From: Prevotella sp.
Lineage (GTDB): Bacteria > Bacteroidota > Bacteroidia > Bacteroidales > Bacteroidaceae
Direction: 5' to 3'
Assembly (NCBI GenBank): GCA_017475265.1
Contig: JAFVFY010000071.1
Span: 1 to 64,000 of the forward strand
Length of the DNA stretch: 64,000 nucleotides
Shown: piece after piece, positions 1 through 64,000 of the stretch
Numbering within the stretch: the first letter of the stretch is position 1
Layout of the letters: each line of letters begins with the position of its first letter
Notes under the pieces: generated by a model
Told to the model about the DNA's origin: nothing
Databases searched by the model: none
The model's input: only the letters and a program-made list of their open reading frames with translations
Program-made: the position numbers and the translations under genes

Positions 1-108
1 AACGAATTACACGAATTTTACGAATTATTATTGATTTCACGAATTTCCTCTGGCGCAGCAATTCGAATAATTTAAAATCAATTCGTGTAATTCGTATAAT
101 TCGTTGTT
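1..108. repeat. Inverted array of 9-bp units (ACGAATT core)
   Basis: The left arm has three copies of ACGAATT-nn at 9-bp spacing and the right arm has three copies of AATTCGT-nn ending in AATTCGTTGTT at 98-108, so the whole can fold into a long imperfect hairpin. The window edge may cut the left end. The same architecture with a different core (ACGGATT) occurs at 22884-23010. It lies downstream of the HU-like gene and contains no ORF. Confidence 0.75.
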
Positions 109-184
109 TATAGAAAACATATTTGTAAACTTAATTAAATAACAGTTCCTTATGTAGAACCCTGCCCCATCACTTGAAGTCTGC

Positions 185-601
185 CTATGGTTTGAACCCA
201 TTTTGCCAGACAGCTTTCACGCCGTCGCAGAAGTTATAGAGCAGACTGCGGTCGGACGTGCGGCGGCTGGCTGGGAGGAAACCGCAGACGATGCGGGTGA
301 TGTGGCGTTTCAGGCTGAACTGCTTCGGCTTGTCCACGCCCTGACTCTCCACACGGAGGCTGAAACGCCCGATGCCGGGGATGACCACGGTGTAGCCATC
401 AGAGAGCTTCACCTTCAGGGCGTGCTCTAGGTCGGTCACTACTGCTACCACAGCAGAGTTGTCGTAGCCTCGGGCCATCAACGACTCGCGAACCATACTC
501 TCCAAAGTTACCTCGCCTTGGCTCACGGTCTTCGCAAAGTATTTTCCGTATGAACTGCTGCTCTTGATATTGTTCTTGATAAGTCTGATATGTATTGCCA
601 T
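185..601 (-). CDS. HU-like DNA-binding protein
   Basis: This 138-residue protein has the layout of the Bacteroidetes HU/IHF-like family: a short basic N-terminal segment, a helical pair (about residues 30-62), then the beta-arm region with VVIPGIGRFSLRVES at about residues 72-86, which corresponds to the conserved V-x-x-x-G-x-G-x-F segment of HU. It is longer than canonical 90-residue HU, as many Bacteroidales paralogues are. It would bind DNA non-specifically in the nucleoid. The ATG at 601 is the first one and is preceded by an A/T-rich leader. I see no clear TAnnTTTG box close upstream. It appears monocistronic, because the next gene upstream on this strand (805-921) has its own promoter and the 22-bp repeat array lies between them. 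Confidence 0.8.
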   Translation of the reverse strand: MAIHIRLIKNNIKSSSSYGKYFAKTVSQGEVTLESMVRESLMARGYDNSAVVAVVTDLEHALKVKLSDGYTVVIPGIGRFSLRVESQGVDKPKQFSLKRHITRIVCGFLPASRRTSDRSLLYNFCDGVKAVWQNGFKP

Positions 602-689
602 AATCTTTTTGTTTGTTTTTTATGAAAGGATTACTCTTTAATTTAACTGTCTGAACTATTGTTGCTTAGAAAAGGATTACCTTTTTCTG

Positions 690-800
690 AAAGCATCACC
701 AAGTTTCTCTTAGGTAAAACAACTTGTTTTGGTATAGGAAAAGCCGTTCTTTCTGTTGGTTTGAACGTACTTCTCTGAGGTAAAACAAGTTGTTTTACTT
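690..800. repeat. Degenerate 22-bp tandem repeat with palindromic units
   Basis: Two near-identical units, GGTAAAACAACTTGTTTT at 713 and GGTAAAACAAGTTGTTTT at 779, are exactly 66 bp (3 x 22) apart, with two more degenerate 22-bp units between them. Each good unit is a quasi-palindrome (AAAACAA/TTGTTTT). The array sits just past the stop codon of the 38-residue ORF. Similar 22-bp periodicity is seen at 16312, 30259 and 39901. Confidence 0.6.
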
Positions 801-804
801 TTGA

Positions 805-921
805 TTAATCCCTTTTGAGGATACGATAGGCCGTTCCTTTGTTCGTCATATAACGGATATATCCCATTTCCATAAGCCATCCTTTTTCTTTTTTTCCCGA
901 GTTAATCATAGTGATTTTCAT
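805..921 (-). CDS. 38-residue small protein of unknown function
   Basis: The ORF starts with ATG at 921 and ends with TAA at 805-807. It encodes a basic peptide beginning MKITMINSGKKEKGW and ending in TAYRILKRD. The reason to call it is its promoter: a TAACTTTG box on the minus strand (948-955) with TTG exactly 20 bp upstream (976-978), giving a leader of about 20 nt before the ATG. I do not recognise the family. The size and the short W-L-x-E-x-G-Y-I-R stretch are loosely like the recognition part of a winged helix, but that is speculation. It could also be a decayed remnant of a larger regulator or a promoter-driven RNA that happens to contain an ORF. Confidence 0.5.
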   Translation of the reverse strand: MKITMINSGKKEKGWLMEMGYIRYMTNKGTAYRILKRD

Positions 922-947
922 ATCTTCAGATTTGCTGATTCAGTTTG

Positions 948-978
948 CAAAGTTACGATAATTTTCTCTCATTTACAA
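948..978 (-). promoter_or_regulatory. Promoter of the 38-residue ORF
   Basis: Minus strand -7 box TAACTTTG (948-955) and -33 TTG (976-978), spacing 20 bp, match the Bacteroidetes primary sigma consensus. Confidence 0.65.
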
Positions 979-1079
979 TACTTTTGCAGAAAAATAGCAG
1001 GAAATCGCCCGAAAAGTATTTGTAAGAGTAGTTCGACTGAAGGGGAACACTGTTTATTTGCGAAAACTTGCACAAATGC

Positions 1080-1110
1080 TTGGCGGTTACAGCTTTTATT
1101 CGTAACTTTG
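1080..1110 (+). promoter_or_regulatory. Promoter of the 1166 secreted-protein gene
   Basis: TTGG at 1080-1083 and TAACTTTG at 1103-1110 are separated by the consensus 20 bp. The start codon lies 56 bp after the -7 box. Confidence 0.7.
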
Positions 1111-1165
1111 CCCACGAATTGCGAAAACACACAACAAATATATTAACCTTTTAAAGAATTAACCT

Positions 1166-3235
1166 ATGAAACGTTTGACTTACTTTTTCAGCCACGGGCT
1201 GTTGTCCCTGAGTTTTCTGCTCGTGGGACTGCTGATGTCCACTGCCATGACGGCGCAGGATTATTGCCTTGATGTGGGCGGCATTGATGTGACTAGCGCA
1301 AACTGCGATAACATCACCGGCCCGACCATCAGCGGCAAAGTGTGGTTCGACCCAGCAACGAGGACGCTCACGCTGCAAAATGCCACCATCAATGTGAAGA
1401 ACGATGACGGCATCGGCATGGAATCCATCTATTGGAGCCTTGTCGGCGACGACCTGACCATTGTGCTGGAAGGTACCAACATCATCAATGTCATTCAGGA
1501 TGACAATTATGTTTATCATGCTATTTCGTTGTCGCAAACTGCGACCATCACCGGTCCAGGAGTGTTGTTAACGAATTATGATATTCGGACGTATGGCACC
1601 GACCTTGAAATCAATGGCGACTGCAAGGTGACGGCCAAGGCCATCAGCAATGACACATATTATAATGATGGAAGTACCCTGACCCTCAGCGGGTCAGTAA
1701 CAGAGATACACGCCCATGTTTATGGTTTTGACAACCTGGTGCTGAAGGACGACCTGAAAATCCTTGTGCCCTATCATGGGTACTATGACTCCACGAACCG
1801 CTACTTGGCCGACATGAACGGCCAATACCCCTCTGCTGTCTACATTGCCCAGAATGACTACACCGTGTCCAATACCAAACTATGGGTGAAGGGCAAGATG
1901 GTCGGTGAAAACATCTTTGAAGAAGGCTGGCCTGAAAATTATAATATCCCTGTCGATAAAGGCACGGCAACGTTCAATGCCTATTCGAAGACGCTGACAC
2001 TGAACGAAGCAGAGATCAGGGTGACGGAGGACGGGAAATATGGCATCACCAACTTCGACCCGGCCGAATCATATCCTGACCTTGGCGACTTGCTGAACAT
2101 TGTAGTGAACGGCACGTGCAAGATATGGTGTACGGACGTAGCCATGATGCTCAACGGAGGACTTGTCACTATATCGGGCGACGGAAAACTAGTATTGATG
2201 TCCGACGACCAGTCGGCGCTCAAGATGTTTGACAGAAGCATTGTGAACATCGATAATACCAATGTGAATTTTGAGACACAGGGAGGGCCGGCCATCAAGG
2301 GCGAATGGTGGATGAGAACCGAGATTGTCAACGTCATCCATTCCTCGCTGCTGGCCTATTCGCCTACTTATACCACAGACCAGATTTCGGGATTCAATCT
2401 GCTGAAGTGCAGGTTCCAGGATGATGGCGGGCTGAAGGGCGAGTTGTTCGGTTTCGACGAAACACAGGGTGGAAGCATCACCTACGATGGCGGTGCCCAC
2501 AGGGGCAGGGCCATCATTAAGCCCTACGAACTGTACCGTTACCTCATTTACCTCGGTGGTACAGAGGTGACCAGCGACAATCAGGATGACCCCTTGGGCG
2601 ACGGAGCCTTCAGCTACGACCCCATGACCAGCACGCTCACGATGAAGAAAAGTACTGACAGGTCTTTGTCAGCCTATCGCAAAGGCGGATTGACCCTTCG
2701 CGTGGAGAACAATGTGTCGTTGACGCATGAAAACGGAATCAGAACCTACGCCGGATGTCCGCTGACCATCACCGGGCCGGGGAGGCTCAGCGTCACGAAG
2801 GGACTCATCGTCACCTCAGATAAAATGACCTTCATCGATGCTGACGTAGAGGCGGCAAGCAGAGTGCTAGGAAACGGGGACAACGCGAAACTCGATGTGA
2901 AGTTCTCCAGGCTCAAGGCAAAGGAGATTTCCAGATTCACTGGTGGCATCACGCTGGCCGGCTGCTACATCAGCAGTCCTGCAGGGGCACAGGTGAAGGA
3001 CGGTGCGATAGTCGATGCAGCCGGAGACGTCATAACGACTGGCGTCACCATCCTGCCTCGCGAGGTGAAGAAAGGCGACGTGAACGGTGATGGAGCTATC
3101 GATGTGGCCGACATTTCCGAGGTTATCAGCGTCATGGCAGGAAGCGTGTTCAATCCCCATGCCGACGTGAACGGCGACGGAGCCATTGACGTGGCCGACA
3201 TTTCTGAGGTCATCACCATCATGGCCTCCAAGTAA
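1166..3235 (+). CDS. Secreted protein with C-terminal dockerin-like repeats
   Basis: A 689-residue exported protein. Residues 1-30 form a signal peptide with a hydrophobic LLSLSFLLVGLLMSTAM core and a cleavage site near TAQ. The body is rich in beta-strand patterns with alternating phrases such as TLTLQNATI, LTIVLEGTN and TISGDGKLVL, repeated in a second half (YLIYLGGTEVTSDNQDD mirrors the N-terminal DVGGIDVTSANCDN), which suggests an internally duplicated beta-helix. The last 55 residues hold two dockerin-type calcium repeats, each D-x-N-G-D-G-A-I-D-V-A-D-I. Such domains in Prevotella occur without cellulosomes, and their partner is unknown. The body has no catalytic motif I recognise. The gene has its own consensus promoter, and mfd begins 3 bp after its stop, so the two are probably co-transcribed. 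Confidence 0.8.
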   Translation: MKRLTYFFSHGLLSLSFLLVGLLMSTAMTAQDYCLDVGGIDVTSANCDNITGPTISGKVWFDPATRTLTLQNATINVKNDDGIGMESIYWSLVGDDLTIVLEGTNIINVIQDDNYVYHAISLSQTATITGPGVLLTNYDIRTYGTDLEINGDCKVTAKAISNDTYYNDGSTLTLSGSVTEIHAHVYGFDNLVLKDDLKILVPYHGYYDSTNRYLADMNGQYPSAVYIAQNDYTVSNTKLWVKGKMVGENIFEEGWPENYNIPVDKGTATFNAYSKTLTLNEAEIRVTEDGKYGITNFDPAESYPDLGDLLNIVVNGTCKIWCTDVAMMLNGGLVTISGDGKLVLMSDDQSALKMFDRSIVNIDNTNVNFETQGGPAIKGEWWMRTEIVNVIHSSLLAYSPTYTTDQISGFNLLKCRFQDDGGLKGELFGFDETQGGSITYDGGAHRGRAIIKPYELYRYLIYLGGTEVTSDNQDDPLGDGAFSYDPMTSTLTMKKSTDRSLSAYRKGGLTLRVENNVSLTHENGIRTYAGCPLTITGPGRLSVTKGLIVTSDKMTFIDADVEAASRVLGNGDNAKLDVKFSRLKAKEISRFTGGITLAGCYISSPAGAQVKDGAIVDAAGDVITTGVTILPREVKKGDVNGDGAIDVADISEVISVMAGSVFNPHADVNGDGAIDVADISEVITIMASK

Positions 3236-3237
3236 CG

Positions 3238-6200
3238 ATGCATATACAAAAACTACAGGAGAAATACGCCCGTCTGCCCCAGGTGGCGGCATTGGCAAAG
3301 ACGCTGGAGAAAGGCAAGACGAAGACGATTTGTCTCGACGGTCTGCTGGCCTCCAGTGTTCCTATGGTCTTCAGTGGCCTGGCCAAGAAGACGAGCCAGA
3401 CGATTCTCTTCATCCTCCAGGATGCCGACGAGGCTGGCTATTTCTACCATGACCTCTGCCAAGTGATGGGCGAGGGTTGTGTGCTTTTCTTCCCCAGTAG
3501 CTACCGACGAGCTATCAAGTACGGGCAGAAGGATGCGGCAAACGAAATTCTGAGGACGGAAGTGCTGACGGCCATTGACTATTCATCATTGACCATTGAC
3601 CATTCGACGACACTTAGCAATAATGGTCAAAGGTCAATGGTCAATGGTCAATGTCTTTTTATCGTCTCCTACCCCGAAGCCATCGCCGAACAGGTGGTGA
3701 CACGCAAGAGTCTTGACGACCGCACGCTATCAATGACCGTTGGCGAGACCGTCAATGTGGACGATGTCTGCGAGACGTTGCGCGACTTCGGCTTCCATGA
3801 GGTGGACTACGTCTACGAGCCGGGACAGTTCGCGCTACGCGGCAGCATCCTCGATGTCTATTCCTTCAGCTGTGAATATCCCTTCCGTGTGGACTTCTTC
3901 GGCGATGACATAGACTCCATACGAACCTTCGACGTGGAGAACCAGCTGTCACGTGAGCGACGCGACCATATTGACATCGTGCCAGAGCTGACATCGGGGA
4001 GTACAGATCCCCTTGAACGGGAGTCGCTGTTTACGTTCCTGCCCGACAACACCGTACTGGCAGCCAAGGACTTCGGTTTTGTGCGTGACAGCGTGGAGAG
4101 GGCGTGGCAGGAGGGATTCTCCTCACAGGCCCTGACGGAAAGGTTGGAGAACGCCACCGAGGTGGAGGAATACCAGATACGTCAGGAGATGCACCGCGAC
4201 AGCCAGATTATTAGTGGTGCGAAATTTGAAACTGACAGCGAACCGTTCCGCAAGATTGTCATAAACCCTACCCCCCGCGAAGGGGTCGGGAGTGGGGCTG
4301 CTGGGTCTGTTTCTTTTTCTACCAGTCCCCAGCCCCTCTTCCACAAGAACTTCGACCTGCTGACGCAGACCTTGGAGGACTATCTGCTCAAGGGCTATAA
4401 GCTCTTTGTGCTAGCCGACAGCCAGAAGCAGATAGAGCGTCTGAAGGACATCCTGGCCGAGAAGTCGGGGTTGACCTTCGAAGGTGTTGACCATACCCTC
4501 CACGAGGGTTTCATCGACCATGACCTGCGCTGCTGCTTCTTCACCGACCACCAGATTTTCGACCGCTTCCACAAGTATAACCTTAAGAGCGACAAGGCCC
4601 GTGGCGGCAAGATGGCCCTCACATTGAAGGAAATCCAGCAGTTCGAACTGGGCGACTTCGTAGTCCACGTAGACCACGGTGTGGGTAAGTTCGGCGGGCT
4701 GGTGAGGATGCCGATAAATTCCGGAAACTCCGGAAGCAGCCAGCAGTACCAGGAGATGATAAAAATCATCTACCAGCGCGGCGATGCCATCTACGTCTCT
4801 ATACATTCTTTATATAAGGTGTCTAAGTACAAGGCACAGGACGGTGGCCAAGCTCCTCGGCTCTCCACACTAGGTACTGGTGCCTGGGAACGACTGAAAG
4901 AGCGCACGAAGAAACACATCAAGGACATCGCCCGCGACCTCATCAAGCTCTACGCCTCGCGCCGTCACCAGAAAGGCTTTGCCTATAGCCACGACACCTA
5001 TCTACAGCAAGAGCTGGAGGCCTCGTTCCTCTATGAGGACACCCCCGACCAGCTGAAAGCCACGCAGGATGTGAAGGCCGACATGGAGCGCCCGCAGCCT
5101 ATGGACCGTCTGGTTTGTGGCGACGTGGGCTTCGGCAAGACAGAAGTGGCCGTCCGTGCTGCCTTCAAGGCTGCCGTAGACGGGAAGCAAACAGCCGTCC
5201 TCGTGCCTACGACGGTACTGGCCTACCAGCATTTCCGTACATTTAGCAGTCGTTTGAAGAACATGCCCGTCCGTGTGGAATATCTCAGTCGCGCCCGCAG
5301 TCAGAAGCAGACCACCGCCATTCTCAAGGACTTGGAAGAAGGGAAGATAGACATCCTTATCGGCACGCACAAACTCATCGGCAAGACGGTGAAGTTCAAG
5401 GACTTGGGACTGCTCATCATCGACGAGGAACAGAAGTTCGGTGTCTCTACGAAGGAGAAGCTGCGCCAGATGAAGACCAACGTCGATACACTCACCATGA
5501 GTGCCACGCCCATCCCGCGCACCCTGCAGTTCTCCCTTGTCGGAGCCCGCGACCTGAGTGTTATACAGACGCCACCGCCCAACCGATACCCCATCCAGAC
5601 GGAGATTCATACCTTCTCGGCGGAGATTATCGCCGATGCCATCAACTTCGAGATGAGCCGCAACGGACAGGTGTTCTTTGTGAACAACCGCATCAACAAC
5701 CTGATAGAGCTGAAAGCCCTTATCCAGAAGTATGTTCCCGACTGCCGTGTGGCTATCGGTCACGGACAGATGAACCCCGAGGAGCTGGAGAAGATTGTGC
5801 TCGACTTCTCGAACTACGACTACGATGTGCTGCTCTCGACGACCATCGTGGAGAACGGCATCGACATCCCCAACGCCAACACCATCATCATCAACTCGGC
5901 GCATAACTTCGGCCTCTCCGACCTTCACCAGATGCGTGGTCGCGTGGGGCGTGGCAATCGTAAGGCTTTCTGCTACCTCCTTGCCCCGCCACTCTCAGTC
6001 CTTCCGCCGGATGCACGCCGTCGCTTGGAAGCCCTGGAGAACTTCTCCGACCTGGGCAGCGGCATCAACATCGCCATGCAAGACCTCGACATCCGTGGTG
6101 CCGGCAACATGCTCGGTTCCGAGCAGAGCGGCTTCATCTCCGACCTTGGCTACGAGACCTACCAGAAGATACTCAATGAGGCGATGGCGGAGCTGAGGAA

Positions 6201-6783
6201 CGAGAAACCCACCCCCAACCCCTCCCTAGGGGAGGGGAGTGTATATAGTTCTTCCACTAGAAAGGCTGATGACAAAACTATCCGATCCCCCCTCCCCTGG
6301 GGAGGGGAAGGGGGTGGGTTTGTCTCCGACTGCACCCTCGAATCCGACCTGGAGATGTATTTCCCCGACCAGTACGTGCCCTCCGACTCAGAGCGCATGT
6401 TGCTCTACCGCGAACTGGACAGCACCCGCGATGACCGCGAGCTGGAAGCTTACCGCCAGCGGCTCATCGACCGTTTCGGGCCATTGCCGAAACAGGCAGA
6501 GGAACTGCTCCATGTGGTTGCCCTTCGACGGTTGGGCAAGCAGCTGGGGTGCGAGAAGATTCTTCTGAAGCAGGGGCGCATGTTCCTTTACTTCGTCAGC
6601 AACATGAACAGCCCCTACTACCAGAGCGATGCCTTCGGCAGCATCATCGACTACGCCACCCAGAACGTCAGGAGATGCAACCTGCGCGAGCAGAACGGGA
6701 AACGCTCGATGGTCATCACCGATGTGCCTACAGTTGGCGAGGCCGTCACTGTCTTAAAGAAAATGTACAACATAGAAACCTAA
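3238..6783 (+). CDS. mfd: Transcription-repair coupling factor Mfd
   Basis: Mfd removes stalled RNA polymerase from DNA lesions and recruits UvrA. The 1181-residue product has the full order: UvrB-homology region (1-330), RNA polymerase interaction domain (QFELGDFVVHVDHGVGKF near 470-490), SF2 helicase with Walker A GDVGFGKTE (K634) and DEEQ (729-732), the translocation region (VAIGHGQMNPEELEK), and the C-terminal TRCF domain after residue 1040. It is slightly longer than usual because three repeat elements are inserted in frame: residues about 112-138 (ATTGACC array), 343-367 and 990-1028 (GC-rich elements). All helicase motifs are intact, so the gene is probably functional. ATG 3238 lies 3 bp after the previous stop, and the GH31 gene follows 13 bp after its own stop. 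Confidence 0.97.
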   Translation: MHIQKLQEKYARLPQVAALAKTLEKGKTKTICLDGLLASSVPMVFSGLAKKTSQTILFILQDADEAGYFYHDLCQVMGEGCVLFFPSSYRRAIKYGQKDAANEILRTEVLTAIDYSSLTIDHSTTLSNNGQRSMVNGQCLFIVSYPEAIAEQVVTRKSLDDRTLSMTVGETVNVDDVCETLRDFGFHEVDYVYEPGQFALRGSILDVYSFSCEYPFRVDFFGDDIDSIRTFDVENQLSRERRDHIDIVPELTSGSTDPLERESLFTFLPDNTVLAAKDFGFVRDSVERAWQEGFSSQALTERLENATEVEEYQIRQEMHRDSQIISGAKFETDSEPFRKIVINPTPREGVGSGAAGSVSFSTSPQPLFHKNFDLLTQTLEDYLLKGYKLFVLADSQKQIERLKDILAEKSGLTFEGVDHTLHEGFIDHDLRCCFFTDHQIFDRFHKYNLKSDKARGGKMALTLKEIQQFELGDFVVHVDHGVGKFGGLVRMPINSGNSGSSQQYQEMIKIIYQRGDAIYVSIHSLYKVSKYKAQDGGQAPRLSTLGTGAWERLKERTKKHIKDIARDLIKLYASRRHQKGFAYSHDTYLQQELEASFLYEDTPDQLKATQDVKADMERPQPMDRLVCGDVGFGKTEVAVRAAFKAAVDGKQTAVLVPTTVLAYQHFRTFSSRLKNMPVRVEYLSRARSQKQTTAILKDLEEGKIDILIGTHKLIGKTVKFKDLGLLIIDEEQKFGVSTKEKLRQMKTNVDTLTMSATPIPRTLQFSLVGARDLSVIQTPPPNRYPIQTEIHTFSAEIIADAINFEMSRNGQVFFVNNRINNLIELKALIQKYVPDCRVAIGHGQMNPEELEKIVLDFSNYDYDVLLSTTIVENGIDIPNANTIIINSAHNFGLSDLHQMRGRVGRGNRKAFCYLLAPPLSVLPPDARRRLEALENFSDLGSGINIAMQDLDIRGAGNMLGSEQSGFISDLGYETYQKILNEAMAELRNEKPTPNPSLGEGSVYSSSTRKADDKTIRSPLPWGGEGGGFVSDCTLESDLEMYFPDQYVPSDSERMLLYRELDSTRDDRELEAYRQRLIDRFGPLPKQAEELLHVVALRRLGKQLGCEKILLKQGRMFLYFVSNMNSPYYQSDAFGSIIDYATQNVRRCNLREQNGKRSMVITDVPTVGEAVTVLKKMYNIET
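3573..3652. repeat. In-frame ATTGACC/GGTCAAT inverted heptamer array in mfd
   Basis: Copies of ATTGACC on the left and of GGTCAAT on the right flank a short spacer and can pair as a hairpin. It is translated as part of Mfd (LTIDHS on the left, SMVNGQ on the right) inside the UvrB-like N-terminal region. The same array family occurs at 11100, 15001, 27465 and 39597. Confidence 0.85.
4266..4340. repeat. In-frame GC-rich palindromic element in mfd
   Basis: C-rich and G-rich runs (CCCTACCCCCC, GGGGTCGGGAGTGGGGCTG, then CCAGTCCCCAGCCCC) can form nested hairpins. The element is translated in frame as a Pro/Gly-rich segment (PTPREGVGSGAAG) that breaks otherwise conserved Mfd sequence. Confidence 0.75.
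6205..6321. repeat. 117-bp in-frame element with terminal inverted repeats in mfd
   Basis: The ends AAACCCACCCCC (6205-6216) and GGGGGTGGGTTT (6310-6321) are perfect 12-bp inverted repeats. Each is followed inward by a CCCTCCC/GGGGAGGGG hairpin. The length of 117 bp is 39 codons, so the Mfd frame is kept. It lies between the helicase core and the C-terminal TRCF domain. Confidence 0.85.
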
Positions 6784-6796
6784 ACATTGATTCATT

Positions 6797-9178
6797 ATGA
6801 GGAAACTATCCGTACTACTGGCCTTTGTGGCCATCGCCCTGCTGAACGCAGGAGCACAGGAAGTGAAAGTGGAGTTTATGACTCCGAGTATCGTACACGT
6901 CGTGAAGGGCCAGCCCACGAAGAGTCTGGTGATTACCGCCAAGCCAGAGCAGGTGGCAGTAACGCAGAACGGCAATACCTGGAAGAGCAGCGAGCTGACC
7001 GTCAAGCTCAATCCGGAGACCCAAAGCCTGACGTTCATGACGAGCAAGGGCAAGGTGCTCCTAAAGGAAGAGGGATGGAGTATCATTCGGAAGAATATTG
7101 ACGAGTTTGAGGTCAGTCAGACTTTTCAGCTTGATAAGGACGAGGCCATCTACGGCTTGGGCACCATCCAGAACGGAAAGATGAACCGCCGAGGCGAGAA
7201 GAAGCGCATGGAGCAGTCGAACCTCGAGGACTTCCAGAACGTGTTGCAGAGCATCAAGGGCTGGGGACTCTATTGGGAGAATTACTCGCCCACACTTTTC
7301 GAGGACAATGCCAACGGAATGACGTTTACCTCTGAAGCAGGTCAGGGCATCGACTACTACTTCATGTACGGCGGCGATGTAGTAGGCCACGCTTCCCAGC
7401 GTGGCGGCTCCGATGGTGTAATCGCCTGCATGCGCCACCTCACCGGCGACGTACCGATGTTCCCGCTTTGGACTTACGGCTACTGGCAGTCGAAGGAGCG
7501 CTACAAGACCGCTACAGAGACCGAGGGCATCGTCGACCAGTACCGCGCCCTGAACGTGCCCCTCGACGGCATCATTCAGGACTGGCAGTACTGGGGAAGC
7601 AACTACCTGTGGAACGCAATGGATTTCCTGGCCGAGGACTTTGCCAACGGCAAGCAGCTCATCGAGAACGTCCACAAGAAGCACGCCCACTTCATGATTT
7701 CCATCTGGGCCAGCTTCGGCCCGATGACGCAGCAGTTCCGCGAGTTGAACGAGAAAGGCTTGCTCCTGCCCATCGAAACCTGGCCGCAGAGCGGAATCTC
7801 CCACGTCTGGCCACCAATCATGAAATATCCTTCGGGCGTGAAGGTCTACGATGCCTTCCATCCCGAAGCCCGCGCCATCTACTGGAAATATCTCAAAACG
7901 CTCTATGACTATGGTTGCGATGCCTGGTGGATGGACTCCACCGACCCCGACTTCTTCAATCCGAAGGAGAGCGACTACGAGCACAAGGTCTATGGCGGCA
8001 CTTGGCGCTCGCAGCGTAATGCCTTCCCGCTGGAGACAGTTCGCGGCATCTACCAGAGTCAGAGAAAGGACGACCGCGGCAAGCGCATCTTCATCATGAC
8101 GCGAAGCAGCTTCGCTGGTCAGCAGCACTACGGCTCGAACATGTGGAGCGGCGACGTCAATTCGTCGTGGGACATGCTGCGTAAGCAGGTGCCCGCCGGA
8201 CTTAGCTTCTCCTTGACGGGCAATCCCAACTTCAACACAGACATCGGTGGTTTCTTCTGCGGCTCGTACAACACCCGTGGTGGTGGGTCGGCCCCGAAGA
8301 ACCCACAGTTCCAGGAGCTTTACGTGCGCTGGATGCAGTACGGCCTGTTCTGCCCCGTCTTCCGCAGTCATGGAGCCGATGCACCTCGCGAAATCTGGCA
8401 GTTCGGTAAGAAGGGCGATCCTGTCTACGATGCCATTGAGAAGCAGATACGCCTACGCTACCGCCTTATACCTTATTTATATAGTACGGCCTGGCAGGTG
8501 ACCAGCAACAACGACAGCTATATGCGTCCGCTCTTTGCCGACTTTGCCGCCGACAAGAAAGTATGGGACATGACCGATGAGTTCATGTTTGGCCGCAGCA
8601 TCCTCGCCTGTCCCATCGTCCAGGCACAGTACACCGAGGAGAAGGTCATCCGCACCAACGCCATGACGGGCTGGGACCGCCAGAACGCCACGGATGGTTC
8701 CCCGGTCGGAGCCATCGATTTTACGCAGCCTAAGTCCACCACGAAATACCTGCCAAAGGGTGCCACGTGGTACGACTTCTGGACTAACCAGCGCTATCAG
8801 GGCGGCAAGGACGTGACCTTGGAGACCTCGTTCGACCGTGTGCCGATGTTCGTGCGAGCCGGTAGCATCCTACCCCTCGGCCCAGAGATGCAGTACGTTG
8901 GCGAGAAAGCTTGGGATAACCTTGAACTTCGCGTCTATCCTGGTGCCGATGGCGACTTCCTGCTCTACGAGGACGAGGGCGACAGCTACAACTACGAGAA
9001 GGGTGTCTACGCCACTATTCCCTTCACCTGGAACGACCGCGCACAAACCCTCACCATTGGCGAACGTAAAGGTAGCTACCCCGGCATGATTCAGAACCGC
9101 CAGTTTACCGTGGTATTCCCTGACGGCAGTAGTCAGGTAGTGAGTTACAATGGTAAGGAAACGGTAGTCAGGAAATAG
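6797..9178 (+). CDS. GH31 family glycosidase (alpha-xylosidase/alpha-glucosidase type), secreted
   Basis: This 793-residue protein starts with a signal peptide (MRKLSVLLAFVAIALLNAGAQ). It has the GH31 order: N-terminal beta-sandwich with DEAIYGLG (about 115-122), TIM barrel with the nucleophile region WWMDSTDPD (D380) and acid/base region MWSGDVNSSW (D453), then a C-terminal beta domain of the DUF5110 type (LRVYPGADGDFLLYEDEGDSYNYEKG split over about 715-740). Enzymes of this type hydrolyse alpha-xylosyl or alpha-glucosyl ends in the periplasm. The residue after the usual nucleophile motif is STD rather than the common TE. Substrate cannot be fixed from sequence. It follows mfd by 13 bp and ends at a strong terminator, so it is probably the last gene of that transcript. 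Confidence 0.92.
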   Translation: MRKLSVLLAFVAIALLNAGAQEVKVEFMTPSIVHVVKGQPTKSLVITAKPEQVAVTQNGNTWKSSELTVKLNPETQSLTFMTSKGKVLLKEEGWSIIRKNIDEFEVSQTFQLDKDEAIYGLGTIQNGKMNRRGEKKRMEQSNLEDFQNVLQSIKGWGLYWENYSPTLFEDNANGMTFTSEAGQGIDYYFMYGGDVVGHASQRGGSDGVIACMRHLTGDVPMFPLWTYGYWQSKERYKTATETEGIVDQYRALNVPLDGIIQDWQYWGSNYLWNAMDFLAEDFANGKQLIENVHKKHAHFMISIWASFGPMTQQFRELNEKGLLLPIETWPQSGISHVWPPIMKYPSGVKVYDAFHPEARAIYWKYLKTLYDYGCDAWWMDSTDPDFFNPKESDYEHKVYGGTWRSQRNAFPLETVRGIYQSQRKDDRGKRIFIMTRSSFAGQQHYGSNMWSGDVNSSWDMLRKQVPAGLSFSLTGNPNFNTDIGGFFCGSYNTRGGGSAPKNPQFQELYVRWMQYGLFCPVFRSHGADAPREIWQFGKKGDPVYDAIEKQIRLRYRLIPYLYSTAWQVTSNNDSYMRPLFADFAADKKVWDMTDEFMFGRSILACPIVQAQYTEEKVIRTNAMTGWDRQNATDGSPVGAIDFTQPKSTTKYLPKGATWYDFWTNQRYQGGKDVTLETSFDRVPMFVRAGSILPLGPEMQYVGEKAWDNLELRVYPGADGDFLLYEDEGDSYNYEKGVYATIPFTWNDRAQTLTIGERKGSYPGMIQNRQFTVVFPDGSSQVVSYNGKETVVRK

Positions 9179-9188
9179 CAGAAGAAAA

Positions 9189-9221
9189 GGGCGCGAAGTA
9201 TTGTTCTTCGCGCCCCTTTTT
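9189..9221 (+). terminator. Rho-independent terminator after the GH31 gene
   Basis: A perfect 10-bp stem GGGCGCGAAG/CTTCGCGCCC with a 7-nt loop is followed by C and five T. It is 10 bp downstream of the GH31 stop and also faces the 3' end of the minus-strand tRNA. Confidence 0.9.
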
Positions 9222-9227
9222 CAGTTG

Positions 9228-9302
9228 TGGGCGTTGACGGATTCGAACCGCCGACCCTCTGCTTGTAAGGCAGATGCTCTAAACCAACTGAGCTAAACGC
9301 CC
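9228..9302 (-). tRNA. tRNA-Val (anticodon UAC)
   Basis: Read on the minus strand, the 75-nt molecule has a GGGCGTT/AACGCCC acceptor stem, D loop AGCTCAGTTGGTTTAGAGC, anticodon stem TCTGC/GCAGA around loop CTTACAA (anticodon TAC), and T arm with GGTTCGAATCC. The discriminator base is A and CCA is not encoded. It has its own consensus promoter. Confidence 0.97.
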
Positions 9303-9313
9303 AAAAGCGGGTG

Positions 9314-9345
9314 CAAAGGTACGCATTTTTTTCTATCCCACCAAA
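9314..9345 (-). promoter_or_regulatory. Promoter of tRNA-Val
   Basis: Minus strand -7 box TACCTTTG (9314-9321) and -33 TTTG (9342-9345) are separated by 20 bp and lie just upstream of the tRNA 5' end. Confidence 0.8.
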
Positions 9346-9366
9346 GTTTTTAGCATTTTTTTGCGT

Positions 9367-10833
9367 TTACTGTCCTGTAGCCTGACGGTACTCCAAGAGT
9401 TTGTTTTGGTAGTCAGCGTAGGCATCGGTGCGGCGGTCGAGCGACTGCTGGTAAAGGAGCTGGGCTTCGAGGAGGTCGCTCATCTTCGAAGTGCCCGCAC
9501 GGTAGTAGTCGCGGTTCAGGCGGAGGTTTTCTTCGGCCTGTTCGATACTGCGCTGGGCTATCTGGAGTTGCTGACGGGCCTCCTCGACATTATTCCAGGC
9601 GTTCTGCATGCGGATGACCAGGAGTTCTGAATTGTCGGCAAGCTGTTCCTCGGCCTTCAGCTGCTCTATCTTCTTGCGCTTGATGGCATGGGAACCGCCC
9701 CACCAGTCGGAGATGGGTACGCTGACGGTGGCGAAGACCATGCCGAAGGTGCGGTCGTTATCCAGCAGGTTATGGTAGTTGTAGCCAGCACCTACGCCTA
9801 CCGTCGGCAGGTTCTTGCCTATCTCCATTTTCTTCTGTAGTTTTGTGGCTTCTACCTGCTTGTTGAGTAGCTGGTACTCGGGGAGAAGGGCAAGTGCGAC
9901 GGGTGTCAGCCTCTCAGGCTGACCAATGAACGAAACTGGTATTCGGGAAGGGGGTGAATAGTTTTGCTGATCAAGGTCGGGTGTCTCTACTTCAAAAATG
10001 TATATACTCCCCTCGCCCTCGAAGTTCCCCTCGCCTCTTGGAGAGGGGTTCTTGCCTTGCAAGCGTCTTTCGGCCGAGCGAGGGGTGAGGCTGGGGGTGA
10101 GGCCTGCGTATTGCCCCAAGAGTTGCTTCACGATGAATATTCCGTTTTGAAGCTTCAGCTTCTGACTCTCCACGTCGTTCTGGCGCAATTGCACTTGCAG
10201 CAGGTCGTTGCGCATGGCCAAGCCAGCACGGACGGCCACATCCACATCTTTATATATATCAGCCAACAGAGTCTGAACAGCCTCGATGGTTTTCATCTTC
10301 TCCTGAAGGGAGACGAGCTGCCAGTAGTACTGCTCCGTCTGCTTCTCGACCTCGTTTTCAGAAAGTTGGAGTTGCAATCGGCTGACATCCTCACCCACCT
10401 TGGCGAGACGGTTGCCGTTGATGATCTGACCTCCAGCGAAGACTGGCTGGACAGCCGATACGCCAGCTACGGTGCCGTTTTTCATCATCGAGATACTGAC
10501 AGGGCTGCCTAATGCTGCGAGCATTTCGGCGGGGAGCATCTGAGCGAGCGTGGCCCCCATCTCAGGCGAGATAAACTCTGAGGGGTTCATGTCCATCTTT
10601 GCCATCCCTTTGTTGGCATTAAACCAGAAGCCCGTACCGCGGACGGAGGGGAAGTACTTGGTGAAGGCTTCCTTACGCTGGTGCTGGGCGGCATCGATGG
10701 AGTGCCGGGCATTGCGAAGGACGATGTTGTTGTGAAGGGCAGAGTCCTTCAGTTGCTGCAGGGTGTATGTTTGGGCTGCGACAAAGTCGCAGCATACGAA
10801 ACAAAGAATGATGGATAATATTATCTTTTTCAT
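9367..10833 (-). CDS. TolC-like outer membrane efflux protein
   Basis: This is the channel component of the RND pump encoded upstream. The start is placed at ATG 10833 (MKKIILSIILCFVCC, a clear signal peptide ending VAAQ) rather than a further upstream ATG inside the TTCACTT repeat. The 488-residue product has the duplicated TolC fold: YTLQQLKDSALHNN at the mature N terminus, long amphipathic helices, and the second half ALLPEYQLLNKQVEATKLQKK, closing with QSLDRRTDAYADYQNKLLEYRQATG. Between the halves (about residues 245-305) a Pro/Gly/Arg-rich segment, PSLTPRSAERRLQGKNPSPR and onwards, is encoded by a GC-rich repeat insertion kept in frame. It is the last gene of a three-gene operon. Confidence 0.92.
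   Translation of the reverse strand: MKKIILSIILCFVCCDFVAAQTYTLQQLKDSALHNNIVLRNARHSIDAAQHQRKEAFTKYFPSVRGTGFWFNANKGMAKMDMNPSEFISPEMGATLAQMLPAEMLAALGSPVSISMMKNGTVAGVSAVQPVFAGGQIINGNRLAKVGEDVSRLQLQLSENEVEKQTEQYYWQLVSLQEKMKTIEAVQTLLADIYKDVDVAVRAGLAMRNDLLQVQLRQNDVESQKLKLQNGIFIVKQLLGQYAGLTPSLTPRSAERRLQGKNPSPRGEGNFEGEGSIYIFEVETPDLDQQNYSPPSRIPVSFIGQPERLTPVALALLPEYQLLNKQVEATKLQKKMEIGKNLPTVGVGAGYNYHNLLDNDRTFGMVFATVSVPISDWWGGSHAIKRKKIEQLKAEEQLADNSELLVIRMQNAWNNVEEARQQLQIAQRSIEQAEENLRLNRDYYRAGTSKMSDLLEAQLLYQQSLDRRTDAYADYQNKLLEYRQATGQ
9930..10110. repeat. In-frame GC-rich repeat insertion in the TolC-like gene
   Basis: The stretch contains CCCCTCGCCTC-TTGG-AGAGGGG and GAGGGGTGAGGCTGGGGGTGAGG blocks, typical of the same element family found in mfd and the nuclease-helicase. 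It codes for about 60 extra residues between the two halves of the TolC fold. The exact ends are uncertain. Confidence 0.65.
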
Positions 10834-10847
10834 TGTGGTAGCATATT

Positions 10848-10880
10848 TTTCACTTTTCACTATTCACTTTTCACTTCTGA
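10848..10880. repeat. TTCACTT heptamer array between pump and channel genes
   Basis: Four consecutive 7-bp units (TTCACTT, TTCACTA, TTCACTT, TTCACTT) bridge the 3' end of the RND pump gene and the leader of the TolC-like gene. Confidence 0.75.
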
Positions 10881-13800
10881 CTGACTTTCCAATAAATGAC
10901 AGGCAGCATGGTGACGACCATGATGAGCGAGCCGATACCGCCCGCGAAGATGGTGACACCCACGGGCATCCAGAACGAGCTTTGGGCGATAATCATAGGC
11001 ACCACACCTACGGCAGTGGTGGCTGTCGTCAGGAAGATGGGCACCATGCGCCGCTTGCCAGCCTCGTAGGCGGCCTTCCTTACAACTTCGTTGTACGATT
11101 GAACATTGACGATTGAACATTGACCATTAATGGCATCCGCCTCCTTTTGCGCAACAGAATGGTCAATGGTCAATGATGAATGGTCAATGGTCAATGGTGA
11201 ATGGTCAATGATTGAGTTAGCATGCTCGAAGATCAGAATCTCGTTGCGCATAATCATTCCCATCAGGGTAATGAGTCCGAAGATAGAGGTAAGACCCAAT
11301 GCGCGGTCCATCAGTCCGAGACCAATCAGCGCACCAGGTATCATCAGCCCTAACGCCACCATACAGATGATGGTGATGCCGTATTTCTTGAAGTTGAACA
11401 ACAGGAAGAAAAACACGATGACCTCCGCAATGGTAATACCGGCAAAGATCTGTGGCAAAGCCTCGTCGCCGAATTCTATCTCGCCGCCCACCTCAGTACG
11501 AACACTTTGTGGTATCTGTATATCCTCCTGCATCATGCGAGCAATTTCTTTTTCAACAGGAGCGGTAAAAACACCTTGTGCAAACTGCGCCGTAACGGTG
11601 ATACAGCGCTCGCCACCACGATGCATAATCCTGCTCTCGCTCCATAGGGGCTGCACCTTGGCGATCTGTCGTAAAGGAACAGTGGTATTAGTGCTGTGCA
11701 GACCTCCCGATACCATCGACGCTGGCGATGCGATGCCTAGGTTCGCAATATCAGAGAAGGTCATATCAGTATCGTCCTTCACCACGATGGGCAGTTCATA
11801 ATTGCCCTCCCAAATCTGTCCGACACGCAGGTCGGAAGATGTGGCACTCAGTGCTAACTGGGCCGTAGTGCGCGTAATACCCAACTGCGCCGATGTCACA
11901 GGGTCGAGTTCTACGTTGATGATGGGGTATGGCTGGAAGTAGTCGGTATGTACCCACTCCAGTTCCGGCATCTTTCGCATACGTTCCATCAACCGCTCAG
12001 CCACGACATGCAGCGAGTCGAGATTGTCGCCATAGAAGCGATACTCCAGCTCGGGCACCTCAAGATAGTCCAAGCGCTTGAACTTCACATAGGCATTTGG
12101 GAACGCCTCGCTTAGTTGTGGCTGATACTGTGCCAACAGGTCGAGCGTGGCTTTGTCGCTCTTGGTGTTGACGATGAACTGCGCATAATTGGTACCAGCC
12201 ATCTGAGGGGCATAGGCATCCATGAATCGTGGAGACGAACAGCCAATGAAACCTGTGATGCCCGTGATGCGCTCGTCTTTTTCGAGGATGTGGCTGACGG
12301 AATCAGCCACCACTTCCGTCTCGGCCAGTCCCTTACCATCAGGCAGGAATATCTCCACCGCAAACTGGTCGCGGTCGGCGTATGGGAACAGGCGTATCTT
12401 CAGCGTGGGGGCAATGAGCGTTGACAGCAGAATGATGGCGACACCACCACCAATCGTTAGCCACGGATGAGCAAAAGTCCAATCGAGAGCCTTATCGTAT
12501 GTACGCTGCACCCATTTGGTGATGGCATTCCCGCCGGTACTCACCTTACCAGGCTTAATGATACGCGTTTCGAGGAACGGAATAACGGTAACCGCCAGCA
12601 CCAGCGACACCATCAGGTTGATGGTAATCGTCACGGGGAAATCCTCTAAACAGTCGTGGAACATGCCCTTCATCGTAATCAGGAACGGATAGAAGATGGC
12701 GCAGATGCAGATGGTGGCCAGCAGCATCGGCATGAAGTATTGGTGGCCCGACTCGATAGCGGCATCGAAGGGCTTAAAGCCTTTGCCAAGATACTCCAGA
12801 TAGCCGTCGATGACCACAATCGAGTTATCGACAATCATTCCCAACACCACAATTAGTGCCGCCAGTGTAACGATGTTCAGTTCAATGCCCATCATATACA
12901 TCACAGCCACGCTCACAAAAGTGCTCAACGGGATAGTGATGGCAGCCACGATGGCCGAACGGATGGGGAATAGCACCATCATCACCAGGATAATGATCAG
13001 CATCGATATCAGCAGGTCGCGGAGGAAGTCGCTCACACTCATCGCCACCACTTTGGGTTTGTCGGCAATACGAGTAACCTTCACATCCTCGGGAAGTTCG
13101 TTCTGGCGGAAGTCATTCAGCACCTTATCCACTTCCCGTCCGTACTGCACCACATTGTTGCCAGGCGTCATCTCCATCGACAGGAGCATACAAGGATGTC
13201 CGTCCTGCTCAATACGACTCGACATAGGCTCATATTCGCGCACCACACGGGCCACATCGCGAACACGTGCCACCTTACCCGTTGCAGGGTCGCTGAAAAT
13301 AATCTGGTTGGCAATCTCCTCTTCCGAGTTCTCCTGGGCTTCCACGTGGATGGGTATCTGTTGGTCGTCGTCGCTAATCATGCCACTCATCGTAGTGATG
13401 CCTTGTGCCTGTAGGCGCGAAAAGAGCATCTGCTGACCAATGCCGTAGGCCTGTAGGCGCTGACGGTCGATATAGAGCGATATCTGCTCCTTCTGCTCAC
13501 CGAATAGCTTGACGTTGGCCACCGACGGGATGCGGCGCAAGCGGTCACTGAGGTCATCGCTATATTGTTTCAGTTCGCGGTAACTGCGCTGGCCGCTCTC
13601 GATGGCGATGAGCAGGGCAGAGGTGTTACCAAAATCGTCGTTCACCACGATGGCCAGCACACCAGTAGGCAACTGCGCCTTGAAGCCATTCAGTCCGTGC
13701 TTGATCTTGCTCCACACCTCGTCCTTGTTGTTTACATCGTCGTTCAGACGCACCATCACGATACACAGGCCGTTCTGCGACTGCGTGGTCGTCTTCTTAC

Positions 13801-14044
13801 GATTCACCTCACCGTATGTAAAGAGGTATCGCTCCAGCGGACGAGCCACCTGATGCTCCACCTCCTCGGTAGTGGCACCAGGATACACAGCCACTACCAC
13901 GCCCTGACGGATGGTAGCATGGGGGAATTCATCCTTCGGCATGATGTACATGCCGTAGATGCCCATCACAAACAGAATGCCAACGATGAGCAGCGATATT
14001 GAGTAGTGTTCCAATGGCCATCGGAGCCAGTTCATCTGTTTCAT
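10871..14044 (-). CDS. RND efflux transporter, inner membrane pump
   Basis: This 1057-residue protein is the proton-driven pump of a tripartite RND exporter. Features are TM1 near residues 12-34, a large periplasmic loop, the TM4 segment VVLGMIVDNSIVVIDGYLEYL (residues about 400-420), a second periplasmic loop after about residue 560, and the TM10-12 block GLITLMGMIMRNEILIFEHA. At the proton-relay pair the first Asp is kept but the second is Asn (VDN where AcrB has VDD), and the TM10 basic residue is Arg rather than Lys. A 39-residue insertion made of ATTGACC/GGTCAAT repeats sits in the cytoplasmic loop after TM10 and keeps the frame. Substrates may be drugs, bile salts or lipids; none can be chosen from sequence. 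Confidence 0.93.
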   Translation of the reverse strand: MKQMNWLRWPLEHYSISLLIVGILFVMGIYGMYIMPKDEFPHATIRQGVVVAVYPGATTEEVEHQVARPLERYLFTYGEVNRKKTTTQSQNGLCIVMVRLNDDVNNKDEVWSKIKHGLNGFKAQLPTGVLAIVVNDDFGNTSALLIAIESGQRSYRELKQYSDDLSDRLRRIPSVANVKLFGEQKEQISLYIDRQRLQAYGIGQQMLFSRLQAQGITTMSGMISDDDQQIPIHVEAQENSEEEIANQIIFSDPATGKVARVRDVARVVREYEPMSSRIEQDGHPCMLLSMEMTPGNNVVQYGREVDKVLNDFRQNELPEDVKVTRIADKPKVVAMSVSDFLRDLLISMLIIILVMMVLFPIRSAIVAAITIPLSTFVSVAVMYMMGIELNIVTLAALIVVLGMIVDNSIVVIDGYLEYLGKGFKPFDAAIESGHQYFMPMLLATICICAIFYPFLITMKGMFHDCLEDFPVTITINLMVSLVLAVTVIPFLETRIIKPGKVSTGGNAITKWVQRTYDKALDWTFAHPWLTIGGGVAIILLSTLIAPTLKIRLFPYADRDQFAVEIFLPDGKGLAETEVVADSVSHILEKDERITGITGFIGCSSPRFMDAYAPQMAGTNYAQFIVNTKSDKATLDLLAQYQPQLSEAFPNAYVKFKRLDYLEVPELEYRFYGDNLDSLHVVAERLMERMRKMPELEWVHTDYFQPYPIINVELDPVTSAQLGITRTTAQLALSATSSDLRVGQIWEGNYELPIVVKDDTDMTFSDIANLGIASPASMVSGGLHSTNTTVPLRQIAKVQPLWSESRIMHRGGERCITVTAQFAQGVFTAPVEKEIARMMQEDIQIPQSVRTEVGGEIEFGDEALPQIFAGITIAEVIVFFFLLFNFKKYGITIICMVALGLMIPGALIGLGLMDRALGLTSIFGLITLMGMIMRNEILIFEHANSIIDHSPLTIDHSSLTIDHSVAQKEADAINGQCSIVNVQSYNEVVRKAAYEAGKRRMVPIFLTTATTAVGVVPMIIAQSSFWMPVGVTIFAGGIGSLIMVVTMLPVIYWKVSQK
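11100..11216. repeat. In-frame inverted ATTGACC heptamer array in the RND pump
   Basis: ATTGAAC/ATTGACC units at the left (11100-11129) and GGTCAAT units at the right (11159-11213) are inverted and can pair. The array is translated as SIIDHSPLTIDHSSLTIDHS on one arm and NGQCSIVNVQ on the other, within the cytoplasmic loop after TM10. Confidence 0.85.
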
Positions 14045-14101
14045 TATTTTTCGTTATTTCGTTACTTCGTTATTTCGTTATAACGTTATTTCGATATATC
14101 G
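14045..14101. repeat. 8-bp CGTTATTT array between adaptor and pump genes
   Basis: About seven successive 8-bp units (CGTTATTT, CGTTACTT, CGTTATTT, CGTTATAA, CGTTATTT, CGATATAT) fill the intergenic space between the adaptor stop and the pump start. The array is transcribed as part of the operon. Confidence 0.8.
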
Positions 14102-14110
14102 ACAAGAGAA

Positions 14111-15136
14111 CTAATAAACCACTTTGGTTCCTTCACTTAGCTTCTGATAGCCATCGGTCACTACACGCTGTCCCAAGTCGAGACCTTCCGTGATGGCTAC
14201 ACGATTACCCATCGTCTCGCCAGTGCTTACTTTAGAACGGTGAGCCGTACTGTCGGCAGCCACGGTCCAGACAAACAGCGACCCATCAACCGCTTTCTGA
14301 ATACAGGTGATTGGCAGGGAGTAATCCCCCTCCCCACTCAGTGAGGGACTGGGGGTGAGGCTTACGCTGGCCACCATGCCTGGCAGCAGTTTTCGGTCTG
14401 CGTTCTGCACATTGATCCTCACCTCATAGGTATGTGTGAGCGCGTCGGCCTGTACGCCTTTCTCTATTCTGCCGCCATTCATCTGCTTCTGTGCAGCCTC
14501 TACATTGATAGTCGTGGGTGTCGATGCCGTGATGCCGCTGATTTCCGCCTCAGGGATGCTGACCTTCACCTTCACACTACTGATGTCGAGGATGGTCACC
14601 ACAGCTTGCGAGGGCAAAGCCGTCTCGCCGGCACCCACCAACTTCTTGCCGATGATGCCGCCGACAGGGGCCACGAGCCTACAATCGGCCAGGTTCTTCT
14701 TCGCCACCTCTAACTGTGACTTGGCCTGCGCCACCTTGCTCTGAATCTCCACCCACTGCACCTCGGGCAGAGAACCGTTGTCATGCAACATCTTGAAGCG
14801 CTCCAAAGCATCGTTGGCCTGCGTCATCTGTGCCTCTGCACCTGCAAGCAGGTTGCGGGCCTGCGTGTCGTCCATCTCCGCAATGAGCTGGCCACGTCCG
14901 ACGGTTTGCCCGTCGTAAACCAAGACCCGTTTCACCACACCCATACCCGTAAAGCTGACTGCCGTAGCCTCATGTTCCTCCACGATGCCCACGTATGATT
15001 GACCATTGGACATTGACGATTGACCATTAACCACCTCAGTCTTCACTCTTGTTGGAGCCTTCACTCTGTTTTCTTTTTTCTCGCCACAACTGCATACCAT
15101 TAAAATAGCCAGCAGTCCTAAAACACCTTTTTTCAT
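14111..15136 (-). CDS. RND efflux periplasmic adaptor lipoprotein
   Basis: First gene of the efflux operon, 341 residues. The N terminus MKKGVLGLLAILMVCSC has a lipobox with Cys17, so the mature protein is a lipoprotein of the membrane fusion (AcrA/HlyD) family. The body shows the barrel-sandwich halves (GMGVVKRVLVYDGQTVGRGQLI and LVAPVGGIIGKKLVGAGET), a hairpin between them, and a C-terminal beta-barrel/MP domain (TEGLDLGQRVVTDGYQKLSEG). Two repeat insertions are translated: an ATTGACC array at residues about 35-46 (VVNGQSSMSNGQSYVG) and a GC-rich element at about 258-271 (LTPSPSLSGEGDYS). Both fall in surface or linker positions. The -7 box TACTTTTG lies at 15160-15167 on the minus strand. 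Confidence 0.93.
   Translation of the reverse strand: MKKGVLGLLAILMVCSCGEKKENRVKAPTRVKTEVVNGQSSMSNGQSYVGIVEEHEATAVSFTGMGVVKRVLVYDGQTVGRGQLIAEMDDTQARNLLAGAEAQMTQANDALERFKMLHDNGSLPEVQWVEIQSKVAQAKSQLEVAKKNLADCRLVAPVGGIIGKKLVGAGETALPSQAVVTILDISSVKVKVSIPEAEISGITASTPTTINVEAAQKQMNGGRIEKGVQADALTHTYEVRINVQNADRKLLPGMVASVSLTPSPSLSGEGDYSLPITCIQKAVDGSLFVWTVAADSTAHRSKVSTGETMGNRVAITEGLDLGQRVVTDGYQKLSEGTKVVY
14325..14364. repeat. In-frame GC-rich element in the adaptor gene
   Basis: CCCCCTCCCCACTCAGTGAG followed by GGACTGGGGGTGAGG encodes the SLTPSPSLSGEGDYS segment between two strands of the adaptor. It belongs to the family seen at 4266, 6205, 10030, 24930 and 27169. Confidence 0.7.
14999..15033. repeat. 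In-frame ATTGACC heptamer array in the adaptor gene
   Basis: Five 7-bp units (ATTGACC, ATTGGAC, ATTGACG, ATTGACC, ATTAACC) are read on the minus strand as VVNGQSSMSNGQS between the lipobox and the first barrel strand. Confidence 0.85.
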
Positions 15137-15159
15137 GTCAAATATGTTTATTGGGGATG

Positions 15160-15221
15160 CAAAAGTAGCGGTTTAACTCGACAAGACGATGTTCTATTTG
15201 ACATGCAATTATGTCTATTTG
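15160..15221 (-). promoter_or_regulatory. Efflux operon promoter and candidate AraC-type operator
   Basis: The minus strand -7 box TACTTTTG is at 15160-15167, with no good -33 match, which suggests activator dependence. Just upstream are two identical direct repeats TCTATTTG at 15193-15200 and 15214-15221, 21 bp apart (two helical turns), and between them an inverted repeat GACAT-6-ATGTC at 15200-15215. Paired direct half-sites at this spacing suit an AraC-family regulator, and an AraC gene is divergent here. Confidence 0.55.
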
Positions 15222-15265
15222 CCCTTTATAAGAGAAATCAACAAAAATAAGAGCAAAATAAGACA

Positions 15266-15294
15266 TTGATTCTAGTACAAAACACGTACCTTTG
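15266..15294 (+). promoter_or_regulatory. Promoter of the AraC-family regulator
   Basis: TTG at 15266-15268 and TACCTTTG at 15287-15294 are separated by 18 bp. The TTG is better read as the -33 element than as a start codon. Confidence 0.65.
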
Positions 15295-15313
15295 CATTCA
15301 AAATCGGACAAAG

Positions 15314-16195
15314 ATGCAACGAGAAGAGATAACCCTCCAAACGCTTACCGACAATGAGGATATTCAGGTAGGCTATTCCGACAACGACATTGTCATCATA
15401 GACAGCATCCAGGAGTTTGCTGAAGTTAGTGCCGCCCGTATGTCAATGAATGCTATTGCCATCTGTATGCAGGGCAAAGTGCAAGGTACGCTCAACGGGC
15501 AGGTCATGGAGTTACATAAGAACCAAGTGGCCATCATCCCACAGAATGTGGTCATTACCGACCTCATGATCAGTCCCGACTTCAATTTGAAGGCCATGTT
15601 TCTCACCAACCGCATCCTTCAAAGTTTCCTACGCGAGAAGATGAGTGTTTGGAACGATGTGGTGTATGTCCGCCGGCTGCATGTCGTCACGATGGACGAT
15701 ATTGAGTTACAGTTTTACTCCAACTTTTATGAGATGCTCAGTTTGAGCTTCGATAAAAAAATCAACTATCCATTTCGCACTGATGTCATCCAGTCACTTC
15801 TGCGCGCGGCAATTCTCGGACTCTGTGGCGCTTTGAAACAGCGGATGTTGACCGATGATGTACCCCATGACACATACACAGCCAACAATCATTTCCAGCG
15901 TTTCCTCGACCTCTTGCACTCCATTGATGTGAAGCACCGCACGGTGGAGTGGTATGCGTCAGAACTCTGCATCTCGCCCAAATATCTCTCCACCATCTGT
16001 AAGAAGCAATCAGGCAAGACCGCCAACGAATGGATTACGGAGCATGTCTTAGAGGACATCCGCTACTATCTGAAGCAAACCGACTACAGCATCAAGCAGA
16101 TTTGCGACCTACTCGGTTTCCCCAATCCTTCCTTCTTTGGCAAATATGTAAAAGAACATTTCGGCCAGACACCCGCATATTTCCGTCATCATTAA
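15314..16195 (+). CDS. AraC-family transcriptional regulator
   Basis: A 293-residue regulator with an N-terminal cupin-like sensor half (residues 1-170) and a C-terminal double helix-turn-helix (about 185-293). The HTH shows WYASELCISPKYLSTICKKQ for the first helix pair and DYSIKQICDLLGFPNPSFFGKYVKEHFGQTP for the second, split here by the conserved GF-x-x-x-S-x-F signature of the family. The start is set at ATG 15314 because the longer frame from TTG 15266 would begin upstream of the transcription start given by the TACCTTTG box. It is divergent from the RND operon and shares a 128-bp control region with paired direct repeats, so it probably controls that operon. The ligand is unknown. Confidence 0.9.
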   Translation: MQREEITLQTLTDNEDIQVGYSDNDIVIIDSIQEFAEVSAARMSMNAIAICMQGKVQGTLNGQVMELHKNQVAIIPQNVVITDLMISPDFNLKAMFLTNRILQSFLREKMSVWNDVVYVRRLHVVTMDDIELQFYSNFYEMLSLSFDKKINYPFRTDVIQSLLRAAILGLCGALKQRMLTDDVPHDTYTANNHFQRFLDLLHSIDVKHRTVEWYASELCISPKYLSTICKKQSGKTANEWITEHVLEDIRYYLKQTDYSIKQICDLLGFPNPSFFGKYVKEHFGQTPAYFRHH

Positions 16196-16245
16196 GGTAA
16201 TATTGTACAGAAAACTATTTCTTAGTTGTTTTTTCACGGACTCTG

Positions 16246-16276
16246 TTGGTAGTTTTAATGTTTTTTACTACCTTTG
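16246..16276 (+). promoter_or_regulatory. Promoter of the PCMD/dockerin protein gene
   Basis: TTGG at 16246-16249 and TACCTTTG at 16269-16276 have 20-bp spacing measured from TTG. This places the 22-bp repeat array at 16312-16441 inside a 5' leader of about 215 nt. Confidence 0.75.
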
Positions 16277-16311
16277 CAGCGTCCAAAAAGACAAGACTAA
16301 ACCGAAGGCTA

Positions 16312-16441
16312 ATGTTTTGTACAACAAAAGCAATGGTTTTGTTCAACAAAAGCTATGGTTTTGCTAAGGCAAATCCGCTGGGTTTGTTCAACAAAAGCAG
16401 CGGGTTTGTTCAACAAAAGCAGTGGGTTTGTTCAACAAAAG
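16312..16441. repeat. 22-bp tandem repeat (GGTTTGTTCAACAAAAGC) in a 5' leader
   Basis: Six units, one degenerate, have CAACAAAAG at 16322, 16344, 16389, 16411 and 16433, that is spacings of 22, 45 (22+23), 22 and 22 bp. The core TTTTGTTCAACAAAA is a near-palindrome. It lies between a consensus promoter and the start codon at 16498. A single related copy is at 63515-63536. Confidence 0.85.
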
Positions 16442-16497
16442 TACCACCCTCGTAGAAAACGGACAAAAAATATGTTAAACAATAATACGTTTTATAA

Positions 16498-18048
16498 ATG
16501 ATGAAAAAAATTCTTTACCTTCTCATGTCTGCGGCAATCACCATGACTGCCCACGCAACCGACTACACCGACCAAATCCTTGTGCTGGTCAACGGCGAGG
16601 GAGCCACACAGGAGGCCACCCTTTCCGTCAGTGAACACGATGGTCTCTACGACCTTAACCTCAAGAATTTCGTGCTTAAGATTGGCAACCCGTCCATGCC
16701 TGTGGGCAACGTCGAGTTGAAAGACATCGTGCCAGAGGCTGTTGGTGATGCCATTTTCCTGCGAGCCAACCAATTTATCACCATCACTAAAGGCGATCTG
16801 CCTGACGTGCCCTTATGGCTCGGGCCAACACTCGGCGAGCTGCCTGTACAGGTGACAGCAGTTCTCACCTCTAACAGCTCGAAGCTACGTGCTCTCATCG
16901 ACCTCGACCTCACCGACAATCTGGGACAAATCATCAATGTCAGATTCGGCGAGGAAGTCGTCTCAGGCACTAACTATCATATCCCCAATGGAGGTTTCGA
17001 AGACTGGCACACATCGGCCACTGGCTATGTGGAGCCCAATGCTTGGCACTCCTTCGAGAGCGCCAGCGGAACGTTGGCTTCCCTGGCCGGGCATCACATA
17101 GAGAAGAGCGACAAGGGACGCAACGGCTCGGCCTGCGCCCGCATCTACGCCACCTCTATCTTCGGCATCATAGCCAACGGCACAATGACCACCGGGCGCA
17201 TGAACGCCGGAGCCATGTCTGCCACCGACGCTGCCAACCATGCCTACATAGACATGAGCCAGACCGACCTCGACGGAAACGGAGACCCCTTCTACGTGGC
17301 CCTTAACAGCCGCCCCGACTCGCTCGTGCTCTACGTGCAGTTCCATCAGGGAAAGGCCAACACAGACCACCCTTACGCCACGGTCAGTGCAGTGATTACC
17401 GACGGTACCCGCTATCAGGACCCGGAGGACAAAGCCTACGACAACGTGGTGGCCCGTGCCTCGGACAACAAGATTGCTGTCACCGGAGAGGAGTGGCGAC
17501 GCATCAGCATCCCCTTCGTCTATACCGACAATGAAGTGGAACCCCGTGCTATTATGATTACCATTTCCACTAACGCCGACCCCGGCCAGGGCAGCAATAA
17601 CGACGAGGTGCTCGTCGACGACCTCACACTGGTCTATAACAGCCAGTTGTCGGCTCTCTCCGTCGATGGGTTCCAGCCCGATGTGTATGACTACAGCGTG
17701 GATAAACGCATCTCCATCAATGACGCAGACTTTGTATGCCAGGCCGATGGAAAAGCAGCTTACGTGCTGATGAACGACAACGAAGAGGAAGGCAAGATTC
17801 TCATCGACGTCTTCGCCGCCGACCTGCGCTCCCGCTCCACCTACACCGTCAGCTATAATAAAGGCGGAAACGGCAACGAACAAGTGGAGGGCGACGTGAA
17901 TGGCGACCAAGCCGTCGATGTGGCAGACATCTCTTCTGTCATCACCTTTATGGCTGCTGGTCAGTACGTTCCCGAAGCCGATGTGAACAACGACGGAACA
18001 ATAGACGTCGCCGACATTTCCTCCATTATCTCCATAATGGCGCAGTAG
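16498..18048 (+). CDS. Secreted calycin-like/PCMD protein with dockerin repeats
   Basis: A 516-residue exported protein. The signal peptide is MMKKILYLLMSAAITMTAHA. Residues about 22-155 look like the calycin-like lipid-binding domain common in Bacteroidales surface proteins. Residues about 158-380 match the PCMD (putative carbohydrate metabolism) domain, with the hallmark IPNGGFEDWH near its start and a VLVDDLTLVYN end. A linker follows, then two dockerin-type repeats (GDVNGDQAVDVADIS and ADVNNDGTIDVADIS) at the C terminus. The role is inferred as surface glycan binding; no catalytic motif is seen. The 5' leader carries six 22-bp repeats. It ends 20 bp before the stop of the convergent flotillin gene. 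Confidence 0.85.
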   Translation: MMKKILYLLMSAAITMTAHATDYTDQILVLVNGEGATQEATLSVSEHDGLYDLNLKNFVLKIGNPSMPVGNVELKDIVPEAVGDAIFLRANQFITITKGDLPDVPLWLGPTLGELPVQVTAVLTSNSSKLRALIDLDLTDNLGQIINVRFGEEVVSGTNYHIPNGGFEDWHTSATGYVEPNAWHSFESASGTLASLAGHHIEKSDKGRNGSACARIYATSIFGIIANGTMTTGRMNAGAMSATDAANHAYIDMSQTDLDGNGDPFYVALNSRPDSLVLYVQFHQGKANTDHPYATVSAVITDGTRYQDPEDKAYDNVVARASDNKIAVTGEEWRRISIPFVYTDNEVEPRAIMITISTNADPGQGSNNDEVLVDDLTLVYNSQLSALSVDGFQPDVYDYSVDKRISINDADFVCQADGKAAYVLMNDNEEEGKILIDVFAADLRSRSTYTVSYNKGGNGNEQVEGDVNGDQAVDVADISSVITFMAAGQYVPEADVNNDGTIDVADISSIISIMAQ

Positions 18049-18068
18049 ACAAAGCTCCTTTCCCTACA

Positions 18069-19565
18069 TCAGTCCTTTCCGATAATGTGGTCAGCGGCGT
18101 CGCGGGCCTGATCGTTAAGGTTGACGTTGCGTGTTACCTTGGCATCGATGGTTCCGGCACGCATGATGTCGGCCATGTCAACGCCAGTGGCTGACTTGAG
18201 CACGTCGAAGGCTTGCTTGATGGCTACGGGCACGCCGCCACTCATCGAGGCAACGCCGGCGCCGGTGTCCTGACCGCCGCTGTAGACGTGCACGTCCTTG
18301 ATGGAAGCGATGGGCTTAGCCACGTTCTCGACGACCTGCGGCAATACCTCAATCATCATCTGCATCACGGCGGCATTGTTGTACTTCTTGTAGGCCTCGG
18401 CCTTCTTGTCCATGGCGAGAGCCTCGGCCTCACCCTTCTTCTGGATGGCGTAAGCCTCAGCCTCTCCCTTGGCCTTGATACCGATGGCTTCCTGCTCCAG
18501 GCGGTAGCGCACGGCGTCGGACTCGGCGTTCTGTGCCAATGCACGCTGCTCGGCCTCGTACTTCTGGGCCTCGGCCACGCGCTTGCGCTGCTCCAGGTCG
18601 GCGGCAGCATCGCGCTCCACCTTATACTTATCGGCATCGGCTTTCTTCTCAATCTCGGCAGCCAGCTGGTTCTGCTTGATTTCAATCTGTTCACGCGAGA
18701 GAATCTGCTCGCGTTTCGTCTTCTCAATCTCGGCTTCAACGGTCTTGACGTTGATGGTCTTCTGCTGCTCCTGTTGCTGGATGGCGTAGGCGGCATCGGC
18801 ATCGGCTTGAGCGGTGTCGGCTTCCTTCTTCAGGGCTGCTCGGCGCAGGGCCAGCTCGTTGTTCTTCACAGCGATGGCGGTGTCGGCATCCACACGGGCA
18901 TCGTTACTTTCCTTGTCGGCCTTCGATACCTCAATCTTCACATCACGCTCAGCCACGGCACGGTTGATGGCTGCGTCCTTCTTGATTTTCGCCGTGTTGT
19001 CGGCACCGAGGTCCTTGATGAGACCCTCGCGGTCTGTGACGTTCTGGATGTTGCATGAGATGATGTCAATGCCCAGCTTCGCCATGTCGGGCGATGCCTT
19101 TGCCATCACTTGGTCGGAGAATCCGTCGCGGTCGGTGTTCAGCGAGCGGAGGTCGAGTGTACCGATGATTTCACGCATGTTACCCTGTAGCGAATCCTGC
19201 AGCTGGTCGGCAATCTCGTCGGGCGTCATGTTCAGGAAGTTCTTCGCAGCCAGACGTGTTCCCTCGTTGCTGGGCGTAACGCGAATCTTGGCCACAGCAT
19301 CAACGTCGACGTTGATGAAGTCGTTGGTGGGCACGCTCTCCTCCGTCTTGATGTCGACGGTGATCTGTCCCAGATAGACGCGGTCCATACGCTCGAAGAA
19401 CGGGATGCGGAATCCGCCGGAGCCAATGAGCACACGAGGCTCCTTCGACAAACCGGAAATGATATAGGCGAATGAGGGCGGAGCCTTCACGTAGGAGATG
19501 AATATGAAAATGAAAAGCAGAAGTACGCCTACGGCGATGTAAATGTAAAGCGGGTTAATTTCCAT
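18069..19565 (-). CDS. Flotillin-like SPFH-domain membrane protein
   Basis: This 498-residue protein has one N-terminal membrane segment (YIYIAVGVLLLFIFIFISYV), an SPFH/band-7 domain (residues about 30-200, with VLIGSGGFRIPFFERMDRV and the helical NIQNVTDREGLIKDLG), and a very long Ala/Glu/Lys-rich coiled coil (about 210-410) full of EAEAYAIQKKGEAEA-type repeats, which is the flotillin hallmark. The start is set at ATG 19565 (MEINPLYIY). The longer frame would add a segment with no family resemblance. Flotillins scaffold membrane microdomains. No NfeD partner gene is next to it here. It is convergent with the PCMD protein gene. Confidence 0.93.
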   Translation of the reverse strand: MEINPLYIYIAVGVLLLFIFIFISYVKAPPSFAYIISGLSKEPRVLIGSGGFRIPFFERMDRVYLGQITVDIKTEESVPTNDFINVDVDAVAKIRVTPSNEGTRLAAKNFLNMTPDEIADQLQDSLQGNMREIIGTLDLRSLNTDRDGFSDQVMAKASPDMAKLGIDIISCNIQNVTDREGLIKDLGADNTAKIKKDAAINRAVAERDVKIEVSKADKESNDARVDADTAIAVKNNELALRRAALKKEADTAQADADAAYAIQQQEQQKTINVKTVEAEIEKTKREQILSREQIEIKQNQLAAEIEKKADADKYKVERDAAADLEQRKRVAEAQKYEAEQRALAQNAESDAVRYRLEQEAIGIKAKGEAEAYAIQKKGEAEALAMDKKAEAYKKYNNAAVMQMMIEVLPQVVENVAKPIASIKDVHVYSGGQDTGAGVASMSGGVPVAIKQAFDVLKSATGVDMADIMRAGTIDAKVTRNVNLNDQARDAADHIIGKD

Positions 19566-19731
19566 AGTAATTAATTTTTTAGGTGAAACATAATTTTGAA
19601 ACAAAAATACGACAATAATCACTATGTGACCAAGATATTTGCAGTGTTTAACAATATTTTATTATGTTTGGCATGGCTAATTGGCCCGAAAGCCTTATTT
19701 TTGCAGACGCATAGCGTATTGAACATTGAAT

Positions 19732-20586
19732 ATGAAAGAAAGCGAAATCAGAGAACTGACCGACAGGCTGATTGACCTGTCGTTTGCCGAGGACATCGGC
19801 GATGGTGACCATACCACTTTGTGCTGCATCCCTGAGGATGCGATGGGCCGGTCGCGGTTGTTGATAAAGGAAGAGGGTATTCTGGCTGGTGTGGAGGTGG
19901 CCAAGGAGGTGTTCCGCCGCTTCGACCCCGAGATGCAGGTCGAGGTGCTCATGGGCGACGGCACGCACGTGAAGCCCGGCGACGTGGCTATGATTGTGAC
20001 TGGCCGTGTGCGCTCGTTGCTACAGACGGAGCGTCTGATGCTGAACATCATGCAGCGCATGAGCGGCATCGCCACCATGACGGCCCGCTACGTGGAGCGG
20101 CTGAAAGGCACCGGCACCCGTGTGCTCGACACCCGCAAGACCACGCCCGGCATGCGTATGCTGGAGAAGGCTGCCGTGAAGATTGGCGGAGGCACAAACC
20201 ACCGCATTGGACTCTTCGACATGATTCTACTCAAGGATAACCACGTGGACTTTGCCGGAGGCATCACCAATGCCATCGACCGCTGCCACCAGTACTTGGA
20301 GGAGAAAGGCCTGAAACTGAAGATTGAGATTGAGGTGCGCTCCTTCGACGAGCTGCAGCAGGTGCTCGACCACGGTGGCGTAGACCGCATCATGCTCGAC
20401 AACTTCTCCGTTGCCGACACGGGTAAGGCCGTGAAGCTGATTGACCACCGCTACGAGACAGAGTCCAGCGGAGGCATCACTTTCGACACCATCCGCGACT
20501 ATGCCGAGCAGGGCGTGGACTTCATTTCCGTGGGCGCGCTGACCCACAGCGTGAAGGGCCTTGACATGAGCTTCAAGGCTTGTTAA
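19732..20586 (+). CDS. nadC: Nicotinate-nucleotide pyrophosphorylase (carboxylating)
   Basis: NadC converts quinolinate and PRPP to nicotinate mononucleotide in de novo NAD synthesis. The 284-residue length is typical. Diagnostic segments are AEDIGDGDHTT near residue 17, the active-site VLDTRKTTPGMRMLEK (about 127-142), GGGTNHRIGLFDMILLKDNH and the C-terminal barrel strands IEIEVRSFDEL, DRIMLDNFS and VDFISVGALTHS. The start is the ATG at 19732, with a TATTTTTG -7 box at 19696-19703. nadA and nadB are not adjacent. Its last 14 bp overlap the 3' end of the convergent glycosyltransferase gene. Confidence 0.96.
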   Translation: MKESEIRELTDRLIDLSFAEDIGDGDHTTLCCIPEDAMGRSRLLIKEEGILAGVEVAKEVFRRFDPEMQVEVLMGDGTHVKPGDVAMIVTGRVRSLLQTERLMLNIMQRMSGIATMTARYVERLKGTGTRVLDTRKTTPGMRMLEKAAVKIGGGTNHRIGLFDMILLKDNHVDFAGGITNAIDRCHQYLEEKGLKLKIEIEVRSFDELQQVLDHGGVDRIMLDNFSVADTGKAVKLIDHRYETESSGGITFDTIRDYAEQGVDFISVGALTHSVKGLDMSFKAC

Positions 20587-21322
20587 GTTTGGGATATTTT
20601 CTCGTCCATCCGTCCCAACGAAGACGCATAACTCCGAAGAATGCCTCGCCGAAGATGCCCCCGGACATCTTGCTGGTGCCTTCGCGACGGTTGACGAACA
20701 CGACGGGCACCTCCTTGATGCGTGCCCCTACCTTCCAGGCAGTGAACTTCATTTCTATCTGGAAGCCGTAGCCCTTGAAGCGTATCTTGTCAAGCTCGAT
20801 AGTCTGCAACAGCTTGCGACGGTAGCACTTGAATCCCGCCGTGGTGTCGTGTATGTGGAAGCCTGTCACCACCTTGACGTATTTCGACGCGAAATAGCTC
20901 ATCAGCACGCGCCCTATGGGCCAGTTCACCACATTTACGCCGCTGACGTAGCGTGAGCCAATGGCCAGGTCGTAACCCTCGTCGTGACAGGCACCGTAGA
21001 GTCGCGGCAAGTCATTGGGGTCATGGCTGAAGTCGGCATCCATCTCGAAGATGTATTCGTAGTCACGTTCCAATGCCCAGCGGAAGCCGACGATATAGGC
21101 AGTGCCTAGCCCCTGCTTTCCTGAGCGTTCCACGATGAAGAGGCGGTCGCTGAACTCACGTTCCATCAGTCCTTTCACGATGGCAGCAGTGCCGTCGGGA
21201 GAGCCATCGTCGATGACAAGTATGTGGAAGCACTTCTCCAGACCGAAAACGGCACGGATGATCTTCTCGATGTTCTCCTTTTCGTTGTAAGTGGGGATGA
21301 TGACGATACTATCGCTACTCAT
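20573..21322 (-). CDS. GT2 glycosyltransferase, polyprenol-phosphate mannosyltransferase type
   Basis: A 249-residue family 2 glycosyltransferase close to dolichyl-phosphate mannose synthases. It has IVIIPTYNEKENI at the N terminus, VIDDGSPDGT, the DxD-like EMDADFSHDP (residues about 92-101), IGSRYVSG, and TTAGFKCYRRKLL with no C-terminal membrane domain. The product is likely a polyprenyl-phosphate sugar used for protein or glycan modification. The start at 21322 (MSSDSIVIIP) is chosen because the minus strand TACCTTTG box (21352-21359) makes the longer frame from 21382 untranscribed at its beginning. Convergent overlap with nadC is 14 bp. Confidence 0.93.
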   Translation of the reverse strand: MSSDSIVIIPTYNEKENIEKIIRAVFGLEKCFHILVIDDGSPDGTAAIVKGLMEREFSDRLFIVERSGKQGLGTAYIVGFRWALERDYEYIFEMDADFSHDPNDLPRLYGACHDEGYDLAIGSRYVSGVNVVNWPIGRVLMSYFASKYVKVVTGFHIHDTTAGFKCYRRKLLQTIELDKIRFKGYGFQIEMKFTAWKVGARIKEVPVVFVNRREGTSKMSGGIFGEAFFGVMRLRWDGWTRKYPKLNKP

Positions 21323-21499
21323 ACTGGTGAGATTTAGGTTCTTTGGTGCTGCAAAGGTAGCTATTTTTGCGGAAACGTGCACACGTTTAACTCCATTTAA
21401 CTAAGCACGAAAGCTTAGTTGTAATCAGGATGTGGTTCAAATGTTAAATAAGAATAAGCCATTACCACTACAGAGAAAAATATCGTACCTTTGCAACCC

Positions 21500-21531
21500 A
21501 ATAGTAAAATAGTAAATTGTCAAATAGTCAA
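21500..21531. repeat. 8-bp array in the purD leader
   Basis: Four units AATAGTAA, AATAGTAA, ATTGTCAA, ATAGTCAA occupy the short leader between the TACCTTTG box (21486-21493) and the purD ATG, so the ribosome-binding region of purD is itself a tandem repeat. Confidence 0.7.
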
Positions 21532-22848
21532 ATGAAAGTGTTGCTTTTAGGTAGCGGCGGCCGTGAACATGCGCTGGCGTGGAAGATTGCTCAGAGTGAG
21601 CGAGTGGAGAAACTGTATATTGCCCCCGGCAATGCGGGAACGGCCTGTATACCCTTAGCTGGAGGTGTTGCGGACGAGGATGCCCGCGCTTCAAGGAGCG
21701 AGAACATCAGTATGAAGGCCGATGACTTTGAGACCATCAAGCAATTCGTGGCTGACAAGGGGATAGACATGGTGGTGGTAGGTCCCGAAGACCCGCTGGT
21801 GAAGGGCATCTACGATGACTTGAAGGCTGATCCGAGGACGAAGGACGTGCCCGTGATTGGTCCGTCTAAGGCTGGTGCCGTGCTCGAAGGCTCGAAAGAC
21901 TTCGCCAAGGCATTTATGATGCGCCACGGCATACCCACGGCACGCTACCAGACCTTCGACGGGGAACATCTTCCAGAAGGGCTGGCATTTCTTGAGAGCC
22001 TTGAGCCTCCCTACGTGTTGAAGGCCGACGGGCTATGCGCCGGAAAGGGCGTGCTCATCATCGACACGCTGGAGGAGGCAAAGAAGGAGCTGAAGGAGAT
22101 GCTTGGTGGTATGTTTGGCAACGCCAGCAGCCGTGTGGTCATCGAGGAATTTATGAGCGGCATAGAGTGCTCCGTCTTTGTGCTTACCGACGGGGAGCAC
22201 TACAAGATTCTGCCCGAGGCGAAAGACTACAAACGTATCGGTGAGGGCGACACGGGACTAAACACCGGTGGAATGGGTAGTGTATCGCCGGTGCCTTTCG
22301 CAGACAAGGAATGGATGAAGAAGGTGGAAGACCGCATCATACGTCCCACCGTGGAAGGACTGCGAGAGGAGGGCATCGACTACAAAGGTTTTATCTTCTT
22401 TGGACTGATAAACAGGGATGGGGCTGAGCCTTATGTCATCGAATATAACTGCCGCATGGGCGACCCAGAGACTGAGACAGTGATGCTGCGCCTGAAAAGC
22501 GACCTCGTAGACCTGCTGGAAGGCGTGGCCAAGGGCGACCTGGACTGCCGGGAGGTGGAGTTCGACGAGCGGGCTGCTGTCTGCGTGATGCTCGTCAGCG
22601 GAGGTTACCCGCAGGCCTATAAGAAGGGGTTCCCCATTACGGGCATCGAAGAGGTCGGGGGCTCCGTGGTATTCCATGCTGGTACGGCACTCAAAGACCA
22701 ACAAGTGGTCACCGCCGGTGGCCGTGTCATCGCCGTCTCGTCGTATGGCAAGGACAAGGAGGAAGCACTTCGTAAGTCGTTCCAAGAGGCACAGAAGATT
22801 AACTTCGAGGGCCGGTACTTCCGCCGCGACATCGGAGCAGACCTTTGA
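21532..22848 (+). CDS. purD: Phosphoribosylamine-glycine ligase (GAR synthetase)
   Basis: PurD joins glycine to phosphoribosylamine in purine synthesis. The 438-residue product has the N-terminal [16 protein letters not shown], the ATP-grasp domain with [15 protein letters not shown] (about 162-176) and [10 protein letters not shown], and [20 protein letters not shown] carrying the metal ligands. The start is ATG 21532; the in-frame codons before it lie within a repeat leader. It is a single gene with its own TACCTTTG promoter box. Other pur genes are not in the window. Confidence 0.97.
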
Positions 22849-22883
22849 AAGTTTTGCCTACATTATTCACGGTAATATGGAAA

Positions 22884-23010
22884 AACAACGGATTAAAACT
22901 GATTTCACGGATTTTCACGGATTATTTATTATATCACCATCGAACCTGGAAGAAATCTGTGAAATCCATTATAATCTGTATAATCCGTGTAATCCGTAAA
23001 ATCCGTTGTT
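22884..23010. repeat. Inverted array of 9-bp units (ACGGATT core)
   Basis: Terminal AACAACGGATT (22884-22894) and AATCCGTTGTT (23000-23010) are perfect 11-bp inverted repeats. Inside, the right arm has consecutive TAATCCGTG, TAATCCGTA, AAATCCGTT units and the left arm has ACGGATT units. It fills the gap between purD and the next gene and has the same design as the element at 1-108. Confidence 0.85.
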
Positions 23011-23043
23011 GAAAAAGATTATGAATAATCCGGTTTAGAGTTG

Positions 23044-23970
23044 ATGAAGCGGTTACAGAACAGAATTGCGGAGAGCGGGGTGGTGCTGCCGGTGATGACC
23101 GCCTACGGTCTGGTGATATGGCTGTTGGCGGGACTGGTGACCCACAACTGGTGGCCTCAGCTAGCCTGTTTTGCGCTGTCGGTCTACTCTATGGTGGAGA
23201 TGAACAACTCCTTCGCGCTGCTACGTGTGCGTAGCCGCATGGTGTCAGTTACGTTCATCGCCATGACGTGCACCATGAGCTTCCTCTTCGGATCGCTATC
23301 GGGCGGACTGGTGCAGCTGTTCTTCATCATCGCACTGCTTCTGCTGCTCTCCACCTATCAAGAGCCAATGTCGCTGGGGCGCATTTTCTATGCCTTCGTG
23401 TTCTTAGGACTGTCGAGCGTGCTGTCCGTACAGACGCTGGTGCTCATCCCGCTCCTCTGGCTGCTCATGGGTACGCAGCTGCAGTCGCTGACAGCACGTG
23501 GGCTGATGGCCTCGCTCATTGGGCTGGCCACACCGTGGTGGTTCATCTGCCTATGGTTCATCTTCCAGCGTGACTTTACACCCCTGACCGATCATTTCGC
23601 CGCGCTAACTGACTTCACTCCCCTATCCCATGCCTATGCCCAGGTGACGCAGGGTCAATGGCTCGTCTGGGTGCTCACGGCGGCACTTACGCTGACGGGC
23701 ATCGTGCACTTCTGGCGCAACAGCATCGACGAAAAGATACGTACCAGGCTGCTTTACGGACTGTTCACATGGATGTCGGCGGTCTGTCTGCTGCTCACAG
23801 CCTTGCAGCCCCAGCACTTCGACCCGCTGATGCGCCTGGCCGTGGTCTGCGCCAGTCCGCTGGTGGCTCATTTCCTCACGCTCAGCTCTACGCGCATCAC
23901 CAACATAGCCTTTTTCGTCATCGCTGCCGTCATATTGGCGGTCACGGTGGTTAACCTTATTCTGAGTTGA
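23044..23970 (+). CDS. Polytopic membrane protein of unknown function
   Basis: A 308-residue hydrophobic protein with about eight to nine predicted membrane helices, for example AYGLVIWLLAGLVTHNWW (20-37), LFFIIALLLLLSTY, TLVLIPLLWLLMG, LIGLATPWWFICLWFIF and IAFFVIAAVILAVTVV at the C terminus. No motif I recognise. The start is ATG 23044, 34 bp after the repeat element. The YqaA-like membrane protein gene follows 28 bp later, with a GAGTTGA heptamer array in the gap, so the two are probably co-transcribed. Confidence 0.8.
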   Translation: MKRLQNRIAESGVVLPVMTAYGLVIWLLAGLVTHNWWPQLACFALSVYSMVEMNNSFALLRVRSRMVSVTFIAMTCTMSFLFGSLSGGLVQLFFIIALLLLLSTYQEPMSLGRIFYAFVFLGLSSVLSVQTLVLIPLLWLLMGTQLQSLTARGLMASLIGLATPWWFICLWFIFQRDFTPLTDHFAALTDFTPLSHAYAQVTQGQWLVWVLTAALTLTGIVHFWRNSIDEKIRTRLLYGLFTWMSAVCLLLTALQPQHFDPLMRLAVVCASPLVAHFLTLSSTRITNIAFFVIAAVILAVTVVNLILS

Positions 23971-23998
23971 GAGTTGAGAATTGAGGTTTGAGATTGTC
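23963..23998. repeat. GAGTTGA heptamer array before the YqaA-like gene
   Basis: Units GAGTTGA, GAGTTGA, GAATTGA, GGTTTGA, GATTGTC begin in the stop region of the upstream gene and run to the next ATG. The family also occurs in frame at 26478 and 29350. Confidence 0.8.
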
Positions 23999-24445
23999 AT
24001 GGACTTTTCAGTATATGGTTATTGGGGCATGTTGCTGACGGCCTTTCTGGCTGGCAGCGTTTTTCCCTTCAGCAGTGAAGCGGTCATGGTGGGACTGCTG
24101 GCCACGCCAAGTATTGATGCCTGGACACTGGTCATCTACGCCACAGTGGGGAATGTGCTGGGGGGAATGTTCAACTATGGCGTGGGCCGTCTAGGAAAGT
24201 CTGAGTGGATAGAGCGTTGGCTGAAAATCAGTCCTGAGAAGATGGAAAGGGCGAAACGATTCATGGCCGGACGAGGCGCTTGGATGGGATTCTTCGCCTT
24301 TGTGCCCGTTTTGGGCAGTGCCATCACCGTCACGCTGGGGCTTATGCGTGCAAACGTCATCATCTCACTGGTGAGTATGACCATAGGCAAGCTGCTGCGC
24401 TATTGTCTGCTAGCCTTCGGCGTGGGGTGGATATTCGGGAATTAA
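23999..24445 (+). CDS. YqaA/DedA-like inner membrane protein
   Basis: A 148-residue protein of the VTT/SNARE-associated type (YqaA branch). It has an N-terminal hydrophobic hairpin (YWGMLLTAFLAGSVFPFSSEAVMVGLL), a glycine-rich re-entrant segment (ATVGNVLGGMFNYGVGRLGK, about 48-67), an amphipathic stretch with RFMAGRGAWMGFFAFVPVLG, and two further helices. DedA-superfamily proteins act in lipid flipping and envelope homeostasis; the YqaA branch is uncharacterised. The start is ATG 23999, directly after the heptamer array. Convergent with the nuclease-helicase gene. Confidence 0.85.
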   Translation: MDFSVYGYWGMLLTAFLAGSVFPFSSEAVMVGLLATPSIDAWTLVIYATVGNVLGGMFNYGVGRLGKSEWIERWLKISPEKMERAKRFMAGRGAWMGFFAFVPVLGSAITVTLGLMRANVIISLVSMTIGKLLRYCLLAFGVGWIFGN

Positions 24446-24483
24446 GAGTTTAGAGTTATCGCTTCGCGATTAAGAATTTGAAA

Positions 24484-27400
24484 TTAGGAGTAGGCTTGGA
24501 TTAGCTGGCTGAAAAGGGCGTTGTGACGCAGTATTTGCGGGTTGCCTACCATGATCATCTGTTTTCTTGCCCTTGTGAGGGCCACGTTGAGCTTTCGGTC
24601 TATGACGTGGCCGTGCTCGTCGGTGTAGCAGCTGGCGGTGAGGAAGTCCAGCTGGTAAAGGTGAGTGACGGCAAAGGAATAGATGATGACATCACGCTGA
24701 GAACCTTGGAAACGTTCCACGGTATCAATGGAGATGTTGAGGAGGTCGTCGATTTGAGATTTGAGATTTGAGGTTTGAGATTTGAGGTTTTCCAGTTCGG
24801 CACGAATGGCGGCAATCTGACTGCGGTAGGGAACAATAACACCCACCGTCTTGTCTGTGTCGAAGCGGTCGCCGTAGAAACGGTGGATGCGGCGCAGGAG
24901 GTCGGCAACGAGGCGGGCCTCAGAAAACGCAGACCCCACCCCCGACCCCTCCCCTACAAGGGGAGGAGAGTAGTTTGACTCCTTATTTGTTTTTATGAAT
25001 AACACGCGGCGGCTCTTCAGTAGGTCGTCGAGTGGATCTTGTGCGGGAACGTCGTAGTCGAGGCTCGTGGCCTTCTGATGGGCAACGGGAACGGGCAGCA
25101 GATGACTGTCGTAGAACTGCTGGCTTGGGAACAGTGCCACCTCGGGGTGCATACGACCCTGATGAGTTAGCGTACCAATAAACTGACTACGTCCCTGGCT
25201 CAACTCCCACTGGTAGAGCCGCTGGAAGAGCGACTGGCGACAGTCGGTAAGGCCGATGGCACGTAGCTGAGGCTCGCTGACGACGCTGTCCTGCTCGCCC
25301 TGCTGCACCACTGCGGGCAGCTGCTTGTGGTCGCCAATGAGCACGAAGCGGTCTATACAATCGCTAGCAAGGAGGCCTATCAGACCTGGTTCGAGAATCT
25401 GAGATGCTTCGTCGACGATGGCCAGCGAAAAATGCTTGATGTCGAAGATGAAGGGACGGGCCAGCAACATCGACGTGGTGGAGACAATGATAGGGGTGCG
25501 TTCCAAGAGGATTTGCTGACCGTCGAGGGTTGGGGTTGTTGCGACTGAGTCGCAACATACAGAACCAAGGAGGCGGTTCCTGAAGCGCGGGTCGCAGGAG
25601 GCAGCATTTCCCAGACGCAGATACTCGAAGCCAGCGGTTTCGAGCATGTCACAGATTTCATCAACGGCACGGTTGGTGTAGGCGGTGAGAAGGAGAGAGG
25701 GATGATGGGTGTTGGTTATTTGATGTAGGGGTAGCCCCCCCTGCCAGCCCGCCAGTTCCTCCTGAACCATGAAACGTAGGGCCATGGAGGTCTTGCCCGT
25801 GCCAGGAGGGCCAACAAGAAGGAAATAGTCGCGGGCCTGACCGATGCGTTGGAGGATGTCGTCGTAGTGGGGGTTGTAACTTTGCGACAGCTGTATCGAC
25901 GTGTCAGCCTGTGGCTCGCGCTGTCCTAAGAGGAGTGCACGGCGCGAAGGGTCGGCAGTGGCAAACTGGAAGAGACTGCGGATGTTGCCCGCTGTTCCAG
26001 CATCACTGCCGCCGTGTTCTATGGCCCAAGGGCGGTCGTTGTTGAAGACGGCAGCATTCTGCTGGCCATCGGTGAGGATAACGGTGAGGCAACCATCGGC
26101 GATGTTGCTCAGTGTACCCTTGTAGAGGATGGCACGGCGCACGTCGGGCTGGCCGTCGTACTGGTAGATGTAGACCATGTCGCCACGACGGAAATTGGAA
26201 ACCCCTGTCAGGTGTGTTGAGGCAGTGTCGCAACTAAAAGAACATAGCGTAATGAGGTCGTAGCTGCCGTCGGGGGCTGTGCGCTGGGTCTCGGCAATGG
26301 TGAGACCGAGGTAGATGTTTCCCGTCTCCAACTTCTCGTCGAGGGGCATGAGCCAAAGGTCACTGGCGGCCCCACTGCTGTGGTGCAGACGCTGCTCACT
26401 ACTGCCCAGGCGGGCGGCCACCTGCTCACGGTAGACGAAGGTCATCATGCGCTCCACATAGAGACGCTCTATGGAATTAAGAGTTGAGAGTTGAGCGTTG
26501 AGGGTTGAGAGTTCAGGCAGCACGTAGCGGTGGAAGTAGCCGTCGCGGGGAACGTCCTTATAGATGGTATCGGCATTGAGCAGCGGCAGGATGCGGCTGA
26601 AACCGTCGCGGGCGATAAGCAGCTCCGTGGCCACGATTTGGTTGCGCAGCTTCAAGGCCTCACGCAGCAGCGTGCGGTAGTAGTTCACGGCAAGCAGACC
26701 ACGGGAGGCCTCATAGCGTGAATAGAGCAAACGAGTATCTACCTCGCGGTCGCCACGTTGGAAATTATAACGCAGGGTGGCGTAGTAGAGCAAGAGCTGC
26801 ACGTAGTGAGCCTCCAACTGAAGACCATGGCTGTCGTGGCTCTGGTACTCTATCTTCATGTTCTTGCCCGACTTCTGCTCCACGAGAAGGCTCATGTCGG
26901 TGGTCATCAGGTCTACGCGGCCCTGCAAGCCCAGCTGTTCGCAGACGAAGGAAGGCTCCAAGAGGAAGCCGCCGTGTCCCTGGGCCTCGGCTTGTAGGAT
27001 GTCTACAGCCTCGGCGATGTTCGTCATCTGCCGCTGGGCATCCCGTTTGAACTTCACAGGGTCGAAGTCGGGACAGGCCAAATAGCGGAGGATGTCCTCA
27101 CGGAAAGCCCTTTTCAGAGCAGCGGACAACGTACAACGTTCATGGGCGCGCTGCACCTCTACCCTTTCCTCGCAGGGTTGCACATCATCTTTTCCCCTCC
27201 CCTCGCAGGGTTGAACATCATCTTCTCCCCTCCCCTCACTGGGGAGGGGCTGGGGGTGGGGTTCAGAACTATGAACCAACAAGTCAAGCGCCACGCCAGC
27301 AAAGTTACCGAGCAGAGCAGCCTGATTGTTGACACGAGGCTTCAAGCGGTTTAAAGTATAAAGAAGAGGATGATGACCATAGGAGGTGAAGCAGGTGGCC

Positions 27401-28092
27401 AGCGAAGAGATGTCAATAAGGAAATCTGGCTCGACAATAATGATGGTAGGGGTGACCATCCCCCTTGACCATTGACCATTGACCATTGACCATTGACCAT
27501 TAGCCGTTGAACTCGCAACATGGCAGTCCAGGAGGTTAAGCTGCATACCCGGACGCAGAATTTTGCGTAAATAGGAGAAGTCACGGCCCTGCTCAGTGGT
27601 GCCATAGTCAATGGTGATGGTGCCTTCTTCGGTGTCGGCCCAGATGGTGCTGTCATCGTTGTGATGCACGATGCAGCGCACATAACGTTTGTTGATTTTC
27701 AGGCCTTTCTCCCGTAGGCGAGGCGCAGGCGGAAGCTTACGGCGCAGGCTGCCCGGCACATCCTCATGAAAGACGGCAGAGATGAAGAGAGAGACGGCAC
27801 GCACGTCGTAGAGCCACTCGCTAGGGGACGGGGATTGCAAATCCCCTATTACAGAACTTGAAGTATTACGGCGTGCCGTCTGAATCTCCTGTCGCTCTTC
27901 GTCGCTGATACCCAGCCGACGGCAAAGGAAGTCTATCTGCGAAAAGAGGTTGCCAAAGGCCCCGCGCTCGCTGCTGCAGCCTTTTGCCGCCGTTAGCGAC
28001 AAAATCTCATGCAGTTGGTGGCGCGAGACCTCTGGCGACGAATCATGCGAGACCAGTCGCTCGCAGATGTCATACAGTTCCTTGGCCTCCAT
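24484..28092 (-). CDS. Dna2-like fusion of PD-(D/E)XK nuclease and SF1 helicase
   Basis: A 1202-residue protein. A PD-(D/E)XK nuclease core is visible as GRVDLM (D394) and VEQKSGK (E405, K407), like the Cas4/RecB nuclease module of Dna2. The C-terminal part is an SF1B helicase: Walker A GPPGTGKT (K767), LAIVDEASQ, LIGDHKQLPAV, VERFQGSQRDVIIYSF and NVALTRARKQMIMVG. It lacks the four Cys residues of iron-sulphur Cas4/Dna2 as far as I can see around the nuclease. Five repeat insertions are translated within it (27465, 27169, 26478, 24930, 24751). The ATG at 28092 overlaps the GH97 TGA stop by one base, so translation is coupled to a glycosidase gene, an odd pairing. The role is inferred as DNA repair or end processing. 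Confidence 0.85.
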   Translation of the reverse strand: MEAKELYDICERLVSHDSSPEVSRHQLHEILSLTAAKGCSSERGAFGNLFSQIDFLCRRLGISDEERQEIQTARRNTSSSVIGDLQSPSPSEWLYDVRAVSLFISAVFHEDVPGSLRRKLPPAPRLREKGLKINKRYVRCIVHHNDDSTIWADTEEGTITIDYGTTEQGRDFSYLRKILRPGMQLNLLDCHVASSTANGQWSMVNGQWSRGMVTPTIIIVEPDFLIDISSLATCFTSYGHHPLLYTLNRLKPRVNNQAALLGNFAGVALDLLVHSSEPHPQPLPSEGRGEDDVQPCEGRGKDDVQPCEERVEVQRAHERCTLSAALKRAFREDILRYLACPDFDPVKFKRDAQRQMTNIAEAVDILQAEAQGHGGFLLEPSFVCEQLGLQGRVDLMTTDMSLLVEQKSGKNMKIEYQSHDSHGLQLEAHYVQLLLYYATLRYNFQRGDREVDTRLLYSRYEASRGLLAVNYYRTLLREALKLRNQIVATELLIARDGFSRILPLLNADTIYKDVPRDGYFHRYVLPELSTLNAQLSTLNSIERLYVERMMTFVYREQVAARLGSSEQRLHHSSGAASDLWLMPLDEKLETGNIYLGLTIAETQRTAPDGSYDLITLCSFSCDTASTHLTGVSNFRRGDMVYIYQYDGQPDVRRAILYKGTLSNIADGCLTVILTDGQQNAAVFNNDRPWAIEHGGSDAGTAGNIRSLFQFATADPSRRALLLGQREPQADTSIQLSQSYNPHYDDILQRIGQARDYFLLVGPPGTGKTSMALRFMVQEELAGWQGGLPLHQITNTHHPSLLLTAYTNRAVDEICDMLETAGFEYLRLGNAASCDPRFRNRLLGSVCCDSVATTPTLDGQQILLERTPIIVSTTSMLLARPFIFDIKHFSLAIVDEASQILEPGLIGLLASDCIDRFVLIGDHKQLPAVVQQGEQDSVVSEPQLRAIGLTDCRQSLFQRLYQWELSQGRSQFIGTLTHQGRMHPEVALFPSQQFYDSHLLPVPVAHQKATSLDYDVPAQDPLDDLLKSRRVLFIKTNKESNYSPPLVGEGSGVGSAFSEARLVADLLRRIHRFYGDRFDTDKTVGVIVPYRSQIAAIRAELENLKSQTSNLKSQIDDLLNISIDTVERFQGSQRDVIIYSFAVTHLYQLDFLTASCYTDEHGHVIDRKLNVALTRARKQMIMVGNPQILRHNALFSQLIQAYS
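24751..24791. repeat. In-frame GATTTGA heptamer array in the nuclease-helicase
   Basis: Units GATTTGA x3, GGTTTGA, GATTTGA, GGTTTT are read on the minus strand as NLKSQTSNLKSQIDD, in the linker between two helicase segments. Confidence 0.8.
24930..24976. repeat. In-frame GC-rich hairpin element in the nuclease-helicase
   Basis: CCCCTCCCCTACAAGGGGAGG forms a hairpin and is translated on the minus strand as NYSPPLVGEGSGVGSAF in a helicase loop. Confidence 0.8.
26478..26513. repeat. In-frame GAGTTGA heptamer array in the nuclease-helicase
   Basis: Units GAGTTGA, GAGTTGA, GCGTTGA, GGGTTGA, GAGTTCA are read on the minus strand as ELSTLNAQLSTLNS between nuclease and helicase halves. Confidence 0.8.
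27169..27272. repeat. In-frame GC-rich element with 33-bp tandem copies
   Basis: CTCGCAGGGTTG begins at 27169 and 27202 and a variant begins at 27235, an exact 33-bp (11-codon) period, followed by CCCTCACTGGGGAGGGGCTG and a G-rich tail. The translated minus strand gives repeated DDVQPCE-type peptides after PHPQPLPSEGRGE. It shows an inserted element that has itself expanded in codon multiples. Confidence 0.85.
27465..27501. repeat. In-frame ATTGACC heptamer array in the nuclease-helicase
   Basis: Five nearly perfect TTGACCA units are read on the minus strand as ANGQWSMVNGQWS, in the N-terminal region of the protein. Confidence 0.85.
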
Positions 28093-30185
28093 CAATCGTT
28101 AACAGAGGTGACGACAAAGGCTCCATTTTGGGGGATGGTGACGGCGATGTCCTTGGATTTAAAAACTGAGGGCTGGGCCTTACCGTTAAGTTGGGCGTCG
28201 TCGGTATAGGTGATGACGTTTGCCCCTTTTGCAAAGAAGGGGTTGAGGTCGAGTTTCGTCGTCACGGACTGTTCCTGGGCGTTAATGCCTACGACGTACC
28301 ACTGGTTGCCCGCACGGCGGGCCATGATGACGTAGCGACCAGGATAACCGTCGATGAAACAAGTCTCGTCCCAGTTCGTGGGCACGGCCTTCATGAACTC
28401 CACAGCCCATTCGGGAGCATCCTGCAGGTTGTTGGGAGCCATGGCGAAGTGCTGCACACTACTTTGGAAGAGCACTGCCGTGGCAAGGGCAAAAACATCG
28501 CTGGTGCGGCGCGTGGTGCCGTGCTCGTTGTCCTTGTTATAGTGCTTGTTCAGCGTGGAACCGCCGAAGTCCATCGAGGCCACTGTGTTGCGGATGAAGG
28601 GGTGTATGCAGGCGTTGAAGGCCTCAGCGTCGCAAGCTCCCTGACCGAAGTGCAGGTTCTCAGAGGCGAGCACGGCCTCGGCAGCCACAAAGTTGGGGTA
28701 CATGCGCTCCCATCCACGGGGCAGGGTGCAGCCGTGGAAGATTACCTGCAAACCGAAGTCGTTGGCGTCGGTAAGGATGTCCTCGTAGAGCTGCATCATC
28801 GGCTGCTTGTCGCCTCCGAAGAAGTCCACCTTGATGCCGAGTATGCCGTTCTTCTGCATCCAAGCCATCTCAGCGCGACGGGCGGCACTCTTGTCCAGCT
28901 TGTGGCGAGGCCCTTGCGGCGCGTCGTTCCAGGCGCCGTTGCTGTTGTACCAAAGGAAGAGACCCACGCCTCGCGACTGGGCATAGCGCGACAGCTCGGC
29001 CATCTTCTCGTAACCGATCTGCGTGTCCCAAAGCGCATCGACAAGCACCGAGCGCCAGCCCATGGCGGCAGAGAAGTCGATGTAACGCTTTTGCTCGTCA
29101 AAGTTGCACGAGGCATCCATGCCGATAATCCACGACCAGGAGCCCTTGCCGTAGCTGTAGTCCTTCGAGGCCTTGTACTTCGGTTGCACGAGGTCGTTGG
29201 CGATGGTGGTCTCCACGATGGGTTTCAGCGTAGTGCCGAGGGTGATGGTACGCCAAGGTGTTTCGCAGGGCAGGCTCACGGCAGCGGTTGTCGAGCCGTG
29301 GCCGTTCATCTCGTCCGCTTGGGGGAAGCCGATGGTGTAGGAGGTGGGGAGTTGAGGAGATGAGGAGTTGAGTAAACGGCAACCCACATAGTTGCCGTCG
29401 GTGCCAGTCTCAGAGATGAGCACCCAGATTCCCGTCTCACCAGATGGGGATGATTTGGACTTGCGGGCTATAGAAGCCCCCTCGGGGGCCGTAGGGGGGG
29501 CCATCTTGAAGAGGCACGGGAACGTATACCCCTCGCCCCAGCCGTTCTTGCCGGGCTGATCATCGAGGGTGTAGCCAGTCTCGTAGGAAGGGGCTGTGCG
29601 GGCGAAGCCAGTCATGGGCTTCATCTGCGGACAGAGGAAGGTGGTGGTGCCATTGGGGAGCATGAAGCCAGTGGCCTCGCTCTCGATGACGGCTGCCAAC
29701 GTCTCGCCGCCGCGTACTTTCTTCGGATAAATCTTATAGCGAAAGGCCACGTCGCGGCCTGTCACGCGGAAGATGACGTCGAGCGCCAGACGGTTAGGCT
29801 GACGCTCACCGCCGACTTTCTCAAAGTGGCAGACAGCCTCAGTGGCATCGTACTTCACATGGCTCTGCTTCCACGTCTTCAGCCAGTATTCGTCGCTGAA
29901 GGTTCTGACCTCACAGTCCTTCAACGTGAGGCCCTGCGTGAGATCCTCGAAGATAGCTTTCAAGCCCAGCGGCGAGCGCTCGATGACGGTTACGCCATCA
30001 AGGCTCACCTGATAGGTGGGCCGTCCGTCACGGTCGTCAACCTCTACGATGACCTTTCCGTCGGGACTGGTAATCTGCTGACTGGCACTTGCGGTGGCAA
30101 GACTGCCAACCAGTACTGAACATACTAAAACAATTCTTGCGAGCAGACTGCCGCCCGCATGGTCTTTACGGTTGTTTCTATCCAT
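28092..30185 (-). CDS. GH97 glycoside hydrolase, retaining (alpha-galactosidase-like) subgroup
   Basis: A 697-residue exported enzyme with signal peptide LLARIVLVCSVLVGSLATASA after a charged N terminus. It has the GH97 N-terminal beta-sandwich (SPDGKVIVEVDDRDGRPTYQ), the catalytic barrel with GWRSVLVDALWDTQIGYEKM and GLFLWYNSNGAWND, and a C-terminal domain. GIKVDFFGGDKQ carries Asp454 at the nucleophile position of the retaining subgroup (alpha-galactosidases), where inverting SusB-type alpha-glucosidases have no Asp. Two repeat insertions are translated near residues 228-248 (PPTAPEGASIARKSKSSPSG) and 271-279. It is coupled to the downstream nuclease-helicase gene through an overlapping TGATG. 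Confidence 0.93.
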   Translation of the reverse strand: MDRNNRKDHAGGSLLARIVLVCSVLVGSLATASASQQITSPDGKVIVEVDDRDGRPTYQVSLDGVTVIERSPLGLKAIFEDLTQGLTLKDCEVRTFSDEYWLKTWKQSHVKYDATEAVCHFEKVGGERQPNRLALDVIFRVTGRDVAFRYKIYPKKVRGGETLAAVIESEATGFMLPNGTTTFLCPQMKPMTGFARTAPSYETGYTLDDQPGKNGWGEGYTFPCLFKMAPPTAPEGASIARKSKSSPSGETGIWVLISETGTDGNYVGCRLLNSSSPQLPTSYTIGFPQADEMNGHGSTTAAVSLPCETPWRTITLGTTLKPIVETTIANDLVQPKYKASKDYSYGKGSWSWIIGMDASCNFDEQKRYIDFSAAMGWRSVLVDALWDTQIGYEKMAELSRYAQSRGVGLFLWYNSNGAWNDAPQGPRHKLDKSAARRAEMAWMQKNGILGIKVDFFGGDKQPMMQLYEDILTDANDFGLQVIFHGCTLPRGWERMYPNFVAAEAVLASENLHFGQGACDAEAFNACIHPFIRNTVASMDFGGSTLNKHYNKDNEHGTTRRTSDVFALATAVLFQSSVQHFAMAPNNLQDAPEWAVEFMKAVPTNWDETCFIDGYPGRYVIMARRAGNQWYVVGINAQEQSVTTKLDLNPFFAKGANVITYTDDAQLNGKAQPSVFKSKDIAVTIPQNGAFVVTSVND
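29350..29372. repeat. In-frame GAGTTGA-type array in the GH97 gene
   Basis: GAGTTGAGGAGATGAGGAGTTGAG-like units are read on the minus strand as LNSSSPQLPTS. It is a short, degenerate member of the heptamer family. Confidence 0.55.
29436..29502. repeat. In-frame GC-rich palindromic element in the GH97 gene
   Basis: The element contains GCCCCCTCGGGGGC (29476-29489) and a G-rich run, with flanking CCAGATGGGG and GGCCATC. It encodes the APPTAPEGASIARKSKSSPS segment inside the N-terminal sandwich. It differs in sequence from the CCCCTCCC family. Confidence 0.6.
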
Positions 30186-30258
30186 CTTACTATTAGTTTT
30201 TATGTCATTCTATGGGATTCTACTACATTAAGTGTTGTCCATGGAAAATTATACCAAT

Positions 30259-30345
30259 CTATTTTGCGTACAGTCGAGGACTTTTTGCGTATAGGCTCAA
30301 TGTATTTTGCGTATAGGCGTAAGGTATTTTGCGTATAGGCAAAAC
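30259..30345. repeat. 22-bp tandem repeat (TATTTTGCGTATAGGC)
   Basis: Four units have TTTTGCG at 30262, 30283, 30305 and 30327 (spacings 21, 22, 22). It fills the 180-bp gap between the PPTase gene end and the GH97 start. No ORF, no spacer-like unique sequence. Confidence 0.85.
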
Positions 30346-30365
30346 GGAAAAGATACGGTCAGAGT

Positions 30366-30962
30366 CTACAGTTCCTCTACAGCCCATGTGAGAATATAGT
30401 CCGGAGCTAGTATGACATGTACGGTCACCTGTTTGCTCCGCTTCATGTTCTCCAGTTTCAGTTCGTTCCCGTCAGGAGGTGCTACGGCACGCATATCGAA
30501 ATACGCCAGGTTGTCATCAGAGTGAAGCTTGTAGAGCGTTTCCTTGGCACACCACAGCACGAGCATCTGCTCTGTTGTTTCAGCCATTTCATCAGGGCGG
30601 ATATAGTGCGAGGCAATCTTTGCCACCCGGTCTGAACGGTACTCAATGTCCACGCCCACGGCCTTTTCCTTCGAAAGCATCAGCACGGCATAGCCTTTTG
30701 TGTGGCTGATGCTCACCTGCCACCCTTCTACTATGGGTTGTCCGCTTTCCGCATGGTCTATGCGCAACTTCGGATCGCCAGTCATTGCCAGCAACAAGGC
30801 ACGCACACAGAGAAATTCCTTCTGACGCGCTGGATACTTGTAGGGCATCTCCAAAAGACGCAGATGGGGGAAGCCTGAGAGCAGTTCCTCAGGCTCCTCC
30901 TCCATGCGCCATAGTCCTAGGCATACGCCCTTACACACTTCCTCTATACTAATCAGCGCCAT
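30366..30962 (-). CDS. 4'-phosphopantetheinyl transferase (Sfp type)
   Basis: This 198-residue enzyme would transfer phosphopantetheine from CoA to a carrier protein. The three family motifs are present: WQVSISHTKGYAVLMLS (about 79-95), AVGVDIEY (magnesium-binding, about 100-107) and LWCAKETLYKL (about 133-143). Its length is that of the compact Bacteroidetes Sfp-like enzymes. It starts 3 bp after the GH43 gene stops, so the two are co-transcribed, though no functional link is obvious. No acyl carrier or polyketide gene is nearby. Confidence 0.93.
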   Translation of the reverse strand: MALISIEEVCKGVCLGLWRMEEEPEELLSGFPHLRLLEMPYKYPARQKEFLCVRALLLAMTGDPKLRIDHAESGQPIVEGWQVSISHTKGYAVLMLSKEKAVGVDIEYRSDRVAKIASHYIRPDEMAETTEQMLVLWCAKETLYKLHSDDNLAYFDMRAVAPPDGNELKLENMKRSKQVTVHVILAPDYILTWAVEEL

Positions 30963-30965
30963 TCT

Positions 30966-31997
30966 TTAGTCGTTCACTACCTTCTTGATGGTGCCGTCCT
31001 CGTTGTAGAACAGGCGCTGCACCTTCAGCGAGCGCAGGTGGGTGATGTCGTTGGAGGGCACGCAGTCGTGGTAGAACAGGTACCACTGGCCCTTATACTC
31101 CACGATACTGTGGTGCGTGGTCCAGCCCACGACGGGGTCGAGGATGACACCCTGATAGGTGAAGGGACCGTAGGGGTTGTCGCCAATGGCATAGCAGAGG
31201 AAGTGGCTGTCACCAGTGCTGTACGAGAAGTAGTACTTGCCGTTGTACTTGTGCATCCACGATGCCTCGAAGAAGCGGTGCGGGTCGCCGGCCTTCAGGG
31301 GCTGGCCGTCCTTGTCGAGGATAACAACGGCACGGGGTGCCTCGGCAAACTGCAGCACGTCGTCGCTCATGCGCACCACGCCGCTGTTAATTGCGGGAGC
31401 ATCGGGCTTTGCGAAGAGTTGTGTCTTATGGTCGGGAGCCGGGCCAAGGTCGATGAGTCCATTGTCCTCGCCATACTTACCAGCAACGGGAGCCAAACCG
31501 CCAGGAATGGGTCGCCACCACTGCAACTGACCGCCCCAGAGGCCGCCGAAGTAGCAATAAATCTGACCATCGTCATCCTTGAACATGCAGGGGTCGATGC
31601 TGAACGAGCCACGGATGGGGGCATCCTGCGGGATGAACGGGCCTTCGGGCTTGTCGGCAATAGCCACACCTAGGTGGAACACACCGTCGTAGCCCTTGGC
31701 AGAGAAGATAAGGTAGTACTTACCGTCTTTCTCGACAACGTCGTTGTCCCACATCTGCTTCTCGGCCCACTTCACTTGATCAACATCGAGAATCACGCCG
31801 TGGTCGGTGGCATCATCGTTCTCCACATCGTTCCATGACAGTACGTGGTAGTCGCGCATCTGGAAGTGTCCACCGTCATCGTCGAAGCACTCTCCAGCAT
31901 CCCAGTCGTGGCTGGGATAGACGTACAGACGTCCGTTAAACACGTTAGCCGAAGGGTCGGCCATGTAATCACTCGGGAAAAGATACCTTGGTTTCAT
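30966..31997 (-). CDS. GH43 glycoside hydrolase, cytoplasmic
   Basis: A 343-residue five-bladed beta-propeller enzyme with no signal peptide. The expected acidic residues are in DYMADPSANVF (base Asp, residue 14), GSFSIDPCMFKDDDG (Asp modulator, about 134) and HRFFEASWMHKYNGKYYFSY (acid Glu, about 242). GH43 members act as beta-xylosidases or alpha-arabinofuranosidases. The neighbouring GH10 xylanase and pentoside symporter make intracellular xylo- or arabinoxylo-oligosaccharides the likely substrate. The start MKPRYLFPSDYMADPS is the usual compact one for this group. Confidence 0.92.
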   Translation of the reverse strand: MKPRYLFPSDYMADPSANVFNGRLYVYPSHDWDAGECFDDDGGHFQMRDYHVLSWNDVENDDATDHGVILDVDQVKWAEKQMWDNDVVEKDGKYYLIFSAKGYDGVFHLGVAIADKPEGPFIPQDAPIRGSFSIDPCMFKDDDGQIYCYFGGLWGGQLQWWRPIPGGLAPVAGKYGEDNGLIDLGPAPDHKTQLFAKPDAPAINSGVVRMSDDVLQFAEAPRAVVILDKDGQPLKAGDPHRFFEASWMHKYNGKYYFSYSTGDSHFLCYAIGDNPYGPFTYQGVILDPVVGWTTHHSIVEYKGQWYLFYHDCVPSNDITHLRSLKVQRLFYNEDGTIKKVVND

Positions 31998-32044
31998 AGT
32001 TGTTTTGGGTTAAAGAGTTAATAATATGTTTTTATTTGTGGATA

Positions 32045-33241
32045 TTACAGTAGTTTCTCCAGTTCCTCCACTGGGGGTAGTAGTTTCTTCATTTTCTCGT
32101 TCATGTCGGCAGAAGTCTTGTAGGTGGCCACGCCCATAGGCTTGTCGTAGTCCTGGATGACGTACTCCACGAACTTCTTGTTGGCACTCTTGCAAAGCAG
32201 GATGCCGATGGAGGGGTTCTCGTTGGGCTTTCGCACTTCGTCATCGAGAATACGCAGATAGCCTGCCAGCTGGCCGAGGTAGGAAGTCTGGAAAGGACCG
32301 TCCTTCAACTCCACGCAGACGAGGGCAGACAGCTCGCGGTTGAAAAAAAGCAGGTCGGGGAACTGCTCCACACCAAATTTCTCCAAATGATACTGATTGC
32401 CCACGAAGGTGAAGTCACGACCGAAGGTCATAATGAAGTCTTTCACATTCTGAATGATGCCCTGCTCTATGACTCTTTCATCGCGGTCTTTTTCACGGAC
32501 GAACAGCTCCTCCGTATTGATGAAGTCGAGCAGATACTCATCCTTGAACATTGAGATGGCTCGGTAGGCCTGCAGGTTGCTGGGGATGGTCTTTCGGAAG
32601 TTATTGGGCAGCTCGCCTTGATGACTAAACAAATCATATTCCATCAACGCTTCCAATTCTTCCGTCTTTATTTTATAATCTGCGGTATATTGTATGTAGA
32701 ACTTGCGTTCCGCGTATGTTTTCACATGTGAAAGGATGGCTATATGATGCGTAAAGCTGATGCTGAGAAAGGCCACGACAGGAAAGTCTGACAAATTTAT
32801 TCGTTCCAATGAATGAATTTTGCTTTCATCTGTTAATTCGGCAGTTCGAACTGCCGAAATATTTGTTAATTCATCAGTTCGGACTGACGAATTGCTGTTA
32901 ATTTTTGTAAATTCGGCAGTTTGGACTGCCGAATTATCCTTCTCAAGGAAATTCCATTCCTCATAGAAAGTACGCATGTTCTTGATGTTTCGTGCCGAGA
33001 ACCCTTTCAGTCCCGGCAGTTCCTTCCTCAGCTGCTCGCTGATGGCCTCTATGGCGCCCTTTCCCCAGTTTTTCTTCCTCGTATTGGCAGACACATATCG
33101 TCCAATGCCGTAGTACAGGGCCAGTTGCTCCTGGTTTACGGCTCTCAGTGCCCGTTGCTGGCTCTGCAGTATGGCATCTTTTATTGCAAGAACCGCGCTG
33201 GCGAGTCCTGAGTCCAATCCTATTATACTTTCGTCTTCCAT
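32045..33241 (-). CDS. YhcG-type PD-(D/E)XK nuclease (DUF1016) with palindromic insertions
   Basis: This 398-residue protein has the two-part YhcG layout. The helical N-terminal domain (residues 1-105) has RALRAVNQEQLALYYGIGRY and FSARNIKNMRTFYEEW. The C-terminal nuclease has FPDLLFFNRELSALVCVELK (Asp...Glu-x-Lys) and GQLAGYLRILDDEV. Such proteins process branched DNA and are spread with restriction systems. Between the domains (about residues 103-145) three 22-26-bp palindromes are translated as SAVQTAEFT, SSVRTDELT and SAVRTAELT. The protein remains full-length, so the insert is a tolerated linker. It is placed between glycosidase genes, with no restriction-modification genes next to it. 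Confidence 0.9.
   Translation of the reverse strand: MEDESIIGLDSGLASAVLAIKDAILQSQQRALRAVNQEQLALYYGIGRYVSANTRKKNWGKGAIEAISEQLRKELPGLKGFSARNIKNMRTFYEEWNFLEKDNSAVQTAEFTKINSNSSVRTDELTNISAVRTAELTDESKIHSLERINLSDFPVVAFLSISFTHHIAILSHVKTYAERKFYIQYTADYKIKTEELEALMEYDLFSHQGELPNNFRKTIPSNLQAYRAISMFKDEYLLDFINTEELFVREKDRDERVIEQGIIQNVKDFIMTFGRDFTFVGNQYHLEKFGVEQFPDLLFFNRELSALVCVELKDGPFQTSYLGQLAGYLRILDDEVRKPNENPSIGILLCKSANKKFVEYVIQDYDKPMGVATYKTSADMNEKMKKLLPPVEELEKLL
32835..32936. repeat. Three in-frame palindromes in the YhcG-type gene
   Basis: The first copy contains a perfect 22-bp palindrome (32837-32858, half-site TTCGGCAGTTC). Related palindromes start at 32868 and 32910. The copy-to-copy distances, 33 and 42 bp, are both codon multiples. 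Confidence 0.9.
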
Positions 33242-33264
33242 ACTTTTTCACTATTCATTCACGT

Positions 33265-33405
33265 TTATTCCGCTCCTTCTTCCCTGCTCTTGCTTGCCAT
33301 CGCTTCGATGAAGGTGGCGATGTCAGCCACATCGACTGTGCCGTCTCCGTTGATGTCGGCGAGCTTGTAACGCTCGGAGGCGTTACCCACTACACTGGCC
33401 ATCAT
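33265..33405 (-). pseudogene. Orphan half-dockerin ORF (46 residues)
   Basis: The frame MMASVVGNASERYKLADING and onwards, with DGTVDVADIATFIEAMASK, is the second half of a dockerin-like domain as found at the C termini of the 1166 and 16498 proteins. It begins with ATGATG 2 bp after the TAA stop of the GH127 gene, in a different reading frame. It is either a remnant of a former GH127 C terminus lost by frameshift, or a tiny translated dockerin coupled to the GH127 gene. No signal peptide. Confidence 0.6.
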
Positions 33406-33407
33406 GC

Positions 33408-35876
33408 TTACCTGATTACCACCTTGCGCCCATTGTTGATGTATATTCCGCACTGCCTCGGCATACCGCTCAGTCGGCGACCGTCGAGGGTGAACCAAGA
33501 CGATTTGTTGTTTACGATGTCGTCATTAGAGAGTCTGACGATGTTCGTGGGTTCTGCCTGATCGGCCTTGTATAACAGGCGGTCGTAGTTATAGTAGCCG
33601 CCGTTGACGAAGGGCATGATGTTGGTGAGCAGGTCGTGGTTGGTGAAGATAAGTTCCACGGGAGTCGCCTCGCTGACGGCAGGGCCTGTCCATAGCCAGA
33701 TGTAACGGCCATTAGCTGTCTTTCCTACAATCTCGCAGAGGTCGCCATCCTGGTTACTATGAAGGTCGGCCTCACCATCGGCTGTGCGCCACTTGCAGTA
33801 GATAGGCTCGTCCCAACAGAAGCGAGGCTCCTCGAAGTAGGCGTAATAAACGCCGTCAATGGGTTTTACGCAGTCGGGAGCATCAGCAGGACGGGTATAG
33901 TCAGGCTCTTCAGGAGCGGGTAGCGGTTTGGCATCAGCATCGGGGAATACAGTAAGGCGCAGCTCGGTGCAGCCGTAGGGCACGAGGTCGAGGTACTGTG
34001 TGACATTGTTCAGCAACGTCAGATGCCCTTGTTCAGGAAGAGCGGGGGTATAGCGGTTATCGACGAGGCTCCATTCTATCTGTTTCACGGGGATGCGCAC
34101 ATTGACAGGAGTATATCTGAGGTCGTATGGAATAGTCCCGCCTATTTCTTCTAAAGCAGGATAACTCACCACTAATGGTTGTCCGTCATCGGCGTATGCA
34201 TAGTTGAAGTCACCCGTCGGGGTGATGTTCCAGCACTTGAAGTCTGGGTTCTCGGGCTTCTTGCCGTGCATGTTGGCATATTCCTCGGTGTCCTCAGTCA
34301 TCTTTTGTGGGATGGCGTAGGCATAGAGCAGTGGGCCGCGCTGGAAGTAAACACCCTGACCCGCCAGGGTTTTCTTCTCCACAGACATGGGGAGCGTTAG
34401 GGTGATGACATCGCCGTCCTTCACCGCTGATGACACTTTGGCGAAGGTACCAGCGGGCATGTAGATGTCAACGGGAGAACCGTTGACCGCGAGCGAGGAA
34501 TGGCTGCACCACGTCGGGATGCGCAATGTCAGGGGGATGCTGGCATCTTCGTCGCCGCTGACCCTGAATGTCAGCGTCTCGCCAAAGGGATAGTCCGTCT
34601 CACAAGTGATGGTAACGCTGCCATTCTCCGTAGGAAATGTGGCCGTGCTGGGGCCGTAGATAGCGGCTACGGCACCGCCCTCGCTGTCGGTCACCCACAT
34701 ACGGCTGACGAAGTTGGGTAGCATACGGTTCACGTTGCCCGAACAGCATTCTGTCTCGTGTGTCGGGCGGTAGGCCATCCATGTAGAGCCGTGCTTATAT
34801 ATATTATGGTTGGAGGAACCAGTGGCGATGAACTGGTTGACAGAGGAGAAATACTGCAACGAGCGAAAGTCCTTGGTGATGCAGCCCATGCCGGCGTTGT
34901 AGATAGCTTTCTCTATCTTGTCGGCCCACTCAGCCTCACCCGTCACTGCTAAGTAGTGGCTCAGCGTCCAGGTGAAGTCCACGATGTCACAGGTCTCGTG
35001 GCTGATATCTATGTCATCGCCCAGCAGGAACTCGGCACTCGACGGCACGCCGTCAGGCAGCATCGACTCACGCTCCACCTTGCGGATCGCCGTCATGGCG
35101 AGGTCGAGGTAACGTTGCTTACCCGTATAGGCATAGAGCAGCAGCGGCAGTTTCAGCATCTCGCAGAACGTCACGCTGTGCATGTAGAACGGTTCATCGC
35201 TCAAGATGGCAGTCTCATCGACGGCGAACTTATCCTGAATAGCCCAGGCCTCCTCGGCTAACTGAAGCAACTTCGGGTTGCCTGTCTTGCCGTAGGTCCA
35301 GAGGATGCCCTCGATGGATATAATGTTACGTCCACCCACGATGCCACCGGCCAGCTCTTGGGGCGTGAAGTTCAGGTAGTGTTTCTCCAAGGCTGCAGGG
35401 ATGCGGGCATCGCCGTCGTGCTCATACTTGGCCTGCAGCACGCGGAAGAACACCGACATGGGCCACGTGATACCTATCAACGTGGAGTTGCCCAACCGTC
35501 CGTCCTCGTCGGGGTGTGCCAGGGTATATTCGATGCCCTCCATGGCCTTGCTGACCATCTCCTCGGCATTAAGCTCATAGCCCAGTCTTAGCAGACCATC
35601 GGTATAGTATGCCGTCTGCTCATAGCGCCACCAGTTGTCGCCGTAGCTCTCGTCAGACCGCGAGATCTCGCCAGCCCAGAGGCATGTGTTATAGGGGTAG
35701 GACAGTGCCTCGGGGTGTCCAGTCAACCCGTCGTGCTGGCGCTGGAGCAGCGTCTGCAACCACCCCTGCGGATGGATGGCATTAACCTTTCCCATGGTGA
35801 ACTTACTACTCGTCTGCGCCTGAATACCAAATTGTACGCAGTATATGGCAGCTAACGTTATCAGAATCTTCTTCAT
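33408..35876 (-). CDS. GH127-family beta-L-arabinofuranosidase-like secreted enzyme
   Basis: An 822-residue exported protein (signal peptide MKKILITLAAIYCVQFGIQA). The helical (alpha/alpha)6 catalytic domain carries HETECCSGNVNR with adjacent Cys377 and Cys378; in GH127 a Cys of this CC-x-x-N motif is the nucleophile and both help bind zinc. GLLRLGYELNAEEMVSKAM and SHETCDIVDFTWTLSHYLAV are also typical. C-terminal beta domains follow, and the last residues LDGRRLSGMPRQCGIYINNG look like the GxYIxNGRKxxI tail of exported Bacteroidales proteins. GH127/GH146 enzymes remove beta-L-arabinofuranose from plant glycans. The gene is 78 bp downstream of the xylanase gene in the same direction. Confidence 0.88.
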   Translation of the reverse strand: MKKILITLAAIYCVQFGIQAQTSSKFTMGKVNAIHPQGWLQTLLQRQHDGLTGHPEALSYPYNTCLWAGEISRSDESYGDNWWRYEQTAYYTDGLLRLGYELNAEEMVSKAMEGIEYTLAHPDEDGRLGNSTLIGITWPMSVFFRVLQAKYEHDGDARIPAALEKHYLNFTPQELAGGIVGGRNIISIEGILWTYGKTGNPKLLQLAEEAWAIQDKFAVDETAILSDEPFYMHSVTFCEMLKLPLLLYAYTGKQRYLDLAMTAIRKVERESMLPDGVPSSAEFLLGDDIDISHETCDIVDFTWTLSHYLAVTGEAEWADKIEKAIYNAGMGCITKDFRSLQYFSSVNQFIATGSSNHNIYKHGSTWMAYRPTHETECCSGNVNRMLPNFVSRMWVTDSEGGAVAAIYGPSTATFPTENGSVTITCETDYPFGETLTFRVSGDEDASIPLTLRIPTWCSHSSLAVNGSPVDIYMPAGTFAKVSSAVKDGDVITLTLPMSVEKKTLAGQGVYFQRGPLLYAYAIPQKMTEDTEEYANMHGKKPENPDFKCWNITPTGDFNYAYADDGQPLVVSYPALEEIGGTIPYDLRYTPVNVRIPVKQIEWSLVDNRYTPALPEQGHLTLLNNVTQYLDLVPYGCTELRLTVFPDADAKPLPAPEEPDYTRPADAPDCVKPIDGVYYAYFEEPRFCWDEPIYCKWRTADGEADLHSNQDGDLCEIVGKTANGRYIWLWTGPAVSEATPVELIFTNHDLLTNIMPFVNGGYYNYDRLLYKADQAEPTNIVRLSNDDIVNNKSSWFTLDGRRLSGMPRQCGIYINNGRKVVIR

Positions 35877-35890
35877 GCTTTATATTTTTT

Positions 35891-35929
35891 ATTCCCATGA
35901 TGAGATTGCTGGGCACTCACCATGGGAAT
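35891..35929. promoter_or_regulatory. Inverted repeat between xylanase and GH127 genes
   Basis: ATTCCCATG (35891-35899) and CATGGGAAT (35921-35929) form a perfect 9-bp inverted repeat with a 21-nt loop upstream of the GH127 start. It has no T-tract on the coding strand, so an operator or mRNA processing hairpin is more likely than a terminator. Confidence 0.4.
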
Positions 35930-35954
35930 AATCATGCGTTTGTAATAATGTAGT

Positions 35955-37064
35955 CTATTGGTAGAGCTTGATAATCTGGTCGACAACGGGCTTCGCCTTG
36001 TACTGACGGTCGAAGAGCAGGGGATAGTTAGTGCGCCCCTTGATGGGCCAGCCGTTGAGCCACGAGCCGCCATCGCTGACGCCCCAGAGATTGATGCGGG
36101 AAATCTGTGAGCGATGCTTGTAGTAGATGTTGAAGAGGGCAAGCCAGCGGTCGTCCAGCTCTTTCTGCTTGGCGGCGGGGAGGCCGTCGGTGTAGGGATT
36201 GAACTTCTGCTGCAGTTCGAAGTTCTGAGCGATGTCGGCACCCCCGAAGCCCTCGGGGTTGGGCAGGACGTTGATGTCCAGTTCGGTTATCATCACCTTC
36301 ACGCCGCAGGCGGCGAAAGCATCGATGCTCTTCTCATACTCTGCAAGGTTGGGATAGTCCAATCCGCTGTGGCTCTGCATGCCCACGCCGTCGATGCGCA
36401 GACCCTTGGCCTTCAAGTTCTTCACCAGTCGGCAGACGGCCTCACGCTTGGCAGGGTTGGCCATGGAGTAGTCGTTGTAGTAGAGTTCAGCATCGGGATC
36501 GGCCTCATGGGCGGTGCGGAAAGCCAGTTCGATGAACTCCTCGCCGAGCAGATTGTAGTAAGGTGACTTACGGAAGGAGCCGTCATCCTCGATGGCTTCG
36601 TTCACCACGTCCCATCCGTGAACCTGACCTTTGAAGTGTCCCACCACGGTCTTGATGTGCTTGATGAGCCTTTCGCGGAGCACCTCCTTCGAGGCGGGAG
36701 AGGCGGTGTAGCCGTTGGTGAACCACCAGTCGGGAGCCTGTGAGTGCCACACAAGGCAGTGGCCCAGCACTTTCAGCTTGTGCTGCTGGCAGTAGCTGAC
36801 GAACTTGTCGGCCACGCGGAAGTCGAATATGCCCTCGGCAGGTGCCAGTGTCTCGGACTTCATGCAGTTCTCGGCCACGGCACAATTAAAGTGTTTGTCC
36901 ATCACCGCGTCAGCCTCCGGCACCTGTCCGTCGCTCTGCCACTGATTAATGGCCGCGCCGATGAGGCAGTACTTGCCTACGGCATCCTTCAGACCCTGCT
37001 GGGCCATAGATGCCAGCGGCATCATGGCCAGACAGAGGGTCAATATTCTTATGTTCTTATGCAT
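35955..37064 (-). CDS. GH10 endo-1,4-beta-xylanase, secreted
   Basis: This 369-residue enzyme has a signal peptide (MHKNIRILTLCLAMMPLASMA) and a single GH10 barrel. The catalytic acid/base is Glu156 in DVVNEAIED and the nucleophile is Glu261 in VMITELDIN. WHSQAPDWW and the C-terminal INLWGVSDGGSWLNGWP are also family signatures. It cleaves the xylan backbone. ATG 37064 is chosen over an upstream in-frame codon because it overlaps the symporter stop (the two share 8 bp, ATGCATAA), which is typical of translational coupling. Confidence 0.96.
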   Translation of the reverse strand: MHKNIRILTLCLAMMPLASMAQQGLKDAVGKYCLIGAAINQWQSDGQVPEADAVMDKHFNCAVAENCMKSETLAPAEGIFDFRVADKFVSYCQQHKLKVLGHCLVWHSQAPDWWFTNGYTASPASKEVLRERLIKHIKTVVGHFKGQVHGWDVVNEAIEDDGSFRKSPYYNLLGEEFIELAFRTAHEADPDAELYYNDYSMANPAKREAVCRLVKNLKAKGLRIDGVGMQSHSGLDYPNLAEYEKSIDAFAACGVKVMITELDINVLPNPEGFGGADIAQNFELQQKFNPYTDGLPAAKQKELDDRWLALFNIYYKHRSQISRINLWGVSDGGSWLNGWPIKGRTNYPLLFDRQYKAKPVVDQIIKLYQ

Positions 37065-38451
37065 TGTTTCGTGCCTCGATTTCCTTGTTAATTTCGTCAA
37101 GTTTCTCATCAGTAAGAGGATACTTATAAATAAGATACCCTACAACAATAAGAAGAGCGGCAGGAATGATACAAGTGAACCACAGAATGGCATTCTGTGC
37201 TATTTCTGAATAATTTGCCAATTTCGGATAGTAGGCATTTACAGGTCCACTGATGAATGATGCCAAGAACACCACTACAAAGATGCTAAGCACCAACTGA
37301 AGGCACTTGCTTGCCTTAAACTCCCGCCACATTTCACCGAATGAAACAGGCTTGTCTGGTGTAGTCGTAATATTCTCCTTGCTGCCCATAAAGCAAAGCA
37401 TCAAGAGGAAGAAGCCGACAATAGCAAAAATACCCGTAACAGTAAACCATGCCATAGGATCAGTAGCCAAAGCAGACTCTTCAGTAGCAAAGTTAAAACC
37501 AATCCATCCCATCACCAATGGCGTAATCCAACCGGCAATGGAGAAACCGGCCTTAAAGGCAACACCAGCAAGTGCATTTACTGTAGCTGCCGGCCTGTTT
37601 CCAGTACGATACTCAGCTTCTGTGATGACTTCAGGAACCAGCGCCCACATCAAAGAACCTACGAGCAGTCCGACACCCGTCATAACCTTTGCAATCTGAA
37701 CGATGGTATTGCATTCTGCCACATCGAAGAACTTACCGATGGTGAACAAGATGGCAAATCCAACAAGTCCGATTGAGAGAAGCGTATAATAAAGCCCCTT
37801 CTTGCCCAACCATTTCTTCAATACTGGCAGAGAAGGCAGTATGATGAAAGCAGGAATAGTACCAATAGCCATAAACGTTGCCTGGTTCCAGTCGATTGCC
37901 GTATGAACACACATGGCGAGTCCGATGGGGAAGCCTGCCTGGACAACAATCTGACCGATATTGGCACACACCATTCGGGTAGAAGTAAGAATTAGCACTT
38001 CATCGTTGTCACGGGTCATACTGGCCATAATGGAACCGTAGGGTATATTGACCACAGAATAAATCATGCTCAACACAGTATAACTGGCTGTAGCATAAAT
38101 CATTTTCATCGTCATAGACCATGAAGCCGCCTGAGGAAGCATCAACAAACAGGCAGCAACTGTAAGAGGAATACCACCATAAAGAAGATAAGTGCGATAT
38201 TTGCCTAACTTTGGATTGCGGTTATCAATATAACGCCCCACCACAGGACTCCAAAAACAGTCAATGAGTCGAACCGTGAGAATCAGTCCGCTGACAAAAG
38301 CAGGATTGATTTTCAATACTGTGGTAAGGTAAATCATCAGGTAGCATGCTACCGTTTGGAAAATAAGGTTCTGAGCCAAATCGCCCGAACCATAACCGAT
38401 ACGCTGTAGCCAAGACAGCTTGTAAAATCCTTTTTCTTGATTGTTGTTCAT
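37057..38451 (-). CDS. GPH-family glycoside/pentoside:cation symporter
   Basis: A 464-residue 12-helix transporter of the MelB/XynP family. Diagnostic features are YGSGDLAQNLIFQ in TM1, the RLIDCFWSPVVGRYIDNRNPKLGKYR segment split around TM2-TM3 (membrane-proximal Asp and the loop N-P-K-L-G-K-Y-R), and NIPYGSIMASMTRDNDEV after TM4. It imports oligosaccharides or pentosides with Na+ or H+. It overlaps the xylanase gene by 8 bp, so xylo-oligosaccharides are the probable cargo. The base composition is more AT-rich than that of the flanking glycosidase genes, which may indicate separate origin. Confidence 0.94.
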   Translation of the reverse strand: MNNNQEKGFYKLSWLQRIGYGSGDLAQNLIFQTVACYLMIYLTTVLKINPAFVSGLILTVRLIDCFWSPVVGRYIDNRNPKLGKYRTYLLYGGIPLTVAACLLMLPQAASWSMTMKMIYATASYTVLSMIYSVVNIPYGSIMASMTRDNDEVLILTSTRMVCANIGQIVVQAGFPIGLAMCVHTAIDWNQATFMAIGTIPAFIILPSLPVLKKWLGKKGLYYTLLSIGLVGFAILFTIGKFFDVAECNTIVQIAKVMTGVGLLVGSLMWALVPEVITEAEYRTGNRPAATVNALAGVAFKAGFSIAGWITPLVMGWIGFNFATEESALATDPMAWFTVTGIFAIVGFFLLMLCFMGSKENITTTPDKPVSFGEMWREFKASKCLQLVLSIFVVVFLASFISGPVNAYYPKLANYSEIAQNAILWFTCIIPAALLIVVGYLIYKYPLTDEKLDEINKEIEARNNA

Positions 38452-38496
38452 AATTTTATAGTTAGATGATTAATTAGCAACGGATTATAACTGACA

Positions 38497-39693
38497 TTAC
38501 TGTTTCGTTTTTAAAAACTCTGCGGCATATTCACCCATGACGCGGTAGCCCTCGGCGTTCAGATGGAGCCAGTCCTCGCTAAGCTCTTTCTTAAGCTTTT
38601 CACGGTCGGAGGGGTCACGGGTCAGTTCGTCGAAGTCAATCACGCCGTCAAACTCTCCGCTGGTGCGAATCCATTCGTTCACATCCTGGCGGGCAGCCTC
38701 GTGGTAGGGCGAGTACCACCCGTTGCCTTTGAAGGCGGTGATGGTGGCTCCGTAGACCTTCTTGATGCCAGCCTCACGGGCTTTCTTAATGAGTGTCTTG
38801 TAGGCTTCTTTCAGCTCCTTGGCCGTATTCTCGGCATGAGGCGAAGTGCCGATGTCATTGGTTCCCTGGAAAATGATGAGGCGGTCAACGTTCTTCTGTC
38901 CGAGTATGTCACGGTCAAAGCGCTTCATAGCCGGCTCGGAGAGTCCACCTCGCACTACGCAGTTGCCACCGATTCCGAGGTTTAGCACGCCGCAGTCCAG
39001 GTTGGCAGCCATCTGGTCGGGCCAGCGATTCTGCAGGTTTGTTGTGCTGCCACGCCCGTCGGTAATGCTGTTGCCCAGCACGGCAACGGCCTTCACCTGT
39101 CCGTCGGTGCGCACGTTCAGCTGCGCTATGCTGTACCAGTGATCCAGCTTCTCTGCCGTCTCGAACTTCTTCTTCGCCGCAATCTGTCCTGTGGCAATGA
39201 AGCTTGTGGTGCGCGAGCCACGATGCGAAGTCATGTTCACTGGCACCTCCCCATAGCAGATGGTGACGGCCAAGCGCTGCCGAGGTTTCAACTTGTAGGC
39301 GAAATTGTCGCTCATGGCCGTCTCGCCCGGGGCGATGGTCACGCTCTTCTGTCCACCGAACTTCAGTTCCTTAACCGTCTTGCGGTCGATGTCGCAAGAG
39401 TCCAACGCGTCGGCCACGTAGATGCTCTTGATTTCTACCGGCTCCTTGCTGAACTCATTGCTCAGCTGCAGCTGCAACTCCTCGCCGCCGATGCTCACCT
39501 GGATAATCTCGCGGAGTGTGTTGCCGGCGAGGCTCATGCGCGGCATGTCGCCCCGTCCCGTCCACTCTGCCGCAGCAGCCCAGGTGCCAGTAAAATCATT
39601 GACCATTGAAGATTGACCATTGACCCCCTGTGCGCTCAGGCTCATAGTGGCTGCCATCATGACAGCACACAGAATAGTACATTTCTTCATCAT
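38497..39693 (-). CDS. Secreted SGNH/GDSL-family esterase
   Basis: A 398-residue exported protein with signal peptide MMKKCTILCAVMMAATMSLSA. It has an N-terminal jelly-roll-like domain (residues about 35-200) and a C-terminal SGNH hydrolase: VLGNSITDG (block I Ser), GIGGNCV, FQGTNDIG and the catalytic pair in DWLHLNAEG. In this context (xylanase, pentoside transporter, GH43) it is probably an acetyl-xylan esterase, though the family includes other deacetylases. Immediately after the signal peptide an ATTGACC array is translated as GVNGQSSMVND. The -7 box TATTTTTG lies at 39721-39728 on the minus strand. Confidence 0.9.
   Translation of the reverse strand: MMKKCTILCAVMMAATMSLSAQGVNGQSSMVNDFTGTWAAAAEWTGRGDMPRMSLAGNTLREIIQVSIGGEELQLQLSNEFSKEPVEIKSIYVADALDSCDIDRKTVKELKFGGQKSVTIAPGETAMSDNFAYKLKPRQRLAVTICYGEVPVNMTSHRGSRTTSFIATGQIAAKKKFETAEKLDHWYSIAQLNVRTDGQVKAVAVLGNSITDGRGSTTNLQNRWPDQMAANLDCGVLNLGIGGNCVVRGGLSEPAMKRFDRDILGQKNVDRLIIFQGTNDIGTSPHAENTAKELKEAYKTLIKKAREAGIKKVYGATITAFKGNGWYSPYHEAARQDVNEWIRTSGEFDGVIDFDELTRDPSDREKLKKELSEDWLHLNAEGYRVMGEYAAEFLKTKQ
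39597..39625. repeat. In-frame ATTGACC heptamer array in the SGNH gene
   Basis: Units CATTGAC, CATTGAA, GATTGAC, CATTGAC are read on the minus strand as VNGQSSMVND directly after the signal peptide cleavage site. Confidence 0.85.
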
Positions 39694-39889
39694 ATTATTT
39701 AATCGTTACTCATTTTTCCGCAAAAATACTCAATTATACATTAATATATTAACATTCTACGTTTCACAATCTTCTGTTGCAACAAAACAAGAAGGTTGTG
39801 AAACATGGGAAAAACAGGCAGGACTGTATACTCACGTACTTGTATCCAGTAAGTTGACAGAGGTTGACATAGTTGAAGCTGAAAATAAG

Positions 39890-39940
39890 ACAGAGAGAAA
39901 ACGGTTTTCTCTCCTAGACAAAACGGTTTTCTCTCTTAGC
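39890..39940. repeat. 22-bp repeat (AAAACGGTTTTCTCTC)
   Basis: ACGGTTTTCTCTC occurs at 39901 and 39923, exactly 22 bp apart, preceded by a partial GAGAGAAA arm that makes each unit a quasi-palindrome. It lies just past the 3' end of the GH29 gene. The remaining part of the 250-bp gap up to 39720 is AT-rich and holds the SGNH promoter; nothing else is seen there. Confidence 0.75.
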
Positions 39941-39944
39941 CACT

Positions 39945-41564
39945 CTATTGATTAATTCTCAGTACGGGGGCAATTTTATTGCAAGGCTTTGGCAGCTGCA
40001 CCTCCAGGCCGTCGGCAGTCTGGCGGGCCTTGAGCTTGCCGTGACCAAGGAGATAGACGGAGGAGACAGCCTTGGGGAAGTCCTTGCTGCCTTTCGCCAA
40101 TGACTTAATGAGGAGACGACCGTCCTCGGGCCAGGCCATGGGGGTGACGTAAAGGTATTTATTCGTCTGGTTGAAGCGTATGTCCTGCGCAGTCATGTCA
40201 TTGTACATGCCGTCGTTGAATCCCTGTGCCCTGATTTTAATGTCGCTGTCTGCCACCGGCCCTTCGCCGAAGCGCACCCAGGGCCGCGTGCCAAAGATGC
40301 TCTCACCGTTCTGCGCCATCCAGACCTCCAGCTCGTCAAGGAAGGCAGAGGCCTTCTCGTCGTAGGTACCATCGGCACGGAGTGGGATGTTCAGCAGTAG
40401 GTTACCGTTCTTCGACACCACGTCGACCAGCTCACGCACTACGAAGGTGGCAGTCTTGTAGCGATTGTTCTTATAGACGCTGGTGTTGTAGTGCCAGTCT
40501 CCGATGCAGTTACAGGTCTGCCAAGGCTGACTGACAATCTCGTTGGGAGCACCGCGCTCTACGTCCCAGGTGAGTGCCTTCTTCTGCTCGTCATCGAGAA
40601 TCTTTCCGAAGACCACACCGCGAGGGTTCTTGTTATACATGTGAGTGGCAATTTTCAGGCCTGCATCGCTGATGGGGTAGAAGGGCAGCACGGTAACGTC
40701 GAAGTAGATGAGGTCGGGCTCGTATCGGTTGATAGCATCGAGCGTGCGGTCGTAGAAGTTGGTGACGAACTCCTGCGACGGGCGGCAGGCTCCGTGGCTC
40801 CAGTCCCATTGTCCGTGTATGGCCCCGTTGTCCCACGAGCCCTTGCTCATGGGGTGACGCTGCTGATAGAGGTTCTGTGGGTCGAGTCCTTCCCACCATT
40901 TGCCCTTGCCGTCCTCCTTGGTGAGCGTGCCGTCGTACCAGATGCCGGCCTTCTCTCCCTCCAAGTCGTAGCGTTGCGACGGCTCGAACCATGTCCAGGC
41001 ATGGTCGGCATGGAAGGATATGCCTAACGGAAGTCCTGCCTTCTTCGCCGCAGCCGCCCACTCTTTCAGGATATCACGCTTGGGGCCAATATGCATGGAG
41101 TTCCACTCCTGATACTTCGAGTCCCAGAGGTCGTAGTTGTCGTGGTGATTGCCGAGCACGAAGAAGTACTGCGCGCCGCAACGTTTGTACCGTTCCACGA
41201 GGGCTTCCGGGTTCCATTTCTCCGCCTTGAACAGCGGCAGCACGTCTTTGTAGCCGAACTCCGAGGGGTGACCGTAGTGCTCCACGTGGTATTTGTACTT
41301 ACCGTTGCCCTCCATATAAAGTTCGCGGGCCATCCAGTCGCCTGAGCCCTCCACACACTGGGCACCCCAATGCGCCCAGATGCCGAACTTCGCGTTACGG
41401 AACCACTCAGGGGTCTCGTGTGTCTGTAGCGACTGCCACGTCGGTTCATACTGTCCCGTCTGCATCTTCTCATGCTCTTCACTCACGGGTACAGGATACG
41501 TCTCTTGCTGTGCCGTCATACCCATAGCAACCAGGCATGATAGCGATAATAAAATCCGTTTCAT
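39945..41564 (-). CDS. GH29 alpha-L-fucosidase, secreted
   Basis: A 539-residue exported enzyme (signal peptide MKRILLSLSCLVAMGMTAQ). GH29 signatures are WFRNAKFGIWAHWGAQCV (about 48-65), YFFVLGNHHDNYDLWDS with the conserved histidines, and RYEPDLIYFDVTVLPFY carrying the nucleophile Asp. The start is ATG 41564, since the promoter at 41591-41622 lies inside the longer frame. It cleaves terminal fucose from host or plant glycans. Adjacent to a mutarotase gene of the rhamnose/fucose type, which fits fucose handling. Confidence 0.93.
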   Translation of the reverse strand: MKRILLSLSCLVAMGMTAQQETYPVPVSEEHEKMQTGQYEPTWQSLQTHETPEWFRNAKFGIWAHWGAQCVEGSGDWMARELYMEGNGKYKYHVEHYGHPSEFGYKDVLPLFKAEKWNPEALVERYKRCGAQYFFVLGNHHDNYDLWDSKYQEWNSMHIGPKRDILKEWAAAAKKAGLPLGISFHADHAWTWFEPSQRYDLEGEKAGIWYDGTLTKEDGKGKWWEGLDPQNLYQQRHPMSKGSWDNGAIHGQWDWSHGACRPSQEFVTNFYDRTLDAINRYEPDLIYFDVTVLPFYPISDAGLKIATHMYNKNPRGVVFGKILDDEQKKALTWDVERGAPNEIVSQPWQTCNCIGDWHYNTSVYKNNRYKTATFVVRELVDVVSKNGNLLLNIPLRADGTYDEKASAFLDELEVWMAQNGESIFGTRPWVRFGEGPVADSDIKIRAQGFNDGMYNDMTAQDIRFNQTNKYLYVTPMAWPEDGRLLIKSLAKGSKDFPKAVSSVYLLGHGKLKARQTADGLEVQLPKPCNKIAPVLRINQ

Positions 41565-41590
41565 AGCGATACTTTTAGTCATTGGTGCTG

Positions 41591-41622
41591 CAAAAATACA
41601 AATAATCGGGCAAACAGCCAAA
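41591..41622 (-). promoter_or_regulatory. Promoter of the GH29 gene
   Basis: Minus strand -7 box TATTTTTG (41591-41598) and -33 TTTG (41619-41622) with a 20-bp spacer. Confidence 0.75.
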
Positions 41623-41667
41623 CAGTTCGCACGATTTTTCACTTTTGACTAGTAAGAACTCAGAGAA

Positions 41668-42045
41668 TTAAGGCCAAAGTCGGAACATTCGTTCCATAGG
41701 CTGCCACTTCTCGTCGCTGCGGGCATCAGCCCTGCAGCCCTGAAAACGGGCAACGAAAGCCTCCCATTCGGCCTGGCGAGGCAGGGTGGCCAGGCGGTTC
41801 ATGGCCTCTTGCCAGTCGAAGTCGGCAGGTGCATCAACAATCATCACCAGGCGATTGCCCAGGATGTAAATCTCCATCTCCAGAATACCCACCTGGCGTA
41901 TGCCCTCACGTATCTCCGGCCAGTTGTACTCCTCGCTGTGCCATTTTCGGTACTCGGCTATCAACTCCGGGTCGTCTTCAATCTCCAGGAACTGCACGTA
42001 ACGCTTGATTCTCCCTTCGGAAATAGTCTGAATATAGCCTTCCAT
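41668..42045 (-). CDS. L-rhamnose/L-fucose mutarotase family protein
   Basis: A 125-residue dimeric alpha/beta-barrel family member (RhaM-like, PF05336 type). Diagnostic sequence is RYVQFLEIEDDPELIAEYRKWH (split in the family consensus), EYNWPEIREGIRQVGI and LEMEIYILGNRLVMIVD, ending in the WQPMERMFRLWP tail. It interconverts sugar anomers. Next to an alpha-L-fucosidase the substrate may be L-fucose rather than rhamnose. ATG 42045 is chosen because the TACCTTTG box at 42071-42078 gives a short leader. Confidence 0.88.
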   Translation of the reverse strand: MEGYIQTISEGRIKRYVQFLEIEDDPELIAEYRKWHSEEYNWPEIREGIRQVGILEMEIYILGNRLVMIVDAPADFDWQEAMNRLATLPRQAEWEAFVARFQGCRADARSDEKWQPMERMFRLWP

Positions 42046-42137
42046 AAACAAGTAACTTGGTTCGACGGTGCAAAGGTATGAATTTATTTCCGAAACGACG
42101 CCCGTTTACCAAAGAAATATAGTAATTTGAAAAAAAC

Positions 42138-42168
42138 AGCCGAAAGTTTTGCGCTTTCGGCTTTTTTG
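42138..42168. terminator. Hairpin with flanking T/A tracts, possible insulator
   Basis: A perfect 9-bp stem AGCCGAAAG/CTTTCGGCT with a 7-nt loop is followed by TTTTTT on the plus strand and preceded by AAAAAA, so it reads as an intrinsic terminator in both directions. It separates the divergent mutarotase and PD-(D/E)XK genes. The -33 element of the next promoter lies at its loop. Confidence 0.6.
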
Positions 42169-42178
42169 TTTAATTTTG
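42147..42178 (+). promoter_or_regulatory. Promoter of the PD-(D/E)XK transposase-family gene
   Basis: TTTTG at 42147-42151 and TAATTTTG at 42171-42178, spacing 19 bp. The -33 part is the loop of the hairpin at 42138-42162. Confidence 0.6.
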
Positions 42179-42201
42179 TCGCCGATTTAAGACACGTTGA
42201 T

Positions 42202-43380
42202 ATGACTACGGTAGCTAATCCCATCTACGACACTGTTTTCAAATACCTGCTTGAAGACGAGCGCATCACGCGCACCATCCTCTCCGCCCTGCTGAAAGAA
42301 GAGGTGATAGAAGTGGAAACCAAGCGCGACGAATACTCCAACATCGGACGAGACAACCTGTCGGTGTTCCGCATCGACTTCGGTGCCAAAATCAAGAAAA
42401 GCAACGGAGACATACAGCTCATTCTGATAGAGCTGCAGAAGACGTGGCTGGAGACAGAGACATTGCGCTTCCGACAGTACCTAGGTGCACAGTATGCCAA
42501 CAAGAACAACATGCGCGCAGAGCATCGTGGGGCATACGCCATACCCTTGGTAACGGTCTATTTGCTTGGACATAAAGTGGGCGACATCGAGGAGCCAGTG
42601 CTCTATGTCAGGCGAAAAGCTTTCGACTATAACGACAGATTGGTGGAAAAGGGTATTCCCGACCCGTTCATTGATAGTCTGACTCACGACAGCATCATCG
42701 TGCAGATTCCACGTCTTCAAGGGCAGGTAAATAATAAGCTTGACAAAGTGCTCAGTTTCTTCAACCAAACAGGAACCGACCAAAACAACAAGCAGATGCT
42801 TGACATTGATGAGACGGCATACGCAGGCGACAATGAGATGCTGCGCATCCTTCGCCGCCTGAAGTCTGCGGTTTCGGATGCCAAGATACGCCACGAAATG
42901 AACGTTGAGGACGAGTTCTTCTCTGTCATTGAGAGCAGGGACACAGACATCTTGATGAGAGACAAAACAATAGCTGAACAAAATGCTACAATATCTGAGC
43001 AAAGCACCAAAATATCTGAACAAAGTACCAAAATATCCGAGCAAAGCACCAAAATATCCGAGCAAAGCACCAAAATATCCGAGCAAAGCACCAAAATATC
43101 CGAGCAAAGCACCAAAATATCTGAGCAAAGCACCAAAATATCTGAGCAAAGCACCAAAATATCTGAGCAAAGCACCAAAATATCTGAGCAAAGCACCAAA
43201 ATATCTGAGCAAAGCACCAAAATATCTGAGCAAAACACCATGATTGAGGAGCAAGCGTCCACCATAAGAACCTCGATTCAGATACTCCACAAGTCAGGAA
43301 TGAGCGCAGAAACCATTGCGGAAAACCTTAACATGGATTTACTGCTTGTGAAACGATACATTGACAATAATATAAAATGA
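42202..43380 (+). CDS. PD-(D/E)XK nuclease/transposase-family protein with 11-copy heptad repeat
   Basis: A 392-residue protein. Residues 1-240 match the Rpn-like PD-(D/E)XK transposase family: ANPIYDTVFKYLLEDERITR, RDNLSVFRIDFGAKIK with the core Asp, and QLILIELQKTWL with Glu-x-Gln in place of the usual Glu-x-Lys. Residues about 250-350 form a coiled coil in which EQSTKIS is repeated 11 times in tandem at DNA level (21-bp units). The last 35 residues, MSAETIAENLNMDLLLVKRY, look like a helix-turn-helix. The start is ATG 42202, 24 bp past the -7 box. Its stop overlaps the next start by ATGA. Confidence 0.85.
   Translation: MTTVANPIYDTVFKYLLEDERITRTILSALLKEEVIEVETKRDEYSNIGRDNLSVFRIDFGAKIKKSNGDIQLILIELQKTWLETETLRFRQYLGAQYANKNNMRAEHRGAYAIPLVTVYLLGHKVGDIEEPVLYVRRKAFDYNDRLVEKGIPDPFIDSLTHDSIIVQIPRLQGQVNNKLDKVLSFFNQTGTDQNNKQMLDIDETAYAGDNEMLRILRRLKSAVSDAKIRHEMNVEDEFFSVIESRDTDILMRDKTIAEQNATISEQSTKISEQSTKISEQSTKISEQSTKISEQSTKISEQSTKISEQSTKISEQSTKISEQSTKISEQSTKISEQSTKISEQNTMIEEQASTIRTSIQILHKSGMSAETIAENLNMDLLLVKRYIDNNIK
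42997..43227. repeat. 11 x 21-bp coding tandem repeat
   Basis: Eleven nearly perfect 21-bp units (GAGCAAAGCACCAAAATATC plus one base) differ only at one synonymous T/C position and in unit 2. They encode the coiled-coil heptad EQSTKIS. A twelfth, degenerate unit follows. Such identity favours length variation by slippage without frameshift. Confidence 0.97.
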
Positions 43381-43820
43381 AAGCAACCGAACAGACACTA
43401 CAGCAGATTGAGCGCGCCCTGCGCAAGGTGGCCGAGAAATTTCCCGAAGACAAGGAAGCATCGATGCTCACCGACATCCACATCCGCGTAACCCAGGAGA
43501 CGGGCGAGCTGATGGTCTTCGACGATGACGACAAGGAGCTCACGCGCTGCGTCGTGGAGCAGTGGATAGACAACAAGGACGATGACTTCTACGACCACGT
43601 CGCCGCCACGCTGCGCAAGTGCATCAACAAGCAGAAGAAGCTGCTGGAAAACCTCTCCGTGCTGAAGCCCTACGCCTTTGTGCTTGAGGACGATGACAAC
43701 GACTCGAAGGCCGAGCTGTTTGTGGTCGATGACGAGGACACGGTCATCATCGACACGGAGTTGATGGCGGGTCTGGACAAAGACCTGGACAACTTCTTCG
43801 ACAACCTGCTGAAGGAATAG
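43377..43820 (+). CDS. Acidic protein of unknown function
   Basis: This 147-residue protein overlaps the previous stop by 4 bp (ATGA). It is helical at the N terminus (TLQQIERALRKVAEKFPED), then very acidic (MVFDDDDKEL, VLEDDDNDSKAELFVVDDED), ending in MAGLDKDLDNFFDNLLKE. No membrane segment or motif that I can name. The ClC channel gene starts 8 bp after its stop, so it belongs to the same transcript as the PD-(D/E)XK and ClC genes. Confidence 0.75.
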   Translation: MKATEQTLQQIERALRKVAEKFPEDKEASMLTDIHIRVTQETGELMVFDDDDKELTRCVVEQWIDNKDDDFYDHVAATLRKCINKQKKLLENLSVLKPYAFVLEDDDNDSKAELFVVDDEDTVIIDTELMAGLDKDLDNFFDNLLKE

Positions 43821-43828
43821 CCCCCATC

Positions 43829-45655
43829 ATGAAGTCAACAGGAGTCAACGGGAGTTATCAGGAGGTAACAGACAGTACTGGTTGGCTGGAAAGGCTCGAC
43901 AGCTGGCGCAAGGCTCACGTCGGCGAGCGCATGTTTGTGCTCATCTTGGCCTTCATCGTGGGTCTGCTTGCTGCTGTGGCAGCCTTTGTGCTCCACTGGA
44001 TCATCAACCAGATAGGCCGTCTGCTCACTAGCCAGTTCGATGCCTCTTCGTCAAACTGGCTCTATCTTGTCTACCCCGTGGTGGGCATTTTTCTCACGTC
44101 GCTCTTTGTACGTCGCGTGGTGAAAGACAACATCAGCCACGGCATTACCCGCATTCTTTACGCCATCAGCCAGAACCGCTCACGGCTAAAGTCCCACAAC
44201 ACGTGGTCGAGCGTGGTAGCCTCGGCCATCACCATTGGTTTCGGCGGTAGCGTGGGAGCCGAGGCTCCTATCGTGCTCACTGGCTCAGCCATCGGGTCGA
44301 ATCTTGGAAAGCTCTTCCGCATGGACAGCCGCACGCTGATGCTGCTCATGGGCTGTGGTGCCGCAGGAGCCATTGCAGGTATCTTCAAGGCCCCCATTGC
44401 CGGACTGGTATTCACGCTCGAGGTGTTGATGATTGACCTTACGATGGCATCGCTGATGCCTATCCTCGTGAGTTGCGTCACGGCCACCTGCTTTACCTAT
44501 ATATTTAGTGGTGACACCGCCCTCTTCACCTTCCACTTGGACAACCATTGGACGGTGGAGCGCATACCGCCATGCATCCTGCTTGGCGTGTTCTGCGGAC
44601 TGGTGAGCCTTTACTTCATCCGCGCCATGGGCTGGTGCGAGGACATCTTTGCCCGTTTCCGTGAAAAGCCTTACGTCAGGCTCGCCCTCGGCGGGTCGGC
44701 GCTGAGCCTACTCATCTACCTCTTCCCCTCGCTTTACGGTGAGGGCTACGGAGCCATTAACCTACTGCTCAACGGCAACGGCGAGGCCGACTGGGAGCCG
44801 TTGCTCAACAACTCACTCTTCGCCGGCGACATGAGTATGCTCGTGCCTTACGTGGCCCTGGTGCTCGTCACGAAGGTGTTCGCCACGTCGGCCACCAACG
44901 GCGGCGGTGGCTGCGGTGGAACATTCGCCCCATCGCTCTTTATCGGCTGTTTCTCAGGTTTCTTCTTCTCCCACCTGTGGAATATCCACCAGATGGGCGT
45001 CTACGTTCCGGAAAAGAACTTTGCCCTCATGGGTATGGCCGGCGTGATGTCAGGTGTGATGCACGCCCCGCTGACAGGTATCTTTCTCATCGCCGAACTG
45101 ACAGGCGGCTACAGTCTCTTCCTGCCGCTGATGATTGTCTCCACCGCCAGCTACCTCACTATCATCCTTTTCGAGCCCCACAGCATCTACAGCTCACGGC
45201 TGGCCAAGGAGGGCAAGCTTATTACCCACCACACCGACCACGCCGTACTCACGCTTATGCAGCTCGACTCGGTGATAGACCGCGACTATATGGCTGTGGC
45301 TCCCGACACCGACCTGGGACAGATTGTGCACCGCATCAGCCGTTCGCACCACAGCGTCATCCCCGTGACCGATGCCGCAGGAGGTCTGTTGGGAGAGATA
45401 GACATCAAGAAGATACGTAATATCGTGTTCCGCATAGAACTCTATCACCACTTCACCGCCACTCAACTCATGCAGGCACCTCCCGCTATGCTGGCCGACT
45501 CGCTGCCCATGGCCGAGGTGATGAAGACCTTCGACGCCACACGCGCCGAATGGTTACCCGTACTCGACCGTGAGGGTCATCTGCGAGGCTACGTCTCCCG
45601 TGAAAGGCTGCTGACACAGTACCGCAAGATGGTAGCCGACATGAGCGAGGATTAA
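43829..45655 (+). CDS. ClC-family chloride channel/transporter with CBS domains
   Basis: A 608-residue protein with about 10-12 membrane helices and a C-terminal pair of CBS motifs (residues about 480-600: MAVAPDTDLGQIVHRISRSH and AEWLPVLDREGHLRGYVSR). Selectivity-filter features are GSVGAEAPIVLTGSAIGS with the gating Glu, and GGGCGGTFAPSLFIGC. The first helix is LAFIVGLLAAVAAFVLHWII. ClC proteins exchange chloride for protons or conduct chloride passively; the type cannot be fixed. Third gene of a tight operon after 42202 and 43377. Confidence 0.93.
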   Translation: MKSTGVNGSYQEVTDSTGWLERLDSWRKAHVGERMFVLILAFIVGLLAAVAAFVLHWIINQIGRLLTSQFDASSSNWLYLVYPVVGIFLTSLFVRRVVKDNISHGITRILYAISQNRSRLKSHNTWSSVVASAITIGFGGSVGAEAPIVLTGSAIGSNLGKLFRMDSRTLMLLMGCGAAGAIAGIFKAPIAGLVFTLEVLMIDLTMASLMPILVSCVTATCFTYIFSGDTALFTFHLDNHWTVERIPPCILLGVFCGLVSLYFIRAMGWCEDIFARFREKPYVRLALGGSALSLLIYLFPSLYGEGYGAINLLLNGNGEADWEPLLNNSLFAGDMSMLVPYVALVLVTKVFATSATNGGGGCGGTFAPSLFIGCFSGFFFSHLWNIHQMGVYVPEKNFALMGMAGVMSGVMHAPLTGIFLIAELTGGYSLFLPLMIVSTASYLTIILFEPHSIYSSRLAKEGKLITHHTDHAVLTLMQLDSVIDRDYMAVAPDTDLGQIVHRISRSHHSVIPVTDAAGGLLGEIDIKKIRNIVFRIELYHHFTATQLMQAPPAMLADSLPMAEVMKTFDATRAEWLPVLDREGHLRGYVSRERLLTQYRKMVADMSED

Positions 45656-45670
45656 AATTTCCTTAATCCT

Positions 45671-45701
45671 TTGGCGGTCTGAGTTTTTCTTCGTACTTTT
45701 G
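45671..45701 (+). promoter_or_regulatory. lysS promoter
   Basis: TTGG at 45671-45674 and TACTTTTG at 45694-45701, with 20 bp between TTG and TA. Confidence 0.8.
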
Positions 45702-45743
45702 CACCCTAAATTGTATAACAGTAAATCGTAAATAATAACTGAG

Positions 45744-47459
45744 ATGAATATTCTAGAACTGAGCGAACAAGAGATACTGCGTCGTCAGTCGCTCGAAGAG
45801 CTGCGCCGCCTGGGCATCAACCCCTACCCTGCAGCTGAGTACCCCACAAATGCTTTTTCCACAGAGATTATCGCCTCCTTCAAGGATGACGAGGCTCCAC
45901 GCGAGGTCTGCATCGCCGGCCGAATGATGAGTCGCCGCGTCATGGGCAAGGCTAGCTTCATGGAGCTGCAGGACTCTAAGGGGCGCATACAGGTGTATGT
46001 CACCCGCGACAGCCTGGAAGGCGATTTCTATAACACAGTATTCAAGAAATTACTCGACATCGGCGACTTCGTGGGTGTCCGCGGCTTCGTGTTCCGCACG
46101 CAGACGGGCGAGATCTCCATCCACGCACAAGAACTGACGCTGCTCTCGAAAAGCTTGAAGCCCCTGCCCATCGTGAAGTACAAGGACGGCGTGGCCTACG
46201 ACAAGTTCGACGACCCCGAGCTGCGCTACCGCCAGCGCTACGTCGACCTCGTGGTGAACGAGGGCGTGAAGGACACGTTCCTACAGAGGGCTACCGTCAT
46301 CCGCACCATCAGAAAGGTGCTCGACGAGGCCGGATACACTGAAGTGGAGACCCCTACCCTACAGATTATTGCCGGTGGTGCCTCGGCACGTCCGTTCATC
46401 ACCCACTTCAACGCCCTCGATCAGGATATGTACATGCGCATTGCCACTGAGCTTTACCTGAAGCGACTCATCGTGGGCGGTTTTGAGGGTGTCTACGAGA
46501 TTGGAAAGAACTTCCGTAACGAGGGCATGGACCGCAACCACAACCCGGAGTTCACCTGCATGGAGCTCTACGTGCAGTACAAGGACTACAACTGGATGAT
46601 GTCGTTCACGGAGAAACTCCTAGAGACCGTTTGCATTGCCGTAAATGGCAAGCCAGAGCGTGAGATTGACGGACAGATAGTCTCGTTCAAGGCCCCCTAC
46701 CGCCGTCTGCCCATCCTCGATGCCATCAAGGAAAAGACAGGTTTTGACTGCGACGGAAAGACCGAAGAGGAGATTCGTGCCTTCTGCCTCTCGAAGGGTA
46801 TGGAGGTTGATGAGACCATGGGTAAGGGCAAGCTCATCGACGAACTCTTCGGCGAATTCTGCGAGGGAACCTTTATACAGCCCACCTTCATTACGGACTA
46901 TCCTGTCGAAATGTCGCCGCTGACCAAGATGCACCGCTCCAAGCCCGGCCTCACCGAGCGCTTCGAGCTGATGGTCAACGGCAAGGAGCTGGCCAACGCC
47001 TATTCCGAGCTCAACGACCCCATCGACCAGGAGGAGCGTTTCAAGGAGCAGATGCGCCTGGCCGACAAGGGCGACGACGAGGCAATGATCATCGACCAGG
47101 ACTTCCTCCGTGCCCTGCAGTACGGCATGCCGCCGACCTCGGGCATTGGCATCGGCATCGACCGTCTCGTCATGCTCATGACGGGCAAGACCTATATCCA
47201 AGAGGTGCTCTTCTTCCCGCAGATGAAGCCCGAGAAGAAAGCCCCGCAGTCCTCCATCCAAGAGTGGGCTGCCATCGGTGTCGCCGAGGACTGGGTCTAC
47301 GTGCTCCGCAAGGCCGGCTTCTACCTCCTCTCCGACATCAAGGACGAGAAGGCACAGGGACTGCAGCAGAAGATAGGCGAGATAGTAAAGAAATACAAGC
47401 TTGACCTCCAGAAACCCAGCGTAGAAGAAGTACAAGCATGGATAACTGCGGTAGAATAG
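45744..47459 (+). CDS. lysS: Lysyl-tRNA synthetase, class II
   Basis: LysS charges tRNA-Lys. The 571-residue protein has an N-terminal OB-fold (VCIAGRMMSRRVMGKASFME, about 52-71) and the class II core: motif 1 around TVIRTIRKVLDEAGYTEVET, motif 2 FRNEGMDRNHNPEFTCMEL and motif 3 GIGIGIDRLVMLMTG. It is longer than the E. coli enzyme by a C-terminal helical extension of about 65 residues (EWAAIGVAEDWVYVLRKAGF onwards), which is common in Bacteroidetes. gpsA overlaps its last 22 bp. Confidence 0.98.
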   Translation: MNILELSEQEILRRQSLEELRRLGINPYPAAEYPTNAFSTEIIASFKDDEAPREVCIAGRMMSRRVMGKASFMELQDSKGRIQVYVTRDSLEGDFYNTVFKKLLDIGDFVGVRGFVFRTQTGEISIHAQELTLLSKSLKPLPIVKYKDGVAYDKFDDPELRYRQRYVDLVVNEGVKDTFLQRATVIRTIRKVLDEAGYTEVETPTLQIIAGGASARPFITHFNALDQDMYMRIATELYLKRLIVGGFEGVYEIGKNFRNEGMDRNHNPEFTCMELYVQYKDYNWMMSFTEKLLETVCIAVNGKPEREIDGQIVSFKAPYRRLPILDAIKEKTGFDCDGKTEEEIRAFCLSKGMEVDETMGKGKLIDELFGEFCEGTFIQPTFITDYPVEMSPLTKMHRSKPGLTERFELMVNGKELANAYSELNDPIDQEERFKEQMRLADKGDDEAMIIDQDFLRALQYGMPPTSGIGIGIDRLVMLMTGKTYIQEVLFFPQMKPEKKAPQSSIQEWAAIGVAEDWVYVLRKAGFYLLSDIKDEKAQGLQQKIGEIVKKYKLDLQKPSVEEVQAWITAVE

Positions 47460-48433
47460 CTATTATCGGAGGCGGCTCATGGGCTACGGCCATTGCCAAG
47501 ATTGTGGTGCAGCACACGCACCACATTGGCTGGTACATGCGCCGCGATGACCAGATTGACGATTTCCGTCGTATGGGTCACAACCCCAGTTATCTCACCA
47601 GCGTGCATTTCAACCTCAGTGAGATAAACTTTGACAGCGACCTCAGCCGTATTGCCGAGGCATACGACACGCTCGTCTTCGTCGTGCCCTCCCCCTACCT
47701 GAAGAACCACCTACGCAAACTGAAGACCCGCCTGAAGGACAAGTTCATCGTCACCGCAATCAAGGGTATCGTACCCGACGAGAACCTCATCTGCTCGGAG
47801 TATTTCCATCAGGCCTTCGACGTTCCCCATGACAATCTCGCCTGTCTGGGCGGACCCTCACACGCCGAGGAGGTGGCCCTCGAGCGACTCAGCTACCTCA
47901 CCGTGGGCTGCTCCGACATGGAGAAGGCACAGCAGTTCGCCGAAGTGCTCAACAGCCAGTTCATCAAGACCAAGACCTCGACCGATGTCGTTGGCATAGA
48001 GTATTCTTCCGTTTTGAAGAATGTCTATGCCATCGCCGCCGGTATCTGCTCCGGCTTGAAGTTCGGCGACAATTTCCAGGCTGTGCTCATGTCCAATGCC
48101 GTGCAGGAGATGAACCGCTTCCTACAAGCTGTGCATCCCCTGGAGCGCAACGTCTACGACAGCGTCTATCTGGGCGACCTCCTTGTCACGGGCTATTCCA
48201 ACTTCTCCCGCAACCGTGTTTTCGGCACAATGATTGGTAAGGGCTACTCCGTGAAGAGTGCCCAGATGGAGATGGAAATGATTGCTGAAGGTTACTTCGG
48301 CACGAAGTGCATGAAGGAAATCAACCGCCACTGGCACGTGAACATGCCCATCCTCGATGCCGTCTACAACATTCTCTATGAGCGCATTTCCCCGCAAATA
48401 GAGATTAAGCTGCTCACCGACTCTTTCCGGTAA
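47438..48433 (+). CDS. gpsA: Glycerol-3-phosphate dehydrogenase [NAD(P)+]
   Basis: GpsA reduces dihydroxyacetone phosphate to sn-glycerol 3-phosphate for phospholipid synthesis. The 331-residue product has the Rossmann start IAIIGGGSWATAIAKI, VPSPYLKNHLRK, the conserved LGGPSHAEEVAL, and the catalytic Lys region VLKNVYAIAAGICSGLKFGDN. The ATG at 47438 overlaps the 3' end of lysS by 22 bp, so translation is coupled. The downstream 32 bp separate it from IS debris. Confidence 0.95.
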   Translation: MDNCGRIAIIGGGSWATAIAKIVVQHTHHIGWYMRRDDQIDDFRRMGHNPSYLTSVHFNLSEINFDSDLSRIAEAYDTLVFVVPSPYLKNHLRKLKTRLKDKFIVTAIKGIVPDENLICSEYFHQAFDVPHDNLACLGGPSHAEEVALERLSYLTVGCSDMEKAQQFAEVLNSQFIKTKTSTDVVGIEYSSVLKNVYAIAAGICSGLKFGDNFQAVLMSNAVQEMNRFLQAVHPLERNVYDSVYLGDLLVTGYSNFSRNRVFGTMIGKGYSVKSAQMEMEMIAEGYFGTKCMKEINRHWHVNMPILDAVYNILYERISPQIEIKLLTDSFR

Positions 48434-48465
48434 ACAAAAAAACTTACGACCTGTGCGGTTGAAAA

Positions 48466-48795
48466 CTATGCTTGAAATGTGAATCTTGGCGTCATTCCCA
48501 TGAGCATGTCATATCTTTCGTTGTTTATTCCTGCCACTGTGACGGCAGCCAAGGCATGGCAGCCATCCTCAGACCACGCCATCCCCTTGCCTTTTTGCCT
48601 GTGTGCAACAATCATGTCGTTTGCTTTCTCCACGGGATTGCTTGAGTTGTGCAGTCCGAGGCCCTTTCTGATGGCATAGCAGGGAATGTGTTCCTGCTTG
48701 CGCGTAATATACCCTGTTAGCAAGTCGAGTGCCTCCTGCGATTTGATGTTTTTCTGGCTGATGCCTGCGATATAGTCCAAGGCCCCTCGTTCCTC
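48466..48795 (-). pseudogene. C-terminal fragment of a transposase
   Basis: About 108 codons of open frame ending at 48466, without a start codon of its own. The sequence IRKGLGLHNSSNPVEKANDM and HRQKGKGMAWSEDGCHALAA resembles the conserved C-terminal end of transposases that finish with a G-M-x-W-S-x-x-G motif. I cannot name the IS family. Its upstream end joins directly to the 3' part of the PP2C gene near 48795, so it marks an old insertion followed by deletion. Confidence 0.6.
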
Positions 48796-49703
48796 ACATC
48801 GGCTACTTTATTTTTATATTGTGTGATTTCTTGTCTTAAACTTTCATTGGTACTTTTCAGTTCGATTATAGTGGAGTCTCTATTAGAAATAGTTTCCTCC
48901 AATTGTTCTATACGCTGCTGCCTATCTCTTGGCTTCATAAGCAGCCAACCAAACAAGAAATTAGCCAGAAGGCTGACGACGAGCCCTACTGTCAAGTACT
49001 TGATGATTTTTATAGCTTTTCTGTTCATTTTTTCTTTTATTTTTGAGTCTTGTTTCATCTCGAAGAGTGCCATAGTTAGGTTGTCGTGAGTGTTGCCCGT
49101 CTTGCGTCCTTGCTCATCGATGGTTATGACAATGCTGTCTACAGCTCCTGGCAGCGACTTTGTAGTGTCCGCTCTTTTCACCAGTTCGTTTTCGGGCAAA
49201 GCTCCCCAGATACCATCAGTGCAGAGCAGAAACCGGTCGCCCCGCTCGTATGGCTGCACGGCAATGTCAGCACGGTTATCGCCGTCGACGCCGAGAGCAC
49301 GGGTAATGATATTTGATTGCATGGACACACGAGCTTGCTCCTCTAACAACTCGTTGTTACGCACCATCTCGGCAACCATAGAGTGATCATCGGTACGAAA
49401 AACTATACTGCCACGTCTCAGCTGATAAACACGGCTGTCACCCACATGTGCAATGATGGCTGCATCACGATGAAACAACACTGCCACAACAGTTGTGCCC
49501 ATACCCTGCAGTTGTGGATTACGCCTGATTTCGGCTCGTATGGCGCGATGAGCAGCCTCTACGGCTTCGGCCATCATGTCCTCAAAATCTTTTTCTGCAG
49601 AACTGCCAGCTACGTATTCAGCTATTGCTTGGACGGCCATCGTGGCAGCTTGCTTGCCTCCCGGACCACCACCCATCCCGTCGCAGACCCAGATTAAACG
49701 CAT
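48717..49703 (-). pseudogene. PP2C-type protein phosphatase truncated at both ends by IS debris
   Basis: The frame encodes a PPM/PP2C Ser/Thr phosphatase: WVCDGMGGGPGGKQAA, GMGTTVVAV, AHVGDSRVYQL, DDHSMVAEMV, LCTDGIWG and THDNLTMALF, then a membrane segment (YLTVGLVVSLLANFLFGWLLM) and a coiled coil. It starts at the DGMGG motif, so the usual N-terminal 25-35 residues with the first metal-binding Asp are missing. Its first base coincides with the last base of the ISAs1 transposase stop (TAATG). After NKVADVRNE the frame runs into the other transposase fragment and becomes nonsense (GPWTISQASARK). It probably lacks activity. Confidence 0.85.
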
Positions 49704-50608
49704 TATAAATTCATTTTGAAATTGTCGAGAAGTTGTCTGAGATATTCGTCATTCAGTGAAGCTCTTAGCATCTTCCTTCTCAATGGTTCTTTCTTCAAGT
49801 CCGTCCTAAGGACGGCCATAGCTATTTTGCTGACAAGTGAGAAGTTGGTCGCTGCGTTTTTCCTTTTTCTTGATGCGTCCTCGTCAAAGTCCACGTCCAG
49901 TCTCCAGTGCAGCCCATTTTCAATACCCCAGTGCATCCTCGCTGTTTTCAATGCGCGGGCAGCGTCCATATAGAATGAAGCGATGAAATATCGTGTCTCC
50001 TTGACGATGCCATCTTCCGTATCCCTCTCCAGGGTGATGGCCCCGCATGACTTCACCCATGGCCATTCCTTCCGTACACTTCCGAGCAGCGACATGTCGC
50101 CCACCACCATGCACGTCCTGATGCAGAAGTTCTTCCCTGCCTTGCCTGTATAGTTCTTCCTGAAGTCCTGACAGACCCTTTTGTTGTTCATGGCCGTGTC
50201 CACGGCATCCTTCACCCCTCCCATGAGCGATTTCTGGTTTCCTTTGACGAAGAGCAGGAAGTCGCCGCCGCCTTCGACAACCGCCTTGCACGTGTCCTTC
50301 CGGCAGAGCATGGCGTCTGCGGTGACCGTGCACCCCTTGATGTCCAACTCGCTCACAAGCTTACGCACGGCGGGTATCTCGTTTGTCTTCTCGCCGACGG
50401 TCTCCTGCCCCAGCGATATGCCGGCACCCACTGCGAATGCGCTCACCACGCGCACAGGGCTGCCCTCTGCGGCTGCGGCACCCCGTAACTCCTTGCCGTC
50501 AACGACGATTATCTCCCCGTCCGGCCGCTCTCCCTTGGGAGATTTCCGCATCCGAAAGATTTCTGCCATCCAGCAACGGAACTCGCCTTCAAAGCTCTCC
50601 AGCCAGAA
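49703..50608 (-). pseudogene. ISAs1-family transposase, 5' truncated
   Basis: The ORF of 288 residues starts at ATG 50569, but in-frame homology continues upstream to 50608 (FWLESFEGEFRCW) before a TAG, showing that the N-terminal domain of the usual 370-residue transposase is missing. The DDE core is present: IIVVDGKELRG, GCTVTADAML and HWGIENGLHWRLDVDFDEDASR. No terminal inverted repeats are found at either side, so it is an immobile remnant. The 114 bp from 50609 to 50722 hold no gene. Confidence 0.85.
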
Positions 50609-50722
50609 CTAATCAAAATCAAGGGATAATTGTGTCCAAATGTCAAAAATGTGAGTAAAATATACAGAAATTATACAGAAATGAGTGGGTAAAACTAACA
50701 GCAGCACAGAATAGCATCCTCT

Positions 50723-51841
50723 ATGAAGTGGTGCATCCCCAAAAGATCAATGCGAATGGGGGTGACAAACAGTTTTTTGCCAATTAATAGAACCTACCTT
50801 AACAACGCGACCATCAAAAACCTCCAGACCGAGGGATGGGTCAGAACATCCGGGCATCGCCCTGCCAACATTGCCGTGTACGCCGATGGCACCTCCACCA
50901 TCAGCAACTGCACCTGTGGGGCGTCGATTGAGTCAACCCTCAAAAGCTCATGGGTAGATGGCGGCGCCGTGGTGGCCTGCATCAAGTCAGGAGCCACGCT
51001 CAACATTACCGACTGCTATGCCAGAGCGTCTGTTTACTACGAAGGAACGGCCTATTCGGGCGGTGGCGTGGTGGGCTGGACGGAGGATGCCACGGCGATG
51101 GCCAATCTGGAACGCTGCGTGTACAATCCGACCTTTATTGAGATAGAAAAGAAAGACAATGATCCCCACTACTTCGTGTCGGGCCCAGGGCAGAAGACAC
51201 TCAACAAATGCTTCTACAACAAGACGGCCGAGGAGTCGGTGCTCACGGCGGAAGGGACGAGTTGGGAGGTATATTATAACACCGAAAACCTCTGGAATTA
51301 TCTTGGCTGGAATCTTGAGGACAGGAACCTGCCCAAGGAGGTAACCGCAGCATCGCTCACCATTGAGAGCCCCGTCATTGAGAACGTGACAATCGACTGC
51401 GACGAGACGCCCATCGTGAACTTCGACGGCGGGCAGTTCATCGGTTCGTACAGCCCCGTCGCCCTGCCCGTGAACGACAGGACCAACCTCTTCCTCGGTG
51501 CCAAAAACACGCTCTACTGGCCCAGCGGAACAAACTACGAGGACTTCCCCGACCTCAACGGAGCCAACAGCAGCAACTTCTATTTAGGCTCCTGCCGCGC
51601 CTACTTCCACATCGGTTCGCCGAGCGGAGTGCGTGCCTTCGTGCTTAACTTCGACGAGCATGAGCAGACAGGCATCAAGACCATCTTTGCAGACGACAGG
51701 AAACCCGGCTCGTCCAACGCTGCCACCGGCATCTACACCCTCGACGGCCGCCGCGTGGCCACGGACTTTGACAAGCAAAGTCCCTACAATTTGCCGAAGG
51801 GCGTGTATATCGTGAATGGCCGTAAGGTCGCGATTAAGTAA
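50723..51841 (+). pseudogene. 3' fragment of a large exported surface protein
   Basis: 372 codons without a signal peptide. The first 20 residues look like noise. From NNATIKNLQTEGWVRTSG the sequence is a GLUG-like repeat typical of beta-helical Bacteroidales adhesins, followed by DGGAVVACIKSGATLNITDC and YSGGGVVGWTEDAT. The end, GIYTLDGRRVATDFDKQ with GVYIVNGRKVAIK, is the C-terminal tail of exported Prevotella proteins. The lack of an N-terminal region and the position beside IS debris mean it is the tail of a truncated gene. There is no promoter match close upstream. Confidence 0.75.
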
Positions 51842-51857
51842 TGATATGTCGTAAGTA

Positions 51858-52442
51858 ATGTCGGTAGTTAAGAGAACCGTTGAACGTGACCTTTCTACCA
51901 TGCAAAAGATAGGCGTTTTGGTTCGTGAGGGCAAAACGAGTGCATTGGGCTATACTTACCATGCCCAGATGGTTGTGCTGCTGTTGTTGCTGCGCAACAA
52001 ACTTATTGCCAACGTGTTCTATTTGGCCGGATTCATAGAGGCATGGAGCCGTGGCTACGAGAAGATTCACGATGCCTTCAAAGCCGAGAATCTGCAGATG
52101 CCCGTGTTCGAGGAGGTGCGTGGCGGATTCATGGCAACCGTCAAACGAGAGAGGTTCTTGGCGATACAAAAAAGGCTTGATATTGCCGATGATGTCACTA
52201 GTAATGTCAGTAGTGATGCCACTAGTTTGTCAGTAGTTCAATTATCTGAAAGGCAGAAGGTTATTTGCAGATTGATAAAAAAGGACATTCGTGTTTCAGT
52301 GAAAGAAATGTCACTAGTTTTGTCACTAGCTGAGAGGACTGTGAAACGTGACCTTTCTGCCATGCAAAAGATGGGCGTTTTAGTTCGTGAAGGCAATACG
52401 AGTGAAGGCCATTGGGTGTTATTAACAGACAAGACAGAATGA
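51858..52442 (+). pseudogene. Chimeric fragment of an AlbA_2/RecG-like HTH protein
   Basis: The 194-codon frame contains the end of an AlbA_2/ATP-binding transcriptional regulator (NKLIANVFYLAGFIEAWSRG, EEVRGGFMATV), a linker of four 12-bp repeats (D-V-T-S, N-V-S-S, D-A-T-S, L-S-V-V; about 52191-52238), and a winged helix (ERTVKRDLSAMQKMGVLVRE). The first 28 residues duplicate this same wing helix (KRTVERDLSTMQKIGVLVRE), and the two DNA copies are about 83% alike by eye. The short GYTYHAQMVVLLLLL region between looks frameshifted. The parental protein of about 450-500 residues has lost its N terminus and recombined with itself. Confidence 0.65.
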
Positions 52443-52493
52443 TTATAGAGAACCGTACTGTGGCTGTCAATCTGTAATTTCCGTGTCAATAAT

Positions 52494-52524
52494 TTGCACG
52501 TATCAGAAATTATTCATATCTTTG
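52494..52524 (+). promoter_or_regulatory. Promoter of the candidate ncRNA
   Basis: TTG (52494-52496, within TTTG 52493) and TATCTTTG (52517-52524) have the exact 20-bp consensus spacing. Confidence 0.75.
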
Positions 52525-52528
52525 CACC

Positions 52529-52798
52529 CGAACCACAAATGTGCATTCACAGCACAAGCAAATAACAAACAAAGAGACCGCTATGACAAGAACGTAAGAA
52601 CAAAAGACAGAACGACATAAAGGAAGTGTTTGCTTCTACTTGATGTGTCCCCAGAAATCGGCAAAATTCCAGAGACACTCATCAACAATAGAAGTGAATG
52701 CTTGCACGTTAGGTGCAGGCTTCACGAGTTGTATTGAGTGTAGGTGTTTGCCGATACCTTGGGACAACAACCCGGAGAATACCCGCACCTTTCTTTTT
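52529..52798 (+). ncRNA. Candidate structured non-coding RNA, about 270 nt
   Basis: There is no ORF longer than the 4-codon ATG at 52583, but the region has a consensus promoter and strong structure. Stem A: CTTCTA/TAGAAG (52633-52638 with 52689-52694) continuing into TTGATG/CATCAA (52640-52645 with 52680-52685) and TGTC/GACA. Stem B: nearly perfect 13-14 bp pairing of 52694-52707 with 52713-52725 around loop GTTAG. Stem C: GGTG/CACC (52743-52746 with 52786-52789) enclosing TTGGG/CCCGG, followed by TTTCTTTTT at 52790-52798 as a terminator. I do not recognise the family; it is not tmRNA, RNase P RNA or SRP RNA by their conserved cores. It could also be a long leader of the 52967 gene, but that gene has its own promoter. 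Confidence 0.6.
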
Positions 52799-52888
52799 GC
52801 CCACTATGGCAATTAAGAATGAAGAAATGGACGCAAAATTATAACAATTTCCTTAAACGACATCGCAAAACGATGTTTTTCACATTTT

Positions 52889-52944
52889 CACAAGGCTTGT
52901 GGAAGGGAAATCTTTGTTAGGAAACGAAATTATCACTAATTTTG
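52889..52944 (+). promoter_or_regulatory. Promoter with upstream CACAAGGCTTGTGG palindrome (operon 1 of the island)
   Basis: The palindrome CACAAGGCTTGTGG is at 52889-52902. The -33 TTG is at 52914-52916 and the -7 TAATTTTG at 52937-52944 (20-bp spacer). The palindrome ends 12 bp before the TTG, exactly as at 58796-58852. Confidence 0.7.
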
Positions 52945-52966
52945 AAAACTTTTTAAACATAGTAAC

Positions 52967-53278
52967 ATGGAAATATTTGAATTTATCAGCAACTCTCCTG
53001 AAAGGAGAATCGGGAAACAATTTGACAGAGCAGTGAAAGACGCTGTAGAGCAAAGTGGCGGGGAACCGCTAATTGCAGGAGTCCTGGTTTATAGTGCTAT
53101 AGCTAAGACTTACGACTCCCTTAAGCATGATGGCTCTTTTATTCGACAATGTGGATTGCCGGAACCTGAATTCATGCAGTTATTGGAAAATGTCTTAAAC
53201 AAAAAAGGACGAGAATATGTCAGCAACTGGGATCAGATGAGAGGAACGGATAGGTTAAGTGATTATATGGAATACTGA
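52967..53278 (+). CDS. Small protein of unknown function, first gene of the island
   Basis: This 103-residue soluble protein (MEIFEFISNSPERRIGKQFD at the start) is predominantly helical, with no signal peptide or membrane segment. I do not recognise it. It starts 22 bp after a consensus -7 box. The next gene begins 13 bp after its stop, and the following genes have small gaps, so it leads a transcript of at least five genes. The base composition from here to about 59.9 kb is visibly more AT-rich than in the housekeeping genes before it. Confidence 0.7.
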   Translation: MEIFEFISNSPERRIGKQFDRAVKDAVEQSGGEPLIAGVLVYSAIAKTYDSLKHDGSFIRQCGLPEPEFMQLLENVLNKKGREYVSNWDQMRGTDRLSDYMEY

Positions 53279-53291
53279 CATCTTTAATAAT

Positions 53292-53624
53292 ATGGGAACA
53301 ATAGGAATCATTTTGGCCATTATAGGCTGTGTGTGCTATCATTATGACATCTGGTGGCTATTCTATATTTGTGGGGCAATTGTCACATTGGCAGACATCT
53401 ATTCAATTCTCGATGGAGAACTGAGATGTTTTGGAACACTGGCCACAATTGTGTGTTGGAGAGTGGGGTATGATGTGACAGGTTCCATAATAGACGGAAT
53501 TTTATTGGGATCTTGTGCCTCAACAGTGGTTTTAGTCGTTGCCATGTTTGTTTTTCTTGCTGTAACAGGAGGAATAGGAGCAGCAATGGCTATGATGGGT
53601 AGTTTTTGGGGAAATAAAGAATAG
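53292..53624 (+). CDS. Small membrane protein of unknown function
   Basis: A 110-residue protein with about four hydrophobic segments: GTIGIILAIIGCVCYHYDIW, WLFYICGAIVTLADIYSIL, a short middle one, and VVLVVAMFVFLAVTGGIGAAM near the end. ATG 53292 is preferred to an upstream in-frame codon because it removes the overlap with the 103-residue gene. Function unknown. Confidence 0.7.
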   Translation: MGTIGIILAIIGCVCYHYDIWWLFYICGAIVTLADIYSILDGELRCFGTLATIVCWRVGYDVTGSIIDGILLGSCASTVVLVVAMFVFLAVTGGIGAAMAMMGSFWGNKE

Positions 53625-53631
53625 GATTGTT

Positions 53632-54168
53632 ATGAGCATCGTGTTATTTGTTATAATTGTATTCGCCCTTATCTTGCTTTTAGCAAAAATATTGGGTGGC
53701 AGTCATAAGGGTACAGACAATATCTCAGAAGAGCAACTGGTGTTGATGAGAGAAATGTACGAAAGCCTTACGAAAGAACAGAGATTTTCAATTTATAACA
53801 TATATGATTCTCTTTCTCAGTGTTGTCATGGCAATGTTCTAAAATTATCGCAAGTCTTAAAGCAAATGAGGTTGCAAGCAAAAGTGTTGGATGTTAATCC
53901 TAAAGAAGCAGACCTTTATTTCCAAAAAACAGGAGCTGTGGCATTGATGAATAATCTCAGGCAGATTAAAGATAGGGCATTATTGGACAGCATTTTAATC
54001 TCTTCATATGGCATCGCAAGTATGGCCAGTGGAAAAGTAAACGGAATGGATAGCCGATATGTTGCGCAGGAATTGCTAATAAAACAGTTTGGCCAGCTTG
54101 GCTATACAGAAAAAGACATCGATGACACCATTATGAAGATGGGAGCTTTGATGAAACAGTTAGGATAA
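53632..54168 (+). CDS. Membrane-anchored helical protein of unknown function
   Basis: A 178-residue protein with one N-terminal membrane helix (SIVLFVIIVFALILLLAKIL, residues 2-21), then a soluble, helical domain (EEQLVLMREMYESLTKEQRF; LGYTEKDIDDTIMKMGALMK). It starts 7 bp after the preceding stop. The orientation would put the helical domain in the cytoplasm or periplasm; I cannot tell which. Function unknown. Confidence 0.7.
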   Translation: MSIVLFVIIVFALILLLAKILGGSHKGTDNISEEQLVLMREMYESLTKEQRFSIYNIYDSLSQCCHGNVLKLSQVLKQMRLQAKVLDVNPKEADLYFQKTGAVALMNNLRQIKDRALLDSILISSYGIASMASGKVNGMDSRYVAQELLIKQFGQLGYTEKDIDDTIMKMGALMKQLG

Positions 54169-54202
54169 TTACTTATATTTTGATAAAGAAAACTATATCG
54201 CT

Positions 54203-55450
54203 ATGATTAAGAAAGGAAAACGTTTGTTGTCGTTGTTGTTTGTTGTAAGCTTCCTTTATTCGTGTGATTTGTACGATTTTTATATTTCAGAGAAACCTGT
54301 CTTTTTCAGTTCTGACAACGTTTATAAGGATCTTGATATGGATGTGTTTAGGGGGTTTGTCGATAAGATGACAGTGAGAGAGTTACTTGACAGACATGGC
54401 CAACCTGACACAATACTTGACGCTAAAGAGGTCGCAACGATTGATGGCTATGAGATATACGAATACTCTTTCCCAGATGGATGTGTTGATTGTTACGTTC
54501 CCATAGCAGACAAATATCTTGAAGATTCTGTCAAGAAGGGTCGACTGGTCGATTATATTTATTATGAACCCAAGAAGAGTATTATACTCCATGACTTCAT
54601 ATTAAATGACAGTCTTTTAGGATTAGTTCCTACAGGAGAATCTGTTGTCTATTTCATTGATGACCCTTTTCATAATGTTGTACGTTTTCGACTGGACAGA
54701 AAAAACAAAAACGAGATCCTAAACGTAGCGCTGAATGATATTTCCATGTTTGAGCAGAAAAATAGTCTTGTTGATGCAGTAGCAGAATTCGATGAACAGC
54801 GTCCTATCAGTTTAGGCGATTTGGGTAGTATAACTAAAATAGAATATGAAAGGAAGCAGTTGAATCTCATTGTAAGTGTTAGTGATTCAAATCTGAATTT
54901 CAAAAGATTAGAATCAGATAATCCTTTATGGGCAGAACTCGTTACAATAAGGATTTTTGACAAATCTCGTGGTATTTGTAAATGGCTAACAGATGATGTT
55001 ATAAGGGAAGAGGTGGATGTAAGCATTTGTCTTTTCAGTGGAGATGAATACATAAATAAAGTTGTGGATAGTGCAGCATTTAATGAATTGTTTGGAAAGG
55101 GATATTCAAATATAGACAGGTTGAAATGGTTTACGCAATTTGAGAATTTGGTTTATCCATATACTGTTTATGATATGATGACTTGTGAGAAATTGGAAAT
55201 ACATGATGGTTATTTGGTTATACCTTATACGTTTGAGAGTGTTCCCGACAATTTTAAAATTGATAAAGATAAAATAAAACGACTTGAACTTAAACAATTG
55301 CAAGACCCTGAGAATCCTGAAAGAGACAACTTTTCTCTGTGCTTTATTTGTAATTATGGCGTTAGAAAGATATATAGATTCAAAGACTTTGAAGAAATAG
55401 TAATAGATTTTTCTCCGAAAGAAGTAAAGGATTTAATGAAAACAATGTAA
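54203..55450 (+). CDS. Putative lipoprotein of unknown function
   Basis: This 415-residue protein begins with a type II signal peptide, KKGKRLLSLLFVVSFLYSC, with lipobox Cys21. The mature part mixes beta and alpha with many aromatic and acidic residues (VRELLDRHGQPDTILDAKEV near 60-80 resembles the start of a small outer-membrane assembly-type domain such as SmpA/BamE, which has a G-x-P-x-x-x pattern; the match is weak). AT-rich codons. It lies 34 bp after the previous gene and 9 bp before the next one. Confidence 0.7.
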   Translation: MIKKGKRLLSLLFVVSFLYSCDLYDFYISEKPVFFSSDNVYKDLDMDVFRGFVDKMTVRELLDRHGQPDTILDAKEVATIDGYEIYEYSFPDGCVDCYVPIADKYLEDSVKKGRLVDYIYYEPKKSIILHDFILNDSLLGLVPTGESVVYFIDDPFHNVVRFRLDRKNKNEILNVALNDISMFEQKNSLVDAVAEFDEQRPISLGDLGSITKIEYERKQLNLIVSVSDSNLNFKRLESDNPLWAELVTIRIFDKSRGICKWLTDDVIREEVDVSICLFSGDEYINKVVDSAAFNELFGKGYSNIDRLKWFTQFENLVYPYTVYDMMTCEKLEIHDGYLVIPYTFESVPDNFKIDKDKIKRLELKQLQDPENPERDNFSLCFICNYGVRKIYRFKDFEEIVIDFSPKEVKDLMKTM

Positions 55451-55459
55451 TCAACAATT

Positions 55460-55894
55460 ATGGATAAAATATTGAGATTCATCGGAGCAATTATTGCCGC
55501 TGTAATATTTAGCTTTTTAGCTGAGGCCATTCACATTCTATTCTTTGGTGGAGCGGCGCATTTCTTTGCCAACTTTTCTTGGAGTAACTGGCTTGGCTTT
55601 GACACCTTTAGAGGCTTTCTGCTTCCGATAGCCTGGGCAGTTCTATGGTTGGTCGGAATGGGGCTTCAATGGCTGGTCAGAGGATCGAAAAAAATTGCAG
55701 CCATCCCAGTTCTGTATTTCTTGCTACGTATTATCTACGTGTTCTACCTTCTCTTCATAGAAACAGCCGAACCTGTAGTAAATGAGATAGGCACTGGTTT
55801 TTGGTACTTTGTGGGGGCAATTGTCACTTATTTCTTTATTATTGTCTGTTATGTCGTCTGCACGGCAGCTATGCTAACAAGCAATGAAGAATAA
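55460..55894 (+). CDS. Polytopic membrane protein of unknown function
   Basis: A 144-residue protein with four predicted membrane helices (FIGAIIAAVIFSFLAEAIHI; FLLPIAWAVLWLVGMGLQWL; IPVLYFLLRIIYVFYLLFI; FWYFVGAIVTYFFIIVCYVV). It is the last gene before a new promoter at 55933. Function unknown. Confidence 0.7.
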   Translation: MDKILRFIGAIIAAVIFSFLAEAIHILFFGGAAHFFANFSWSNWLGFDTFRGFLLPIAWAVLWLVGMGLQWLVRGSKKIAAIPVLYFLLRIIYVFYLLFIETAEPVVNEIGTGFWYFVGAIVTYFFIIVCYVVCTAAMLTSNEE

Positions 55895-55948
55895 AAATGA
55901 CATGTGATATTATGGCTTTCAATAAAAAGCATTAATTTTGCAGTGAAA

Positions 55949-56251
55949 ATGGAAACGTACAGAAATATATACCTTGTACTTGCTGCCATGCTGCTGCTCT
56001 GCCTGGCACCGATGCCTTACGGCTATTACACGCTGGTGCGGTTTGCTTCGGCGGTTATCTTCTGTGTCATGGCCTATAGGTTTTATGAGCAGAAACGGGA
56101 GGGCCTGATGTGGACTGCCGGGGCTTTGGCAGTATTGTTCCAGCCGTTTTTGAAACTTGCCCTTGGCCGGACGGTATGGAATATTGTTGATGTGATAGTG
56201 GCTGTGGGCTTGGTAGTACTTTGGTGGAGGGAACGCCAATGGGAAAAGTAA
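55949..56251 (+). CDS. Small membrane protein (DUF6804-like)
   Basis: A 100-residue protein with three hydrophobic segments: RNIYLVLAAMLLLCLAPMPY, LVRFASAVIFCVMAYRFY, and the end VWNIVDVIVAVGLVVLWWRE. The LGRTVWN motif and overall pattern resemble the small DUF6804 family from Bacteroidetes; that name is from memory of the pattern. ATG 55949 follows a TAATTTTG -7 box at 55933-55940 by only 8 bp, so the mRNA may be nearly leaderless. Its last 13 bp overlap the next gene. Confidence 0.7.
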   Translation: METYRNIYLVLAAMLLLCLAPMPYGYYTLVRFASAVIFCVMAYRFYEQKREGLMWTAGALAVLFQPFLKLALGRTVWNIVDVIVAVGLVVLWWRERQWEK

Positions 56252-57648
56252 AGGAGTGGATGGCGGAAAAGCGGAAGACTGTTAAAGATTTCGCAGCAGA
56301 GGAGAAGGAGGGTTTGGGTGGTTTCCCCTTTTCCATTTTCTGTGTGTTTGTTATAGTGTTATTTCCGTTCCTTTTGTTTTACTTTTGTATTATTATGCCT
56401 ATATGGGCAAGCGTCATGACGCTTTGGGAGGCAAGGAAACTGGGATTCGGGAAGGCATACCAAAAGAATTTCCATAAAGCCCGGTATGAAAAGGGGGAAA
56501 GCGACAGACAATGGCAGCAAGAGAAGATGGAAAACGCTCCACTACTGCCTGAAGGCAAATGGAAAACGTTTAGGGACAGGAAGCTGTGGCCTGATGCCTA
56601 CGCCGTCGATCGTATTGCCATATATGCTGCTGAAGGCCGCACGCTGCTCTATGTCGACGACGGTGTAGAGGATTTCGTGGTTCCAGAGGGAGTGGTGAAC
56701 ATCTGGCATCGCTGTTTCGCTTGCTGCTACTCGCTGAAGAAAGTCACCCTGCCATCATCGCTGCGACGCATTGGCAACGGGGCATTCTTCGCTTGCGTGG
56801 CACTGCGGGAGATAAATGTGCCAGAATCTGTGACGTTTCTTGGTAATGAGGTGTTTGCCGACTGCACCTCTCTACATTCGGTCGCGTTACCTTCGCATAC
56901 AAAAGAATTGCCGCCAAGGCTTTTTGACAACTGCCGAAAGCTTGACAGATTCCAGTTGCCAATGGGCGTAAAGAAGATAGGCGAGGAGTCTTTTCGCAAC
57001 TGCCACTCGCTGGTGCACCTGACGCTGAACGATGGCCTTGAGAAAATCTACGAGAGGGCGTTCGAGAACTGCCGGTCTTTAGAGGGGTTCATCATGCCGG
57101 AGTCGGTAGTCTTTCTGAAATCTGGCGTATTCAACGGATGCCACTCTCTTAGGAAGTTGCATTTCTCCAAACAAATAAAGGACTTTGGAGGCAGTTGCTG
57201 TCATGAATGCTGGAGTTTGCGTGACATCAGCATGACCAAGGACGAAAGGTGGCAAGAGTATACAAAGGAAAACTGGCGAGAATTTGCCAGCAAAGCAGAT
57301 CCTGCCACGTCAGAGAATCCTTATCCAGAGAGTTGTTTCTGGCGGATGGGTGACGCCCTGTATTTCGGCATACCCAGGCTTACGACGGTCTGCCTGATTA
57401 TTTGCTTCACAAAAGCTGAGGAATTCACAATCCCATGTTTTGTGACCAACGTCAAGCAGGAGGCTTTTGGAACGTGTAGAAACCTGCGGACGTTGCGTCT
57501 CAGCCCGCTTTTGAGGGTCGGCGATGATGCGTGGGGAAATGAAAAAATGACCTACTCATTCATTTACAACTACTGGCCACAAGTGGAGCATGTGGTCTTC
57601 GACGAGGCACTCAACAACCCAGGCTATTTTTACGGACTTATGGCGTAA
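56239..57648 (+). CDS. BspA-type leucine-rich repeat protein with N-terminal membrane anchor
   Basis: This 469-residue protein has one or two hydrophobic stretches at residues about 36-72 (FSIFCVFVIVLFPFLLFYFC), then from residue 140 BspA-type LRR_5 repeats of about 23 residues: SLKKVTLPSSLRRIGNGAFF, ALREINVPESVTFLGNEVFA, SLHSVALPS, KLDRFQLPMGVKKIGEESFR, SLVHLTLNDGLEKIYERAFE, SLEGFIMPESVVFLKSGVFN. It continues after a spacer with VTNVKQEAFGTCRNLRTLRL. Most BspA proteins are secreted adhesins, but this one lacks a signal peptide and C-terminal sorting tail, so the repeats may lie inside the cell or be held at the inner membrane. It overlaps the preceding gene by 13 bp. Confidence 0.82.
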   Translation: MGKVKEWMAEKRKTVKDFAAEEKEGLGGFPFSIFCVFVIVLFPFLLFYFCIIMPIWASVMTLWEARKLGFGKAYQKNFHKARYEKGESDRQWQQEKMENAPLLPEGKWKTFRDRKLWPDAYAVDRIAIYAAEGRTLLYVDDGVEDFVVPEGVVNIWHRCFACCYSLKKVTLPSSLRRIGNGAFFACVALREINVPESVTFLGNEVFADCTSLHSVALPSHTKELPPRLFDNCRKLDRFQLPMGVKKIGEESFRNCHSLVHLTLNDGLEKIYERAFENCRSLEGFIMPESVVFLKSGVFNGCHSLRKLHFSKQIKDFGGSCCHECWSLRDISMTKDERWQEYTKENWREFASKADPATSENPYPESCFWRMGDALYFGIPRLTTVCLIICFTKAEEFTIPCFVTNVKQEAFGTCRNLRTLRLSPLLRVGDDAWGNEKMTYSFIYNYWPQVEHVVFDEALNNPGYFYGLMA

Positions 57649-57663
57649 AGCAACACCGATTCT

Positions 57664-58785
57664 ATGATTGACACCAACGACTTGAAATATCGCGGCAGTT
57701 CAGCCTTAGTGGAGTTCATTGGCATACCTGACAATGATTTCGGCGACGCTGTATATATAGAAAATGAGTATCATAAGAACTTTAACCGCTTTCTCCAGAG
57801 GAACCACAAGAATCTTCAGCGAAAAGTATTCCACCAATATGAGGGCGGTTTTACTGACTTGATATATGTTCCCGTCGTATCGAAGAAGCTGAGACGGCAG
57901 CGGAATATGCTCTATTATGCACCGTTTCTCAACAAAGAGCAACTTGACAAGGCTGGCCACGCCAAGACCACTGACCTACTCTCGTATCTTGAAGATCCCG
58001 ATGATGCCCGTTTTCTGAAGCCTGGCTTTATGTTCTACAAAGAGACGAGGGCAAACGGAGCCGTTGTCTATGAATACAATCCGTTGCTTTCCATTGACGA
58101 AAAGCATCTTACATACAAGGAACAGATTGCGGAGATACTGAAGGCTCACAAAGATAAGATTGAGAAATACAGATGGGCCAGCCAAGACGAAGGCAGCAGA
58201 ATAGGCCATGGCGGCGTTTACTGTACGCAAGAAACAGTGCCTGAGGGCGACGAGGTGGCCGACTATGGCTTCGACAATATCGACAAAAGCCTTTTAAAGG
58301 ATATGCGACTGTTTATAAAGCTGGCGCGTTTTTTACGGCAGGAAGGTGTGCCGCTGGCCTTGCTTGAGAAGATTATCCACGAAAACGAGAAACTGAGTCG
58401 GATTGTCATTACAAAGAAACACGCCATTATCCTGCCCGACTACAACGACATGGAAATAAATATGGAGCCACTGACCAAGGCAGTCTATTTCCTTTTCCTG
58501 CGACACCCTGAGGGCATCATCTTCAAGCATCTGCCCGACTACCGTGAGGAACTTATCAAGATATACGACAAATTGCGCCCCCTGGGCATCAGCAAACGCG
58601 CCATACAGAGTATAGAGGATGTGACGAACCCCTGTCTGAACTCCATCAACGAGAAATGTGCCCGCATTAGGGCGGCGTTCTTACTAAAATTCAATGAGCG
58701 TCTTGCCAAGAACTATTACATAACCGGCGAGCGGGGGGAAGCTAAAAAAATAATGCTGCCCCGCGATTTGGTGGTCTGGGAATAA
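57664..58785 (+). CDS. Large soluble protein of unknown function
   Basis: A 373-residue protein without signal peptide or membrane segment. It is rich in charged residues and Tyr (MIDTNDLKYRGSSALVEFIG at the start; RHPEGIIFKHLPDYREELIK about 280-300; ISKRAIQSIEDVTNPCLNSI near 310). The second part contains a helical stretch that could bind nucleic acid or another protein (ITKKHAIILPDYNDMEINME). I do not recognise the family. It is 15 bp downstream of the LRR gene and so is likely co-transcribed. Confidence 0.72.
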   Translation: MIDTNDLKYRGSSALVEFIGIPDNDFGDAVYIENEYHKNFNRFLQRNHKNLQRKVFHQYEGGFTDLIYVPVVSKKLRRQRNMLYYAPFLNKEQLDKAGHAKTTDLLSYLEDPDDARFLKPGFMFYKETRANGAVVYEYNPLLSIDEKHLTYKEQIAEILKAHKDKIEKYRWASQDEGSRIGHGGVYCTQETVPEGDEVADYGFDNIDKSLLKDMRLFIKLARFLRQEGVPLALLEKIIHENEKLSRIVITKKHAIILPDYNDMEINMEPLTKAVYFLFLRHPEGIIFKHLPDYREELIKIYDKLRPLGISKRAIQSIEDVTNPCLNSINEKCARIRAAFLLKFNERLAKNYYITGERGEAKKIMLPRDLVVWE

Positions 58786-58795
58786 TCTTCCGTTT

Positions 58796-58852
58796 CCACA
58801 AGCCTTGTGGAGGGTAATTGTTTGGTTGCGAAGGGAAATAGGAGTACCTTTG
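58796..58852 (+). promoter_or_regulatory. Promoter with upstream CCACAAGCCTTGTGG palindrome (last operon of the island)
   Basis: The palindrome CCACAAGCCTTGTGG is at 58796-58810. TTTG (TTG 58822-58824) and TACCTTTG (58845-58852) have a 20-bp spacer. Palindrome-to-TTG distance and arm sequence match the site at 52889. Confidence 0.7.
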
Positions 58853-58871
58853 CAACCAAACTTATTACTAT

Positions 58872-59447
58872 ATGGTAACAACACTTTTATTATTAGTGGC
58901 CCTTGGGCTGTACACCCTGTTCTGCTACTACAAAGGACGGGAGGAGAATGATGAAGAGACGGATGATGACATTGTCTGTGAGCAAACAGACAATGACGTG
59001 GAAGAACTGGGAAATTGCTCAACCAGAGTGCTTGTCATGCGGACTTTGAGGAATATGGGAGCAGAGCCTGAACTTGATGAAAAAGAGAATTTCAGGTTTC
59101 AATACCAAGGCGAGCATTTCATGATAGAGGCCGATAACGACTGCCTTTTCATCAATGTGTATGATTTGTGGTGGTATCATCTGTCAACCTATTGCGACGT
59201 GGAGGAGTTCGCAAGGATGCAGAAGGTAGTTAATCTGATTAACAGCTATTCCAGTTGTACCGTGCTTTACACCATCAACAAGGAAGCAGAAATGATAGGG
59301 ATTCATTCGAAGAAGAACATGCTCTTTATACAACAAATTCCAAATCTTGAGGGGTATTTAGCGAGCGTACTTGATGATTTCTTCAAGGTGCAGCGTACTG
59401 TGATTACAGAGATTGAGAAAATGAAAGTGGCAGAAGAACAACAATAA
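58872..59447 (+). CDS. Membrane-anchored protein of unknown function
   Basis: A 191-residue protein with an N-terminal membrane helix (MVTTLLLLVALGLYTLFCYY), an acidic linker (ENDEETDDDIVCEQTDNDVEE), and a globular alpha/beta domain (LVMRTLRNMGAEPELDEKEN; IEADNDCLFINVYDLWWYHL; CTVLYTINKEAEMIGIHSKK). The latter pattern is reminiscent of the YbjN/bacterial sensory-chaperone fold, with a strand-turn-strand followed by a long helix, but this is only a guess. It starts 20 bp past a consensus -7 box. Confidence 0.7.
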   Translation: MVTTLLLLVALGLYTLFCYYKGREENDEETDDDIVCEQTDNDVEELGNCSTRVLVMRTLRNMGAEPELDEKENFRFQYQGEHFMIEADNDCLFINVYDLWWYHLSTYCDVEEFARMQKVVNLINSYSSCTVLYTINKEAEMIGIHSKKNMLFIQQIPNLEGYLASVLDDFFKVQRTVITEIEKMKVAEEQQ

Positions 59448-59456
59448 AAAGAAGGA

Positions 59457-59876
59457 ATGATTATGACAGACTATGAGTTTATTTTGGCGCAATGCCGGAA
59501 GTTTCATTTCACCAAGTGGGATGAAAATGTGTTGAGGGAGTGCCAGGAGGTGTTGCCGAACCTGACGAGGGAGCAGTTGGTGAGTTTGTATAGGAGTAGG
59601 CTGCTTGATGAGAAACATCCGTTGAGGCAGACAGCGTTCAAGGTGCTGTTTGCAGACAAAGTGGGGAAACGGGAGGAGCGCATCAAGAACCTGCCAACGG
59701 AGAAACTAATAGAGGAGTTTGGCGACAAGAAGAGCGGGAACCTAGCACTTATCCGCAAGGAGATGCGCGAGCGGTACTCGGCGGGCAAGGATAAGACAAT
59801 GATTGCCACGGCCTTCAACAACGCCACGAAGAGCGATCAGAAGTGGATGAAGTCACAAGTGCGCAAAGAGAGATAA
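59457..59876 (+). CDS. Small helical protein of unknown function
   Basis: A 139-residue basic protein (MIMTDYEFILAQCRKFHFTK at the start, KSDQKWMKSQVRKER at the end) rich in helices. The alternative start at 59463 would shorten it by two residues. It follows the previous gene by 9 bp and ends the island. Its 3' end overlaps, in the opposite direction, a PIN-domain remnant. Function unknown. Confidence 0.65.
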   Translation: MIMTDYEFILAQCRKFHFTKWDENVLRECQEVLPNLTREQLVSLYRSRLLDEKHPLRQTAFKVLFADKVGKREERIKNLPTEKLIEEFGDKKSGNLALIRKEMRERYSAGKDKTMIATAFNNATKSDQKWMKSQVRKER

Positions 59877-59976
59877 TGTCAAGCCCTTCGATATGTTCAA
59901 AGTGCTTGACATTGTGGGTGACGATAGTCAACCCTTTGGCTTTGGCAGCACAGCTGATAAGCAGGTATCCTGTCAT
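59867..59976 (-). pseudogene. C-terminal remnant of a VapC-like PIN toxin
   Basis: Reading the minus strand from 59976 gives GYLLISCAAKAKGLTIVTHN followed by VKHFEHIEGLDI, the typical last quarter of PIN-domain toxins (A-x-x-x-G-L-x-x-V-T-x-N-x-x-H-F-x-x-I-x-G-L). The remaining 100 or so residues with the catalytic acids are absent. Its ATG (59974-59976) overlaps the TGA of an upstream frame whose end, SADEIVADIRASRTTNNFDV (about 59976-60040), could be an antitoxin tail. The remaining 230 bp up to 60211 hold only this remnant and the inverted repeat at 60121. Confidence 0.6.
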
Positions 59977-60120
59977 AATTGCACGTCAAAGTTATTTGTT
60001 GTTCTGGAGGCACGGATATCGGCAACGATCTCATCAGCTGAGCGGCTGTCCTGCACATCGTTTCCCGTCTCTAAACAAATCGGAGGTGGCTTTTTCTCCT
60101 TTTCGTGCTGAAGAATGTAA

Positions 60121-60188
60121 AAAACTCTGCGAAATCTTGATTTTTTTTGCACTTTTCGCAGAGTTTTGAAAAAACTTTTGTACTTTTG
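60121..60188 (+). promoter_or_regulatory. 14-bp inverted repeat and promoter upstream of the DUF234 ATPase
   Basis: AAAACTCTGCGAAA (60121-60134) and TTTCGCAGAGTTTT (60154-60167) are perfect inverted repeats around a T-rich loop. The -7 box TACTTTTG is at 60181-60188, so the right arm covers the position expected for the -33 element. It may be an operator, or a terminator that shields the gene. Confidence 0.6.
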
Positions 60189-60211
60189 CAGGGACAAAAC
60201 ACTTGACAGTC

Positions 60212-61630
60212 ATGATTATCGGCAGAGAAAAAGAATTGCAGCTACTCCGCGAGGCTTACAACGATGAATACTCCCAGTTCGTGGTGGTATATGGACGCAG
60301 GCGTGTTGGGAAGACTTTTCTGGTGCGCGAGGCCTTTAACTATAAGTTTACATTTCAGCATGCAGGTATTGCCAATGCGCCTAAGAGCGTGCAGTTGGAA
60401 GAATGGAGGAACTCGCTCGTAAAGCATGGGATGAAGACAGAAATGGCCCCAAAGACGTGGTTTGAGGCGTTTTCGCTCTTGGATGACTTGATTAGGAAGT
60501 CACGGGCAAGGCGTAAGGTCATCTTCATTGACGAACTTCCTTGGATGGACACGCAGGCTAGCAATTTCGTCCCCGCCTTGGAGCATTTCTGGAATGCGTA
60601 TGCGTCGGCCCGCAAGGATGTGCTGCTGGTGGTGTGTGGTTCGGCCACTTCCTGGATTGTGGACAAGATTCTGCACAATCACGGTGGCTTGCATAACAGA
60701 CTTAATCTGAAAATCAATCTCCGCCAGTTTACCCTGCATGAGTGTGAGTTGTATGCGAAAAGCAGGAAGCTTGGCATGCAGCACAGACAACTGCTGGAGT
60801 GTTACATGGTGATGGGCGGCATACCGTTCTATTGGTCTTTGCTGAAAAGGGACCTGAGCTTGCCACAGAACATAGACGCCCTGTTTTTCTCTGAGGATGG
60901 TGAGCTTAACGGTGAATTTGATGCGCTGTACCACTCACTGTTCAGACATCCCGAAGCATATATTGCCGTAATTAACGCTCTTGGCACGAAACGTATAGGC
61001 ATGCCGAGGGAGGAGATTGTCAAAGAGAGCGGGTTGGAGGAAAACGGGAAACTCTCTACTGTCTTGAAAGACCTTGAGCATTGCGGCTTCATACGGAAGT
61101 ATAACCAAATTGGAAAGGTGACAAAGAACGCCATATACCAGTTGGTGGATTTCTATACCCTGTTCTATTTCAAGTTTATTCAGGAAAACAAACGTCATGA
61201 CCCTTGTTTCTGGTCAAAGAGCATTGGCAGCAGTTTCTATAATAATTGGTGTGGACTTGCCTTTGAGCGTGTGTGCTTTGCCCACATCCCGCAGATAAAA
61301 CACGCTTTGAGCATTGGAGGTGTTACATCCAACGAATACTCTTGGTTTACCCGTAAGACTGGAGACAACCCTGGGGCGCAAATAGACCTGCTGCTTGACC
61401 GGAGTGACGAGACCATTAATATTTGCGAAATCAAATACACATCATATGGCGAATATACCGTGAACGAAGAGGAAGAGCAGAAAATACTTAATCGCCGCGA
61501 GCGTTTTTTGGAAGACACACAGACAACCAAGGCAATTCATTTAACATTGATAACTACACGAGGACTTGTCCGTAATGCTCATGCCGATATTTTCCAAAAC
61601 GTGGTGACAGCCACATCTTTTTTTGAATAA
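60212..61630 (+). CDS. AAA ATPase of the archaeal-type ATPase_2/DUF234 family
   Basis: A 472-residue protein. The N-terminal P-loop ATPase has GREKELQLLREAY, VVVYGRRRVGKTFLVREAF (Walker A), KVIFIDELPWMD (Walker B) and VVCGSATSWIVDKIL. A winged-helix stretch follows (GLEENGKLSTVLKDLEHCGF). The C-terminal DUF234 part ends in a PD-(D/E)XK-like core: GAQIDLLLDRSDETINICEI with K following (D...E-x-K). The family is widespread in Bacteroidetes and archaea, often multi-copy, with no settled function; a DNA-processing or defence-like role is possible. ATG 60212 is 24 bp past the -7 box; the upstream in-frame TTG is less likely. Confidence 0.9.
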   Translation: MIIGREKELQLLREAYNDEYSQFVVVYGRRRVGKTFLVREAFNYKFTFQHAGIANAPKSVQLEEWRNSLVKHGMKTEMAPKTWFEAFSLLDDLIRKSRARRKVIFIDELPWMDTQASNFVPALEHFWNAYASARKDVLLVVCGSATSWIVDKILHNHGGLHNRLNLKINLRQFTLHECELYAKSRKLGMQHRQLLECYMVMGGIPFYWSLLKRDLSLPQNIDALFFSEDGELNGEFDALYHSLFRHPEAYIAVINALGTKRIGMPREEIVKESGLEENGKLSTVLKDLEHCGFIRKYNQIGKVTKNAIYQLVDFYTLFYFKFIQENKRHDPCFWSKSIGSSFYNNWCGLAFERVCFAHIPQIKHALSIGGVTSNEYSWFTRKTGDNPGAQIDLLLDRSDETINICEIKYTSYGEYTVNEEEEQKILNRRERFLEDTQTTKAIHLTLITTRGLVRNAHADIFQNVVTATSFFE

Positions 61631-61648
61631 TAGGAGGACGTAGGAACA

Positions 61649-61670
61649 GGGGGATGTCCCACCCCCTTTC
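61649..61670. terminator. Possible terminator between convergent genes
   Basis: A GGGGG (61649-61653)/CCCCC (61662-61666) stem with an 8-nt loop is followed by TTTC on the plus strand. Weak T-tract, so confidence is low. Confidence 0.35.
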
Positions 61671-63437
61671 TTAGTGCCAGCCGCCAGGGATGCCACCAGG
61701 ACCGCCACCCATGCCGCTGTCGCCCGTATAGGAGGAGAGGCTGACGGATGAACCGCCGCTGACGGTGCCGCCGCTGATGGCGAGACCACCGAAGCAGGAC
61801 GTGCCGCCACTAATGCTTACGCCCGACTGAAGCGTGGGCTGCGAGGCACCGCTGACAACCATTCCGCTGCCGCCGCTTGATGGGGTCTGGAATGAGAATG
61901 TGTCGCTGCCGACGGTCAGCGCATACCATGTGTTGGCCGACCACGAGCTCTGATAGCACGACTGCGTGAGCTGAGAGCCGTTTTCCAGTCCGCCTACGGC
62001 GACAACGGTGCCGCCAGTGAGGTAGAGCTTGTAGCCACCCTCGGTGTTGGCGTCGATGGCCACTTCTGGTGTGCCGGAGCAGATGGCATAGACGGTGCCA
62101 CCCTTGATGTAACAGTTGCCGTTGGCATCCAGTCCGTCGTTGTGCTGGCCGTGGGCATAGATGTATCCGCCGCTGATGGTCATCGTGCTCTTCGAGTTGA
62201 TGGCGTCATCGTAGGCATACGAGGCCACTTCGCCGCCCGTGATGCTCAGTTCTTTCTTCGTTTCGATGCCCTCACCGTTGGTGCCGCTGGTGCGCACCCA
62301 GAGGCGGCCTACGCTGATGCTGATGTTACCGTCGGCCTTGATGCCCTTGGGCGACGAGGTGTCGTTATTGCTCCTGTACTGGCTGCCCGTGGTGACCACA
62401 TAGACGCTGCCGCCGCAGAAGCGAGCCTCGCCATCGACGTTGATGCCCTTGCCGCCCGAACCGGTGCTCTTCAGCCACAACTCGCCACCGTTCACCATCA
62501 GGGTCGAGTCGGCTTTAATACCAGCCGTACCCTTTGCCTCCTTATCCTCCGAGTCGTACATACCGTTGCCCGTGGTCAGCACCGTGGTGCGTCCGCCGTT
62601 GACGATGATGTTACTCTCGCAGTTGATGCCCTTGGCAGCAGTAGCCGATACTTCGACATTCAAGATGCCGCCGTTGATATAGATGCCGTCGTTGGCCTTG
62701 ATGCCGTGGTTAGCTGTCGACTTCACATAGATGTTATTGCCCTTGCTGAAGACGATATAGTCGGCCGAGTGGATACCGTTGTTCGTGTTGCCCGTCACGC
62801 TCAGCGCGCCACTGCCGTTGAACAGCAGCTTGCCCTTGCAATAGAGCGCGCCCTTCTGACTGCCACCCGTGCCGTCGGCCAGTGTGTTTGTAGTGCCGTC
62901 GGCCAGGATGATAAACGCCCGCTTGCCACTCAGCAGGTTCAGCGCCGCCGAGTCGGGATTGGTAATGCTCGCGCCACTGAGTTTCAAGGCATACTTCTTC
63001 TCGCCCAGAATAGTCAGCGAGCCGTTGGCCGTCGTGCCGCTCACCACGTAGCAAATCTTTTTCTCCGCCCCATGGTTGGCCGTCACGTGGCCACCGTTGA
63101 CCGTCACCTCCACGCCGTTCTCCGTTTTTGTCACAGGATTCGACATGTCGATGCTGACCTCCGTCGTGAACTCATTGTTTTCCAGCGCGTCCTCCTCGTC
63201 GGGGAAATATGCCGTTGTGGCATCTGTCGGTTCGGCAGAGGTCTTGTCAATCGTAACGTCGAACGTGGCCAGTTCGCCTGTCGTGGCCGAGCTGCCGTTT
63301 CCACCACCCATACTGCCATTGTTAATCCAACCGTTATTTCCATTGTTTACGTACTCCTCGAACGGGTCTTCTGCCGAACAGCCGGTCATCATTGCTATAG
63401 ATGCTGCAAGCATCGCGTAATACATAATTTTCTTCAT
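61671..63437 (-). CDS. Carbohydrate-binding domain lipoprotein (Cthe_2159 type)
   Basis: A 588-residue lipoprotein with signal MKKIMYYAMLAASIAMMTGC (Cys20). From residue 90 it is a beta-helix of many short glycine-rich rungs with phrases such as GIHSADYIVFSKGNNIYVKS, GIKANDGIYINGGILNVEVS and ISGGYIYAHGQHNDGLDANG, the pattern of the Cthe_2159 calcium-dependent polygalacturonate-binding family. The C terminus is Gly/Ser-rich (SGMGGGPGGIPGGWH). It probably binds acidic polysaccharide at the cell surface. Minus strand promoter: TATCTTTG 63467-63474 and TTG 63495-63497, 20-bp spacing. Stop is 41 bp from the convergent ATPase stop. Confidence 0.88.
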   Translation of the reverse strand: MKKIMYYAMLAASIAMMTGCSAEDPFEEYVNNGNNGWINNGSMGGGNGSSATTGELATFDVTIDKTSAEPTDATTAYFPDEEDALENNEFTTEVSIDMSNPVTKTENGVEVTVNGGHVTANHGAEKKICYVVSGTTANGSLTILGEKKYALKLSGASITNPDSAALNLLSGKRAFIILADGTTNTLADGTGGSQKGALYCKGKLLFNGSGALSVTGNTNNGIHSADYIVFSKGNNIYVKSTANHGIKANDGIYINGGILNVEVSATAAKGINCESNIIVNGGRTTVLTTGNGMYDSEDKEAKGTAGIKADSTLMVNGGELWLKSTGSGGKGINVDGEARFCGGSVYVVTTGSQYRSNNDTSSPKGIKADGNISISVGRLWVRTSGTNGEGIETKKELSITGGEVASYAYDDAINSKSTMTISGGYIYAHGQHNDGLDANGNCYIKGGTVYAICSGTPEVAIDANTEGGYKLYLTGGTVVAVGGLENGSQLTQSCYQSSWSANTWYALTVGSDTFSFQTPSSGGSGMVVSGASQPTLQSGVSISGGTSCFGGLAISGGTVSGGSSVSLSSYTGDSGMGGGPGGIPGGWH

Positions 63438-63466
63438 AACTTGTCACTTTTTGATGATTGATGATG

Positions 63467-63497
63467 CAAAGATAATCCAAACAAAACGGTTCGCCAA
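63467..63497 (-). promoter_or_regulatory. Promoter of the carbohydrate-binding lipoprotein
   Basis: Minus strand -7 box TATCTTTG (63467-63474) and -33 TTG (63495-63497) with a 20-bp spacer. Confidence 0.75.
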
Positions 63498-63514
63498 AAA
63501 TAATCAGCAAACCG

Positions 63515-63536
63515 GTTGTTTCGTTCAACAAAAGCT
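63515..63536. repeat. Single copy of the TTCAACAAAAGC repeat unit
   Basis: GGTTGTTTCGTTCAACAAAAGC resembles the 22-bp unit of the 16312-16441 array. It lies between two divergent promoters. Confidence 0.5.
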
Positions 63537-63596
63537 ATTCGCGAGGCTTGTGGAATCTTTTTTCCTTATTTTCTTTCCTTTTTATGGAAATAGTTG

Positions 63597-63604
63597 TAAC
63601 TTTG
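63597..63604 (+). promoter_or_regulatory. -7 box upstream of the DUF1848 remnant
   Basis: TAACTTTG matches TAnnTTTG; the -33 position has only TTT. A partial CGAGGCTTGTGG palindrome arm related to the 52889 and 58796 sites lies further upstream at 63542-63553. Confidence 0.45.
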
Positions 63605-63644
63605 CACTCTCCAATGACTGAACATTATACACAGGTATTTTGCT

Positions 63645-63815
63645 ATGGCGATATGGAATAAGGAGAATCTCGCGCGAGAGAACGGCGAAAAAGTTCCGAT
63701 GCAGATGCCAGAGATTGTATCTGCAAGCAGGAGTACGGACATTCCTGCCTTTTATGCTGACTGGTTCTTCCATCGGCTGAAGGTGGGCTTCTCGGCATGG
63801 ACAAATCCTTTTTAG
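63645..63815 (+). pseudogene. N-terminal remnant of a DUF1848 family protein
   Basis: The 56-codon frame MAIWNKENLARENGEKVPMQ continues with PEIVSASRSTDIPAFYADWF and ends at TNPF-stop. The I-x-S-A-S-R-x-T-D-I-P-A-F-Y-x-x-W-F-x-x-R-L motif is the conserved start of DUF1848 proteins, which are normally near 300 residues, so over 80% of the gene is missing. It retains a promoter box. No trace of the remainder is visible downstream. Confidence 0.7.
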
Positions 63816-64000
63816 ATAACTGCTTGTTGACAAACTAGGCAAGGGGCGGTTGAGTATTAAATAATGTGTAAAAATGTGCTGTGTTGTGGACGATCTCACA
63901 AAAAATGCGTAAATTTGTAGCCTAATATTGAGGTGCAACATGATGCGCAACCAGATACTTATATGTAATTTGTAATAAGACAAATATAGATATGAAGACA
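63816..64000 (+). other. Intergenic tail with a possible gene start at 63992
   Basis: The 175 bp after the DUF1848 remnant are AT-rich and show no ORF. An ATG at 63992 (ATG AAG ACA) starts a frame that runs off the window edge, and whether it is a gene cannot be judged here. Confidence 0.3.

Follow-up and report, generated by a model that had tools for sequence, protein, structure and literature searches.

Heptamer arrays and hairpin elements inside protein genes of a rumen Prevotella, read as coding repeats

Introduction

Rickettsia palindromic elements (RPEs) are palindromic, lie in frame in protein genes, encode a conserved peptide and occur in unrelated metabolic genes; 44 of them are quoted for R. 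conorii in the available part of a review (PMC10969869). Heptamers are over-represented in bacteria, and the heptameric SSRs of Xanthomonas and Nostoc (GGGAATC, GGGGA(C/T)T) occur as heterogeneous copies, some in convergent inverted pairs, and are under-represented in coding regions (PMC4692102, accessible sections). The direct repeat TAACTGA is found in Beggiatoaceae, cyanobacteria and a few Bacteroidetes, mostly between genes. Read one way it gives a stop in all frames and the other way it is open; some copies in ORFs are of the reverse kind, and most in-gene copies sit close to the ends of proteins or in hypothetical ones (PMC4679880, accessible sections). For REP/BIME with RAYT (TnpA-REP), the available part of PMC6006769 describes Y1 subclasses with atypical hairpins in Bacteroidetes.

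Here we describe short repeats in a rumen Prevotella genome and in one 64,000-nucleotide stretch of it (contig JAFVFY010000071.1, hereafter the window). Like RPEs, they lie in frame inside unrelated genes, with a preferred reading frame and a similar peptide in different genes. Unlike RPEs, they have a Prevotella host, heptamer- or CCCTCCC-armed hairpins and a very variable length, the likeness being drawn on features; they seem more numerous than the RPEs of R. conorii (44 quoted in the available text of PMC10969869). The arrays resemble heptameric SSR/STRR in having a tandem 7-bp unit at many loci, and those of Xanthomonas and Nostoc in their heterogeneous copies, some in convergent inverted pairs, but lack a G-rich quadruplex-type unit. 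With TAACTGA they share a 7-bp unit with TGA that gives a stop one way and is open the other, whereas that system has one fixed, mostly intergenic heptamer and Prevotella has many, in core enzymes. Dispersed short GC-rich hairpins and inverted pairs recall REP/BIME, but many of ours lie within genes, and flanking CCCTCCC elements were not seen at the Y1 gene examined (one of three matches). The CCCTCCC elements have terminal inverted repeats, as in a MITE. By analogy, we read the system as RPE-like coding repeats in Bacteroidota.

Materials and Methods

The sample comprised 801 kb (17% of the genome) in stretches mostly picked around repeats. Genes were called with our own codon-usage script, which demands an open ORF, so that the absence of stops in genes is no evidence in itself. 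The assembly consists of 135 contigs, and the majority of the named relatives are MAGs.

Results

Distribution and orientation of heptamer arrays

In the 801 kb we found 192 heptamer arrays, 65 intergenic, 33 at gene ends and 94 within called genes; set against the coding under-representation in Xanthomonas and Nostoc, this in-gene share is high in number, yet the density is lower in genes (0.142 per kb) than between them (0.471 per kb). A period of 7 was typical: 54 such arrays were detected in 418 kb, versus none of period 6 and six of period 8, while 261 kb from 20 genomes of other Bacteroidales contained two. All six first-order Markov shuffled sets gave no period-7 array, which excludes a chance origin. 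TTGACCA, TTGAGAG and similar units, not G-rich, were the commonest, and TAACTGA was absent among the period-7 consensus units listed.

The orientation of in-gene arrays was strongly biased, with 67 in the stop-free and 18 in the stop orientation (p = 8e-8); the same bias was revealed in a second sample of 80 relatives (49:13, p = 5e-6). Eleven TTGACCA arrays within genes are read in the stop direction; in all of them the stop position holds other codons, and 23 of these 25 were TCN (15 TCA), which suggests a coding-competent ancestor.

Array length was less telling. When arrays of 35 nt or more were sorted by their number of whole units modulo 3 (2/1/0), internal ones gave 39/21/13 and intergenic ones 30/11/23, and length modulo 21 showed neither a clear lattice nor a clear difference between genes and spacers. 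The same sorting applied to all own arrays gave, for remainders 1/2/0, 63/21/10 (internal) and 31/21/13 (intergenic); it was set aside because the score threshold dominates it. The sequence-only reading had proposed that selection keeps only codon-multiple insertions. The two orientation biases and the frame preference of the CCCTCCC hairpins agree with selection for readable copies; the codon-multiple rule is implied by the open frames alone, since the modulo-21 lengths give no clear signal.

Hairpin families

Neighbouring TTGACCA arrays were convergent in 12 cases, direct in one and divergent in none. Nine of 11 convergent TTGACCA/TGGTCAA hairpins were inside called genes, all read alike. 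The flanks of the 55 TTGACCA arrays that measure 20 nt or more showed no common motif except partner arms and some loops, and a conserved flank was sought around single arrays and none was seen. GCTGCGC-type loop motifs were limited to a subset of hairpins. It should be mentioned that the loops are very divergent, so that the copies need not all descend from one ancestor.

Most of the 22 CCCTCCC pairs end in ACCCACCCCC...GGGGGTGGGT as terminal inverted repeats. One codon frame was preferred at their left (11/13, p = 2e-4) and right ends (15/19, p = 6e-5), and their centre peptides are alike across different genes and in Mfd of relatives. Thus, convergent TTGACCA hairpins and CCCTCCC hairpins behave as coding elements. 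A 22-bp palindrome, initially counted as a third family with the same in-gene habit, is not supported as a repeat family: its two strict matches in 801 kb both lie within the YhcG gene of the window, which leaves two families shown to share the habit.

Repeat-bearing genes of the window

Pfam matches and open frames bore out that conserved, uninterrupted genes of the window contain repeat DNA (Table 1).

Table 1. Repeat segments in protein genes of the window
Gene	Feature	Positions	Strand	Remark
mfd, site 1	convergent TTGACCA/TGGTCAA hairpin	3570..3655	+	peptide IDYSSLTIDHS-TTLSN-NGQRSMVNGQ
mfd, site 2	GC-rich hairpin segment	about 4266..4297	+	loop holding other repeats in some relatives
mfd, site 3	paired CCCTCCC hairpin element	6208..6318 (ends approximate)	+	peptide PTPNPSLGEGS...SPLPWGGEGGG
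TolC-like OEP gene	GC hairpin	10028..10047	-	compared with one same-genome paralogue only
RND pump	convergent TTGACCA hairpin	11095..11213	-	peptide IDHSPLTIDHSSLTIDHS-VAQKEADA-INGQCSIVNVQ
Adaptor	GC hairpin	14328..14347	-	no net insertion block versus 19 orthologues
Adaptor	TGGTCAA array (VNGQSSMSNGQ)	14995..15034	-	replaces native loop
Nuclease-helicase	CAAATCT array (LKSQTSNLKSQ)	24751..24790	-	
Nuclease-helicase	GC hairpin (SPPLVGEGSGVGS)	24947..24967	-	
Nuclease-helicase	CAACTCT array (LSTLNAQLST)	26480..26513	-	no net insertion block
Nuclease-helicase	CCCTCCC hairpin and 33-bp duplication (PHPQPLPSEGRGEDDVQPCEGRGKDDVQPC)	27168..27248	-	
Nuclease-helicase	TGGTCAA array (NGQWSMVNGQW)	27461..27505	-	
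GH97	CTCAACTC-type array	29339..29372	-	net gain at most 4 aa
GH97	GC hairpin segment (PPTAPEGASIARKSKSSPS)	29442..29498	-	
YhcG nuclease	three palindromic repeat copies, DUF1016_N region	32831..32937	-	one homologue compared
SGNH esterase	TGGTCAA array just past putative signal peptide	39594..39625	-	

In alignments of Mfd, the helicase and the RND pump the repeat segments sit at length-variable positions, and some of these loops are repeat hotspots. One Mfd loop holds a TTGACCA hairpin in the window and a CCCTCCC element in the nearest relative, the 89%-identical L038. The element at Mfd site 3 has counterparts of its kind at the corresponding position in relatives including L038, L039 and L040; it is therefore old or recurrent and not private. 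Orthologues in distant genera with the same peptide at the same position had been named beforehand as refuting the sequence-only reading; such sharing was encountered in part, at one Mfd site and within the genus.

The 19-residue block of the RND hairpin was found only in the window among 30 alignment rows. An RND piece in genome G074 has an internal TGA, and the copy in G023 is split across two frames; no link to repeats was traced in either. In the helicase (1203 aa), credited with five insertions, three of the sites are heptamer arrays and two are GC-hairpin segments. At four sites the window sequence is longer, with extra residues of unrelated sequence in 0 to 5 of the other rows, while the array at 26480-26513 shows no net insertion block (30 rows). 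In GH97 the 19-aa GC-hairpin segment is missing in both homologues covering that region. The adaptor contains no window-only block of at least 4 aa (20 rows); its TGGTCAA array is one residue longer than the native loop in 18 of 19 orthologues and of equal length in one. The word insertion suits some sites, while elsewhere native loop residues were replaced, as in the adaptor array. A PADLOC scan matched YhcG and the helicase to candidate-defence (PDC-S02) and MkoA/MkoC helicase entries.

Discussion

Our preferred reading, with a probability of roughly 0.6, is that the genome is loaded with translatable selfish or neutral repeats, both heptamer arrays and hairpin elements, that are filtered by purifying selection. 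The tandem arrays, whose 7-bp units often have a TGA core, would lengthen and shorten by 7-bp steps, probably through polymerase slippage, and heptamer pieces may also be copied between places, as the favourite units characteristic of each genome suggest. The hairpin elements, with convergent TTGACCA/TGGTCAA arms or as CCCTCCC pairs, would disperse in a form that can be translated, much as RPEs do. Insertion and loop replacement would hit genes and spacers alike, and purifying selection would spare in-frame, stop-free copies in length-tolerant loops, the repeats being presumably selfish or neutral. Some results weigh against this reading: array lengths modulo 21 without a clear difference between genes and spacers, the lack of a common flank motif, the divergent loops, the weak bias of intergenic orientation, and the many array matches in genomes where no Y1 was detected.

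Arrays might instead grow on site from chance repeats, without dispersal, the replicative polymerase setting the 7-bp step and base composition making arrays alike. Such purely local slippage would suit the broad distribution of period-7 or TCA/ACT-spaced heptamers in the genus and the order, the unrelated flanks of single arrays and the polymerase-slippage hypothesis for heptameric repeats cited in the accessible sections of PMC4692102. However, identical unit pairs amount to 8.9% within the genome versus 2.3% after permutation, TTGACCA x3, with up to one mismatch, matches this genome 211 times and is missing from 49 of 59 relatives, convergent hairpins recur, and 11 arrays share the same serine solution; we regard local slippage alone as possible but doubtful. 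The likeness of units above permutation, together with 940 four-unit matches genome-wide, supports the process creating or spreading repeats that had been supposed from the window. It is conceivable, if unlikely, that one structure-guided, sequence-independent copying process plants translatable hairpin DNA in length-tolerant gene loops across rumen Prevotella. Heptamer and CCCTCCC hairpins would then be alternative cargoes of that process, which would account for the same Mfd loop differing between sister species, and, if real, it would keep supplying a free-living bacterium with new protein segments.

A regulatory or translational role, with arrays serving as binding sites or all-frame stop signals and in-gene copies as by-products, seems improbable. 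TAACTGA arrays near start codons have been proposed as translational regulators (PMC4679880, accessible sections), and intergenic arrays between co-directional genes lean weakly to the stop-containing orientation (26 versus 14, p = 0.08); yet about half of the arrays lie in genes, units vary widely inside one genome, and some relatives have almost no arrays. An assembly or binning artefact, with the repeats being chimeric or collapsed MAG sequence, could be suspected from the fragmented assembly and the prevalence of MAGs among relatives, but is very improbable: the pattern recurs across independent MAGs, and of four single-contig genomes sampled, two contain period-7 arrays, at 6 (G069) and 5 (G141) per 100 kb, and two contain none.

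RAYT as mover of CCCTCCC elements gained no support: of three Y1 matches in the genome the only one examined (C37) is flanked by a different hairpin, with motifs rare in the sample. Genomes with a Y1 transposase tend to have more arrays (median 146 versus 39 matches), although genome size and completeness confound this comparison. At least 100 array matches were nevertheless present in 21 of the 62 genomes in which no Y1 was detected, and thus Y1 is not required for arrays. A reverse transcriptase as a telomerase-like heptamer source was unsupported; the genome gives four RVT_1 matches in three places.

Rickettsia have small populations and decaying genomes, which could explain their tolerance of coding palindromes. 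To our knowledge, which here includes the available part of PMC10969869, known coding palindromes come mainly from that genus. A gut member of Bacteroidota in which 8.5% of called genes contain repeat-encoded segments (19/223 in stretches not picked for heptamers; 22/260 with the window included) offers a natural experiment on (i) which loops tolerate new sequence, (ii) how 7-bp slippage works and (iii) whether such segments gain function. Annotators and structure modellers should bear in mind that a loop restricted to one species may consist of repeat DNA. The hosts of in-gene repeats include Mfd, RsmH, UvrA and PurB, and outside the window the repeat-bearing genes of the sample cover DNA repair, rRNA methylation and purine synthesis.

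Heptamer arrays in Prevotella genomes

The occurrence of short repeats inside genes, proposed in the sequence-only reading of the window, is real, strong and broad, and Prevotella in-gene repeats are a new form of coding repeats; listings from full-text searches of open-licence papers showed no account of Prevotella heptamers within genes or of Prevotella coding palindromes. The window is C105:1-64000, part of a genome (4.75 Mb, 135 contigs) that is 99% complete. Tandem Repeats Finder revealed period-7 arrays at most sites that had been named in the window. In 418 kb of the genome (the window and 20 stretches picked around CCCTCCC matches or as contig starts) 54 arrays had period 7 and six had period 8, with none of period 6. 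A further 383 kb picked around TTGACCA matches contained 73 period-7 arrays; the sampled stretches are non-random, and the TTGACCA-picked ones exaggerate density.

To this we added 1,610 kb around the Mfd gene of 80 relatives, the best of 536 found: nearly all are labelled Prevotella/Prevotellaceae (one only 'uncultured bacterium'), and they are in the main MAGs, many ruminant-derived, with a complete genome of Prevotella communis among them. RGIG9954, from yak reticulum, is the closest (locus L038; 89% identity over aligned Mfd residues). Here 155 arrays had period 7, one period 6 and 29 period 8; two period-7 arrays were present in 261 kb sampled across 20 further genomes of the order. Repeats are present beyond chance: all six sets of first-order Markov shuffles were free of period-7 arrays. 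Assembly error is an unlikely cause, because two of four single-contig genomes, 100 kb each, carry six and five period-7 arrays (the other two, none).

The four-unit pattern TCA(N4)TCA(N4)TCA(N4)TCA had 940 matches in the window's genome. Of 150 genomes of the genus that were searched, this one among them, 137 had at least one match; the other 149 had a median of 87, and 107 of them had at least 20. At the order level, 115 of 149 genomes (own included) had a match. TGA is a frequent array core, with TGA/TCA in 63% of the 155 units of the Mfd set vs 28% expected from shuffled units, but it is not universal, since the backward ACT control is likewise frequent in many genomes. The TTGACCA unit is local: 10 of 59 relatives match three units at no more than one mismatch. 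Within a genome, units resembled each other more than after permutation (mean distance 2.22 vs 2.60; identical pairs 8.9% vs 2.3%), and none of 1000 permutations was as extreme.

Arrays inside genes and their reading direction

Genes were called with our own codon-usage ORF caller (505 genes, 86% coding). Counted beyond the window, as had been proposed, arrays are numerous both inside and between genes: 192 in 801 kb of the genome, 94 internal, 65 intergenic, 29 at N-ends and four at C-ends. In the set not picked for TTGACCA, density was about three times higher between genes (0.471 vs 0.142 per kb), and internal arrays occurred in 22 of 260 genes (19 of 223 if window genes are excluded), compared with 36 of 245 in the TTGACCA-picked set. 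A Pfam family was matched by 36 of 37 proteins scanned (window genes and array hosts together). Hosts, as read from Pfam domains, include Mfd, RND, pseudouridine synthase, a MiaB/RimO-like radical SAM enzyme, RsmH, RNA uracil methyltransferase, UDP-GlcNAc epimerase, Tex, adenylosuccinate lyase (PurB), UvrA, CbiG, P-type ATPase and peptidase M3. Five internal arrays apiece were counted in L149:9303-18311 (a gene of about 3000 codons) and L146:2542-12042 (about 3170 codons). In L162, four called genes have similar AT-rich TTATTGG arrays (4736, 8144, 12128, 13942) some 17 codons after their start; these may be leader sequence or miscalled starts.

All three frames of a heptamer array consist of the same seven codons; therefore, a TGA unit is closed one way and open the other. 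Selection for readable copies is supported by orientation. Of the internal arrays in which just one direction contains a stop, 67 were stop-free in sense vs 18 stop-sided (p 8e-8), compared with 14 vs 26 between co-directional genes; the 80-genome Mfd set gave 49 vs 13 (p 5e-6), with a further 36 of the 98 internal arrays lacking a stop in either direction. In-gene TTGACCA arrays 20 nt or longer were stop-free in 36 cases and lay in the stop direction in 11, where the stop position was occupied by TCN in 23 of 25 codons (15 TCA), TTA in one and TAC in one. Eight one-base changes can remove TGA; that serine nevertheless recurs suggests that a coding-competent TTGACCA version spread. Mfd stretches had a length divisible by three in 80 of 80 cases and were stop-free in 78, in a search that favoured intact copies; those of L038 and L104 have one stop each, within the last few codons.

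Hairpin elements

Where two neighbouring TTGACCA arrays were separated by less than 120 bp, they were convergent in 12 cases (one doubtful, with a 96-bp gap), divergent in none and direct in one. An exact genome-wide search for convergent arms gave 11 matches at 10 places, some loops sharing GCTGCGC. Nine of 11 such hairpins in the sample lie inside called genes, reading (I)DHS..LTIDH-loop-NGQ.S.VNGQ or close variants.

A loose CCCTCCC motif, which lets in some chance matches, gave 73 hairpins, as 22 pairs (11 in genes, seven at edges, four intergenic) and 29 singles (25 in genes, four intergenic). With a stricter end motif, one codon frame was used in genes by 11 of 13 left and 15 of 19 right ends, paired ends being non-independent. 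Stops alone do not explain this preference, because the remaining frames are likewise open in the examples seen; we infer that PPP runs, encoded by one alternative frame, may be avoided. Centre peptides recur across genes and species: IYSQ(A/T)Q...VTTPLP is shared by two genes of the window's genome and the Mfd proteins of L038 and L039. A further palindrome, CACGCTGGGAAGCGTG, had 27 matches in the sample (both motif strands), 20 of them within called genes of stretches L168 and L150.

Comparison with orthologues

Several individual examples of the sequence-only reading had to be corrected. In Mfd, 18 of 79 rows, the window included, have at least five extra residues in the loop after residue 118, many repeat-like; L038, with near-identical flanks, has a CCCTCCC-type element where the window has a TTGACCA hairpin. 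The check that had been proposed was whether the segments are absent from close orthologues. A 19-residue block of the RND hairpin is present in the window only among 30 rows (the remainder aligns with a variable native loop). At Mfd site 3 (residues ~990-1030), several relatives have CCCTCCC-type elements and L043 a different repeat. A search for the helicase found matches in 98 of 120 genomes; in the alignment of the window with the best 29 other loci, the window has extra residues at four of its five repeat sites, and relatives bear their own heptamers (TTCACTC-type at several sites of L205, CTCAACA-type in L207).

A 20-row alignment of the adaptor contained no window-only block; its array stands in place of a native loop, and 18 of 19 orthologues have that loop shorter by one residue. 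In GH97, a 19-residue segment is missing from two homologues, and the second site amounts to at most four residues. The comparison was with one paralogue of the same genome for TolC and one homologue for YhcG. In the YhcG relative from genome G006 (L180 18948-20000), the corresponding region contains a repeated segment of its own, NRSPMAND.

Possible mechanisms

Particular repeats are dispersed and tolerated in genes, with orientation and frame bias and loop hotspots. Heptamer arrays would change by 7-bp slippage, a hypothesis quoted for heptameric repeats (PMC4692102); short repeat pieces would be copied from place to place, and hairpins may move in a manner like that of Rickettsia palindromic elements. 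No mover was found. Genomes with a Y1 match had more array matches than those without (median 146 vs 39, p 6e-5; 87 vs 62 genomes), and 21 of the 62 without had at least 100. The strongest Y1 match, on contig C37, resembles class-1.2 motifs (DHVH, YIRNQKEHH) tabulated in PMC6006769, and the hairpins flanking it differ from the repeat elements described here. This Y1/TnpA-like gene of the DHVH...YIRNQKEHH type (L035:1486-1941) has GC-rich hairpins on both sides (GCCCCGAAGGGGC...GGGGGTGCAAGCCCCCGG). Reverse-transcriptase-domain matches (L269, L270, L271, L272) occur at three places in the genome.

Other repeats in the window

The paired C-terminal repeats of two proteins are dockerin-like.

Further repeats located in the window
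Feature	Position	Context
21-bp unit, 13 copies	42967-43240	inside ORF 42127-43380
22-bp imperfect tandem array	16316-16441	intergenic
22-bp imperfect tandem array	30255-30340	intergenic
8-bp array TTTCGTTA	14049-14101	short RND-adaptor gap
Protein with C-terminal paired repeats DVNGDGAIDVADIS	1166-3235	
Protein with C-terminal paired repeats DVNGDGAIDVADIS	16498-18048
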